Below, piece by piece: positions 1-64,000 of a DNA stretch of 64,000 bases. The notes below the pieces were generated by a model. The model was not told the DNA's origin, ran no database searches, and worked only from the letters and a program-made list of their open reading frames with translations. Within the stretch, counting starts at the first letter, position 1. Every line of letters begins with the position of its first letter. The stretch comes from Crambe crambe. Taxonomy: Eukaryota; Porifera; Demospongiae; Poecilosclerida; Crambeidae. The position numbers and the translations under genes were made by a program. Where the stretch lies: assembly GCA_963924555.1 (NCBI GenBank), contig OZ004597.1:2250404-2314403 (forward strand). The letters run 5' to 3'.

Positions 1-2
1 AC

Positions 3-1154
3 AAGACAGGTCCTGCAGCTATAAGCTCCACTTCTAACTCTGCTTCTACTAACAGACAGGACCTTTTACTTTTATCCGGTATTAACACAACAGGTATGAA
101 TCAGCAGGACGAAGACCTCTTTCCAGGTACCAATCCATCTAACTCAGGCTATGTCCATACCTTTGATGCTGAACTATCTTCAAACACACTTTCATTCAAT
201 GAGGAGACTAGCGTAGCTATATCAAAATCCTCTGACGTTGATATCCCATCAGTAGGGGAAGTAGCACAAGCTCTTACTGTACTTCAAAAGCTATTCAAAG
301 ATAGTAATGCCATGTCCCAGCTTCAACTAGCACTTCATTCTGAAGCTCGGAATTCAACACCAACCACACTACCTCTAACAATTACATCCAGTAATGAAGA
401 TCCACCCTCAGCTCAAACTCTTCATTGTCCTCAAAGCTCACAACAGCCCACCTCTTCTCAAGACCCACCATATCCTATCTCCTCCCAGAATCTCCCTCTT
501 CAAGATCCATATCCTGGTGCCATACCGCAATCATTTCCACTACCTGCATTAGCCAGTAATGAAATGCCTTCTCAAAACATAGCACCACAGGAAATAACCT
601 ATTCTGCGACAACCAGCAACCACTTAGACCCCAACTACTTCAAGAATTCAGCAGTCGATGCTGAATCAACTGACCTATTGAACCTACTCCAAGGAAGCTC
701 GGAAATCTCATCACAGTCGGCTGAATTCAACTTTGACTCAATCAGTACCCAAACTCCTCCTATCGATTTTGACTTTAACATTCAATTAGATCCCTTGTTC
801 CTTGAAAATTTGTCGATGGATAACACTTCAAACCCTGTCATCAACAGCACTGACACACCTAGTATTATTTCCAATGACTTTCCACTGCCACAGGGTAGAA
901 ATGAGTTCATGGATGTCGGCCATAACCAGGCATATCTGACAAATCCTTCTGAAAATGTGGGAAATCAAGAAATAGATGGTGATGTTGATGCTGGAAAGAA
1001 ACAAGACCAGGAATGTCAGACTGATTTGCTGCCAGCTTCCTGTTGTAGCTGGAAGGTGGATGGATGTGCATGTGAGGACCAAGAACCTTGCAATGTCTGT
1101 TGCAAATGCTGTACTTGTGGATCAGAGTGTAGATGCAATAGATCATCATGCTAA
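3..1154 (+). CDS. 3' end of a Ser/Pro/Gln-rich protein with a C-terminal cysteine cluster (MTF-1-like candidate)
   Basis: The frame is open from the window edge to TAA at 1152-1154, so this is the last exon or exons of a gene that starts upstream. About 330 residues are low-complexity, rich in Ser, Pro, Asn and Gln, with acidic patches, as in a transactivation region. The last ~45 residues hold a dense cysteine cluster (CCSW, GCAC, PCNVCCKCCTCG, ECRC). A metal-responsive C-terminal cysteine cluster behind a Ser/Pro-rich activation region is the layout of metal-regulatory transcription factor 1. The zinc fingers that would decide this lie outside the window. It could also be another copper- or zinc-binding regulator. 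An internal ATG at 96 is not needed, because the frame is open before it. Confidence 0.45.
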   Translation, partial: KTGPAAISSTSNSASTNRQDLLLLSGINTTGMNQQDEDLFPGTNPSNSGYVHTFDAELSSNTLSFNEETSVAISKSSDVDIPSVGEVAQALTVLQKLFKDSNAMSQLQLALHSEARNSTPTTLPLTITSSNEDPPSAQTLHCPQSSQQPTSSQDPPYPISSQNLPLQDPYPGAIPQSFPLPALASNEMPSQNIAPQEITYSATTSNHLDPNYFKNSAVDAESTDLLNLLQGSSEISSQSAEFNFDSISTQTPPIDFDFNIQLDPLFLENLSMDNTSNPVINSTDTPSIISNDFPLPQGRNEFMDVGHNQAYLTNPSENVGNQEIDGDVDAGKKQDQECQTDLLPASCCSWKVDGCACEDQEPCNVCCKCCTCGSECRCNRSSC

Positions 1155-1421
1155 ATTATTTGATTGCTGAATTTTTACTAATCATCCACTGCGCATGCGC
1201 AATTATAATCGCTCTGCGGTATAATTTTAGTGCGAAATGGTTTCAGTACTTAAACAGTTCTTCTGAAGCAATAGGACTTAAATTTTGCAGTTTCTAAGTA
1301 CACCTAGCTGGGTTATAAGTAACCAGTTTGCTGATAGCTTACTTAGCCTAAGGCAGTCAGCACCTTAGCTAGCTAATAAATATTATTAATCCAGCAAGCA
1401 GCTGCAGTGCAACTCTTAATC
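1155..1421. promoter_or_regulatory. Intergenic region and likely ANKRD6 promoter, with a perfect NRF1 palindrome
   Basis: The 267 bp between the upstream stop codon and the ANKRD6-like ATG contain TGCGCATGCGCA at 1190-1201, an exact match to the NRF1 consensus YGCGCAYGCGCR. The site lies about 220 bp before the ATG, where a TATA-less animal promoter would carry it. I see no clear TATA box. The region may also hold the 3'UTR of the upstream gene. Confidence 0.5.
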
Positions 1422-4400
1422 ATGAGTACGAGTCTATCTGAAAAGTTGATACTGGCCGCAAAGAAGGGACATGTGAGAGAAGTAAGGAGACTACTTGGAA
1501 GAGGAGCGCTGTTCACCAAAGACCAAGTGCGTTGAATGAATATCCTTTTGAAGGAGTTTGAACTGCTTTCAAATAATCTTTTGTTCTATACAGTATGGGA
1601 ACACAGCTCTCCACGAAGCTGCATGGAATGGAAATAAGGATGTTGTGAAAGCACTTTTGGGTGCTTACTGCTTTGTGGACAGCATCAATAACTCTGGATT
1701 TACACCTCTTCACTTAGCCAGTCAAAATGGTCATGCAAAGGTAGCCAAGACTCTGCTCAAGTGGAAAGCTGATCCCAGTCTTCTCAACCAGGTAGCTAGC
1801 AATACTGCAAGAAAGTTGTTAGCCAGCTGTAGCAGGATTGTATATTTCAATCAGTATCATTAATTATTTTTTTTTACAGTATGGAGAAACAGCTCTGCAC
1901 TTGGTTGCAAAATATAATCATGCCGGTGTCGTTAGTGCATTTGCTAGCTTCAAAATTCCAATGGATATCAGAGGAAAAGTAAGCCCAGACAATGAAATGC
2001 ATGAAATTAGGTGTAATCTTGATCGTTATACTGATAATTTTTTTTTTGTGTGTGTGTTCACAGGATGGGAACACTGCTCTGCATATTTCAGCCAAATTGG
2101 GAAACATTGAAGTGATGAAATCTCTACTCCATCATGGTGCTGACCCGACTACGACAAATATGGTAATTAAAAAACAACAGCAACAAAAAACGAAACCACT
2201 TGAGTCATGCAATTGCACGCCATGATAAATTTCTGGGAGAAAAAAACAACAAAAAAACAAAAACGTATTGCTTAATAATTATAGTCACTTTTCTTTCCAT
2301 TTACTCCATGCAGAAAGGAATAAGGGCACTTGACTGTGCAGAAGCTGGGAATTATAAGGAGTGTGTGAAGCTCATTCAGTCTGCTATTTTGGTAAGGCAT
2401 GCCACATTTACTCTTTATAACGTTTTAAAGTTATACAACTGAATCCTTGGTATGCTTGCGAAAGCATGGAATGGTATGTGATCAGGTGTCAGATGTTTGG
2501 AAGTGTGGAATGTGGCTGTGCATTGAAACAGCTGTAGAAGCTTCCTTTTCTCTTCGAGTGTAGGAAATATGTGATTTGCTGAAATGTCTTTGAGGTATAT
2601 GATACTGTTTAGATGGTGAGAGAGCATTTCACTTTCTGCCATGACTACGGCTGAAGTGATAAAATTTCAGAACTTTGAAAACCTTCAAGACACCACAAGT
2701 ACCACAAGAGTCGACCCAATCCTTGACTATGGACTTATCCAGTTTCAATTCCAGCCTAGATTTCCTGATTGTGGTAGATTGCAATAAAAATTGGGGGAGG
2801 TGGAGGAGAGATTTTCAGAAAATCATCATGATCTCTACATTATAGCAATTATCATTGGTCTGTCCATCAGTCTAAGGATTCTGGAATACTAATTGCACAT
2901 TGTGGCCTATCATGTTTAATAACTTGCTGAGATTCTGTGTCTTTGGATCAGTTTTATAGCCTAAGCAAATATTTATATAGAATAGAGTTCAATCAAAAGA
3001 ACTATGAATACAACAACAGTTCTTATCCATGCTCAAGTGTTGTCAGTTAGGTTTTTTTTTTTTTTCTTTTCTTTTTTTTTCAATACTGGTATTGCAAGCA
3101 GCCAGTGAGCACTGGTATCAATAGTGGTGGCAAATTGGAGGATATGGGGGTTTGAGGTGTCAAGGGTGATTAACTCGCAGTCTGGTATCATATTGCCTGA
3201 GGGGATTTGGGGGAGTCGTGTTTATAACAGACAGCAAACAAGTTTCCACAATGACATGCAGCCTCTCCTGCAAAGAACGATTGACCTCATTGCTATATTC
3301 ATGGCATGGTTTGCTCTTGAAAAACCAGCAATAGCCTAAATAAACCCTTTCTTTGTTTTCCAGTGAGTTTTGTGGTTAACCTGTTGCTCTTGTTTAGACT
3401 CCATTGATGAACTATTAATATTGTTAACAGTTGAGACTGATTTCTGTCACTTCAATTTGAACTCTCAATAGACAAGTTAGTACTTCTTTCAAAAGTGGAG
3501 AGAACGGGGGAAGTGGTTGAAGTGGTTACAAAGTGAGCCACTATTACCCCACTATTACCCCACTGTCTCCCCACAGACCCAATGGAATTAGCAAAGTGAT
3601 TATATTACATTACCTCGTGCAGTGGGTCAAATATTAAAAAATAAAATCAACAAAATGTCCAGCACATACACAAGTTTAATTCCAAGATTCTGAAACTTAG
3701 CTGTACATTAAAGTGGTAAATAAGAACCATGACTTATAATTTCCCCCTCCTTAACTGTGTGATAGAAATGGAAGCCCAAGCCCAGGAGGACAGCAGTGAG
3801 AACATCTTCTAATGAGCCCAGGAGGACAGCAGTGGGATCTACCTCTAATGACTATACCAACAGTGGCACTTCGCCTAAAGCCAGACAAAGGGCTGACACT
3901 TATTCCTCCAATAGCACTCCTTCAGACTCACCTGTAAGTATCTCTAGCTTAGGATAGTAAATGGGAATTATGAATTTTCTCTACTAGGTAAGTTGGCCTA
4001 TTTCAAGAATTTAGCACATGACCAACACACTGACACAGACTGATTGTACCCGATTGTACCCAAGTTGACATGATGTTAGCCAAAATTCCAGCCTGATACT
4101 GAAATATTTCTGGTCTAGTTCACTTTTATGTTCGAAGGGAGGGTTTGATATCTTGCAACATCAAAAGAATGGCCAGACAAGCAAACCTGTTTACCCTTAG
4201 GCCATGAACAATACCAATCATAATAAACTCTCTATCTGTTGCTCAAAAGCTTGGGGAGAAAATTGTTTCATTGAAATTTACCTATGAAAACACTGAAAAT
4301 AGTTGCATAAAATATGACTAACTGTTAACACATGTTGCTAAATTTATCTTTTCCTACACACATAGGCCTTTACACATAGCTATAGGCCTTTGACTGTTCT

Positions 4401-7400
4401 TTCAGCATGTATGAGCAACTATCTGGGAAATAACCTGGGTATTAGAATAGTACAATAATGTCCTGGCATTTCTATATATAGTCTTTTTTTCCTCCTGTAT
4501 GATACTTCTACTTCATCATAATCTTCCCCTTGTATCACCTGTATATGCTTCCCTCTTTGCAGGCTTCTAAATCACACAAGGTTAAGACTAAGAGTGGAAC
4601 CAGCTTCAAACAGTACATCACTTCCAGAGAAAGAAAGTAAGTGATACAAGTGTGGTACAACACACAACACAGGTGTTGGAAGCAAGATTTATTATCCACA
4701 AGTACATGCGGCTTTACCATCACATGAAACAACCATGCCCTTTTTGGTCAGGCCCGAATTTGAAATGTAATCCCACAGACCATTGAAGCTCTATATTCGA
4801 GCCTCTTTCTTTTGTTTTTGATTGATAGCTACTTAATAATTAACCTTGTTTCCCCCAAAATATTGGTCAGGCCTGGGCCAGGCCTAACCTGTTCCACCAC
4901 CTATGGAGTGTACAAAACCAGTCAGCTACTTCCAATCCAAAAACCAATGATTTGTTTCCTATACCAAATTCTGTACCAGACCAGTCATATCAAACAAACC
5001 AATTTGTTTTTCTCCTTTTTACCTAAATCAGTGATATTATACAAAGCCAAGTTCGTTTTCGAAGTTGGAATAAATGACTGGACAACTCTAGACCAACTTA
5101 CTGCCACATTAAGCACCAAACTGGAATGGGTAATGCCATGTAGCCATCCCTTCTGGCAAATACCAGAACAAATTAGCCATCATGTTAATAATGTAGTGGA
5201 CAGTGATCCACCCTATCAATTATGCATTTTCTACCTACTTGACTTCTCTGGAATACATGGTACATAATATATGTTTTTGTCTATTCGCTCTCACAGACTT
5301 CGCAAAGGCTATTTCTCTCAAGATGAATGTTATCAACCACCGGTAAATTAATAGATAAGAGGTTGGAGGGAAGGGGGGATAATTTTCCCAGCACACATTT
5401 CAGGCCACCATTGCTGATAGCTATGACCTGATGTAAATTTTATGACCTGTTTATTAGGTCTAAAATCACTTACAATCGAAATCTTCCCAAAACTGTTATC
5501 TAACTACACACATCTTTTATCACATTAATGGAAACACTGATAAGAGAGTCTGTTAGACTAATTCATGGAACTGGTCCTTGAAGGGAATAACAGGCTTGTT
5601 TTTAATTCAAAAGAGAAGTCATTAGGACCCAAGAGTTTCTTGAATGTACACAATGAACATATCCGGAGGTCAACAGTAGAGACTGGGAGGGGTGAGAATA
5701 AGGAAGTTGAATTAAATACCAGACATGCCAAATTAGAAATCAACAAATACTTCATTTGGTTGATCATATTCTTATATTTACTTGCATATTAGGCTAACCG
5801 AAACCCCCATTAGTTTCAACTGACCTCATTCATTTAATGCACATTTTGCAATTTCATTAGTGCTGCTGTTGTGGACGTGGGGAGCTTGGGTAGGGTTGGA
5901 TTCAGGGTGGGATGGCTATTTTGGGGTTTAATGGCTTCTGCTGTAGCTATCACTGTTAGTGTATAAGCCAATACACACCTATCTCCAGTGCACCTATGGA
6001 AAAACTTCAGCTCTTAATAGGATGAACTTCTCTTATAATAAACAATACAAAAAAACCTCCCTAATAGTATTAGGTGCATTTTTGCTAATAAACCTCTGAA
6101 GAGTTGAAATCACTCTAATAAGGAAAATAATTGCTGGTCCAGAGGTTCCACTGTAACCATAGTAATATTTCATGTATTATTGTTATGATGCTACTTTATT
6201 ATATATATTTTTAGGGCACGGATTTTCCCTATTTCTCGGCTAGTCAGGAAGTTCCCAGTAGCTTTTCGTACGGATCTAGAGGAGGGGAAGGAGGTATGCT
6301 GGGACAAAGTCAAAGTACCTCCCCAGTCCATAATAAAAGTGCCAGTATTGACCAGCTGCTTAATGAGATTGAGAGGGAGTACAACAGCCCGAGTTACAGG
6401 TGAGGGAGAGAGAACTTGGTGACTGAAAAAGAGAAAAGCCTAATACAATTATGGCATTATGTCAAGGAGGAAATGTAATTTTCCAAGTCATGTGGACCCC
6501 ATGTAATTTCCTGTGACATTATGGTGTTATGTCATAGGAGGAAATGTAATTTCCAAGTCATGTGACATGTCTTATAATGATGATGTAATTTCCTGTGATA
6601 TTATCATTGTGGGTGTTTTGGTTTGTAGATATGCACCACCTCAAGATCAACAAAAAGAGTTCATCACTCCCTATGCTGAAATCAGGCAGCTGGATCCACC
6701 ACACTCCCGTTTGACGGGACCTTCACACCTGTCCAGGGATCGTGCCCCTGTCCCACTAAACGGCAAACCATTGCCTGGATTCTCCCTCTCCCAAGATGGC
6801 AACTTCCCTGACAACTATGACTTCCTACCACCATCGTCTTCCTCATTCTCATCAAGTCAGGACTATGATAATCACAAGCTGAAATCCTATCAAAACCCCA
6901 CCCACAACTCCTCCCATTCTGCTCAGAACCTCAGTCACATCTCCTATTCCACCCCTCGTCCTTCCAACCTCCAGTCCAGCGTCAACAAGAACCATTCACA
7001 CATTCACAACTCTGGACACAGACACCATATCCACAGGGGAAGAGATAAGCCGCTGTCTCTCAAACTAAACAAGTCTCCATCAAGATCTCCTCGAAAGTCC
7101 CCCTCGAAATCTCCCTGTAGGTCCACTTCACATTCCCCGAGGAGAGAGAGGGGGATGCCAGAGGATATGGACACATACGTCTACATGGCTCCACTCTCGG
7201 ACTTTGAGAGGAGAGGTGGGAAGGAGTCAGAAATTGAGTCATGCAGTGAAGTGAGGTAAGATTCAATGAACACAGACTACACATGACACATTGTACTGTC
7301 TGTAGTGGTACATCACATGACAGATTACACTATAGTACAGTACATGAGAAATATGACTCGGGAGCATTTTGATTAGTAGTGGTATATGATGCCATGAGCT

Positions 7401-10400
7401 ATATTGTGCCTGGAGCAATGTATGACACAAGGCAATGATAATCTATAGTAGTGTATTTTTCCTTCCAACTCTATTGATTGTCCAATTCTGGGCTCATTTT
7501 TTAGCAATACAGTGTTTAGTAATTATCCTATTCCACTTGAAAGGAATATTGACCAATTGGTGATTGAGCTGTAACGATTGATAAATTGCCTCCCCAAAAA
7601 AAAAAAAAAAAAAGCCTCCCAGTAACAAACAGACTACCCAGTAAACACTTTTGATGGTCCTATAATATGATATTACAGATTTTAAGGTGGTTTCTTTCTC
7701 CCTAGCATTCAACTGAAAGATGTTTCTTCTTGTTCGGAAGCGTCTTCAATCAACGGCAGTGAGTGTGGCAGTAGGAATTCCAAAAAAGGTATGCATGTTA
7801 GCCTCAAGTCAAGCACAAAATCACTCGTCTGATTCGAAATTTAATCTCCTGAACTGAACCAATGAAAAGAAAAACAACAACAATAACAAAAAAACAATGA
7901 GAGTTGAACCCTTCTAATTCATCTCTCCTCAAAAAACTCTATATAGACTCCGAATTGGTGTTCTGATCAGAGACATCCTCGATTTAGGATTGAATCTCAG
8001 CAATAGGTTTGAAGTGTTAGGTTATTTGACTCAATTGCTAAGTATGGGAGTAAACAGCCATGACCAATGGGGGCAGCCAAGTCGTCTGGAGGATTATAGC
8101 CGCCTCATACCTGAGATGCTAGCTTATTAAGGACAAATTCATTTTTACGCATGTTGCATAGTTTTGAACCCATTTTCTGCTTGCTGTGTCTAATATAACA
8201 CACACTGCATATTATAGATAGAAATCTTATAGGCAGAGAATAGAAACTTATTTTTTATCTGCTTCTATTATGTAGTTAGCAGTAGCTAGCATTCCAAACT
8301 CCTTTGTCTGTTGAAGCTAGAGGTTTTGATAATGGGAATCATGTACATATACTCGCATTGACTTGATATTCACCACATTCACAGCTGTCATCTGCAACTC
8401 ACCAATGCATGCAGACAGAAAGCACGAACCAAACTCGTCACTTGAGCCCATCAAAGGGATTCTATCACAGGTAACTAAGATACCACTTCCAAGAGTTTAT
8501 AAATTGAATGTGATAAATAATTGTATGTATGTAACACATCTTACTTGGGTGCATGCGTGGATGAGCAGACAGACACTTGATACCTTGGCTACTGCAAGTG
8601 TAAAAGGAAGTGTGTGCTTGTGATGCTCTCTCAGAGAGAGAGAGATCAATTTACTTCATTTCGCTTGAAAGGGCTAGTGCCTGTTAATTTGCAATCATAA
8701 AAGTTTTTCTGGCTTGAGAGAGAGCAGGAGATTTTTATTTATTTATTTTTCATGTGAGAAAGGAATGATTCCAGGCATGTATAGGTCACCGGTGCATATG
8801 ATCAGTAGCCTAGAGGAGATTACAGATAAGAGTTCCGATTTGTTAACTTGCACTATTATTATGATCTTGAAAGTACAGTATTTTTTATTAATAAGCAACA
8901 GAGAGTATAAACTCTGGAAAGAGGAAATTGGAACACTGAACTGATAGGGGCAGGCGAGGAATTTTGATGTTAGCCTTGCAGTTTTCATTGTCCCCTCTGT
9001 GTATACCAGCTGCCTCAGTATTTTGGGAATATAAAAAGACAAACAGAAGTTGTTTTAGTCAAACAGGTGTGTCTATTATGGCCAAACACTGATTCCTCTT
9101 TATTGACACAATCACAATATTTTCCAACTACCAGCTACTCTTGGAAATATGCTAGCAGCGTCGTTATTTGAATTAATTCCTATGAATCATACTCCGAGCC
9201 AACATTATTAGGGTTATTTGAGTGTATACACTGACATGTAGACAGCAACATAACAAAGAATTAGCACACTATAATAGAATTATTTCATTCACATGGCAAA
9301 ATGGTTGTACTTTATACTACTAGGGCAATGTACAACATTTGAGTCACAGCAAGCGAGCGAGCAAGTATTCCTATATAGGCTTTCTATTCATTTGTACTTT
9401 CAACTCCTTAGAAGATTTCGTATATGTAAGTGGCAGGCAGCTGCATACATAGGTAGAAAACTGTAATGCTTACCTCAAAGCACTTAGATAAACCTAGTGC
9501 CTACAAGCCAATAAGCCTTGTGCATGTGCCTGCTGCCTAACCACAAAGCACTTAGATATAGTGCCTACAATCCAGATAAGCCTAGCCCTACTATCCACCA
9601 TGCTATAAACAAAGTGATGTAGAAATCAATCAAGCAATTACAATTGGAGCATGGCATAAGCTTAAATGCACGCCACAGGGCGCTACTATTGCACGACACA
9701 GACACGTATGTACGCCTGGGGCATTTTGGAGTGTAGACCTAGATATTAGCCTCGTACCCAGGCCTTATTATTGAAATAAGGGCCTGGTACCCACTGTTTG
9801 CGCGTGCGCGACCCCAGCATCTATGAATATCATTATAATGTGCCGATGACGATGTAGAGTGGGCGGTACTAATTAGATGACTCGATCTTTGCCGTAGGAA
9901 CAAGACTCTGTAGCAAAGTTCTCCTTGGAAGCAGACTTTAAAGAGATGATTATGGAGGGTTCACACACTTCTTTCTCAGTCCTCTGACCTGATCCTCCAT
10001 CCGGACCAAGAACTGTGCTTCTCTTCCCAGCTAGCTAGCTACTACTTCTTTTTTCTTATTACGAATCTCGCGCGGCCAGACCTTACTGAGACTAATAGAA
10101 GTTCTGGTGGTCCACTACAAACGGCAGAACTTGGCTCTTTCCAGTCGGCAGTCAGACGTACAAATACTTCGTTTTTTAAACAGACCTGATGGGCCAGGCT
10201 CTGTTCCTCTACACTATGTTCTACATAAGGCAAGCCCGACGTCTCCAAGGGAAAGCGACGGCGTCAGAAAAACAAGTAACTATCGTTTGTAGCCGACCTT
10301 ATCGGTAGCTGGAGCTGGAGAAGCACCTTCCACTGTTCTAACTATCAGCCGTCATAGAAACAAGGCCCCGCCCAATTATTGTGACGTTTACGTATCCTAA

Positions 10401-12082
10401 AATTTTCCGAAAGTGCACAAATTCACGGAAAAGCGTGAAAAACCAGCACATGCGCAAACAGTGGATACCAGGCCCTTATTTTAATAAGGCCTGGGGACGA
10501 GGCTAACCTAGATATATAATATATATTTAAAATTTCAATGAGTCATGACCTGAGAGTCAGCTCCCTTGCTGTAATCATAGCTTTAAGTGAATTATCTAGT
10601 TGATCAAGCAAGGATACAGGAGCTGAGTGATCTCCTGGACTTGGTTCTTGAGAATAATAATTGGTGTTAATTAAGTTCTGACATGGACCCCTCTTGCATG
10701 TCATTTGGCATGTGTTGATGCAGCCAGTAAGGCAGGACATGAACCTTGCTTTTTACGTCCTGCTACTGTAGCTTGAAGGCTTTTTCAGTAGCCTTCAGCC
10801 TTCGCAGCCTTCAGCTGGACTTCCATTGTTGTTTTGCTTACCGCTTAGTGACCTTTAACCTTCCTAGACTCTCCCAAACCCAATTATTTGTCACAATGTA
10901 GTAATGATAACTGATGGTTCTTTTCGGCTAGAAAATACCATGTCAAATAGTTGTTCTGGTCAGACTCTAATAGCTACAATGTCTCCTGCTCCATCCCATG
11001 GCTGTCTGACTTATTCTTTCTAGCTCACTAAGTAAGTAAACAGTTGCCCATGGTCCCTGTTCAATCCACATCTCATTGAGTATTGAATTGAAGTCTTTTG
11101 TCTGATCATTCTATTGCACTAAGTAATGGGGATTCTCCATGTACAATTCATATTCCATTGAACCTTGACCTAGCATATTAAAAACACTGATTATTTGATA
11201 TAAATGTTCTCTTTACAGTCATCAGCCACTGAGAATGACAAGTCTCAACTTGAAATGTACCTCCAGGATGAACTGGAGACAATGCGCCAAGCCTTCCAGA
11301 TCCGTCTTGGCCAGATGGAGAAACGCTACCAGAGACAGCTGGTGGAGCAGAAAAAACACCTGGCCCTCAACGCACCAGCCTCTACAGTCCTTGTAAAAAA
11401 ATCTTCTTCCATTTCTCCTCACCAGACCAACTCCAGCAAGCGCCGAAACAGCTGGCACAGCTACATCCCCTCTGAACAAGAACTGGACAAATTGGCTCAA
11501 CCAGACGAGCCCCGTAGTGGGTCTTCCATGGGGATCGACTCGGACCACAGTGTTGAAGGAAGCGATACAGAATTCCAAACAGAAGAGTGGACAGAAAGTG
11601 ACACAACAAGAAGAAATACTTTCAATGGTGGCTATAGCTCTGTGGATTCTGGTTTCAACGAGCTACCCGAGAGCATGAGAGGTCAGCAGTCAGGACAGGA
11701 ACAACCCATATATTCCACACCGACAAAGACTAAGGAAGGACTTAAAGGTGGAGCGAGATCTTGGAACGAAGGCACCAAGGAAGGAATCGAGTTTCCACAC
11801 TTGTCTCCCGTCAATGGTGAACTGAGTAAGGATGAAGTTGGTGCTATTGATGAGGAATCCAAGAAACTAATTCAGCATAAGATTGACGAGTATAGAAAGA
11901 AGATGATGAGATACTTTCAGGAAAAATCAGAAGCTCAAATAAGTATCATTGAGGAGAAGTACCAGAAACAGATGGATGAAGTGAAGAGGAAGTACGATGA
12001 GAAAGCCACAGAGAAACTGTCACACCTGACCACCAGGATTAAAGGCCTTGAAAACATGCTGGACGTTCAGACTCTAGTGTAG
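1422..12082 (+). CDS. ANKRD6: Diversin-like protein: N-terminal ankyrin repeats, disordered middle, C-terminal coiled coils
   Basis: Thirteen exons join in frame to 903 residues: 1422-1526, 1594-1791, 1880-1978, 2064-2162, 2314-2391, 3766-3933, 4563-4636, 5297-5342, 6215-6399, 6629-7255, 7706-7788, 8385-8470, 11219-12082. Residues 1-193 form ankyrin repeats, starting LSEKLILAAKKG and including GNTALHEAAWNG and GETALHLVAKYNH, both close to diversin repeats; the first five exons are phase 0. Residues ~194-616 are Ser/Pro-rich. Exon 6 carries an internal duplication (PRRTAV twice). Residues ~624-664 (RLGQMEKRYQRQ) and the last ~75 residues are coiled coil, as in ANKRD6. Diversin/Diego acts at the membrane in planar cell polarity and in beta-catenin degradation, downstream of Frizzled/Dishevelled (family knowledge). 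Fewer repeats are present than I recall for vertebrates; an exon could be hidden in the 2392-3765 intron, where I found none. Intron 12 (8471-11218) hosts a transposon. Confidence 0.8.
9747..10505. mobile_element. 759-bp non-autonomous DNA transposon (TAGCCTCG family) with 10-bp target duplication
   Basis: The ends are inverted: TAGCCTCGTACCCAGGCC at the left and a close complement ending CGAGGCTA at the right. Subterminal inverted blocks (GGGCCTGGTACCCACTG) are also present, so each ~55-bp end folds back on the other. ACCTAGATAT is repeated directly at 9737-9746 and 10506-10515. Duplications of 9-10 bp with folding ends suggest a Mutator-like MITE. There is no coding capacity. It sits inside intron 12 of the ANKRD6-like gene. 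Confidence 0.8.
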
Positions 12083-12350
12083 CAAGACGTATAGTTTGCA
12101 ACAATTATCTCCCATAGCACATCCATACTGCTGTTGATTAAGTGTGAAACATAATTCGTGTTATTTCTTTGTGTCATTTACTCTGCCATGAATTATTCAT
12201 GAGTGCATAAAATATTCCTTTTTGAAACCATTTTGACAGAAAAAATATTATTTTAAAACCATAGAAATGTACGTGAGAGAAAAGGTATAAAGTCACATGA
12301 CTGTAGCTATGGTTATGAGATAGTCACATGACTGTAGCATGTCAGTTAAG

Positions 12351-15187
12351 TTATGAGAAAAGGTGGCTCGTTCTCTTGACATGTGCTCTAGCATAATAGT
12401 CAAAAAATGACGGGCAGAGGGAGTAGAGTCGACTGAATATCGATATGGTCCAGTCTAAGTGGTACCACATTCTACGCAGTGGGATCCCTTCGATCATGAG
12501 GGTAGCACAATCCTGTACAATAGAATGAAGCAACATTGCATGGGTAAAAAATTCATAAATAGAGGTTTTTAACATTTCAGGAGTTTAAATACCACTTTGA
12601 AACCCGGTGTTAGGTTTCATGAGCATGCCTATTGTTATAGCAACCATTTCGACACTTGGAGTCAGCATTGTGCTGGCATTAAGGTTCAACCCATTATGCC
12701 CAAAACTATGCCGGCATAATTAATGGAAACCATGTGAGTACTCTTTCAAGACCAAGTACTGATCACATTCCCCCTCCCTTTGGTATGAAGTAGGAAATAA
12801 CCCAGTTTGGTTAGAGTGGTGTGATAAGCTCCAAACCTATGTGGCATGCAGATAAGTACTATAAGTCCATTATGGAGTAGATGGGAAAGTTATGAGTGGT
12901 AAGGCATGTGACAAGTACTATCTCAATTGGGGGGGATAAAGGTAAGTATTGCATGTGACACACTCTCTGACTCACATCAGCTGATATTCCATCCCTACCA
13001 TCTATGGGCTTCCAGTTCTTCACTGCCTATAAGTCAGAATGTATCATACTATAGGGAAATGCAAAGCATTGTGGGGCGAGCGAGCATGCTCAGTTAGCTG
13101 ATGATATCACTGTATATTGCAAAAGACGGAACAAGAAGAACGTACGATATTATATATAATAGTGCCCTCTCATTTGACCCCCATTCGACCCGGCTTGCTT
13201 CGCTCGCCCCCAATTAAATATATTATAGTAAGTGTGGATGGTTACTTCAGTCATCATTCAAGCTAAAAGGGAAGATCAATGGTTTGAGTGTCAGCTGTCA
13301 GCCTGCCAAAGTGATGAATTGGTTTTATAACTGGTTTTGAGAGGTTGAGAGGAAATAAATTTAAAGTACCCATCCATAATAGTCTCCCACGTACCGTCTC
13401 TGTTAGGACGTAGGGTACGACCATGATTGTGATGGAAACTGGGGTGTCTGTCATTATGAGCTCCTGATTCAACACTTTGAAGAAACCTGCAGCAAGAAAC
13501 GAGAGAGTCACTCATCTTGACACTAAGGAAAACCACATCTTCCCATGCTAGTGACTGCTTTTCCTTTAGCTAATGTATACAGCTGCTTTGGCTAAAATTT
13601 TCAAAGTTTATTGATACCCTCACAAGTAGTAAATAGAAGCATCTACATGTTGCCATAGATACACTCTCACATACCACTCTTAGGAAGCACTTAGTGACTC
13701 ACCCCCTCAAACCAAAGAGGAAGTTTTTGGAAGTAATTACAAGAAAGAGTACTTGAATTATTTCAAGGACAACTTGCTTATAATCTTTCAAAAGGTTCCA
13801 CAGGAAGTGTGCTTATTATTGCTATGTATTGCAGGTAGCTGACTTACCATGTAAGGCATGCTTGCTTGTGGCGTAAGCAGACACCTTAGGAATTGCACCT
13901 ATGGCTGATGAGGTCACAACTCATGTTATGTATGTATGTATGTATGTATGTATGTATGTATGTATGTATGTATGTATGTATGTATGTATATATGTATGTA
14001 TGTATGTATGTATATATGTATGTATGTCTATGTCTGTATGTACGTACCAGATCCTGAGGAGACAGGTACTATAATCCCATGGCTGGCGTTGAGGTAAGGC
14101 AGGGCATAATGGACAAGGTGTACACTCTGGAGAAGATTCACTCTGAAATAATGGATACGTTAGTTCCCCTCTATGTCTGAACAATGAACGATTTGGAGTC
14201 ATCAAAAAATAAGTGTTCGTGGACGTGGCTAAGTAGCTTGTACTCAAATCAGAATAGCTCGCTGTAATTCAGGTTAAGAAAGAATTCGTAACTAGGTCAT
14301 TTAGGCAGGTAGTTTGTACTCAATCTTAATGGTTTGCTGTTATTCGGGTTAGAGGGCAATGTCTCTCCTGTTTTAGGGACATGTAACGAGGGTAACTTGT
14401 ACGTACATACTCAATCAAAATGTTTTGATGTAACCAGATATTGTTGTACCACATTCCAACTCTATATAGTCAACTCACCCAAATACGTCAGCAAACTTCC
14501 TTCCCTATTGGAAAATAAGAGGATGGCATATGCAAGCTTGTTCATATCATTAAGTATAGGGTAAAGTAGATGTTCCCCATTGTGGTTAGTGCGTACGTAC
14601 TGGTTGCTCCATGTCAGCAAACCATCCTGGTGATGGAGAATAGGCAGCATTCAATAGGAGGATATCGACTCCTCCAAAGACTTCCGCGGTTCTGTCCACT
14701 ATCTCCTTGCACTTCACTTCACTTGAGACGTCTGCCACTACAATTTCCACATGAGGCGAGTGTTGCAGACACAGCTGCTGTGTCTCTTTTAGTTTGCTCT
14801 CTGAGCGAGCTGCTATCACCAACCTAGTGACAAACAGGATAAAGGGTCGACATGGGTACCTAATAGGTAAAGGGTCAACGGATCTAAGCGCTAGGTACTA
14901 GGTACAAGGTTAGCGCTAGTTCCCGTCGCGCACGCTACAGCTATGAAACATACTTTGCTCCCAGTTTTGAAAGCTGGATAGCTAGACTCTTTCCAATACC
15001 ACGTGATGCACCTGTCAGGATAATCCTCTTTCCTTTGTAGAACTCTGCAGGAGAAAATCCGAATAGCAAATAGAGAAGCATAAGCTACGTACGTACCTTC
15101 GGTATCCACATGGTTGGCATAATGCCAGAGTAGTGCAACTATGAGGATCAATATGCTGAGTATAAGTAGCTTCTTCAATAGTGCCAT
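12351..15187 (-). CDS. ER-anchored short-chain dehydrogenase/reductase, HSD11B1/DHRS7 type
   Basis: Exons in gene order: 15187-15097, 15044-14954, 14823-14601, 14504-14479, 14142-14048, 13904-13848, 13486-13395, then 12512-12351 (stop). All junction phases agree except that one short connecting exon, expected between 13395 and 12512, was not found. The start MALLKKLLILSILILIVALLW is a signal anchor. TGASRGIG (residues 41-48) binds NADP(H). LLLNAA, the catalytic VSSGS (171-175) and Y186-x3-K190 (YATSK) complete the SDR active site. The C-terminal exon (DCATLMIEG) matches the corresponding segment of 11beta-hydroxysteroid dehydrogenase 1. The likely activity is NADP(H)-dependent carbonyl/hydroxyl interconversion of a lipid or steroid at the ER; the substrate is unknown. 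The gene is head-to-head with AFG1L (230 bp apart) and converges on ANKRD6 (268 bp). Confidence 0.8.
13927..14043. repeat. (GTAT)n microsatellite
   Basis: About 115 bp of nearly perfect GTAT tandem repeats with a few TATA interruptions, lying in the intron of the SDR gene between the exons at 13848-13904 and 14048-14142. It ends only a few bases from the splice donor of the 14048-14142 exon. The long reading frame through it (repeating HTYI) is a by-product of the repeat. Confidence 0.95.
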
Positions 15188-15417
15188 GATTAGCTGTTGG
15201 GCAAAGCATAGATAAAGGCAAAGGTAGACAAATTCATTACCACTAAGCTGAGCTAAATTAGAGCTAGGAACTAAGACGATCCTTACCGAACTTATGAATT
15301 TTGACTGTAAACAAAACAAAACCTCACAGGAAGAGCTGAGGCTATGTATTAACATGAACAGGAACGTAATTCCAGAGAGACTGAACTTAGAGGCCGGTCT
15401 TCTCTTTCTTAGGGACC
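15188..15417. promoter_or_regulatory. 230-bp shared intergenic region between divergent SDR and AFG1L genes
   Basis: The two start codons (15187 on -, 15418 on +) face away from each other across 230 bp, so this interval must hold both 5'UTRs and both promoters, or one bidirectional promoter. I see no TATA box, CCAAT box or NRF1 palindrome. Confidence 0.55.
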
Positions 15418-17449
15418 ATGAGACATCTTGTGAATAGGAGTACGTTTATTACAATTTCAAGACTGCTGCAAAAGAAGAGCACCATTTTCAAAGAGCAGGG
15501 GACACTACAACCAGGTATGTCCATTTCTATAAGGATACTATCAATGCTGGTACTGCAGCAAACTGTAGGCACTTTATGCTCCTCCTACTGTCCTCCTGTG
15601 CTGAGCTGGAGGGCTTATTCCAGTATCAAGGCAAAGTACCAATCTCTGTTGGCAGCTGAAGAGTTGAACTTTGACCCTCACCAAATGGCTATTGTAGATC
15701 AGTTACAACATCTGCAGGAAAAGCTGAGGGATTATGAGCCCTCTACCGGACTCAATGAAAACGCAGGATTTCTGGGGAGGGTAAGAATGGTGGGCCTTCA
15801 ATAAGCCAGCCTGAAATTTTGAGACTAGCTACAGTTGTGTACTAATACAATGTCTTTGTAGCTTTTTGGTGGCTCCAAACAATCAGAGAACACCAATGAG
15901 AAGGTTAGAGGGGCATACATGTATGGATCTGTAGGTTAGTATTTTTAAATATTTATTTTCTCCTAATCAAGTACAGTATTGCTTTTGTGTGGGTATTTGC
16001 AGGTGCTGGTAAGACCATGCTTATGGACCTCTTCTTCAACTCTGCTAGTGTGGCAAAGAAGCAGAGGGTCCATTTTAATGCTTTCATGCTTGATGTTCAC
16101 AATCGTAAGTTCAATTCTTGAGTATAGTGCCAATTTAATTAAACAACAACAAAAAAACAGGGATTCACCACTTTAAGAAGCAGCTGCCTCCTCGAGCAAG
16201 TCGGAAAGATAAACCTCATGCATATGACCCCATAGGCCCTGTTGCCAGGGTAATTGCTGACAAAGCACATTTGCTGTGTTTTGATGAGTTTCAGGTGACG
16301 GACATAGCAGATGCGATGATCCTCAAGAGATTGTTCACAGCTCTGTTTGACAGTGGAGTGGTGGTCGTAGCAACTTCCAATAGAAGACCAGATGGTTTGT
16401 CAAATATTTTAATTTTTTTTCCATAATGGACTTATTTCTCTTAATTAGATCTGTATAAGAATGGACTCCAGCGAAGTAATTTCGTTCCTTTCATTCACGT
16501 GTTGAAGCAGCACTGTGATGTGATACATTTGGACTCTGGAGTGGACTACCGAAGGTCTATACTAGCATCTGCTGGACAAGTGTACTTAACGTATGATGAG
16601 CACCTATTTTCAGTTCTTTATGTACAGTAAAAGGGCTTATCTTTCATGTAATGACATCATCTAGTGTGTTAACCTTGAATAGGCTGGTTTAAAAGATGGG
16701 TAACCTGTGTTGCCATTTCTATTTGTAGCCCAAACACAGAGAAAGCCAATCAAAAATTGTCCCAGGTGTTTGAGGATTTAGCACAGGAACAAGGAATGAG
16801 TGAGTAATTCAGTAATTTTTATAGGCAATTCAAAACCCAATACCAACATTTTTTCAGCACCAGGTCCTCAGGAACTTGAGTTTCTTGGCCGAAAATTACT
16901 GGTCCCTCGTGCTGCAGGATCCCTGGCAATGTTCACATTTGAAGACTTGTGTTCCAGCCCCCTCAGTGCTGCTGATTACCTTGAAATTTGCTCCCAATTT
17001 GACACTGTGTTTATCAGGGACATCCCCAGGCTGACAATCACAATGCGGACAGAAGCTAGACGTTTCATCACAATGATAGATACTCTGTATGACCACAAAG
17101 TGAAACTTATTTCCACAGCTGAAGTGGCGCCTGATGAACTCTTCACTGCAAAACCTGCAGATACACTTGATGATAAAGAGTCTATGGTCCTGACTGACGA
17201 CCTGGACATAGAACAGGTACACATGTGTTGTTGACGAGAAATACTCGTTTTCACTAGTAACTGATTAGTTAGAATTGCAAGTTTTAGCTATATTGTTTTC
17301 TCCTTCAGGGAAGTGAGAATTACAGTGCCAGCATCTTCACAGGTGAGGAGGAAATTTTTGCCTTTGAACGGACGGTCTCTCGACTGGTGGAAATGCAAGG
17401 GGAAGAGTATTGGACTCAGGACAAAAGGACTCCACCTCATAGACAGTAG
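15418..17449 (+). CDS. AFG1L: AFG1-like mitochondrial AAA-type ATPase (LACE1)
   Basis: Eight phase-consistent exons (15418-15780, 15862-15934, 16003-16104, 16161-16394, 16449-16590, 16729-16799, 16858-17216, 17309-17449) give 494 residues, close to the usual length for the family. A basic, Ser-rich N-terminus is consistent with mitochondrial import. Walker A is GSVGAGKT (143-150) and Walker B is LLCFDEF (D221, E222). ATSNRRPD follows as the sensor region. LEVPRAA-like [22 protein letters not shown] and the [13 protein letters not shown] block are AFG1 hallmarks. The family handles turnover of nuclear-encoded respiratory-chain subunits and other mitochondrial quality control in the matrix or inner membrane. 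The start was chosen as the first ATG of an open first exon. The gene runs tail-to-tail with the next gene. Confidence 0.93.
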
Positions 17450-17952
17450 TATAATTATTTATTTATTGCAAGTCTGGGTGTAGAAAAGGCGTGATCCTGC
17501 TATAGTAGGCGTGGCCCCTTTGATATCATGTTCCAAAAGCGCGGGAAATTCAAGAGCTAGCTGCTGGAAGGACACTGCACGTTTTTCTATCTATGACTCG
17601 ACTGAAGGAAGAAGGCAGATTTGAAGCTTAGCTACCTGCAAGAAGCGTAAGCAGTTTAATAATTCATAGACTATACTAAATTGGAGAGAAGAAGCCTTCA
17701 GATGCAGTCCCTTAGCTAGCTCTTGATTATTGAGATGAGCAATACAGTATAGGTACCTATTGTATATTTAATATGTAAAGCATGAAGTGAGCAATCCAAT
17801 AAGACAGATAGCATAAAGGTTCAGATGAGCAATTCAAAGTGAAGAAGTAGCATTTTACACTTGCAAAATGAGCGGGTTCACTGTAAACTCTTTATAAGCA
17901 ACTAGGAAGGAAAAAATAACACACAATAATTCTGTAGCTATAAAGTTCCTAT
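17450..17952. other. Convergent 3' intergenic region
   Basis: These 503 bp separate the AFG1L stop from the stop of the giant receptor gene on the minus strand. It should hold both 3'UTRs. I see no repeat, exon or RNA gene in it. Confidence 0.5.
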
Positions 17953-20900
17953 TTACATGTTCTCATGGTCTTCATCATCAATGTCATCTCCTGAGAGTTG
18001 CTTGAAGCGAATCTGGCCTTTCTTCTTCCGTCGGATGTAGTAAATGACACCAACAACAATGCATGCCACTACAACCGCAAGTGCTACCAGAACCAATGGC
18101 ACTGCTACTGCTGCTGCTATGTCTGGATGAGAAAGTAAGAAGAAAGGAAGGAAGGAAGCAGGGAAGGAAAGAGGAAGAGGGAGGGGGAAGGAAGGAAGGA
18201 AGGAAGGAAGAAAGGAAGGGAGGGGGAAGGAAGAAGGGAGGGAGGGAGGGAGAAAGGAAGGAACAGTTAATTGAAATGGTGAAATTTGATGTGTACTCCC
18301 TTAAATGTTACTATAAGTCTCCATGTAACTAACTACATTATGGACTACAGACTTACTTATCTTCTGACTAGAGGGTTGAGAAGGTATGTGCGTGGTGCCA
18401 TTGTTGGTAGAGGGAGGAGTGGTCACTGAACAACTGGAGACATCAAGAGGAATTGCCACCAATGGGATGAAGTTTGCTGTCACATTCAATTCAGGGTAAT
18501 CGAAGTCAACCTGTAGAATGGAGTGGTTAAGTAGGTAATATTGAGAATTTCTCGTCATTTGAATCTTCAGACTTTGAGTTAGATTAAGCACTCCATTATG
18601 CTGACTTAGTTACAGGACCAGACATGCTGAATGGCTCACCTGAATCCCTATGGCGGATGAGTTATAATGTAACAATGTTACATTCAGACCAAGTGAAATG
18701 TTATCCAGATGAAAGTATTCAGAATTAGAAATAGTGTAATCATATGGCATTGATCCATTGGCAGTGAACAGAATCCTGATGGCTGGAGGTGAGCTGCAAG
18801 GAAGAAGCTCAAGATTGAAGGACCCTTCTTCAGATCCAAAGTTGCACATCATTTCTTGGCAGTCACCAGAAACAGAGCAATCAGTTGATTCCTTCAAGTA
18901 GAGACCATAGAACGCATTGATGTACTGAGAGATGTTATTCATTTGAGGACAAGTGCCAAAAACAGCTGCTGGTGAAAATGAAATAAACACATGATTGGGG
19001 GGAGGCAGATGCACTGACCTGCACTGCAAGCTGTTCTGTTCAAAGGCAACTCCTTATAGCTCAGAACAGTGACATTTGTACCATCATCAATGGTAGTAAT
19101 GATCTACAGAAATGAAAAGTGCACTAAGTACTTTTACTGTTGAGTCTTATTGTGGTCACCTCCAGTCCAATGGTAAACTTGCTACTGTGCTTTTCAATGG
19201 TGAAATACACCGGGAACTGGACACCATTGAAGCTAGTTGTCAACATCTGGGAGGTAGTCAAAATCTTGCAAAATGATGTCCCATTGGCATAGATCAGGGA
19301 GAATTCCACAGCTGGAGGGTCATTGCAGGGGAGCACGGTAATCACGACTTCCTCCCCTCCCAGGGCGAAGCAGCTGACTGTGTTACAGTCAGGGGTGAGT
19401 GAGCTGGTGCAAGAAAGGGACGATCCATCCAAAACATGTGTTATTTCCTCTGCTATAGTGGGCATGATGTCACATGTGCTGACGAGGGAGTTGATGGTGG
19501 GTCTTGGTCCAGTACACGTGCCATTGTCAAGAGGAATTCTGATGTATGGAGTTATGAACCTAACAACACCTTCAACTGTAACTTCCTCCTGAGAAGAGAA
19601 AGAGAAGAGAATTGAAACAGACCAAGAAATAAATAATAGAAGATGTGCAATCTCAATGGATACACTGAATGGAAGGGGAATGGGAAGAGGATTTAACATA
19701 ATGGAATAATTTGACTAGAGAAGCTCACCGAAAATCCCAGCAGGTTGGGACCCAAATGGTCCAATGTCATATTAGTGGCTACAGAACCATTAATGTAAAT
19801 GGAATCATAAAGAGTGTAGTTGGTGGTGAAGTTATTCCAGCTTTCTGTTGAAAAACTGTTGAACCCAGCAGGATTGGAGCAAGGCAGAAAGGTGAGATTG
19901 GAATATCCGCCCAGAGGAAAGGTGCAATTGATGGTGTTGCAGAGAGAGGATCGAAGAGCTTGGCACTCTGGTGTGTACTCAGGTAGATGGGCCAGGTTTG
20001 CAGTCTCAACTCTCCAGTATCGCACAAGCTCATCCATAGTATGACAGGTGAGAGAGTCGTTAGTATTTGCTGTACCAATCACAACAATGAAGTATGTTAT
20101 TATTATGCTGCTTTTAACTTACTTGCACAAGCTGCTCTGTTGAGAGGAATTTCTTGATAAGGGACGAAATTCACGTCTGCTTGGTTACCCATATTATCAA
20201 TTATTGTGGCATTAATCTGTTCCAATAAAGAATAGAGCTGATTAAACTTACTGGCTGGCTGGTTTATCTCACCTGGATGCCCAAGGTCAAATTCTGGTCG
20301 TGATGAAAAATTGAGATGTTGAGAAATGCTGGATTACTCCCAATAGATGCATTGACTGAGAAAGTTGTGGTAGTAAATGTCTGATTGAATCTGACAGAAC
20401 CAGCTGCACTCCTGCTCAGCAGCTGGATGCCTGGAGGGTCATGACAAGGAAGAACAGTGAAGGAGAGGACGTCGTTGTTGGAGAGGACGGTGCACTCTGC
20501 TGTATCACAGTTGGGTGGTGGGGAACTGGTGCAGTTTAGGGTATCAGCAATTGCATTAGTGGCTGATTTGGCAAGAAGAGGCATAACGTCACAAGAAGTC
20601 ACTGGGAAGGGGAAAACCCCAGGGGTCACATGACATCTCGACGTTTCAAGAGGAATTGCCACCAATGGGATGAAGTTCGTGGTCACATTCAATTCAGGGT
20701 AATCAAAGTCAACCTGTAGAATGGAGCGGTTGAGTAGGTAATATTCTTCTATTGGTTTAAAATTTCATCAGATACATGAATATACACAGATATAATAAAG
20801 CAGCCACACCATTGTAGTTCTGAATGGCTCACCTGGACCCCAATAGTGGATGAATCGTAATGCAACAGTGTTACATTCAGATCAAGTGGACTGTTATTCA

Positions 20901-23900
20901 TGTGCAAGTATTCGGAATTAGAAATGGTGAAATTTAATACCACTAATCCACCGGCAGTGAATACCATCCTGATGGCTGGAGGTGAACTGCAAGGAAGAAG
21001 TTCAAGATTGAAGGACCCTTCTTCAGATGAAAAGTCACATGTCATTTCTTGGCAGTCATCAGAAGCAGAGCAATTGGTCGGACTGGCTGTGACGTTACCA
21101 TACAAGACGTTGATATACTGAGAGATGTTATTCATTTGAGCACAAGTGCCAAAAACAGCTGCAGTACATATATAGAAGACACTTGATTGGTGGAATGAGA
21201 TTTAAAAAAAAGCATGCATCATAATAGGGCTTGAGCAACTCTACGATCTTAGATCCAACACAAGTTCCTATTGGGAGCATATAATTATGTGCATGTCCAA
21301 TAGGTAAGCTTGACTGATTTCTACAGCTGTGATAAATTACAGCTTCCCAAGTTAGAAGTTCGAGCCTATCAGCTCTAGAGCTAAAGGAAAGGAAATATCA
21401 ATATTTGTTTGCTCGCTCGCTGTCTGTACATTGCCCTAGTTACTTTAAAAATTGCAATGGTATCAATAGGACACTCGAGAGACATGGCCCAAATAGAGCA
21501 GATGCACTAACCTGCACTGCAAGCTGTTCTGTCCAAAGGCAACTCCTTGTAGCTCAGAAAAGTGACATTTGTATCCTCAATGGTAGCAATGATCTACAGA
21601 AATGAAAAACGCACAAATAAATAATTGACTGTTTAGTCTTGTGGTCACCTCCAGTCCAATGGTAAGCTTGCTACTGTGCTGTTCAACAGTGAAATACACT
21701 GGGAATTGGACACCATTGAAGCTAGTTGTCAACATCTGGGAGGTAGTCAAATTCTTTTGAAATGATGTTCCATTGGCATAGATCAGGGAGAATCCCACAG
21801 CTGGAGGGTCATTGCAGGGGAACACGGTAATCATGACTTCCTCCCCTCCCACACTATTGAGGGTGAAGCAGCTGATGGTGTTACAGTCAGGGGTGAGTGA
21901 GCTGGTGCAAGAGAAGGACGACCCATTCAAAAAGCTTGTCATTTCCCCTGCTACCGTGGGCATGATGTCACATGAGCTGACGAGGGAATTGATGGTGGGT
22001 CTTGGTCTAGTACACATGCCATCGTCAAGAGGAATATGGACATATGGGGAATTGAACACAGTATCACCCATTGGTGTAGTAGTCATTAACTATAGAGAAA
22101 GAACAACTTTGAGTACATGGATTGGATTAAAGCACTTTGAAAAGAGCCTACTGTATAAAATTTTTCACATAACAACCACACAAATTTCCTCTGAAGCTTC
22201 ATTTCTCCTAACCTTTTGTGTTCAACTTAAACTCACCGAAAATCCCACCATGTTGGGATCCAAGTGGTCCAATGTTATATTAACAGTCACTGTGTCATTA
22301 TAAACATAGATGAGACCAGAATCATACAGAGTGAAGTTAAGGGCAGGCAAGCTGTTCCTATGGTCAATATAATAACTGTGGACTCCACTTGGGTTTGTGC
22401 AGGGTAAGAAAGCTAAACTGTTATATCCGTTATTCTGTGGTAGGGTGCAATTCATGATGTTGCAGAGAGAAGAACGAAGGGGTTGGCATATTGAGGTGTA
22501 TTCGGGAAGATGGGATAAGTTTGCATATGAGACTGTCCAGTATCGTGCAAGTTCATCCATGGTGCGACAGGTGAGGGAGTCGTTAGTATTTGCTGTACAG
22601 ATAAAAAATTAATTGATGTTATTAATAGGAGCATGACAAGCTTTCTGTTAAAGACACTTACTGGAGCAAGCATTTCTGTTGAGAGGAATTTCTTGATATG
22701 GGACAAAGTTCACAGGAACATGGTCATCTCCCACAACTATTGTGGCATTAATCTGCTCAAAGAAAAGAGTCAGTACATTTACACCCTAACATAATGGCAA
22801 ATTGTTTTCACCTGGATGCCCAAAGTCAAATTCTGGTCGTGATGAAAAATTGAGATGTTGAGAATTGCTGGATTACTCCCAATAGGTGCATTGACTGAGG
22901 AAGTTGTGGTAGTAAACGTCTGATTAAATCTGACAGAACCAGCTGCACTCGTGCTCAGCAGCTGGATCCCTGGAGGGTCATGACAAGGAAGAACAGTGAA
23001 GGAGAGGACGTCGTTGTTGGAGAGGACGGTGCACTGTGCTGTATCACAGTTGGGTGGTGGGGAACTGGTGCAGTTCAGTTGGTCAGCGATTGCATTAGTG
23101 GCTGATTTGGCAAGAAGAGGCATAACATCGCAAGAGGTCACTGGGAAGGGGAACCAATTGGTGTCACTATGGTTACTCGGTGGCGTCCCATTGCAAACCC
23201 CTGGATCCACTGGTACTACCACAAAGGGTACTTCACTCCCAATGTAGTCAGTATTGTCATACAAGTCCAGCTGCAATGAGTAATATTCAAAACTAAGTAT
23301 GGTATAGTATACTATACTATATGGTATAGTATACTATACTATATGGTATAGTATACTATCAGTATTTGTATAGTATACTATATCAGTGTTTCTATGGTAC
23401 AGCATACTAATATGTACAATTGAGTATTCTATATCACCTATTCCTCTATGGGCTCATGACTTACAGAAAAGTGAACGACAGTCTCATTTTGCTGCTCCAG
23501 TACGATAGCACCACTCACATTGGAGTTGAAATGGATATAGGTGGAATTGAATATTGTGAAGTTGTAAGTTGTTTGTGTTTCATTCCCACTGACGACGTTG
23601 AAACCAATCGAATCCCCACATGGCAAGAAACTCATGTCAAACATGCCTCTTTGTTCAGGGTTCCCACAGGAGATGGTGTTGCAAAGTGAGTTGCGGGTTG
23701 CTTGGCAATAGGATGGGGTGTGAGTGATGTTGGAAATGTAGACATTGAGATACTGTGCTATGTTGTCCATCACAGTGCAAGTGAGGCTCTCATCTGGTGT
23801 CACTGCAGAGAGAGAAGCAATTATCAAGCAGGGATATCCCCACTAAACTAATTCCTAATTAAAGATTTTTTGGAAATTAAAATCAATGAATGGAAATTTA

Positions 23901-25746
23901 TGCTTTGACTCCCTCTTCTCCCTGTGGTGCACTTTCAACTTACAGGGACAAGGTGTGGTGTCCAATGGAACTGCATGGTAGGGGATAAAGTTGTGCTGCA
24001 TTGAACTGGTTGTGTTGACCAGCATTATCTACATAAATATAATGCTGGTAAGTCACTATGTGGTGGTTATAAAGGGTCCACACACAAGCATCTCTAGTTT
24101 CAACACATGACTTCATGAATTTAATTTAATTAGAGGTCTTACCCCTAATGATATCTAATAACAGAGGTCTTACCCCTACTCCTAAGACTTTGCGTTCACT
24201 GTGTTGTTTAATAGTCACATTGAAGAGCATGGTGGAACCACCGATAGCACCATCCTGAACGCCAGAAGAGCTGAAATTTAGAGTCTGAGTCGCTTTTGCA
24301 TTGCTAATCAGTATTTGAACAGAAGGTGGGTTGTCACAAGGAAGCACGTTCACCACAATCATTTCATTACTCGGAGTCAGCTGGCATGATACCCCTATAC
24401 AACCAGGGACTGGGGAGATACTGCAGTCGAATGTGTTCCCAAGTATGCTTGTTGCACTTGCTTCCATGGCGATGTGACTCATCAGGTCACAGGAGTTCAC
24501 CAAAGGCACTCCGATTGTGTGGTTAGTGTTGTTTTGTAGACTACAGCCGGTCACATTAAGGGGGATGCTAACAAAGGGGATCATCGGCTGAGTCACCTGG
24601 AGGCTATGATTCAAGATGTCTATGTACACTGTATCAACCTGGAGGTGGGGAGAGAAGAGGGAGGAGAAAAGAGAGGGGAGGGGAGGGAGAGGGGAGGGGA
24701 GGGGAGGGGAGGGAGGGGGGAAGAGAGATAAGATCATGCATCAGCACTTTGTCTATTATCACTGCCTCAATCTTCCCTTATCCCATCCATCCCCATTTTC
24801 CCCACCTTCCACCATTTCTAATCCTTGCAGCTCTGTCCCACTCTAGTGTCATAAAATCTCACTTCAAATCCCAAAGCACTTGTGCTGGCATCAAATCCAA
24901 ATCTCCCAACGCTGAGCACAAAGGAATCGCTCAGAGGCACCATTCTTGACTTGCTGAAGGTGAACTCGTTAGTTCCATCGGTGAGTTTCAGCGACAGCTC
25001 ACAGGGAAGGATGGAAAAAGATTGATAGCCGATATCCGACACGGTGCAGTTGACAGTATTGCAGTCACTGGAGACAGCACAGTTCCAAGTCTCTTGATTT
25101 TGAGTGATGTTCATGAAGAAGATGTTCATGTATTGAGCAATGTTCCCCATAGTAGCACAGGTAGGAGATGGGGTTATGGCTAAAAAAATTATCATTAATA
25201 GTGATGGCCACTGCCAATTTACCAGCTAAGTTTTGTAAATTAAAATTCTTATCCTTTACCTCCTGGACAATTTGCTCTATCCATAGGGATCTCACGATAT
25301 TGAATTAATGTTGTGTTTGTACCATCACCTTGTAGATCTGATGCAGCCTGCATTATATTGTAGAATTCTTTTACTGGTATTCATGTAAATCCATTATGTA
25401 CAGCAAGTATTTAATAATCATGGTATTCAGTATGTACAGTTACGCAACCTGGCCACAGAATGTCACCCTAGCCTACACATAGCCTAGGGTCAATTAAACT
25501 CACTATTCATAGGCAACAGATGTCAGACTGGGGGCTTATCACTATTCATAACCATTAGCAGATAGTAGCTAGGAGAAAAAAATCAACCAGTGAGACTACT
25601 AAAGGGAAGATAACTAAAACTTTGGGAAGAAGGGGAGGGCATACATAATGAAAACAGGCAGTATTAATTTCATCCAATTTTCCAGAATGTTTTTACTGTT
25701 TACTGAAAGTTATACTAATATTTACTCTGAGTGTCTGCTGGCTTTT

Positions 25747-25798
<52 letters not shown>

Positions 25799-26369
25799 AG
25801 TAATGAACTTACTTCAAAGCCCATTGTCAGGAAATCTGTGTGCTGTTCAATATGAAATTCCACTTCAAGACTTCCATTGCTGAAAGTGACGTTGAGGCTA
25901 TCAGATGCACTGATGGACTGATTAAACAGGACAACATTGTGAAGATCCATCACAGTCAGTTGCATTGACGGAGGGGAAGTGCAGGGTTGGAAATCTACAA
26001 CAAAATTGTCCCCGTTAGAGCTCACACGGCAGCCAAACTTGTAACAGTCCGAAGAGCTGATAGAGCAATTCAAGAAGTTATTAGGGATCTTATTGAGGGA
26101 ATCGACCATGAGTGGTATAACGTCACAACCTGTAATGAGGGGGGTGACAGGGGTAGGGGTACTAGTGGGCGGGGTCTTATCGGCTGATCTTCGGTTGGAC
26201 TTGTGGATGTTGATGGTTTGAGGTTGAAACAGAGAGTGCAGAATGGGGCGTGGTTTTTGTTTTTTACGCTTGCACCCGTTGGTCTCCAATGGTAATTTGG
26301 TGTATGGGATTTCTGTGACCACTCCATCCAGGTTGATAAAATCCACCTGAAAGGGGAGAAGTAAATTGT

Positions 26370-26413
<44 letters not shown>

Positions 26414-29081
26414 TTGCAATAAAAAGGCAGCTGCTCTTTACCCTGGACTGTCATAACTGTTGCTGGGTAAATACATATGCTCAGTTTACCCAAGGTGATC
26501 ATGAAAAGAAGGAATGAATGTACACCTACAAGATAAATTAGCCCGGGCTTGCTTCGCTCCGCAGATTAAACAGGATGATGATTGTTTCCTGTGGACCATG
26601 AAAATTTTACCACACCATAACTGAACATAGCGTGAGCAATAACCTGCCAACACCCTCAATATAATATTGTCTTCCAACTAAAGAAGGAAGCCTTATGGCG
26701 ATAGTTATGCAGGGAAGTGCATTGCAACCAGTTCACAGCCAAACCCATATTTCTGTCACCATGCTTTTTTCTTTCTTTCTTGAGTCAAAAATTACACACA
26801 TTCAGGTTTTAAGTGTGGGTTCCGAAAAGAAACAAAAATCACGAAGGAATAAAACATCCTTGAAATATGGAAATACACTATTGATCAGCTTGTACCTGTA
26901 ATACCAAAAAACTTGAGCTTGAATTAGCCGATCAATCACTTTTTGCAGTGATATCAAAACTGATCATTTATCAGTCAGAGTGGGAAGTGTCCCCTTGATT
27001 ACACGACTACCACATGGATTACCTGAAGTCCAATGGTTTGAGGACCGACATGGTCAAGTGTAACATTCATTCTACGAGTTTTATTTAGCTGCATGATCTC
27101 GGATTTCTGGAAAGTTGTGTTGATGACCGCCTCTCCCACCATCACGATGATTCGGACGGCCTGAGGATTCGAACAAGGAAGAAATTGATAGTAACGATAG
27201 ATGGGAGTCATGTATGAATTATTCCATGCGCAATTCATGTGATCACATGACACGGAATTGGGACGTGTGCACATGGGTGTCATTCTCGGGTCCTTGCTCA
27301 CAGCGGACATGGAAGAGATGATGTATTGCTCCATGTAGAGAATCATTTTACAGAGAGGTGGCAAATAGCCTGCATCAATATAATTCAATTAGGACTGCTA
27401 TAGAATAATGGAATTTGTCAATTGATCAAGTTGATGGGTATGCAGTTAGAAAAAGGTGATAACTGTGAGTGGTTTGTCAAGGCTGCCTAGTATAGACAAT
27501 AATTATTTTATAACTTTTACTGAAAGTGAATTTATGTTGGGATAAATACAGTTATAGCACTGACACCACATTTCGATTAAGGCTTCATACACACATATGG
27601 GGTCATAAATTACACTCTTAGTCCCAGGCCAAGAGGCTAGGGCTAGGGTTAGTTCTAGGCTAGCAGCCAAGTTCAAAGTGGAACATAAATTACTGCATGT
27701 CTACCAAAGACATTCCCCATACCAGACAGACAGCCCACTGCATGGGGAATTTTTGGGGGGCTCTGAAGCAGGACCAAACATTGGGCCCACTAGATGATAA
27801 TCAGAACAAATTTAAAGCAGGATGGGTGCCATTAACCAAAATGTGGCCATGGTGTCACAGGAAGTACTACAGTTCTGTGGCTGAATGAAGTCTATACCTT
27901 TATTTATTGGATTTACAAAGTCAGCAGGCTGAACTACAAATGGCGTGTTATTATGAACATACCTCCTGCATTACATTCAGTCTGATTCAAAGGAATGTCT
28001 CGATAAGGTATAATTTGTTTCCATACATTGGCTCCCTCACGAAGAACATCCACCTGCATACACACAGTAAGAGGTCTCATTCTTTTCATAATGTCCAGAA
28101 TGTAGCTAGATAATGTCACTTCAATTGCTTGTGAGCTTTCCAAGTTGGTTGGCAGATTTCATGTCTTAGCAGTGTTTGCAGTAGTGCACAATGTAGAGTT
28201 TACATACTTCTAACTGCAGCTAGGACCTGCCAACCAACTTGCAAAGCACAAGGGAGTTGCCTTTTGGGAAATAAAGAAAAGAGCCAACTTTAAACCATTT
28301 TCTTAGTACGCACTTGTTCCTAATACTTTGACAGAGGCTTGGAAGGTGATAGTCCTAGTGGATCGGCTTATAAGTATGCAATATTGCTGTGCTTTTAAGA
28401 GATTTAAAATACATTTTCAGAGGATCTGATTGGCCACAAGTCATGTGACCAGCAAATAGTGCACAATGCACTCAGCTGGTGCATTACTAACCTCGTGCTC
28501 GGCTTGTGCATTATTAACCTCGTGCACTATGGCATCATCCTTGTGTGCACACATTAAAAACTTAAGGTTAGCTAGGTATGTTATAACTATTACTTAATGC
28601 ATTCTTACCCCAAAGCCCAGAGTAAGTCCAGCTCTCTGCACCGCTGTCACATTCAACTGCACCTTCTCTCCCCCAATATATGTAGCTGCTATCCTGGATG
28701 AATCAAATATGTCCTGGAAGATGATAACTCCGCTGATAGCACGGTTCTTGATCCACATGGCTGGATGCTGCCAGCAGGGAAGCAGCTGGAACTCCAACTG
28801 GTCGTTATTTGAGAGGACCTCACAGTTGATGGTTTCGCAGTTGGGCCAGTATGTACTCGCACAAGCTATGAGCCCACTCCCTGCTTTGTTGGCATCTGCA
28901 ACCACTAAAGGCATCACATCACATGTGGAGACTAGAGGTGGCCATGGATCTTCCTGAGCACCTATTCCTAAAAAGTTGCATGGCAAAGAATGACATACAG
29001 ATATCCAATGCAGCTTAGTTGCTCACTTTCAAAGCTTGCAATATAGAGAACGATCAGCAACATTCTAGAATTGCTGGCCAT
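17953..29081 (-). CDS. Giant type I membrane protein with 14 tandem six-cysteine modules (receptor family, 'gene R')
   Basis: Twenty-four exons join with no frame break to 2158 residues. Exon 1 (29081-29027) is a signal peptide (MASNSRMLLIVLYIAS). Then a three-exon cassette repeats seven times: an alpha-module exon (phase 0-0 after the first, 429-534 bp), a linker exon (82-94 bp, phase 0-1) and a beta-module exon (317-356 bp, phase 1-0). Each module carries C-x2-M, then C/C/C, F-x-LPC-x2-PP, an NVT-x-H strand and a closing IPL(D/N)R-x2-C. Examples are 23270-22812 (alpha), 22752-22662 (linker), 22592-22237 (beta). A short Thr/Ser stalk (18510-18357) precedes the TM helix and tail (18122-17953): RRKKKGQIRFKQLSG, then DDIDDEDHENM. 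NxS/T sites are abundant. I do not recognise the module; the role is probably surface recognition or adhesion (inference). Confidence 0.85.
18128..18263. repeat. Purine-rich (GAAG/GGAG)n tract
   Basis: About 135 bp of GAAGG/GGGA repeats on the + strand. On the minus strand, the coding strand here, it is a long (CTTCC)n pyrimidine tract that ends just before the splice acceptor of the TM exon of gene R at 18122. Confidence 0.9.
23291..23378. repeat. AT-rich palindromic tandem repeat
   Basis: About three copies of a ~28-bp unit built from GTATAGTATACTATAC blocks, each self-complementary, so the tract can form hairpins. It lies in an intron of gene R, between the exons ending at 23465 and starting at 23270. 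Confidence 0.85.
24640..24726. repeat. (GGGGA)n purine tract beside a splice acceptor
   Basis: A G/A-only stretch of ~85 bp on the + strand. On the coding (minus) strand it is an unusually long polypyrimidine tract leading directly into the acceptor of the gene R exon that begins at 24638. Confidence 0.9.
25749..25796. repeat. (TC)n microsatellite
   Basis: About 24 TC dinucleotides in an intron of gene R, some 16 bp past the donor of the exon 26346-25813. The RERERE reading frame on the minus strand is repeat-derived. Confidence 0.95.
26370..26410. repeat. (AC)n microsatellite
   Basis: About 20 AC dinucleotides in the intron of gene R, roughly 25 bp upstream (on the minus strand) of the acceptor at 26346. 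Confidence 0.95.
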
Positions 29082-29218
29082 CGTTGTCAGAAGTTTAGAA
29101 GTTAGAAGCCTACAGCTAGCTAGCTAGATACATAAGCCACACCTCCTCTTATTGGTGCGCAAGCGCATAGTAGGTGTGGTTAAAAACCCTTGATTATCTT
29201 TTTCTATTTCTGTTGACT
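29082..29218. promoter_or_regulatory. 137-bp bidirectional promoter between the two large receptor genes
   Basis: The start codons of gene R (29081, minus) and gene A (29219, plus) are head-to-head with only 137 bp between them. Near the centre are an inverted CCAAT box (ATTGG, 29151-29155) and TGCGCAAGCGCA (29156-29167), one base from the NRF1 consensus. These are framed by inverted CCACACCT (29137-29144) and AGGTGTGG (29172-29179), so the whole block is roughly symmetric around 29158. CCAAT and NRF1 sites are typical of animal bidirectional promoters. Confidence 0.7.
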
Positions 29219-32200
29219 ATGGCCTCTCGACTGCTATGGTTGATAGTATCATTATGCTTATCAATTTCTTCAAGAGGCAAGTTGATTCAGGATCATGAGC
29301 TAACTAGCTACCTCTAGCTAGCTGTGACTGCTGGCTCTAGCTAGCTAGCTAGCTAGCTTAGCAGCTGGGTATATAATTCATATTCATAAACTAATAACGC
29401 TAATAAGGTTGTTTCAGACTAGTTGAATATTGTTTTAGAGAGAAAGAGTTGCAATACTGAAACCTGGAGAGAGTTAAAATTAAAAAACAAAAACAAAAAA
29501 AAACACAAAGAAACAACAGGAAGTCTGTTTCCTGTTTCTGAATAATAATACTGTGCTCTTTATTCATGCAGGTTCCTGCAGTAGAATTGAACCATCAGTG
29601 GAGTTCTGGCCATCACAAGCTATATGGCCAACACCAGAAATCCAGCCCACTTCAGGAACAAATCAACAAACCACGTGCTCGGCTCTGCAGGGGATAGTGA
29701 GCACCAACCCTCTCTGTACTACCTCCATTTCATGTACTGCCATCAACTGCATCTTAAGTGATGAAAATACAGCCATGTTTGGAGTGATGCCGTGCAGTAA
29801 CCCCCCTTCCATCAATGTGGTCACTAGACAAAACGGGAGAGTCGTTTTCAACAATACGATTTCCCAATCTCGAGTTATACCGATTACCCTTTCTGGTATT
29901 ACTATTGTGAGAATCAATGTAACAGTGACGCATTCTCCTGACTTGGATTCTATTACATTAAAGGTCTCTATAGCATGCTTTTGGAGTCCTAACCTTGCTA
30001 AAACCCTTGAGCCCTTGAGCAATTTCAGAAATAGCTGACACAGCAGGGTTAATTATACTCAATTTGCCAAAAGATTTGGGGGATTTTCAAGGAACCAAAC
30101 CATACTGCTAATAGATTGGAAAACTCTCATATAAGCTGGTTCCAAAGTGCCTATAGCTAGAGGTCCCATCTCAGGACATATTGTTATGGGCAAACATTGC
30201 AGTTTCCCCAAAGGGGGGAGGGCAGTGCCCTTACTCAAAAAATCAATTAGTATTATCGGAAGGGGTCTTCCCAGGGGGGGGGGGGGCATGGGCAATGTGT
30301 CCTGAATTCCCCATGTAGCATTAAAGGAGGGGGTCTCCCCAAGGGGTCAGGGGCAACTTCCTTAATTACCTCCCTGGCTAGTGAAGCCTGATAAGTGTAA
30401 TTGACTTCCCATGTAGTACATAAACGGTAAATGAGCATAATAAATGTCTAAGAATCATGTGTACAAGGGTTTTGTATACAAGTTGTGTATACAAATACAC
30501 TAATACCTACACTTCTTCAATCAACCTGAAATCCATTCAGCCATATAATTCTCTCCAATGGAGAAAATTTAACACTTGTCCTGAATAATTATAGAGTTCA
30601 CTAATTAAGAGAGGTTTATATTGAAGAATACATTAGAGTTATGTGGTGCTTGTGCCACTGTTGTAAGATTCATAATGACTGTAGTCCCTATGTATATTAA
30701 TCAGCCACCACAGGCAATAGTACTATATGTTGTTGTTGTTGTTGTTTATTGGTTGTTGTTATCACAGGTAGATGCCATTTTTACACTCTCTACTACTACT
30801 GCGCTCCCATTGATTCCAGAGACACGAATTCCAATTGACAGATCTCAGTGCAACTCCACCGAGACCCACGTCTCTCAACTCCTTTCTCTTTATCCCAGCC
30901 CCACCCCCACTGGACCCTCCCCCCATGTTCAGACCTGTCAGACACTGAGGAGAATAGCCTCTACTCCGGGGAGTGTGTGTCATACAACTGACTCTTGCAC
31001 TGCCCTGGACTGCGTTTACATCAGCTATCACTCCAAGTTAACTATCCTACCTTGCAATAACCCCCCTGCTCTGAGGGTGGCCATCACAAATCCATCTGGG
31101 ACGATTGTGTTTAATCAAACTCTGACACAATCTCGTAGACAGCCGGTCTCATTTGGAAATATTATTTTCTATGTGGTCTTTACTATCAGTCATACTCCTA
31201 ATTCGATCAACTTAAAGGTAAGTTCTAGAAGCTAGCTAGGTAATACACAGACCCAGGTGGAAGATTTTTCAAAACATGCTTTGATGGAATTGACCCAAAC
31301 TCCAGTCATGTATCTCTAAACCAACTTTCAGCCCCAAGGCTTGCTGGTAGTCATGGAGAGCTAAAGTATAAAGAAGTGGGCCCCAAAATGAATCCATCTA
31401 ATATTTGATTTCTACCTGGTGCTATCACATCCAATGAGTGGATCTATCTGGGACTGTATGAGTGATGTGTCTCCATCTATTTTCTGACCCATTTTTTCTC
31501 TTTGGCCAGACAATTCCAACTTTAGTCAGACATTCTGTCAGAACAAATTCAAGAAGTCACACATCATATAGATATACTCAAAGAAGATAAATGACCAGCA
31601 AATTCCTATAATGTCTGATCAAGGTTGGATTTGGTCGGATAAAATATCCTGAAACTCTTATTTTTCACACTGTGTCTCTAATAAGTTACTATTATGTGGG
31701 ATCAAATGACACACACTTTCTTGTAACAACATTTGTTCCAATCACGAGTAGTTCCATATCCTGTGACAGATTAATATGAGATGACTTTGACTGTGTCATG
31801 TCTTGTCATAGTTGTTCTGATTTGATGTGTTAGTATTTCAGGTGCATTGTTAATGAAACATCAAGAACATGCTAGCTTTTAGTTCCAAGCCTAGCTATGC
31901 ATGCATATTATTGAGAAAGGTTGCTACCATAAATTTTTGTTGTTAGAATCCATAGTCACCTCCCCCTATCAGGGTTCTCCCCAGTTAAACTGATCAAAGC
32001 GGTGCTTGAATACCACATTAAAGGATTTTGACATTCTTGTGGCTATTAAAATACATTGTTTTAACCACATGAAAGAAAAATGGGCCATGTTGTACCTCTC
32101 TAACACCCTTTGGGGAGAACCCTGCCTATGAAAATTAATTACATTTGTACAAACTAGTGATATTTGAAAAGTGGCTTCAATCAGGAATGAATTATGATAA

Positions 32201-35200
32201 ATAATTTTAACTTGATATGCATAATGATAATATTTCTCTAGGTCACCCTTGATCCACCTATAGGCAGTGATATAGTTCTCGTCCCCAAAACATCAATACC
32301 GATAGATCGCTCCAACTGTTCCAATGTCTTCCCCATGATTTCCGTCACCCCGACTCCCACTCCAGCGCTGGCCACCAGCAGAACCTGCCAAGCACTCCAG
32401 CAGATAAGTTCCAGTACACAAGGCTGCCAAATCACATCTTCCTGTAACACTCTCGTGTGTGACCTTGTGGCGGCCACTGTGGACTTCACTGTGCTGCCCT
32501 GCGTGACTCCTCCTGCTGTCCAAGTGGTAGTTTTGGATGGCTCAGATGAGGTCCTCTTTAATGACACTGTCACGCGTTCTCGACTGGAGAATATCACCCT
32601 TGGCTCTACACCTGTGTTTCTGTTGAATGTCACAGTGAGACATCCACCCTCCATGGATGCTATTATCTTCAAGGTGTGTTCTATTTAATGGCAGCATTTT
32701 ATGGATATAGGTTATGAATTTCCCTTCCTGAGTCGGTAAAAGGTGTTATTAATATTATATATTAGCCAGCAACTTTTCTTGTCTGTTGCATGTATGAACA
32801 TCCTGGAAGTAATTGGATAGGTATTTCCATGTTGAGATTTACTAAGAATATAGGAAACAGTTGCGATAGCTATGAGGTTTCCATCAAAGGTCAGGTTTTT
32901 GCAACTACAACTTTTTTCTTTTTTTTTTGCTGTAAATCCAGTGATGATTCTGTTGCCTAAACACTTTCTATGGCATGGACTTTATACTCAGTATTAGAGC
33001 TATTACAGGGAAATCAGACAGGATGTATGCATAGAACCAGCATGCACCCTATATCAGGATATCAGCTACACAGCCTACAACTTTGTACCAGTGACTTGTC
33101 ATCTATTCAGTACGACAGTAGCTTCAACTTTGCACTGTGACATCATTAGTGTCAATATTTTGAAGGTGTCAATGTCTAGCCATCACCAATACATTGCATA
33201 ATCTGGCTTCATGCAGTAACTTTGCCGTCACTGTTTAACTCCTTAATAGCTAATATTTTTATCTATTAATTTTCATTTCAAAAAGAGTTTCTCCTCACAC
33301 GAATGATATGCACACGAGTATAAGTTTAAGTGACCAAATACAAATTTTGACACAAAAAAGAACACAAAATTGGTAATTTGAGTAATGATCTGGTATGCAA
33401 ACTTGTGACAAATACTATTTAGCTCTGCTCTGTGGACATTAAGTATGTGATAAGTTCAGCTGAACATATATGGTAGCTAACTATATATTTGGTTTTCAGT
33501 TTGAGTTCTACTCTCACTGAGTACCAAGGACTGTGTCTTTTCAGTGACCTCCGAATTAGTTTCCTCATCGGCTGTCAGATCAGATGTGCTCTTCCAAAAC
33601 TTTTTCTTGCTTAGGTACCCTTCCTCCAAACCCTCAGGGTACAGTGCAGCCATGGTGATATAATCTGGGTCATCAAACAGCTTCAGGGCTTCCGCAGACA
33701 TTTTTTCTCTGTCTAATGTGTCTGTTGCATTTAAGCTGCTGTGGAGACTTGTTGGTGAAGACAGAGCTAAGCCCGAGTCTCTTTGAGGGGACTCAAGAAT
33801 GTACAGCTGTCCTCTGTCCCTCTCTGGTAGAGAAGGAGGGAGATCTACTGCTTGCTCTTCTGGTGAAGAGTGACAAGAATCAATCCTAGCAGCAGCAATG
33901 ACGATGGAAGTAGGTTTCGGAATCGGATTATCACTGGAATTCGATCTTGGAGGTGGAATTGGACTGTTCCTGTTATCAGTGGAATTTGGTCTTGGAGGTG
34001 GAATTGGACTGTTCCTGGTCTCTTCTTGGATCGTAATTGGAACTGCACTGGGATGAGATGAATTATTGGATGGATCATTTGAAGGTGTTTCGTGGACATC
34101 ATACACTGAGGCACGCACTGTTTGAGTAGCCATTATGCCTGCTTCTTCCTCCTCAATGAAGACTGACTCATTTTCTGCTTCTGCACTTTGCTCCTCTTTC
34201 TCTTGTTCTTTAATGGTATAGATTGTATTCTCCTGTTTCTGAGGAGAATAATCATATTTCTCCTCAGCATAGATCCCACCTGCTGGTTCTTCAGTGGAAT
34301 AGATTCTGTTTCCGTTTTTCTTCCGAATTGAAGTATTAAAAATTGACTGGTTATCAACGGAACGATTCCCCAAAGTGGAGTTACGACCACTGTGCAAAAA
34401 CAACAAAAAAAAACAATAATAGCTGTGACTATGCATGCATGGAAACTATAACCATAACATTTATGCAAAATTACCATTGCACATAGCTACCACAGCATTG
34501 CAGCTGGCTAGATATGATTATGCATACTTACATTGTCGAGAAAGATGTTTGATACTGAAGGGTTCCACCATATTGACTGTAGCGATCGCCCACATATCCT
34601 CCATCTACAATATTGCACAGAAAGAACAGTTCATGTACTTATTTCCTAATGAATTTCAGTGCTATAGATGTAAACATGTCAGTTTCAAGATTTTATACTT
34701 ACGTTCTCTATAATAGTCTGCTTCTTCAATGTCCACTTTTTTACTAGAGCGGCAACATCTATAGCAGCAAATGGAGAAAAAGATGAACGATACACCAATG
34801 ACAAGAACACCAATGGATCCACCCAGTGCTATTTGGCCTGCAAGTGACAGTGGAGGAGAGGGAATGGTTGTAGTAGTTGCTGGAGCTGTTGATGTAGGTG
34901 ATTCGGTTACTGAAGAAGAAAGAAGTATAGTTGGTCGGTGTTGCATACAGAATAGCCATGCAGTGTACATGCATAAACCATGCGTACATGGAGTGTACAT
35001 GCAGTGTACATGCGCATACAAGGTGGCTAAGAGGAGAATTGTGTTTGCTATCTAGCAGCTGTTAGATGCAGCTGCCATGGTATAGAATTTTTAAAAAAGA
35101 AGCTTTATTGGTACATGAATGAGCACTGCATGCTTGCAGAATGCACTTACCTCTAGTGTTGACTATCGTTGCCATTGTGTTGGAGTCAGATGGTGTTTCC

Positions 35201-38200
35201 ATGTTATCCTGTGGTGCCACTGTGTTGGCACTCTCTGATGGAGTTGCTTCTGCATCAGCAGTTGTTGTACCAGTGCTGGATGGAGTGGCCATTGCACTTG
35301 TGCTTGCAGATGTCACCTCAGTGCTAGCTGCACTGGTGCTAGGTGATGATGTCACTTCAGCATCAGTGCTGAAGGGCATTAATGCCTCTGTGTCAGTGGC
35401 GAGTGGCAAATCTCCACTTTGAGCTGATGCCAAGTGGAAGAGAAGTAGCGCTGTGCAGTGCACCTTGAAAAGCAGTTGAATCATGATTTTTTCAAAAAAC
35501 AACAACAACAAAAAACGACTATATCTTCTTTACTTTTGAGAATCAACTAATGCTGTGATTGAAAGTGCTTGGTTTATATTGCTGTTGGAGTACCACAACA
35601 TCCTGAGTGTGTGTGTGTCTGTTTGCTCTATATGTAATTATGATGAGTTCACAATTCCTCAATATTCTATTTCCTGTGCACTGATTCATTATTGAATTGT
35701 GGTGGCTCAACAGAAGTATCCTGTATGGATGCACCTTTAACTCCTCAGGGATGATTAAAAGATCAATCAAGAAGGAAACTGTTGTGGTGTGGTGTATATT
35801 AACCACAATTCATATTAACAAGTATGCATGGCTATCATGTGCACATTAATTAACTTAATTATAGTGTCAGTCATCCAAAGGTGAAAGTTTACTTGCTGGG
35901 GTTGAAAAATCGATGTAGAGACCAAACAAAAGTTTGGGACGATATCTCTGGAACTGTCATGAAATCTCAAACCAGAGGGGGAGAGGGGGGAGGCTCCCCC
36001 TCTCCCCCCCCCCTAATGAAAATTCATCCCTCAAAACCAAAACTCTACAAAGAAACCTGATCGATGCCTTTTCTCAGATGTGTTTAACCCATTGACCAAT
36101 CCCTTGTGGTTGGACTCCTTTGCACTTTATACTTATAACCTGAAGGTCCAGTCAACTGAAAATCGCACTGTTAGTATTTTTTATATCCCCTCAGGTCGAT
36201 CTGATAATAATTTCTGGTGGCAGTGTACTTCCTATCATTAATGAGACAAGAATCCCTATCGATCGTTGCAGTTGTCCCAACATACATTGTTCGACTGTGC
36301 TCATACCTTCCTCCATGCCAACCAGTAAGTTCATCCATCCTTCCTTATTCAGATATAAGTCAGTCATATCAGGTATGCAGTGGAATTAATCTGGGCTAGT
36401 ATTGCAATAATGAGCATTCTTGCATTTCTATTGAGATATGCTAACTGGATATTTTTTATATGCTGTAATAGCATTCCGGATGTTCACACTCTAGCAACAA
36501 CATAAGGACCATGTGTATGCTGTAACAACAGATAGTAAACTAACTGTCTATACTACCGTAGCTGTGACTTGGGTCACTATGACTCCAGGGGTTAGGAACC
36601 CGAAGAAAATTGACACATGGATTGAAATCTGTGAATTATCCTTTTGTTCAGACTGAGAGGTCTGTCCTCTTTCGGGATGTCCCCTTAATGGTGTATTTGG
36701 TCAGAATTCCAAATGGTTTTAAGTTCAGCTTTGACTGCCTGTACAATAATATTTGCTTCTCTTAAGTTAATAAAGGTACAGGTAGACACACACAATAGTT
36801 CCAGTCAACAGACTTGAGGTAACTTGGGTAACCCTAGGATACAGAGGATATCTTTAACTAATTAAGAAGCAGTAGTCCAAGCTTTAGTAAGAGCTCAGAA
36901 ATCCTATTTGCATCCTTAGTGGAACCTCCAATAAAGGACGCTCAATAAACTATTCACTTTGTACAAAATAACAGAGACAAAAGGCTAGCAGAGTCTCCCC
37001 TAGCCTCGTACCCAGGCCCACTTTTTTCGCGGGGTGGTGGAAAAGTGAAGGGCCTGGTATAAGTTGCATGTGCATGCGCTCCATCCCCCCAATTGGGATT
37101 CGCTATACTTTCGGGCACGTCCGTTACACAAATCGTAATGAACATTACATCTGGAGAGCTGAGTCAGCAGCTAGCTCTAGATAGAGACTGTTCTGTCGCT
37201 TTTGCTCTTTCTGCGCTAGATTCAAACTCCCAGAAGCATTCTGTGCAAGCTGTTTATGAAAGAAGTTATTCGCTACCAATTGGTTAGACAAGAAGAGTCG
37301 CTGCTATCAAAGTATCATGTCTTACCTTTTGTTTTTGAACATAAGCTTGGCTTGAGAGGGATAGTGCTGTTCTTGTTGTGTCTTAGTTTATTTAACTGAT
37401 GTGGATAAGGTCTGGAGCCAGATCTAGTTAGCTAGCTAGCTTTAAGCTGATTGAGTGCGCGCGTGCTACATACATTTTTATGATTACATCATTCATCATC
37501 CACGAAATTTTACATATTATTTCGTGTCTAATTAAGCGCATGTGCCATACAACTTATACCAGGCCCTTCGCTTTTCCACCGCCCCGCGAAAAAAGCGGGC
37601 CTGGGTACAAGGCTAAGTCTCCCCTAGCTGTACTTTCAAACAGGATGCTTAAGTATATTCATGAGAATATAATTCAATTAATGCCATAGACCCAGCCCAT
37701 TCTATAGTGGCCCGCCCTGCATTTAGTATACTGGGGGAAACACTGGGCTAGGTCCAATTATAATTATTCAGAGGTTCTGCTGTATTAATTACTATACATA
37801 AAAGTTATCTTCTTCTTTTTTTTTTTTTTTTAAAGTCGAAGGGGAAGTTTGTGTAGGAAATATCCGTGTTTTGCATGTGTTTTATATCATGTCTACTCTT
37901 ACTGTTCTTGATCAGATATGGTTTCACTGTCAAGAAAGTGAGCCAGTAGTCTGTTTACTAGTGGAAGCATACAAGAGCGTCATGACTCTTCTCTATTTGG
38001 TGCCACTATGGGTCATCTTGTTATAAATCAAACCTGCAACTGTTTATAAAGGAAAAATAAGGATCTGTGCATGTCCTCCATTAGGAAATGGGGGCATATT
38101 ATGACCTTCTTTCCCCTACAGGAAGTACTTCCAACTATGTGAAGCATGCTACCACCACCTTTACTCAATCACCAGGTATGTCACCTTATACATAGTGCTT

Positions 38201-39212
38201 CCTGCAGTACTTCTGACTATATGAAGCATAAACTTTTGTACTCACTCATATGGAATTATAATGGTCTATTCAATATCAGCCCCTAGCTGGCAGCGCTTCC
38301 TACTTTCAATTCAATTCCTTGTGTGTGTAAGATGGTGTACATATGAGTGAGTGCTTATGGAGGGTCACATGATTTAGGGGGGATGGATTAAGAATTCATC
38401 CGGATCCTTTTTTTAAACCAGCAGCAAATGTCCAAATGTGCTTCCTTGAGTGAGGCACTCCATGAGTTTATCCCACATAGAGAGTGCTACCACACTCTCT
38501 TGATAATGGACACTTTATAGCATACTGGGTCAGGCCTCACAGAGTTTCTTATACATAACAGGCTCTATAACCATTATAGTATCAAAAAGTTCCTTGCAAT
38601 GAGTGATCATTAATTAGGTGCAATAATGATCTTTTTGTGATTATTATATAGGCAATCATGTAGGACCAATGACTACTACTGTAGGCAATCATGTGGGACC
38701 AATGCCTACGAATCATGTGGGACCAATGCCTACAAATCATGTGGGACCAATGCCTACGAATCATGTGGGACCAATGCCTACGAATCATGTGGGACCAATG
38801 CCTACGAATCATGTGGGACCAATGCCTACAAATCATGTGGGACCAATGCCTACCTCGTCAGGTAAGAAGTGATTGGAAATCTGTGTGAGTGGTATTATGC
38901 TTCTTCTCTTCCTGCAGTTGTTTCTACAAATGCTACTACAAGTACTGTATCAGGTAAGTTGGTTGAAGCACAATGTCTACAAATATATTTCAATGGAGAA
39001 GTAACATTCTGTATTCTGTAGTAACCAAACAACCATCATCAGTACTACCTAAGATAGTTGTACCAGTGGTTCTGGTGGTATTGCTCCTATTGGTGGGTTC
39101 AGTCGTACTCATAGTGGGAGTGGTGTACCTCAGGAAGAAGAGGGCCAGAACCTTCACCTTCCAGCGCATGGCCTTGAGCGATGTCGAGGGAGAAGAGGAG
39201 GATGATGACTAA
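29219..39212 (+). CDS. Type I membrane protein with three six-cysteine modules and a repeat stalk (receptor family, 'gene A')
   Basis: Nine exons join in frame: 29219-29238 (signal peptide MASRLLWLIVSLCLSISS; the frame requires a GC donor, AG|GCAAGT), 29572-29963, 30768-31217, 32242-32673 (one module each), 36195-36324 (linker ending IPIDRCSC), 38122-38175, 38652-38861 (minisatellite stalk), 38918-38953, 39022-39212 (TM and tail). Modules show TC-x2-L-x2-I, a three-Cys block, TVLPC-x2-PPAVQV, FN-x-T and NVTV-x-H. The last exon gives a ~25-residue TM helix, RKKRARTFTFQRMA and an acidic end EGEEEDDD. The phase pattern 1-0, 0-0, 0-0, 0-1, 1-1 matches genes R and C, showing common origin. Its 3.5-kb intron 4 contains a complete antisense gene (33477-35484), and the next intron a MITE. 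Function unknown; cell-surface recognition is a guess. Confidence 0.82.
33477..35484 (-). CDS. Nested antisense mucin-like single-pass receptor with SH2/SH3-binding-type tail
   Basis: Four exons (35484-35151, 34909-34703, 34604-34532, 34389-33477) join in frame to 508 residues. Residues 1-23 are a signal peptide ending ASAQS. Residues ~24-130 are Ser/Thr/Ala-rich and mucin-like, with no cysteine module. A TM helix spans ~134-158 (GGSIGVLVIGVSFIFFSICC). The long cytoplasmic tail carries several tyrosines in acidic contexts (IYSTEE, IYAEEKYDYS, TIYTIKE), two PIPPPR proline motifs of SH3-ligand type, and YITM at 448-451, a PI3-kinase SH2 consensus (YxxM). It lies wholly within the intron of gene A between 32673 and 36195, on the opposite strand. 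I recognise no family; a phosphotyrosine-signalling receptor or adaptor is inferred from the motifs. Confidence 0.72.
37001..37615. mobile_element. 615-bp non-autonomous DNA transposon (TAGCCTCG family) with 9-bp target duplication
   Basis: It begins TAGCCTCGTACCCAGGCC and ends in the near complement GGCCTGGGTACAAGGCTA. Long subterminal inverted blocks include the CGCGGGG/CCCCGCG and CAACTTATACCAGGCCCTTC-type segments. The direct repeat AGTCTCCCC flanks it at 36992-37000 and 37616-37624. Same end sequence as the element at 9747-10505 but a different interior. It sits in an intron of gene A. Confidence 0.85.
38652..38861 (+). repeat. 24-bp coding minisatellite (stalk of gene A)
   Basis: Seven near-identical 24-bp copies encode NHVGPMPT, preceded by a degenerate copy. 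The unit is a multiple of three, so copy-number change keeps the frame. The repeat forms most of the membrane-proximal stalk exon. Confidence 0.92.
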
Positions 39213-39860
39213 TTTAATAATCACACTTTTTACTATCGATGATATCATTTGTTTTTGTTAAGTTGCACGCACATCACATCTGAATAAGCTAAGTACTTTA
39301 TGACCACTTAGCCATGCAGTGAGTTCTCACTTTTGGAACGATGGCGACATGTAATGACAATGAAGATGCAGGGGTGGCTCTGGCAGATATAAGATGCCAA
39401 GGGACCATAATTTTTCTCCATTATGTGATGAGAGTGACTTGGTCAATTAGACATGCAGTAATAATCCAAGTAGTGGTACAGCAGTTGGTTTCTTCCCAGA
39501 GCTAGAGCTGTGGCGATCTTCCTGTTAATTGTAGCGTTAATTTTGTACTAGTCAGATAGAGGGGTGGGGAAGGAAGGAAGGATGTAAGGAAGGAGAAAGA
39601 GAGCACCATTTTATAGTTTTCAAGGGTGTTCGGAGGTTTCTGATGAGTCTGTGAAATTGGCACAGCAGAAAAGAACATTTGACAAAAATCAAGATGGAAT
39701 TTAATTGTGTTGCCATAGATAGAGCACTCCCGATCTATTCTCTCATAGATAGTAGAGTACTCTACTATCTATGATTCTATCTAGCTATGGTGTTGCCTAT
39801 TAATCGCCCCTTTTGCCGTGAGACTACCTTTTGCCTAATATCTATCTAGGAGGAAAAATT
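39213..39860. other. Intergenic region with a decayed receptor-family exon fragment
   Basis: Around 39455-39535 the sequence matches the start of the first-module exon of gene C (AATCCAAG-AGTGGTAC, CTTCTTCCCAGAGCT, TGTGGCGATCTTCCTG), with small insertions that break the frame. The segment at ~39235-39275 (CATTTG-TTTTGTTAAGTTGC) also matches the flank upstream of gene C (~41265). The rest shows nothing recognisable beyond a GAAGG-rich patch. Confidence 0.6.
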
Positions 39861-41173
39861 ATGACTAATGTTCACCCCGATCGTGATCTTCCTCCATCCT
39901 ACTATGAAGTGGTTGCTCAAACGGGATGTAAATTATTAAATCACTAGCTAGCTACCCCCCATGAAATTAAACTAGTCTGGGGAGGGGACGCCTCTTTCTT
40001 GTTTGGGGGCCTTATCAGCTTCTTATCATCTAAATTGTAGACCAAAAGCCCAGATCAAATACACCATTGCTTTCTTCACAAGTTCACTATGCTAGTGCTA
40101 TGACCACTAGCACTCCTCCAACTATTCGTCCATCTGCAACCAATCATCCACCTGCAGCTAATCCTGGCAGCGGAGCCAGTGCTGGAACTCGTGCTGGGGC
40201 TGTGGCTAATCCTGGCCACATTGTGATTAATGCTAGAGATGTGGCTAATCCTGACGGCAGACCAACATTGGGACCAAATCCTAAATTTAATATGACAGCA
40301 TACATCATGTTGTGTACTGGAATAGGGACACCATACTGTAAGTCTAGTAAGGTAAAGTGGGGCAATGGGACAATTCCAACTCTATTATATTCCAGTCAGC
40401 CTAGTCGGAGAAACAAAGATCAAAAATGACGGAATTGCCCCACCCTCGAAATTTCCCCGCCTTACCTTACTACTACTACTACTACTATTACACTAATTAA
40501 CTTGTCTGCCAGAACACAGACAAATTTTTATTTTGAGTTGCTCTGTATAGCACCTTGAGCACGATGAGAAGCTGGAATTGGCCTGCAAGATTATATTAAA
40601 GTGTGTAATGTATTATCTTTATAGGTGGTCTTTGTGCATGCTGGTATTTCTTCTGTTTTGGAGGAGCAGGTTTAACAATTACAATCTTTGCCCCAATAGT
40701 ACCACTGGGTTCAGAAGGTAAACTCTATAATCATTACATACAGCTTATAAACTCCATAATTATATTCCACAGTCCCAGTCCCATACATAAACCTTACTAG
40801 CTCAATTGTACTCTGTATGCTTGCTGGAGCAGTATTCATACTGTTGCCTGTATTCTGGTGTATCGCATTGGTGGTGTTCACAAGAAGTGGAGGTAATGGC
40901 TGCTCCAATCCTTGCAGAAGAATCGATCTTGATGATAATCGTAATTACACTTTATTGAGTTGCTGTTTTTGGATGGTAGTCATTTTTTTTGTATCTGTGA
41001 CCACTGGTATTATTGTTGATGCCATTCATATTGTTGATCATGACTACCTACCGGTTTCAGTGACTATGGCTTCAATTATGGGTTCCATCATCCTATTTTT
41101 TCTGTGCTGCAATTTGCTAACTTACAGGTGCTACATTCGAAAAAGAGCTGGACAAGTATTTTGTTGTTGCTGA
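39861..41173 (+). CDS. Four-transmembrane protein with N-terminal PPxY motif and proline/glycine-rich region
   Basis: Four exons (39861-39927, 40041-40337, 40625-40717, 40773-41173) join in frame to 285 residues. The N-terminus MTNVHPDRDLPPSYYEVV contains PPSY, a WW-domain (Nedd4-type) ligand. Residues ~40-110 are Pro/Ala/Gly/Asn-rich with loose repeats (ANPG). Four hydrophobic spans follow: one in exon 3 and three in exon 4 (SSIVLCMLAGAVFILLPVF, FWMVVIFFVSVTTGIIVDA, MASIMGSIILFFLCCNLL). The C-terminus is short and ends in cysteines (FCCC), possible palmitoylation sites. The layout recalls small tetra-span proteins such as MS4A or LITAF-type relatives, but I cannot assign a family. It is unrelated to the neighbouring receptors and sits between two duplicated flanks. 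Confidence 0.68.
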
Positions 41174-41223
41174 AATAGCATAATTATGTAATATCATTTT
41201 TTTTTTTTTTTTTTTTTTGTAAT

Positions 41224-41243
41224 ATCATGCGCGCGCGCATGAT
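41224..41243. promoter_or_regulatory. Perfect 20-bp palindrome upstream of gene C
   Basis: ATCATGCGCGCGCGCATGAT reads the same on both strands and lies 103 bp before the gene C ATG. Its core resembles an extended NRF1-type GCGC element. A run of ~19 T residues precedes it at ~41200. Confidence 0.45.
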
Positions 41244-41345
41244 GAATGAATTATTGATGGTGTCATTTGTTTTGTTAAGTTGCGCATGATCACTAAAATG
41301 CGTGAAGTACGTGCTGACTCAACAGTCGGCCCCAGGCAGAAAACA

Positions 41346-43018
41346 ATGGGTACAGCATACTTCTTCATTGGTGAGTATTCAGAGTGCCAATTTCACTTCA
41401 CTTGGTCAGTCTCTCCAATTACACACACACAGTAATAATCCAAGCAGTGGTACTGCAGCTGGCTTCTTCCCAGAGCTGTGGCGATCTTCCTGTTAATTGT
41501 AGAGCATTGGATGACAGCTGTTTGAGAATACGATGCTCCAGTGGCAACTACACGGCGTGGATTCAAGTATCCAACTGTAAAGATCCTGTGCAGGTGGACC
41601 TGAATGTTTCTGACTCGATTGGCCATCTGTGTCATAGGACCTACAGCGTCAGTGAAAGTCAGTATGGAGAATTGGCTATGAATGGGAAGCTGCAACTGAA
41701 TGCTACTTTCAATAGGAATGCTTCACACCTAACATTTGTATGTACTAGTGAGAATGGGTGGTAGGGAGGGAGGGCGTAACCTTTCAAGGTGTGAAGTTAT
41801 GACTGTTTTTCAGGCATTCTCCATTCATAAAGACAACCTAACTGTTGCTCTTCTTATCCCATCCATCAAAGTACCACTGAACCCAACTGAGTGTATGTGC
41901 AGTTCCATTCAGAATGCTGCTAATGTCACCAGACACCCACTCCCTGGAGGCACACATCCCTGTTTTCCCGACACACGCTGTGGTGGCATGTACTGCAATA
42001 TCACCTTTGTTGGTAATATTGCAACCCACACCACGATTGACCCTTGTACTGAGAGTGTACAGATAACCGCTGACAGATTTGATCGAACCTTCACTAACTC
42101 CGAAGAGCTGCCAATAAGTGGTGGTGCAACTGTTTACGTCACTATCCATCATTATAACTACTCTATGGAAGTCTCGGTGAGTAGAGATCATGGTGGAGTT
42201 CCACTAAGGGGGGATATCAATCTGGAATGTGACAGAGGAAAGGGGTGGGAAAACTCATTTCTGGGTCACTACAATGTGAATAGCTATCTTGTTTAAAACT
42301 TTAATATCATAACTGTGAGGCTAAAAACCATTAACTTCTCTTGCAGGTGTCTCTGTTTCATACATTTATACAAAATTTTACAATCCTCCCATTGCAACGC
42401 ATCATCTTGGACAGATCTAGGTGTATACCCTTCACACCTTTTCCAGGTAAGTTGACGTCTGGTTGTTTCGGGATACTTGATTAATGATTTCCTCCTGTAG
42501 CTGCTCCAGTCCCAGACAACCTGCCTCATGTAGTGACATGTTCTGATGGCAGACCTGGTCCAACAACTGCTAACCGACCTCCTGGTCCAACAACTGTCAA
42601 TCAACACGGTCCAACAACTGCTAACCGACCTCCTGGTCCAACAACTGTCAATCAACACGGTCCAACAACTGTCAATCAACACGGTCCAACAACCACCAAT
42701 CAATCAGGTCAGAGATTTCAGACCAGCCATACTGTGGAATTTAGTCATTTCTCCTGTCTTTGTATTATGATGTGAAGCCTCACTCTATTTATACTACCTC
42801 TATAACATGTCATAATCTCTTCTATAGGAGTCCCACAACAGTCCCACCTTGCCCTGAAAGTGGCTCTGCCAGTGGTGTGTATCATCCTCTCTGCAGTTTT
42901 GTTTGCTGTCGTGTTCATGGTGGTATGGATAGTGTACCATCGCTACAAGAAGAAGAGGGAATTCCGTTTCCAGAGAATGGCTTTCGATGAGAGCGATGAT
43001 GATGATGATAATATGTGA
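41346..43018 (+). CDS. Intact two-module type I receptor of the same family ('gene C')
   Basis: Six exons join in frame to 396 residues: 41346-41370 (MGTAYFFI), 41433-41737 (rest of signal peptide, IIQAVVLQLASSQS, and module 1), 41814-42176 (module 2), 42347-42446 (linker ending IILDRSRC), 42501-42707 (stalk), 42828-43018 (TM and tail). Module 1 has ALDDSCLRIRC and QVSNCKDPVQV; module 2 has GGMYCN, IDPC and TIHHYNYSMEV. These are variants of the LPC-x2-PP module in genes R and A, with the same exon phases. The stalk repeats GPTT-x-N six times. The TM helix (VALPVVCIILSAVLFAVVF) is followed by HRYKKKREFRFQRMAFDES and an acidic end DDDDDNM. This is the template for the broken copies downstream. 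Ligand and function unknown. Confidence 0.82.
42540..42705 (+). repeat. Stalk minisatellite of gene C (GPTT-x-N repeats)
   Basis: Alternating ~24- and ~27-bp units (GGTCCAACAACTG-x-CAA/TAAC) give six GPTT(A/V/T)N repeats in frame. Related but shorter or shuffled versions occur at 47570-47700 and 53450-53588. Confidence 0.85.
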
Positions 43019-43319
43019 ATCCACCCACTCCTCGTCTCACAATCATGACTAGCCTATTATGGCTTACTCCTACATCATGTTATTATTCTCTTTTTTATTA
43101 CTATTCTCTTTTTCAAGTTCATTTTTTATAATCACTTTGCAGTTAGCTAGCTAATAGCATGCTTTATGTTAGTCTCACATAAAGAAAGAAATTGTACTTC
43201 ACGCACGGGCGGGTGTTTCAACGTGGACATTTACGCTTAATTAGATTCATGTTAATTCATTTAAATTCATTTCCGGTGTGGACAAGATAATAGTATCTCC
43301 AAGAAACATTCCAGGAATC

Positions 43320-44135
43320 ACTAATCCAGACAAGAGTAGCCCATAACTTTTTGGAGAGTAATGGCCATGGGTCCTTAAACAACTCTTCTTCTAGAAAATA
43401 ATGTTCCTCAACCAGGAATAGAGATAGAGATCATCAAGTGCAGATATAGTTTGTACTAGCATAGAGGGTACTGGTGACCATTTAAACAGAACGTACCTTA
43501 TCGTTTTGGATAGTAACGGCCATGGGTCCTTAATCAACTCCTCTTCTGTTCCTCAACTAAGAATAGAGATATAGATCATCAAGTGCAGATATAGTTTGTA
43601 CTAGCAAAGATGGTACTGGTGACCATTTGACACACCTCATCTTTTTGGAGAGTAACAGCTATGGGTCCTTAATCAACTTCTCTTCTAGGAAACAATGTTC
43701 CTCAACTAGGAATAGAGATATAGATCATCAAGTGCAGATATAGTTTGTACTAGCATAGAGGATACTGGTGACCATTGGAACAGAATGTACCTTATCTTTT
43801 TGAAGAGTAACGCCTATGGCTCCTTAATCAACTCCTCTTCTAGGAAACAATGTTCCTCAACTAGGAATAGAGATATAGATCATCAAGTGCAGATATAGTT
43901 TGTACTAACATAGAGGATACTGGTGACCATTGGAACAGAACACACCTTATCTTTTTGGAGAGTAACGGCCTGGGTCCTTAAACAACTCTTCTTCTAGAAA
44001 ACAATGTTCCTCAACTAGGAATAGAGATAGAGATCATCAAGTGCAGATATAGTTTGTACTAGCATAGATGATACTGGTGACCATTGGAACAGAATTCACC
44101 TTATCGTTTAGGACAGTAATGGCCATGGGTCCTTA
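43320..44135. repeat. ~150-bp tandem repeat array
   Basis: About five and a half diverged copies. The landmark GTTCCTCAAC recurs at 43403, 43548, 43697, 43852 and 44006, spacings of 145-155 bp. Units include ATAGATCATCAAGTGCAGAT and ACTGGTGACCATT. It separates gene C from the next family copy. No coding potential. Confidence 0.88.
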
Positions 44136-44402
44136 AAAAAAAACATGACAAAGCTAGCCTTTATTAATGTGCTTATTCTTGTCCACAACCTGCAACAATA
44201 TGCTGGTGGTTGCATGACTCACACAACTCTAGTCTCTTGCCCAGTAGTTTGTTTCTAGGTAGCTAATTGGTTGGAATAAATACCACTGACTACACTGTAC
44301 ATCAGTAGTAGCTATGTTTTTGTTTTCTGAACAGTCACAAACTTCATAACTGGGAGGATAATATCTTGTAGCTAGGTGTCTATATTTGATGCATGGATAC
44401 AA

Positions 44403-44908
44403 TCCTCCCATTGCAACACATAGATCTACGTATCACATCCCAGTTGAATGAGAAAAGATACATAGCTAGCTGGACCGGACTACCTGCCTCATGGGGTAAC
44501 ATGTTCTAATAACGGACCTGCTACAGCTGGTCCAACAACTGTCACTCAACCAGGTCTGACCAACAACTCCAAGTCTGACATCTACTAACCGACAACCTGG
44601 TCCATCCAACAACCATCAATCAACCTGGTCCAACTACAGTGGTAGTAGCTAGTCACTTCTTAATGTGAAGCCTTGTTTTCAAGATCACTCTTACATTGCA
44701 TGTTCATAATCTCTTCTATAGGAGTCACACAACAGTCCCACCTTGCCCTGAAAGTGGCTCTGCCAGTGGTGTGTATCATCCTCTCTGCAGTTTTGTTTGC
44801 TGTTGTGTTCATGGTGGTATGGATAGTGTACCATCGCTACAAGAAGAAGGGGGAATTCTGTTTCCAGAGTTCAACGAGAGCGATGATGATGATGATGACA
44901 ACATGTGA
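44403..44908 (+). pseudogene. Receptor-family 3' fragment with frameshifted tail (copy D)
   Basis: Only the end of the linker exon, the stalk (~44480-44620) and the TM exon (from 44723) are present; there is no signal peptide and no modules. The TM exon reads GVTQQSHLALKVALPVV and onward like gene C. Relative to gene C it lacks seven bases after EFCFQ (CAGAG joined to TTCAACGAG), which throws the acidic tail out of frame. Not expected to make a receptor. Confidence 0.75.
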
Positions 44909-45205
44909 ATCCACCCACTCCCCATCTCACAATCATGACTAGCCTAATATGGCTTACTCAATGTTATTTTATTACTATTCTCTTTTCATTTTTAAACATG
45001 TGTGTCATCTAGACAGGACTTGAAAGGATCCGTGGTTTAGACCTTTTGAACTTGGGTTTAGTTGACAGGTGGTGAGTAATTTGTCTGGGTTCACAATGAG
45101 ATTATTAATCTGGCAGGACCAATGGCATGACAGCTTGAGATAATAGTATAATTGGATCAGAGCAATGGGTTGGACTTTGATCTATTTTGTGACCAATTGA
45201 TGTGC

Positions 45206-45261
<56 letters not shown>

Positions 45262-45291
45262 CATCAATAACTTTTATGTTGAAAAAATGCC
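44909..45291. other. Intergenic flank shared between copies, with (AG)n tract
   Basis: The region holds sequence also found near 48040-48130 and 54060-54200 (TTTGAACTTGGGTT, TTGACAGGTGGT, TTTGTCTGGGTTCAC). A perfect (AG)n run at ~45209-45259 follows. In the paralogue at 48412 the same (AG)n lies in the intron just before module 2, so here the 5' exons have been lost. Confidence 0.6.
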
Positions 45292-46895
45292 AGGTATCCT
45301 TCATTCTTAAAGGTGACCCAACTATCGTTCCTCTTGTCCCATCCATCAAACTGCCCCTGAACCCAGCCAAGTGCATGTGCAGTTCCATTCACAGTCTCTC
45401 TGATGTTAGTGGAGGGCGAATTTTGGATTTCTCATATAGGGGTAGAGGCAGGCCCTGTTCCCCTGACACTAACTGTAGTGGCATGTACTGCAATATAGAA
45501 TATGCTGTCTACAGTGGTGGTGGACCTGTATCCCCCACTCACATCATGATTGACCCTTGTGCTCAGAGTGTAAGGATGTATACGATCAATTCTACTTTTT
45601 TTGATCAAACTGTCAATGACTCTGATGTGATGGAAGTAACTTTTTACTATGGATTTTTTAATGTCACCATTAATCATTATAGCTAACTACTCCATGGAAG
45701 TTTCGGTGAGTAGGGTACATAGTAGGTAACCTTGTATAGGGCCACCTATATAGTACAAAGCCATGAGGGGTTCAATTCTTGCCCTGTAGCTACTCCAGGA
45801 AAACTTATTTCTGGGTAGCTAGCTTGTTGGTATAACTTGCTAGATAAGATATTCTGAATTTTTATTACGTTGCTCTTTCATCTAAACTTTAATCCTTTGA
45901 AGTCTATCTCATAATTATATAGATGTCTTTCATTTTTCGATGGCGCAACAACTTTTTGCCATTGCAACGCATCATCTTGGACAGAACTGGGTGTACACCC
46001 TTCACATCTTTTCCAGGCAAGTTGATGTCCAGTTGATTGAAAAAGGCACCTCACTTTTTGGGACCGAGAAGATTTTTTAGAATCCCTATAAGTTGCCTCT
46101 TCAGTGAGATGTCATAAATGGCAAAAATACCTGCATTCCCAGCTATGATGTGGATGCTCCTCTCTGGGAAATAGGTCCTATATGATTAGTATAACCAAAT
46201 ATTTTGTCCTGTAGCTGCTCCTGTACTGGATGACCTGCCATGTTCCAATGACACAATACTCTTCAACCAACCAGGTCTGACTCTACCAGGTTTGTGCAGT
46301 GAGGACATCATTAGACATTGGTCACAAAAGAATGTAATTACTAACCATAAATTTCCAGTGTGATACATAGAGTTTCAATGGGACTATATGAAATGCATTA
46401 TTTCTCTGGAATGTGTAGCTATTCTAGAACTTCATTTAACAAGCCATGTAAATGGTTGCCATATCGACGTAGATTTGTAATAAGAAATGGCTGACCAAAA
46501 ATCAGCCATTGTTGGTGAGAAATAGTTTTTTATATATATACTTTGTGAGTGATGAAGCTTCATATCTTGGGTATTCTTGTGGGGCCTTGCACGTTGAAAG
46601 GATGTCCTAGCTACTTCCTTAGGTGGCCACTTCGATTTCAGAGGTGGACAGGTACATGTAGTTGAGTTTTTCATATAATGTACTGTATTACTGTATTACT
46701 TCTATAGGAGTCACACAACAGTCCCACCATCTTGCCCTGAAAGTAGCTCTGCCTGTGGCGTGCTTCATCATCCTCTTTGCAGTTCTATTTACCATTGTGT
46801 TCATGGTGGTGCAGTCAGCTCGCCACCGCTACAAGAAGAAGGAATTTTTAAAAATTGCTTCCAATGAGAGCAATGATGACATGGTAGCAACATAA
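45292..46895 (+). pseudogene. 5'-truncated receptor copy with frameshift in module 2 (copy E)
   Basis: Exons resembling gene C module 2 (45292-~45703), linker (~45924-46017, with a GC donor, TTCCAG|GCAAGT), a short stalk (46215-~46272) and TM/tail (~46709-46895) are in order. The signal-peptide and module-1 exons are absent. In module 2, NHYNYSM is broken by extra bases (CATTATAGCTAACTAC), giving a stop before the donor. The tail (RHRYKKKEFLKIASNESNDD) lacks the FQRM motif. Probably dead. Confidence 0.75.
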
Positions 46896-47414
46896 CCTGC
46901 TGTGAAACGACCCACACATTACAACTGTATAGAGAGCTCCAGTTATTATTATTATTATTTTTAACTCTTCATTGTGCACTGATAATTTTGACTATAATAT
47001 AATAATTAGCACGACTCTCTGGGATTGATAGGAGGTGGCAAAAAAGGATGTGGCTCTAGGACTTTATTATCAAGAAATGTTATGGGCAAAAAAAAAAAAA
47101 AAAAAAAAAAAAGAGTGAAAAAATATATGCAAGAAAAGTATACCACAGTTTAGTTTGCGAAGGTTCAACAAAAGAGTAACATCCCCATGGGATCAAATAA
47201 AACACAATAAAACAGGCCATAAATAATATCATTATGGTACTTTCTTGTCCACACTTACTTTATCATAACCTGCAACAATATGCTGGTGGTTGGTTGCTGG
47301 TACATGACTCACACAACTCTTGCCCAGTAGTTTGTTTCTAGGTAATTGGTTGGAATAAATACCACTATACAAACTTCATGACTGTGAACTTCATAACTGT
47401 GAGGATAAAATTTT
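46896..47414. other. Intergenic flank with poly(A) run
   Basis: It contains a run of ~27 A residues at ~47088. It also holds a duplicated flank (CATAACCTGCAACAATATGCTGGTGG, also at ~44187 and ~52005), showing that the copies arose by segmental duplication. No gene seen. Confidence 0.55.
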
Positions 47415-47808
47415 GTATTGCAACACATCGTCTTGGATGGATCTAGATGTACACCCTTCACACCTTTTCCAGGCAAGTTCACATCCCAGTTGAACGAGAA
47501 AAGATTGTATTCTCTCCATGTAACTGCTCCAGTCCCGGACTACCTGCCTCATGGGGTGACATGTTCTAATAACGGACCTGCTACAGCTGGCATGACAGTC
47601 CAAAACTGTCACTCGACCAGGTCTGACAACTGCAACAACTGTCAATCAACCAGGTCTGACATCTACTAACCGACCACCTGGTCCAACAACCATCAACTAC
47701 AGTAGTAGTAGTCACTTCTTAATGTGAAGCCATCGCTACAAGAAGAAGAGGGAATTCGGTTTCCAGAGAATGGCCTTCAACAAGAGCAATGATGATGATA
47801 ACATGTGA
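47415..47808 (+). pseudogene. Receptor remnant lacking the TM helix (copy E2)
   Basis: The end of a linker exon (TTGCAACACATCGTCTTGG, GC donor at ~47474) and a stalk (47525-47690) are present. An internal deletion then joins the intron (ATGTGAAGCC) to the middle of the last exon (ATCGCTACAAGAAGAAG). The cytoplasmic tail is present (KKKREFGFQRMAF, acidic end) but the signal, modules and TM helix are gone. Confidence 0.75.
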
Positions 47809-48411
47809 ATCCACCCACTCCCCATCTCACAATCACGACTAGCCTAATATGGCTTACTCCTAAATCATGTTATTTTATTACTATTCTCTTTTTCAAATTC
47901 TTCATTTTTTAAATATTTTTTATCTCTATACAGTTAGCTAATAGCATGCTTTATGTACTTGCACATACATGGATAGAATACCATCACCGATCAACTTAGG
48001 AGTTAGCCTCGTTCCCAAGGCTACTTAGGAGTAACGTGTGCATGAAAGAGCTCCTTTTGAACTTGGGTTATGTAAGCTATAGCTAGTTGACAGGCGGTAA
48101 TTTGTCTGGGTTCACAGTAATTAAATCTGGCAGGACCAAATATAGTCTATTATGGCTCACTTCTACATCATGTTATTTTATTACTATTCTCTTTCAAGTT
48201 CTTCATTTTTTAAAATTACTGTACAGTCAGCACATTCAGCAATTTAAGAGTAAACATGTGCGTCATCTAGACACTGACAGGTGGTGGAGTAACTTGTCTG
48301 GGTTCATAATAAGATTATTAAATCTGGCATAACAGCAGAGCTAGGCTAGTCTGGCTAGCGAGACGATGCAGGTAGTACTATCGTGTGTGTAGCTATTAAT
48401 TGTTGCTGACA
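47809..48411. other. Intergenic flank before copy F
   Basis: It carries duplicated flank sequence (GTTGACAGG, TTTGTCTGGGTTCAC) and, at 48004-48023, a 20-bp transposon-end remnant listed separately. Nothing else recognised. Confidence 0.5.
48004..48023. mobile_element. 20-bp remnant of a TAGCCTCG-family element, ends only
   Basis: TAGCCTCGTTCCCAAGGCTA consists of a left end joined to a right end of the family seen at 9747 and 37001. It is flanked by the direct 9-bp repeat CTTAGGAGT (47995-48003 and 48024-48032). This is an insertion that has lost all of its interior. Confidence 0.8.
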
Positions 48412-49833
48412 ATGAGTTGTACCCCATTTATCTTCATTGGTGAGCATTCTGTAAGAGTCCCTAGTTTCACTTGGTCAGTCTCTCCGATTGCACACACACA
48501 GTGACAATCCAAGCAGTGGTACTGCAGCTGGCTTCTTCCCAGAGCTGTGGCAATCTTCCTGCTAATTGCAGAGCATTGGATGACAGCTGTTTGAGAATAC
48601 GATGCTCCAGTGCCGACCACACAGCATGGATTCAAGTATCCAACTGTACAGATCCTGTGCAGGTGGACCTGAGTGTTTCTGACTCAATTGGTCATCAGTA
48701 TAATAGGACCTATAGTGTCAGTGGTGAAGGTCATTGTGGAGAATTGGCTATGAATGGCACGTTGCATCTGACTGCTACTTACGATCGGAATGCTTCACAT
48801 CTCACATTTGCTGTATGTTAGGGAGAGAGAGAGAGAGAGATTCATCAATAATTTTTATGTTGAAAAAATGCCAGGTATCCTTCGTTCTTAAAGGTGACCA
48901 AACTATCGTTCCTCTTGTCCCATCCATCAAACTGCCCCTGAACCCAGCCGAGTGCATGTGCAGTTCCATTCACAGTCTCTCTGACGTCAGTGGAGGGTAC
49001 ATTGTGAATTACATGTACATGAATAGAGGCAGGCCCTGTTCCCCTGACACTAACTGTAGTGGCATGTACTGCAATATAGAATATGCTACCTACAGCGGTG
49101 GTGGATCTGTATCCCCCACTCACATCATGATTGACCCTTGTGCTCAGAGTGTAAGGATGTATACGATCGATTCTACTTTTTTTGATCAAACTGTCAATGA
49201 CTCTGATGTGATGGAAGTAACTTTTTACTATGGATTTTTAAATGTCACGATTAATCATTACAACTACTCCATGGAAGTTTCAGTGAGTAGGGTACATAGG
49301 TAACCTTGTATAGCCCTAGGCTAAGTACCTATAATAGTACAAAGCCATGAGGGGTTCAATTCTTCCCCTGTAGCTACTCCAGGAAAACTTATTTCTGGGT
49401 AGCTAGCTTGTTGGTATAACTTGCTAGATAAGATATTCTGAATTTTTATTACGTTGCTCTTTCATCTAAACTTTAATCCTTTGAAGTCTATTTCATATAT
49501 AGATGTCTTTCATTTTTCGATGGCGCAGCGACTTTTTGCCATTGCAACGCATCATCTTGGACAGAACTGGGTGTACACCCTTCACATCTTTTCCAGGCAA
49601 GTTGATGTGACAATGATGTCCAGTTGATTGAAAAAGGCACCTCACTTTTTGGGACCGAGAAGATTTTTAGAATTCCTATAAGTTGCCTCTTCAGTGAGAT
49701 GTCATAAATGCCTGTATTCCCAGCTATGATGTGGATACTCCTCTCTGGGAAATAGGTCGTATATCCATGATAACCAAATACATATTTGTCCTGTAGCTGC
49801 TCCTGTACTGGACGACCTGCCATGTTCCAATGA

Positions 49834-50120
49834 AATGTCACAGAGCGAACAGCAAGAAGCTGAGTATTTCACTGAGGAGCGGAGTTTTTGTTGCTAAAGA
49901 TAATTTGAATTTTTAAGCAGGACTCCCAAGATGCTAAGCATCTGCCTTTTTATAGCTATTTTACAGAATGAATATGATTGGTTGATACAATGCTAAAATG
50001 AGCCAATAGGATTACTATATTAAAATGACCAATGAGATTAAGTGTCTGTTATTACTTAATAATGCAAAATTAACCAATCAAGTAAGTCCACAGTCATGCT
50101 TCTAGTGTCAGTCTATCACA
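49834..50120. mobile_element. 287-bp insertion in the stalk exon of copy F
   Basis: Comparison with copy E (TGTTCCAATGACACAATA) shows 287 extra bases between two copies of CAATGA (49828-49833 and 50121-50126). The interior has repeated GACCAAT/CCAATCA-like motifs and is AT-rich. I found no convincing terminal inverted repeats, so the class is unknown. Confidence 0.6.
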
Positions 50121-50672
50121 CAATGACACAATAATCTTCAACCAACCTGGTCTGACTCTACCAGGGTATTCTGTGTGGGATAGCAGTAACCACGTGGTCA
50201 CAAAAGAATGTAATTACTAACCATAAATTTCCAGTGTGATACATAGAGTTTCAATGGGTCTATATGAAATGCATTGTTTCTCTGGAATGTAGTATAGCTA
50301 TTCTAGAACTTCATTTAACAAGCCATGTAAATGTTGCCATATCAACGTAGATTTGTAATAAGAAGTGGCTGACCAAAAATCAGCTATTGTTGGTGAGAAA
50401 TAGTTTTTTACATACTTTGAGAGTAATGAAGCTTCATATCTTGGGTATTCTTGTGGGGCTTTGCACGTTGAAAGGATGTCCTAGCTACTTCCTTAGGTGG
50501 CCACTTCGATTTCGAGGTGGACAGGTATCTACATGTAGTTGAGTTTTTCTTGTATATTTTTATTATACTGTATTACTTTATTAGCTACTTTAGCTACTTC
50601 TATAGGAGTCACACAACAGTCCCACCATCTTGCCCTTAAAGTAGCTCTGCCTGTGGTGTGCTTCATCATCAT

Positions 50673-51592
50673 CAGTCTACGCTAAGAGCAAGGTACAAAG
50701 GTTACAACTCGCGGGAAAAAGGCTATTATAAAGCAACGTTTTGCTCATTCAATATGTCTATATTTTATATTTCAATCATATTTTATCGTCTTACTACAAA
50801 GTTTATCTATAACCTACGCCGCTTAAATGACGTTTTACTTGAATATTCCATCGAAAAACGAGGCAGTTCAGCTTCTAGAGGTGAATCTACTCGACTTGGG
50901 TTGACTGTGCAAGTTGCAGCAAACGCTTTCCTGATCTTAACTCTTGCTGAGAGGTAGTCCATGCTTCATATTTCAACATACCTTTGAAACTTTTCAGTAT
51001 CCTACTTCGTGCTTCGAGATACACGGTCACAAATAGTGACAAAAACACTTTTTAACCACGAACTGAACTAACTTCAAATCTTTTATAACTCCAGATTAGA
51101 CCCACTAGTATCATTGCATACTGTAGTTGGCCCTCTATGACTAATGGCTTTAGGCTTATAACGTCCTTGCTACACGGCCTTCTTCTTCTCCGTCCATTTT
51201 CAGTAGACTGTGCAACGTGCAGCAAAAGGTCAGTGACACTTCATTTTTGGATGACATCATCCCTGACCTCAACACTATATTATACTATCATAGTACCTAC
51301 CCGTCCAGAATTAGCACTGGTTTTCTGGCTCATCTCCTCCCAAAATATTGCCTAGAAACGTCATTGGTAGGTGTGGCAGTACAGTGTGATGACACTTTGC
51401 GAATTTCGCGGTGCGCCATAATCCTTTGTTGTTCATGTCTCAGATAATTTTAGCGACAGAATTTAAAGTTGTAATAGTTGTTCACGTGAATGCTATGAAA
51501 CGTCATACCATCACGCGTGGTTTGTTTTGTGGTATGGTTGCATGCTGATAATGTAGTGAGTACCCAATTATAGTGGGTCTTAGTGTAGACTG
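50673..51592. mobile_element. 920-bp DNA transposon in the TM exon of copy F
   Basis: The ends are inverted: CAGTCTACGCTAAGA at the left and the complement of CAGTCTACACTAAGA at the right. It interrupts a sequence that is continuous in copy E (TGCTTCATCATC...GTGGTGCAGTCAGC), replacing ~35 bp of it. A motif, GACTGTGCAA-GTGCAGCAAA, occurs twice inside. No clean target duplication and no transposase-like ORF. Confidence 0.65.
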
Positions 51593-51675
51593 TCATGCAT
51601 CAGTGGTGCAGTCAGCTCGCCACCGCTACAAGAAGAAGGAATTTTTAAAAATTGCCTCCACACATTACAACTAGC

Positions 51676-52058
51676 TGTATAGAGAGCTCCAGTTAATTCA
51701 TAAAGTGATATCAGCATGACTCTTATGGGGTTGATAGTTTGAATATAGGATCTAGGAGGTGGCAAAAAGGGGTGTGGCTCTATGGGGATGGTATAATGGT
51801 GGTATGGCAATCTGTTTAGATCTCATGGGCAAATGAATTGTGTAAAAAAAAAATCAAAAAAATCAGTATACCACAGTTTAGTGTGCAAGGTTCTTTTGAT
51901 GAACAAAAGAGTAATAATTGCATCTTTCTGCTACATGTACAACAAAATGAAACACACACACACAAAATAACTAGCCATTGTTAATCTTGTCCACACTTGA
52001 TCATAACCTGCAACAATAATTATGCTGATGGTCGGTTGCTGGTACATGACACACACAA
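51676..52058. other. Duplicated downstream flank of the receptor unit
   Basis: It corresponds to the sequence after copy E (~46900-47330): the CAGTATACCACAGTTTAG stretch, CTTGTCCACACTT and CATAACCTGCAACAATA are shared. The match stops at ~52055, where the dehydrogenase fragment begins. Confidence 0.6.
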
Positions 52059-53268
52059 TTACAATACCTTGATGGCACCTCCCTCTCCTGTTTTGGCCCT
52101 CTGAAAGGCCTGCAAGGTCTCCTCCAGCTTGTAGGTGTGTGTGATGAGGGGTTTGACATCCACCTTCCCAGATGCCACCATATCCAATGCTATGGGGTAA
52201 CTAACAGAGAAGGAAGAGTGAGGCATAGTGTTATAATTCTGGACATCCACCACTCTGACTCAACTTACCAGTTAGCATAACGAAATATTCCCCGAATGTC
52301 GACTTCTCGGACTGAGGCATCCACGATGGGCATGGTTACTTCTGAAGCTCCTAGACCTACCAGCACGAGAACACCACCTGAACGAGTGGCCTGCATCAAA
52401 CACACAACATGATGGTTACTGGTCTGATTTCTAGCTCGGATCATGTGACTCTATTGTGCTGCTTACGTACATATATGGCAGTGGCTATGCTGGACTCGGC
52501 TCCTGAGCATTCTATGCTGCGATCTGGTTGGCATCCTAGGGTGGTTTCTATCTCCTTGGCTACAGCACGCCCATCTCGACTGGTCACCTTCACCACATAC
52601 GTTGCACCCATCTCTTTAGCAACTTTCAGCCGACCCTCGTCAATATCTAGAGATATGTCAAAATAGTTGCATTAATGCTATTGATATATATTCATAATGA
52701 TATTGACCTGTGATGATAACCTCAGACGCTCCACATGCTTTGGCTGTTAGCATACAGACGAGTCCTATGGGGCCAGCTCCACACACAAGGACCTTGCTGC
52801 CTAGTTTGACCCCAGCTCTCTGACAGGCATGGACCCCCACACTCAGGGGTTCCAAGAGAGCCCCTTCGTCAAAAGATACATGATCAGGCAGTCTAAAGAA
52901 GGACAAAAAAAAAAAAAAAAAAAAAAATTCGAGGTAAGAAAGAGCCTCTGAGAGGTCATTATAGAGATACTTAAGGGTCAGTACTATATTTTGCATACAA
53001 GGTCAGTATATTCTTGTATATCCAGCTAGTTAGTGCATAAATACTAACTTGTAGCAAAAATCTGCAGCATGTTTGTAGTATCTAGCAAGTGATCCATCAA
53101 TGGGTGGAGTGGCACAAAACTTCATGTCGAAACAGAGATTATAGCGTCCTCCCTTGCAGAAAGAGCACTTTCTGCAAGGGACACCAGGCTCAATAGCCAC
53201 CCTGTCTCCAGGCTTCAAATGGGTCACGCCTTTCCCCATGCCCACTACCAGTCCACTGGCCTCATGAC
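52059..53268 (-). pseudogene. SORD: 5'-truncated sorbitol dehydrogenase fragment
   Basis: Five phase-consistent exons (53268-53049, 52892-52708, 52646-52471, 52390-52269, 52200-52059) encode the sorbitol dehydrogenase sequence from GHEASG to the stop. Included are the structural-zinc cysteines ([16 protein letters not shown]), [12 protein letters not shown], the NAD-binding [10 protein letters not shown], and IECSGAES. The N-terminal ~65-70 residues, with the first catalytic-zinc cysteine, are missing. Exactly where they should be, the sequence becomes antisense receptor linker exon (~53269). The fragment keeps introns, so it came from genomic DNA, not a retrocopy. It cannot encode a normal enzyme, but all its exons are open, so the break may be recent. 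Confidence 0.85.
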
Positions 53269-53893
53269 CAATCCTCCCATTGCAACGCATCATCTTGGAC
53301 AGATCTAGATGTGCACCCTTTACACCTTTTCCAGGCAAGTTGACATCCCAGTTGAATGAGTCTTGGGTTTAACATAATTTTCTCCATGTAGCTGCTCCAG
53401 TCCCAGACAACCTGCCTGATGGGGTGACATGTTCTAATAACGGACCTGCTACAGCTGGTCCAACAACTGTCACTCGACCAGGTCTGACAACTGCAACAAC
53501 TGTCACTCGACCAGGTCTGACATCAACTAACCGACCACCTGGTCCAACAACCATCCATCAACCTGGTCCAACAACCATCAATCAAACAGGTCTATAATTT
53601 TCTTAACTACAGTGGAACCTGTTCTAGTAGTCACTTCTTAATGTGAAGCCTTGTTTTCAAGATCACTCTTACATTGTATGTTCATAATCTCTTCTATAGG
53701 AGTCACACAACAGTCCCACCTTGCCCTGAAAGTGGCTCTGCCAGTAGTGTGTATCATCCTCTTTGCAGTTTTGTTTGCTGTTGTGTTCATGGTGGTATGG
53801 ATAGCATACCATCGCTACAAGAAGAAGAGGGAATTCCATTTCCAGAGAATGGCCTTCAATGAGAGCGATGATGATGATGATGATAACATGTGA
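53269..53893 (+). pseudogene. 3' half of a receptor copy joined to the dehydrogenase fragment (copy G)
   Basis: It starts inside the linker exon (~53269-53334, [17 protein letters not shown], GC donor TTCCAG|GCAAGT). The stalk (53392-53589) and the TM/tail exon (53700-53893) follow, all in frame. The tail HRYKKKREFHFQRMAFNES plus DDDDDDNM is the best-preserved version outside gene C. No signal peptide or module exon is present. Confidence 0.78.
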
Positions 53894-54256
53894 ATCCACC
53901 CACTCCCCATCTCACAATCATGACTAGCCTAATATGGCTTACTCCTACATCATGTTATTTTATTACTATTCTCTTTTTCAAGTTCTTCATTTTTTAATTT
54001 TTTTTTTAATCACTGCTAATAGCATGCTTTATGTACTTGCACATACAACCGATATCTGTGTCATCTAGACAGGAAAGGGTCCATGGGAGCTCTGGTTTAG
54101 ACCTTTTGAACTTGGGTTATGTAAGCTATAGCTAGTTGACAGGTGGTGGTTCAGAGTGGAGTAATTTGTGATTGTCTGGGTTCACTTAAATCTGGCAGGA
54201 CATGACAGCTTATGTAGGGCCTCACTATTCTACGGAACGGAACGGGTTAGTCAGTC
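53894..54256. other. Duplicated 3' flank of the receptor unit
   Basis: Shared with sequence after genes C and D (ACTAGCCTAATATGGCTTAC, TTTGAACTTGGGTT, GTTGACAGGTGG). It ends with the 7-bp target duplication of the P-like transposon at 54250-54256. Confidence 0.6.
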
Positions 54257-54370
54257 CATAGATACTATATACTGCGCACCCTGGATAGGAAATTGGAATT
54301 TTTTCAGTGGTCACATCCGCTTTTCGGGGGGCGTGGGCGTGCAGCTGCTTTATTAGTATCTGATACCTAG

Positions 54371-55331
54371 ATGGATCCTGACGCTATCCTGCGTTTTAAT
54401 AACATATTGGAGGAAGTTACAAAACAAGAAGAGTTCAGTCTTGACACTCCAGTAAACAAAAGTATCTTGAAAGATATAGAGGACATTAAAAGCAGGGCAG
54501 AGAAGCCCCTTTTGCTATTTACAACCTTAGAAAGGGAATGTTCGGAAATTATCAGCAAAGGAGGCAGTCTACATTCAGTTGAACTATTAAAGAAAAGAAG
54601 TATTCCTAGGTTTCATAGGTTTAGGACATACAAGCTTCCAGAAATCTTGAGAAAGTTTCCATCCTTACCAACAGTTGGCAAATTGTTGCAGAAAAGATAT
54701 TTTTGTCATTTTTCAAGGCTCCTGCTCGAACACAAAGTATGCAGCGACAAAGGTGTCTAGATGACATCGAAAAGAATGCCATTCGATATGCATCTGGGTA
54801 TGTATTGAGGAGAAATATAGCAAGGATGATTCAGCAAAGATTAAGGAATGTATTAACTCATTAATTCATGATCCAACAGACTTAGACCATCTTGAAGATG
54901 TGGATGCAGATGATTTTGAGGAATACACAAGGGTTTGGTTGACCAAAACTGACAGAGGTGGTCTGCTACATGTGACAGATGAAGCATTTTGGCTGTTTTG
55001 TGAGATTGAAATTGTGATTTATGATAAGTTGATGGAGTGCTTTGCAGGAGAAGAACGTTCTGTGGCTAGTCTGACTGCAACAGCAACTGCAGACTCTGAT
55101 ATACAGTTTATTTGGTCTGAAATAAACAACATAGAAGATGAGTATCACCACCTTGCTCAGTGCCTCTTGACATCTATTGTGCAGGAATGGATTATCTTGC
55201 GAGAGCATTCTCTCCGCAACAGATTCATGGAAAATTACAAGGTATTGAGTATGACTAAAGCCAAACAAGGGAAGAAAAGCCTACGAAAAGAACTCAAGCG
55301 GAATGAGTCTTCTTCAAAAGAAGAGAAGTGA
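54371..55331 (+). pseudogene. Second transposon-encoded protein, frame-disrupted
   Basis: The first frame begins MDPDAILRFNNILEEV and ends at 54760; the last (54900-55331) contains GGLLHVTDEAFWLFCEIE and a Lys/Glu-rich C-terminus. Between them two further frames carry continuous similarity-type sequence (RYASGYVLR, then SKDDSAKIKECINSL). At least two small indels (near 54700 and near 54815) have therefore broken one ORF. A GYV-R motif of this kind is common in the C-terminal parts of animal transposases. The gene lies antisense to, and apart from, the transposase exons. The role in transposition is unknown. Confidence 0.6.
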
Positions 55332-55386
55332 TATATGGTACAGGCCATGTTAGCTACTATCAATATTATTATCATAATAATAATTA

Positions 55387-57525
55387 TTATGTATTCTTTT
55401 TCTTCTTTTTGTGTAATGGTTGGAACAGTTCTTCAATATCATTAGAGTCAAAATCAAGCATTCGCTTCACACTGCTACTCCCTCCAAGGGCCATTGAACG
55501 ACCAACCCTTATTGCCTGAGTATTCTCAATAAACCTCTTGGCAGTAGGGTTATCACTTCTTCCTCCTCTCATCCTCTGTTTGCCAAAGAAGGCTTCAAGA
55601 GGGTCCTGATTAAATCTCTCACTGAGTATGAAGCATCCTTTGCTACCACTGCTCAGAAGAGACTCGGCTAGTTCAGTGAAGGAATAAACTGCAAGCATAG
55701 GTTACAGCTAATATAGTTAGCTATTATAATTATTTAGAAATAAGTACCTGTCATACGTACACCATAAAGTGTCTCATCTGGAAGGAGCATACAGTTCTTT
55801 TCTTTGTCGGATAATTCAGGTAGTGCTTTCACTGATTCATCCCATTCCTTCAAGTATTCCAAAAAGGTCGTCTTTAGCCACTATAATTATGATGCATGGT
55901 TTGACATAATAATTGTACATATTACTATTTACCACATCACACCTTAAGCCTGGAATCCTTTGGGCTAAAATATCCCCTGAGATCAGATTTTCTCTTCTCC
56001 TTGGCCTCCTTCAAATTACGTGTATTCATACAGTCAAAAAACTTGTCAAATGTTCGACAGAATCTCTCTGTTTCCACTGTCATTTTCCACACATAATTTT
56101 CTGGCTTAAGCTCCCTCATTGAAGCAAATGAATCCGCTACAGATTTGCTGAGAACCTATAAAACAAGTGAATAATGTAATTAAAAAGGCGATACATTAGC
56201 TAGTACCTGAGCTGCGAGTCGCACATTCATCTTCCAATCTTCCAATCATGCTCCAATTCTTTAATATTTGCTTCCTCCATTAAAAAAGCATCAACTTCTA
56301 TTTGAAATCCAGGTTGTGATTTGAAGAAATGTGTATAATCACGCAATGTCCGTTTAGATGGAAGAGTAATAAAACCGGAGTCACGCATTATATCATAGGT
56401 TTTAGATGACGTAAGTGCAATATTTAAACACCATCGAATAAACAATGGATGCCATCTTCGTCCTGTATTCCCTTTCACACTCATTGCAGAAACCTAATTA
56501 CATGTAAATTCCATATGTAAGAGTCTGCTAAAATAGCTATTAACTAACTTGTTGATCCCAAAATACTCTTTTGAAATTCTGCACAGGTAATTTCTTCATT
56601 TCACCATCACGACTCTTTATTATACTTTTAAAATCATCCTCAAGCTCTTTTGTGACTTCAACACCATGCTTCTCAGTTAGATTCTTAAACCTTTTTTTCC
56701 ATCTTTGTATCTGCCTTTCCTTATTATGCAATACTTCCTTCATCCTTAATATTCTTGCTCTCTTTTGTGGTGAACGCATGTAGCGTAGGTTGGTTGTACT
56801 GGTCAACACTGAATTTTTCTTCCTGGTGTAACTGGAATGCATAGCCCTCAAATTACAACGGTACTTGTGGCACTCTGCACATGACACCTCTTTGACCAAC
56901 AATTCACATTTTGTATGTCTGACAGTGCAAGGGTAAAGATTGCCATCCATAGTTACACAATGGTTGTCCAGATAACACACGAGTTCTTTATTGGGGGACA
57001 AAATTTTTCCTGTACGCGATTCTGCCATCTTAACAAAATTGGCATCAGGATTCCCTGCACACACATTATGACTCATTATGAGGGAGAGCAACACCTTGAA
57101 TGTATCAAATGTCAGTGTGCTAGGGATGTCAAAGAGGGCTGAACACTGTATTGGGTTAACCATTTGGCTATGTATATGGACCATCCATGTTAAGTCCAAA
57201 TGCACAATCAATGACTTTGTTATAACTATAGGCTTAGTAGAAGGATGCTTTTGACGATGCAATCTAATAATCCTCAGTTCTGTCAAACTCTCATTCATTT
57301 GAAATACCCAATCAGGTGAAAAAGATTGTGATTGTAAGTGAAGAAGAAAACCTTGAAGGGTATCAGAAGTACACTAAAATAGAACAGTGACAAGATATCA
57401 AGTAAAACAAGTCTGATATGCTGTCATAATACCTTAACAGCATAAGTTTCTTTCCTCGTCTTTGGGGGGGCTAAACGTGACTTGCTTCTTGATCCATGCC
57501 CCTTCTTTCCTCGTTTACCAGGCAT
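55387..57525 (-). pseudogene. P-element-like transposase, six exons, inactivated by an 8-bp duplication
   Basis: Exons: 57525-57433, 57373-56549, 56493-56207, 56155-55943, 55880-55748, 55688-55387 (stop). They begin MPGKRGKKGHGSRSKSR. Conserved P-type transposase blocks are RRWHPLFIRWCLNI, LPSKRTLRDYT and NQDPLEAFFGKQRMRGGRSDNP near the C-terminus. A CxxC-rich segment (CAECHKYRC) lies in exon 2. All splice phases agree, except that exon 3 carries a tandem duplication of eight bases (CTTCCAAT twice, 56231-56246 on the + strand), which shifts the frame to a stop. Otherwise the gene looks complete. The role is cut-and-paste transposition; this copy is probably inactive. Confidence 0.8.
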
Positions 57526-58132
57526 TATAGCTACAGGTGTAATATTTTTTGTTTATTTTTATGCCCCTATTTTCTGCACTTCTGAGACACCTGCTATTCT
57601 TACCCCCCTAACTTTATTATGTCATAACTGGATCTCAATTTATGATTATGTTCAATACAGCAGCTCAAAGTACTTGTTGGATTATGTGTGCAATTTGCTA
57701 TGTCCTAATTGGAACAAGTTTGTAAAAAATATACCTAAAATAAATAGAAGAAAGAATAATGACTAGATTACTTCATGCATACATAAATGAAAAAGAAGCT
57801 GTAAAGTTACTTGGCTAAAATATGCAAGCAGTCTGGAGTTTATGTGCTCACAAATTCCATGCAACCTATTCTTCCTACTAAACTCTAGTTAAAGTTTGCG
57901 TAAGCAGGCAATACTTAAACTATATTTTGTTTAAGTAAGTGGTTAGTAATGAGGCTACTACAAACTTACCACTTTGGACGAAAGAAATCGCTAAACTTGA
58001 TGCAGTCAGCCTGTAACTAAGGCCATCCCAACGTGGAAATAATTATTTTCGCGAAAAGCGCATGCGGCAAACGTGCCAATTAATTGAGAGGTGGAGTTTC
58101 CTATCCAGGGTGCGCAGTATATAGTATCTATG

Positions 58133-58253
58133 GTCAGTCTATACGCCAGCCGTACCGTTCTTTCAAAGAATGTGCATCACGTGACTCGTGGGATAATATA
58201 CCAGATGTGCGTGCGCATACAATTAAAAATCTATAGCTAGCTGAGATCGATAT
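58133..58253. other. Short spacer between transposons
   Basis: About 120 bp that continue the sequence on the far side of the P-like element. They contain CATCACGTGACTCG (a CACGTG E-box) and nothing coding. Confidence 0.4.
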
Positions 58254-58601
58254 GCCACTTCCGCAGCACTGGATGTATTGCATCACCAGCACGCGGAAGG
58301 GGGGGTCTGGCACAGCGCGTATACTAAACTCGTTCTGCTGCAGCCTAGGCTGCAGTAGCATTGTGGTCTGTTGTGGTTTGGTCAGCTCCAACCTCTAATT
58401 AGGTGTTATGTAAGTGTTTTGGTTATTCTGTTGGTAATAAGCAGCCCTAAACACTCCACTGATTTTACAAGACTGCAAGAAAAAAACCTAATAAACTAAC
58501 TTCAAACTCAACTGATTTATCAATATAAATAAATAAATAAATAAATGCTTCTGCTGTGCTGGGGACTTATTAACTTTAACCATTATTTATGCTTATTCTC
58601 A

Positions 58602-58604
<3 letters not shown>

Positions 58605-58661
<57 letters not shown>
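58605..58661. repeat. (ATT)n microsatellite
   Basis: About 19 perfect ATT units inside the palindromic element; an (AATA)n stretch lies at 58525-58546. Confidence 0.95.
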
Positions 58662-58663
<2 letters not shown>

Positions 58664-59444
58664 GTTGTTTTTTTGTTGTTTTTTTTGGTTGACATTTTGA
58701 TTCTCCATGTTTCTGGATCCCCATCTCTATTCAGGTTTATTTATTTACTTTGTGTCTACTCCCATTTTGACTCTTGTTTTTCATCATTAAAAAAAAAAAT
58801 ATTATTCAAAAAAAATTTATCAATATTATACTCACTGAAATAATGCATAATGATATCTGTTTTAAAAAAGTGATTAGTCAGCAAAACATGCATAGCACGC
58901 TGTTTAAGCTTTGTCAAAATTGCATGGCATGCAGTTTACATAACACCTAATTAGAGGTTGGAGCTGACCAAACCACAACAGACCACAATGCTACTGCAGC
59001 CTAGGCTGCAGCCGGGGGGTCGGACAAGCTTTTCGCGTAATTGGCTCGCAAAGCTTTGCAAGAATAGACGCGCAGTAAAGAATGGTTGGAATGTAATTAA
59101 CCTGATGTTTGGTAGGCTGTTTCTCCAGCTTTAAGCGTTTGTAGATGATTTTACCTTGGCACAAGAAAGATCTAGTAAGCTAGTTGCTAGAAAGCAAACC
59201 AGTTTTAGCTGGGCTTTGAAATTCAGTTAGCAATTAACCTTTTTCTGAATCTCCAAAACAGGACGGGGATGGATTAGGTTCAGTCGATTTTCAGAAATCT
59301 ACCTGTTAGATCTATCTACAGTCCAATTCAAGTTCATTCAAAGCGTACATATCTCGAGGAATAGCAACTTCCAAAAATGTAAAAATGTATTGAAATTCTA
59401 TGTGAATAAAAAAGTGCCTACTCAGCAATAATTGACCTTGTCCG

Positions 59445-59489
<45 letters not shown>
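59445..59489. repeat. Poly(C) run of 45 bases
   Basis: An uninterrupted run of C next to GGGCGCCGGG. This length is unusual and prone to sequencing or assembly error. Confidence 0.9.
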
Positions 59490-59522
59490 TGGGCGCCGGG
59501 CTGCAGCAGAACGAGTTTAGTA

Positions 59523-60507
59523 GAGTAACGGAGGTAGTAAACGGACAGTTAACAAAGTTGTGGTTTTTCCCGGCGGGTTAGCGAGTGCAAGGAAGATTGC
59601 AGGGGGGCTTTGGATAGCTATGGGCCTACCTCGCTCTATCCAGGCAGGAAGCTAAGCAAGTCCTATTATGCTGATTTCTGTTTCTGGGAGACATTTAGAG
59701 TAGGCGCCTACTGGAGGCAGTTAACGGACAATAGAGGCAGTTGGCGGACAGCTCTTAAAATGAAGGTAAAATGGCTGCACATGTGCTTATTATTGTAAGA
59801 AATGATAATGATAATGATAATAGAAGATAACATGATTCAGTTTCTTCTTCTATCATTAACACAGGAGATGGTCCAGGACTTGAAACTTGCTTAACCTTCA
59901 AGCTGGAGTGATCATGTACCATGCTCTTTGGTATACAATATTTTGCTGCTGCTTCTCTGACAGACACCTTCCCCTCTCTAACTTCCTCTGCAGCTCTCTC
60001 CAGATCTTCGGATTTCCAATTTCTCCGCTTCCTTGCTGTTGCCATGGCCTATTATAAAGATCATTACCCATTATTATTCACTGTCCAGTAACTGCCTCCA
60101 CAATAAGAATCTATTTACGCCAAAATTGCTGATACTGTGTCAGTCATGTTATTTTATGAAGGGTACATTTGGAAAGAGCAATAAATTTGCTCTTTATTGA
60201 TATATAATGTTTTGTGTTTACATGTAGTTATTGTTTACTATGTGCAGTTATAAAGTTGGTTTTTCTTACAGTCATTTTTTCCATGCCTCATTATTTGACC
60301 GAGATACTAACTATGATCATTCAAAGCAAAAATTGAGCAGGAAAAAACTACGCAAATTTACTGAATTAGCTGTAGATTCTTACTCTTAAAAAATCACTAC
60401 TGTCAGCAAAATTTGAAATCTCCCGCCTAATTGGTACCAATTTTACCATGGGTCAAAGTCTAAAGTGTCCGTAAACTACCGCTGTCCGTAAACTCCCATC
60501 GCTACTC
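59523..60507. mobile_element. 985-bp pogo-like element with TA target duplication
   Basis: The ends GAGTAACGGAGGTAGTAAACGGACAG and the inverse of GAGTAGCGATGGGAGTTTACGGACAG are related inverted repeats, each containing ACGGACAG. TA flanks both sides (59521-59522, 60508-60509). The opposite arm of the host palindrome (58300-58340) preserves the empty site, with a single TA in GTTTAGTATACGCG. Confidence 0.8.
59755..60045 (-). pseudogene. N-terminal fragment of a pogo/Tigger-type transposase (psq helix-turn-helix)
   Basis: Starts MATARKRRNWKSEDLERA. The segment VREGKVSVREAAAKYCIPKSMVHDH is a pipsqueak-type helix-turn-helix as in pogo, jerky and CENP-B relatives. After GPSPVLMIEEETES the frame drifts into low-complexity sequence and stops at 96 residues. 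The DDE catalytic domain is absent, so the element is non-autonomous. Confidence 0.75.
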
Positions 60508-60584
60508 TATACGCGTTGTGCGCCAGACGAGACCCCCCCTTCCGCGTGCTGGTGATGCAATACATCCAGTGCTGCGGAAGTGGC

Positions 60585-60927
60585 CGGGGATGGGCCGTAC
60601 TCAGGCGTAGCATGGCCGACTCAAGCGCCAAGAAAGGTCTTGCAGTCCAACTAGTCTATTGGAAGACACACAATGCTTCCCGAAACAAAGCTCTAAATCT
60701 TGCTTGCTTGATAGCCCAACTTGTTGGCAGCAGCAGAGGTTGCTGTACTGACAGAACTCTCCGAGTAGAGACGCTCACACAGCTAGCCATGGCAGGCCAG
60801 ATAATTGCTTATGAATTTTTGTGGTCGTATGTGTCTGGCAATTGCATGTTATACCAGACGTACTTTTTTTTTTCCCCCTCCCTCGCAAAAAAAAAAAAAA
60901 ATGCGGCTGGCTAGCGAGACTACAGTG
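60585..60927. other. Unassigned spacer with an open frame
   Basis: A + strand frame covers ~60516-60914 (MADSSAKKGLAVQLVYWKTH and on). I do not recognise it and see no domain; it may be transposon or host sequence. TCTGGCTAGCGAGAC-like sequence at ~60906 is shared with the region just before copy F (~48346). Confidence 0.35.
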
Positions 60928-60935
60928 ACAATCCA

Positions 60936-61354
60936 ATAGGGCTGTCTATTAATTTTTTTTAACCTATTATTCTATTCAGAATTTCTCTCTAAATGCTCCT
61001 ATTATTCCCAATGATTCCCCCATTATTCTCAATCAAAATTATAAAATTAGTGCATGGGTACAAAAACCAGTTGGGACTCGAGAGTCAGCGATTATACTGT
61101 AACATTAATGAGGACTCTATAGTATTCGAGTGAAGAAGATTGTCTCTGAGTGAAGCAATTCTGTAAAAGAGAAAATACTCGTTCAGCAGCAGCAGAACTC
61201 GGTCATGAGTATCAATGGAAGCTGCTGCTGGTTTCAGCCATGAGAGTCATGACCCACCATGTGTCATGTGAGCAGATAATTGGAGCAACTGACCTTTGTG
61301 GCCTTTGAAAGGCTATTATTCCCAAAATTATTCTGGAATAATTGGGACAGCCCT
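60936..61354. mobile_element. 419-bp hAT-like MITE in copy H
   Basis: Ends AGGGCTGTC (left, after AT) and GACAGCCCT (right) are inverted, and the 8-bp direct repeat ACAATCCA lies at 60928-60935 and 61355-61362. Copy F (GTGACAATCCAAGCAGTGG at ~48501) is the empty site. Eight-base duplications and an AGGG-type end are hAT-like. Confidence 0.82.
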
Positions 61355-61796
61355 ACAATCCAAGCAGTGGTACTGCAGCTGGCTTCTTCCCAGAGCTGTG
61401 GTAATCTTCCTGCTATTATAAATTGCAGAGCATTGGATGACAGCTGTTGGAGAATACGATGCTCCAGTGCCGACCACACAGCGTGGATTCAAATATCCAA
61501 CTGTACAGATCCTGTGCAGGTGGACCTGAGTGTTTCTGACTCAATTGGTCATCAGTAGAATAGGACCTACAGTGTCAGCGGTGAAGGTCATTGTGGAGAA
61601 TTGGCTATGAATGGCACAATGACATTGCATCTGACTGCTAGATCTACTTACGATCGGAATGCTTCACATCTCACATTTGTTGGTTGTTTTTTTTTGTTGT
61701 TTTTTTGCTAAAAAAATTTTTTTTTTGAAAGAAAGGTGTGGTCACCCTTGGTATGACACGTGAAAAGAAAATATTACAATAATATTATGTCAGAGA

Positions 61797-63315
61797 CATT
61801 ACAAGCGGAGTGAAGGAAGAATGTTCTACTTCTAGAATTCTTTGTTCATAGGAACGCTTCTTGCACTTCTCATGCTTGCGATAACAAGTCGAGGGGGTGG
61901 TGTTACGATTTGAGGTGGCATGTGGGTTGAAGACTCTCACATCGAAGAAGGTGCGCTCATATCGGCTGCCCCAGGGGTGTATACAATCAGTGGACTGGAC
62001 TACTGGACTGGACTACTGGACTGCCCTTTCACTTTACACATGCGAAATTGTAGAAGTGTAGCTGCATACACTAGTAGTTTGTCTACCACTAGAAGTGCAT
62101 ATCATCCTGCATACCTCTTAATGACACTTGTTGTCTTGCACAAAAAATGGTAAGGCCATACAATCTAGCTACTAGACGAAGGTAGCTATATGTTTGCTGC
62201 TTGTAAGAACTAGCATAAAATAAATAAATGTGCACTAGTTGGAAAATTTTAGTCAAGCTCTGTATACCCTCCCCTCCATTCCACTTCCCTCCCTCCAGTC
62301 CAGTGGTCCAGTCAGACACCGTCACTGGTGTATGGTACTTCCTAGGATAGTTTTGTACAAAGTGGAATGGAGGGGAGGGTAGAGTTTGACTAAACTTGGA
62401 TAGTGGCAAACATACCTTCATCTAGTAGCTATAGATTGCATGGCCTTACCATTTTTTGTGCAAGACAACAAGTGTCATTCAGAGGTATGCAGGATGATAT
62501 GCACTTCTAGTGGTAAACTACCAGTAATTACTGCAATTTCTAATATTACATCTTCCCCAGTAATAGTCTGCACATGCTCAGATGTATAAACTACTGCAAT
62601 TAGGCAGGTGAACTGATGAGGGAAGATGTAATATTAGTAATTGCAGTAATTACTAGTGCATATCATCCTGAATGACACGTACTTGTTGTCTTTGCACAAA
62701 AAATGGTAAGGCCATACGATCTATAGCTACTAGATGAAGGTATGTTTGCCGCTTGTAAAAGCTATCCAAATGTAGTCAAACTCTACCCTCCACTCCATTC
62801 CACCTCCCTCCCTCCCCAAACAAAATTATCCTACGTAGCAGGTTCAAAGCTACCATACACCAGTGACACCACTTGTATCTGGGTGTCTGACGGGACCACT
62901 GGACTGGAGGGAGGGAATTGGAATGGAGGGGAGGGTATAGAGCTTGACTAAAAATTTCCAACTAGTGCACATTTATTTATTTTATGCTAGTCCTTACAAG
63001 CAGCAAACATATAGCTACCTTCGTCTAGTAGATTCTATGGCCTTACCATTTTTTGTGCAAGACAACAAGTGTCTTTCAGAGGTATGCAGGATGATATGTG
63101 GTAGACAAATTATATAGTGTATGCAGCTACACTTCTATAACTATGCAGCTACACTTCTACAATTTCGCATGTGCCAGGTGAAAGGGCAGTCCAGTAGTCC
63201 AGTCCAGTAGTCCAGTCCAGTAGTCCAGTCCACCGATTGTATACACCCCTGCCCCAGAGACCGTTGGCAGCGATGTCCAGGCGGGCTCCATCCTGGGTGT
63301 TTGCAGATACCCCAG
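61797..63315 (-). pseudogene. Fragment of a retroelement-type ORF, split by a foldback element
   Basis: On the minus strand the two flanks of the foldback element (63315-63258 and 61974-~61797) read continuously once the insertion and one target copy are set aside. The motifs are DGARLDIAANGL, YERTFFDVRVFNP and VEHSSFTPLVMS. This resembles the C-terminal part of reverse-transcriptase-associated proteins common in invertebrate genomes (recalled, not searched). No RT core is present here. Confidence 0.6.
61975..63248. mobile_element. 1274-bp nested foldback element with 9-bp target duplication
   Basis: It begins GGGTGTATACAATC and ends with its exact complement; CTGCCCCAG flanks it at 61966-61974 and 63249-63257. 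The left and right halves are imperfect complements of each other around ~62600. Each half is itself a hairpin: one ~300-bp block (ATCATCCTGCATACCTC ... GGTAAGGCCATAC) recurs four times in alternating orientation. Probably a Mutator-like MITE; no ORF. Confidence 0.8.
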
Positions 63316-63333
63316 ATTTTACTGTATGTTGGG

Positions 63334-63334
<1 letters not shown>

Positions 63335-63373
<39 letters not shown>
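63335..63373. repeat. (TG)n-(AG)n compound microsatellite
   Basis: TG repeats running into AG repeats, just upstream of the module-2 exon of copy H. (AG)n at the same relative place occurs in copies E and F. Confidence 0.9.
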
Positions 63374-63801
63374 TTCATCAATAACTTTTGAAAAAATGCC
63401 AGGTATCCTTCGTTCTTAAAGGCGACGAAACTATCGTTCCTCTTGTCCCATCTATCCAACTGCCCCTGAACCCTGCCGAGTGCATGTGCAGTTCCATTCA
63501 TAGTCTCTCTGATGTCAGTGGAGGGCGAGTTATTATCGGTAGAGGGTCAGGGTCCTGTTCCCCTGATACTAACTGTAATGGCATGTACTGCAGTATCCAA
63601 TATGCTACCTACAGCGCTGGTGGACCTGTACTCCCCACTCACATCATGATTGACCCTTGTGCTCAGAGTGTAAGGATGTATACAATCAATTCTACTTTTT
63701 TTGATCAAACTATCAATGACTCTTATGTGATGGAAGTAAATTTTTACTCTGGATTTTTCAATGTCACCATTAATCATTACAACTACTCCATGGAAATTTT
63801 G

Positions 63802-64000
63802 GTAAGCGGGGTACATAGGTCTAAGTACATAGGGCTATAATACCTATGGGGATTCAACTCATGCTCTGTACTCCAGGAAAACGTATTTCTGGGTAGCTTA
63901 TTGGTATAGATATAGTATTGGTATTATCATGTAGTTGCTGTCTCATCTAAACTAATCCTTTGAAGTCTAAAATTTTATTTCATATAATATTATAGATGTC
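63802..64000. other. Intron of copy H to window end
   Basis: Matches the intron after module 2 in copy F (TACTCCAGGAAAAC, TTATTTCTGGGTAGCT-like, CTTTGAAGTCTA) and ends five bases into the next linker exon. Confidence 0.6.

What the first reader, a model, noticed from the sequence alone, without database searches (positions are those of the whole stretch)
17953..64000. Cluster of type I receptors built from an unrecognised six-cysteine module
Three intact genes (R, 14 modules; A, 3; C, 2) and at least six broken copies share one architecture: signal peptide, tandem ~140-residue modules, low-complexity stalk, TM, short tail. Module hallmarks are TC-x2-M/L, a C/C/C block, F-x-LPC-x2-PP, NVT-x-H and IPL(D/N)R-x2-C. 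I know no named domain with this pattern. Multi-module ectodomains, variable stalks and fast gene turnover resemble self/non-self or adhesion loci; that function is inference.
Basis: partly seen in the sequence, partly recalled or inferred. Interest (0 to 1): 0.9.

Follow-up and report, generated by a model that had tools for sequence, protein, structure and literature searches.

The report
Sponge receptors from an unnamed domain
A sponge chromosome carries a cluster of cell-surface receptor genes built from a repeated six-cysteine protein module that matches no named domain we could search, and relatives sit at several other places in the same genome; what the receptors bind is not known.

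The parts
17953..29081 (-). Gene R: 24 exons, signal-like start, 14 six-cysteine modules, short stalk, TM, 26-residue tail (RRKKKGQIRFKQLSGDDIDDEDHENM)
   Evidence: spliced model with GT-AG introns and consistent phases; modules by profile
29082..29218 (.). 137 bp between the start codons of R and A (head-to-head pair, perhaps a shared promoter)
   Evidence: coordinates of the two first exons; promoter function inferred, not tested
29219..39212 (+). Gene A: 9 exons, 3 modules, NHVGPMPT repeat stalk, TM, tail RKKRARTFTFQRMALSDVEGEEEDDD
   Evidence: spliced model
41346..43018 (+). Gene C: 6 exons, 2 modules, PGPTT(A/V)N stalk, TM, tail YKKKREFRFQRMAFDESDDDDDNM
   Evidence: spliced model
44475..44867 (+). 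Partial C-type copy: stalk piece and truncated TM/tail exon
   Evidence: tblastn of C exons
45303..46880 (+). Partial C-type copy: module-2 exon with a 4-base insertion near its end, short exon, TM/tail exon; no module-1 exon found
47418..47802 (+). Partial C-type copy: short exon, stalk, tail piece
48412..50682 (+). C-type copy with open signal, module-1 and module-2 exons; short exon open if its acceptor is at 49502 (read by eye); stalk cut to its first residues and TM exon interrupted
48998..49024 (+). Hypervariable 27-base tract (segment between the helix and Cys2 of module 2)
   Evidence: 14 of 27 bases differ from the 67-kb copy against 8 of 372 in the rest of the exon; permutation test; no second match in the genome with up to 3 mismatches
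48823..48840 (+). GA repeat just 5' of the module-2 exon (also at 45209-45258, 63358-63373 and, outside the window, 67093-67112)
   Evidence: 4 of the 6 GA/TC runs of at least 12 bases in 73.9 kb; the copies are paralogues, so these are not independent
53271..53893 (+). Partial C-type copy: short exon, stalk and open TM/tail exon only
61367..63798 (+). C-type copy: module-1 exon with an in-frame TAG, module-2 exon open; continues beyond the window

Best explanation
A family of type I cell-surface receptors of a demosponge, built from a new six-cysteine alpha+beta module (one N-terminal helix, then antiparallel strands; the last strand with IPL..C lies in a separate or fused short exon). The ectodomain is a string of 1 to 14 modules, in R, A and C followed by a stalk that is short in R and repetitive and Pro/Thr-rich in A and C. 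It most likely works by adhesion or recognition: loops of the modules contact a ligand on another cell or on a microbe, and the short tail couples the receptor to the cell interior through a shared membrane-proximal motif (basic run, then F/I-x-F-x-x-M/L, then acidic residues). Shown: gene models, module family, the tail motif in R, A, C and D, several loci, recent duplication, one hypervariable tract. Inferred: membrane topology, ligand binding, tail coupling, recognition role.
For: Spliced models and shared tails (motif read by eye). Coding constraint: dN/dS 0.45, 0.22, 0.73 and 0.53 for R7/R11, R8/R12, R9/R13 and R10/R14. 74 N-glycosylation sequons in R. The same module in genes of 2, 3, 6 and 14 modules and an apparent one-module gene, with the same long-exon/short-exon plan. 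Expansion: 24 F-type matches at E<=1e-3, 18 of them within about 90 kb. Recent duplication at 94.8-96.4% identity. Hypervariable tract: 14 of 42 substitutions in 1536 aligned bases fall in 27 bases, 0 of 20000 permutations as clustered; enriched in all six pairs of four copies, p 2e-13 to 2e-3, including 63k/45k, which did not serve to choose it, 9/23 against 30/362.
Against: No ligand, expression or localisation evidence. The tract was found in two copies whose stalk and TM exons are interrupted, so the variation may be mutational or conversion-driven rather than selected binding. One of the eight changed codons in the tract is synonymous. At the residue level three of six C2 pairs show no significant clustering. 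The four R pairs together show no excess of change between Cys1 and Cys2 (CMH odds ratio 1.26, p 0.22). Other alleles seen are nearly identical: P0003 1 of 133, P0004 0 of 127, P0005 0 of 178 residues. Two pairs have dN/dS above 1 (short exons 15/21, 1.18; C2 48k/67k, 1.36), on few changes. Profile hits at E 0.5 to 1.2 in the PDB are mostly antibody domains (7 of 8): a weak hint, or chance, of an Ig-like half.
Confidence: 0.5

Rival explanations
1. Allorecognition locus: R, A, C and relatives are polymorphic self/non-self determinants, as Alr1 and Alr2 are in Hydractinia.
For: Linked cluster of type I genes with many partial copies and a hypervariable tract; Hydractinia Alr genes are single-pass and clustered, with 44 gene models taken as pseudogenes (PMC11067881, passages).
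Against: The one other allele of an R module exon differs at 1 of 133 residues (it may come from the same individual). Only three genes of the window cluster are intact. The copies with the strongest tract difference lack an intact anchor. In an Amphimedon graft transcriptome no significant enrichment of adhesion genes was reported (PMC5450542, passages).
Confidence: 0.2
2. Innate immune or symbiont receptors: modules bind microbial surfaces and the expansion tracks microbes.
For: Tandem clusters on several contigs. Sponges have other expanded ectodomain families such as SRCR: 175 matches scored here, a lower bound, and 296 genes in Amphimedon (PMC10855680, passages).
Against: No direct evidence; by eye the tails of R, A and C carry no tyrosine signalling motif.
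Confidence: 0.3
3. Ordinary structural adhesion or gamete proteins under relaxed constraint; the cluster changes by neutral birth and death.
For: Many partial copies; dN/dS below 1 in most pairs; the helix-to-Cys2 segment is not generally hypervariable in R.
Against: Concentration of change in one 27-base tract is not expected under uniform relaxed constraint.
Confidence: 0.3
4. The hypervariable tract is a short-tract gene conversion from a copy not in this assembly, with no link to function.
For: Change is concentrated in about 27 bases of copies that share the same interrupted TM exon; GA repeats lie upstream of the module-2 exon in four copies, 158 bases from the tract in the 48-kb one.
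Against: No donor with up to 3 mismatches in this genome for either tract.
Confidence: 0.35

Closest known systems
Hydractinia Alr1/Alr2 allorecognition complex
   Same: Clustered single-pass genes with relatives that do not encode surface proteins (PMC11067881, passages)
   Different: Alr domains belong to the immunoglobulin superfamily; no Ig profile matches these modules and the models start with a helix; polymorphism and function not shown here
SRCR superfamily receptors of sponges
   Same: Group A SRCR domains also have six cysteines; sponge SRCR genes also lie in tandem arrays (PMC10855680, passages)
   Different: No SRCR profile match in the modules scanned, though the profile has 175 scored matches in the same genome
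Sea urchin Sp185/333 family
   Same: Cluster with segmental duplications and GA repeats (PMC5103432, passages)
   Different: Sp185/333 genes have two exons, almost no pseudogenes, and GA repeats around every gene; here GA repeats sit in an intron and partial copies abound; sequences were not compared
Sponge aggregation factor proteins
   Same: Candidate sponge self-recognition molecules (recalled; the family is cited in PMC5450542, passages)
   Different: Recalled as secreted proteins with Calx-beta, VWD and Wreath domains; no such Pfam match here; the defining paper was not held

Membership tests
Immunoglobulin / FN3 / sushi domain proteins | match to the Pfam profile of the domain | tested here: not met
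   No such family among the hits of 10 window exons at E<=1, 20 modules at E<=10 or 10 further modules at E<=10
Immunoglobulin / FN3 / sushi domain proteins | sequence similarity to solved Ig domains | tested here: inconclusive
   7 of 8 PDB hits at E<=10 are antibody domains, best E 0.52, 13 bits, over profile 65-117; none at E<=1 with the wider profile
Immunoglobulin / FN3 / sushi domain proteins | all-beta sandwich fold | tested here: inconclusive
   Both predicted models begin with a helix, but they are predictions, lack the last strand in place, and the fold lists exclude nothing
SRCR superfamily | match to PF00530 | tested here: not met
   No match; control: 175 scored matches in the same genome
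SRCR superfamily | group A: six conserved cysteines in three disulfides | tested here: inconclusive
   Six invariant cysteines; pairing not testable and spacing not compared with an SRCR alignment
Hydractinia Alr | linked cluster of type I genes with relatives that do not encode surface proteins | tested here: met
Hydractinia Alr | immunoglobulin-superfamily ectodomain | tested here: not met
   no Ig profile match
Hydractinia Alr | highly polymorphic ectodomain | tested here: inconclusive
   one other allele of one R exon, 1 of 133 residues; two D exons identical
Hydractinia Alr | controls fusion or rejection | not testable with these tools
   needs grafting and genotyping
Sponge aggregation factor | Calx-beta or VWD domains (recalled) | tested here: not met
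   no such Pfam match in the module exons scanned
Sponge aggregation factor | Wreath domain (recalled) | not testable with these tools
   no profile at hand; paper not held

The most novel reading that the evidence does not exclude
A large, previously unnamed domain superfamily of sponge surface receptors in which one loop is diversified locally, possibly using anchor-less copies as donors or secreted partners, and which serves as a self/non-self or microbe recognition system at the base of the animal tree.
Probability: 0.2. Interest if true: 0.95.

Novelty: new variant of a known kind. Interest (0 to 1): 0.66.

Why it matters
To my knowledge the genes behind sponge self/non-self recognition are not settled, and sponges branch near the root of animals. 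A receptor family with its own module, spread over several contigs, gives a list of genes to sequence, express and test. It is also a candidate new protein domain for the family databases.

Tried and rejected
A search with the full R protein found nothing (7988 candidates scored, none at E<=0.001); only proteins of similar length were candidates. The window module profile found three proteins, all from this species' sequences. With the chromosome-13 gene added, six proteins came up, of which P0006 and P0007 do not match this genome closely. Scans of genome contigs and viral contigs with P0007 gave no relative.

General hypervariability of the Cys1-Cys2 interval in R was tested and not supported (four pairs together p 0.22; single pairs p 0.91, 0.93, 0.026, 0.062; adding C2 48k/67k gives 0.025). 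In a 12-residue scan R10/R14 peaks at the same place with 615 of 20000 permutations, R7/R11 peaks elsewhere with 2 of 20000, C1 41k/48k shows nothing (14265 of 20000), and three of six C2 pairs are not significant.

Receptor tyrosine kinases: a paper on the holozoan tyrosine kinome was looked at for a link (passages) and gave none. Weak search hits on C1, C3, C12 and C18 were checked with the module profile in fetched stretches and not confirmed; those on C21 and at C20:1.98 Mb were not fetched.

Paper searches on sponge allorecognition, the Wreath domain, sponge-specific receptors and six-cysteine receptors (search listings only) showed no description of this module; most subscription papers are not held, so this does not show that none exists.

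Full report
Origin. Nine contig lengths of the numbered genome (6.34, 7.06, 6.57, 7.66, 9.68, 7.57, 7.63, 9.57 and 6.54 Mb) equal chromosomes 17, 13, 15, 8, 2, 10, 9, 1 and 16 of the Crambe crambe assembly (PMC12166358, Table 2 passage). Total length is 143.14 Mb against 143.20 Mb. The window is therefore C. crambe chromosome 17, 2,250,404-2,314,403.

Gene models. R, A and C were spliced by hand from the sequence and checked by script. R has 24 exons and 14 modules; A has 9 and 3; C has 6 and 2. R and A are head to head with 137 bp between start codons. All introns are GT-AG except the first of A (GC-AG). The tails of R, A, C and D (below) share a basic run, then F/I-x-F-x-x-M/L, then acidic residues; this was read by eye. 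Signal peptides too are read by eye: the hydropathy scan at 1.6 did not flag them.

Module. 18 of the 19 modules were aligned; six cysteines are invariant. The last strand with IPL..C follows an intron at a fixed place: in R it is a separate short exon for 7 of 14 modules, fused to the next long exon for 6, and joined to the stalk for the last. In a module tree the even modules of R form a clade (support 0.98), the odd ones a weak one (0.49), A is monophyletic (0.91), and C2 groups with D2 and D5 (0.89). R thus looks like repeats of a two-module unit, with its last eight modules from a four-module duplication: R7-R10 pair with R11-R14 at support 0.97 to 1.00, and the DNA matches between the blocks are 78-88%.

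Is the domain known? Pfam at E<=1 on 10 exons, and at E<=10 on 20 and on 10 further modules, gave scattered hits, all below the curated cut-offs where these were shown and none found in more than one member in the profile-wide scan; NCBIfam likewise gave nothing better than E 0.035. Against PDB sequences the first profile gave 8 hits at E<=10, best 0.52, of which 7 are antibody domains over profile positions 65-117; the second gave none at E<=1. Two AlphaFold models made from window exons (mean pLDDT 80.4 and 82.2) agree on a helix followed by nine strands. Because the last strand lies in another exon, neither model holds a complete module. Fold searches gave no match strong enough to name.

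Family in the genome. Protein queries from R (two), C, D, A, P0007, E and F were answered. They show: gene D on C16 (chromosome 13) with 6 modules, TM and tail, signal exon not found; gene E on C11 (chromosome 8), one module with signal-like exon and short exon visible, TM exon only a candidate; gene F on C13 (chromosome 10). From F come 24 matches at E<=1e-3, F itself included: 3 on C13, 18 on C19 (chromosome 16, 1.07-1.16 Mb) and 3 on C9, one of these with a stop inside. The window profile scores E 48.8 and F 32.9 bits. In 39 kb fetched from the C19 cluster 15 module frames were found; 9 of 15 have an IPL-C short exon within 700 bases downstream, against 256 of 2000 random positions. Of the six misses, one has its short exon inside the listed frame and one runs to the end of the fetched stretch. 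In all at least 57 module exons were seen: 19 in R, A and C; 7 in partial C-type copies (two of them outside the window); 6 in D; 1 in E; 24. The search is insensitive, so this is a lower bound.

Other sequences. P0007 and P0006 bear the source tags ena and lgn (the latter I take to be Logan). They are D3-type exons, P0007 55% identical to D3 and 74% to P0006; the best match of P0007 in this genome is D3 at 54%. So they come from another species, or from a paralogue missing in this assembly; the organisms are not stated. P0003 to P0005, also from ENA contigs, are this species: 1 of 133, 0 of 127 and 0 of 178 residues differ.

Turnover and variation. Window 46.1-53.3 kb is repeated, in four pieces, at 64.2-70.9 kb with 94.8-96.4% identity. 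Between the copies at 48.3 and 66.6 kb there are 42 substitutions in 1536 aligned bases, 14 of them within 27 bases of the module-2 exon; none of 20000 permutations is as clustered. Eight of nine codons there are changed; seven change the residue and one is synonymous. In all six pairs of four copies the tract is richer in change than the rest of the exon (p 2e-13 to 2e-3); the pair 63k/45k, which did not serve to choose the tract, gives 9/23 against 30/362. Neither tract has a second copy in the genome within 3 mismatches. Both copies share an interrupted TM exon, so selection on a membrane receptor is not a sufficient account. The R pairs do not show the same excess as a group. Elsewhere dN/dS is below 1 for the four long-exon R pairs, which supports real coding function.

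Judgement (my estimates). Anatomy about 0.93; a new module about 0.8; adhesion or recognition as the function about 0.5; allorecognition about 0.2. These overlap with the rivals and do not sum to one.

Noticed in passing
window 33477-35529, minus strand: A possible gene nested in the 3.5-kb fourth intron of A: signal-like start, Ser/Thr-rich ectodomain, TM, and a long tail with several tyrosines and two SPIPPPR motifs (by eye); no Pfam match over a cut-off. It could be a signalling partner.
   Followed up: partly
window 39860-41173, plus strand: Small protein with several hydrophobic stretches between A and C, with a PPSYYE near its start (by eye); no Pfam match over a cut-off in the one frame scanned.
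   Followed up: partly
window 16800-17234: Exon matching AFG1_ATPase (PF03969, E 2e-23) next to the 3' end of R.
   Followed up: no
L025 to L028 (C19:1.073-1.165 Mb): Tandem cluster of relatives, many with a start like AYAQQQ..ETC; gene boundaries and TM exons not worked out.
   Followed up: partly
window 45209-45258, 48823-48840, 63358-63373 and L012: GA repeats just upstream of the variable module-2 exon in four copies; reminiscent of GA repeats around sea urchin Sp185/333 genes (PMC5103432, passages).
   Followed up: partly
L018 about 1-800, minus strand: Candidate TM and tail exon for gene E with a YVNG motif.
   Followed up: no
window 52060-53270 and L012 5340-7400: A dehydrogenase-like gene (named by eye, no family search) carried along in the segmental duplication and cut short in the window copy.
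   Followed up: no
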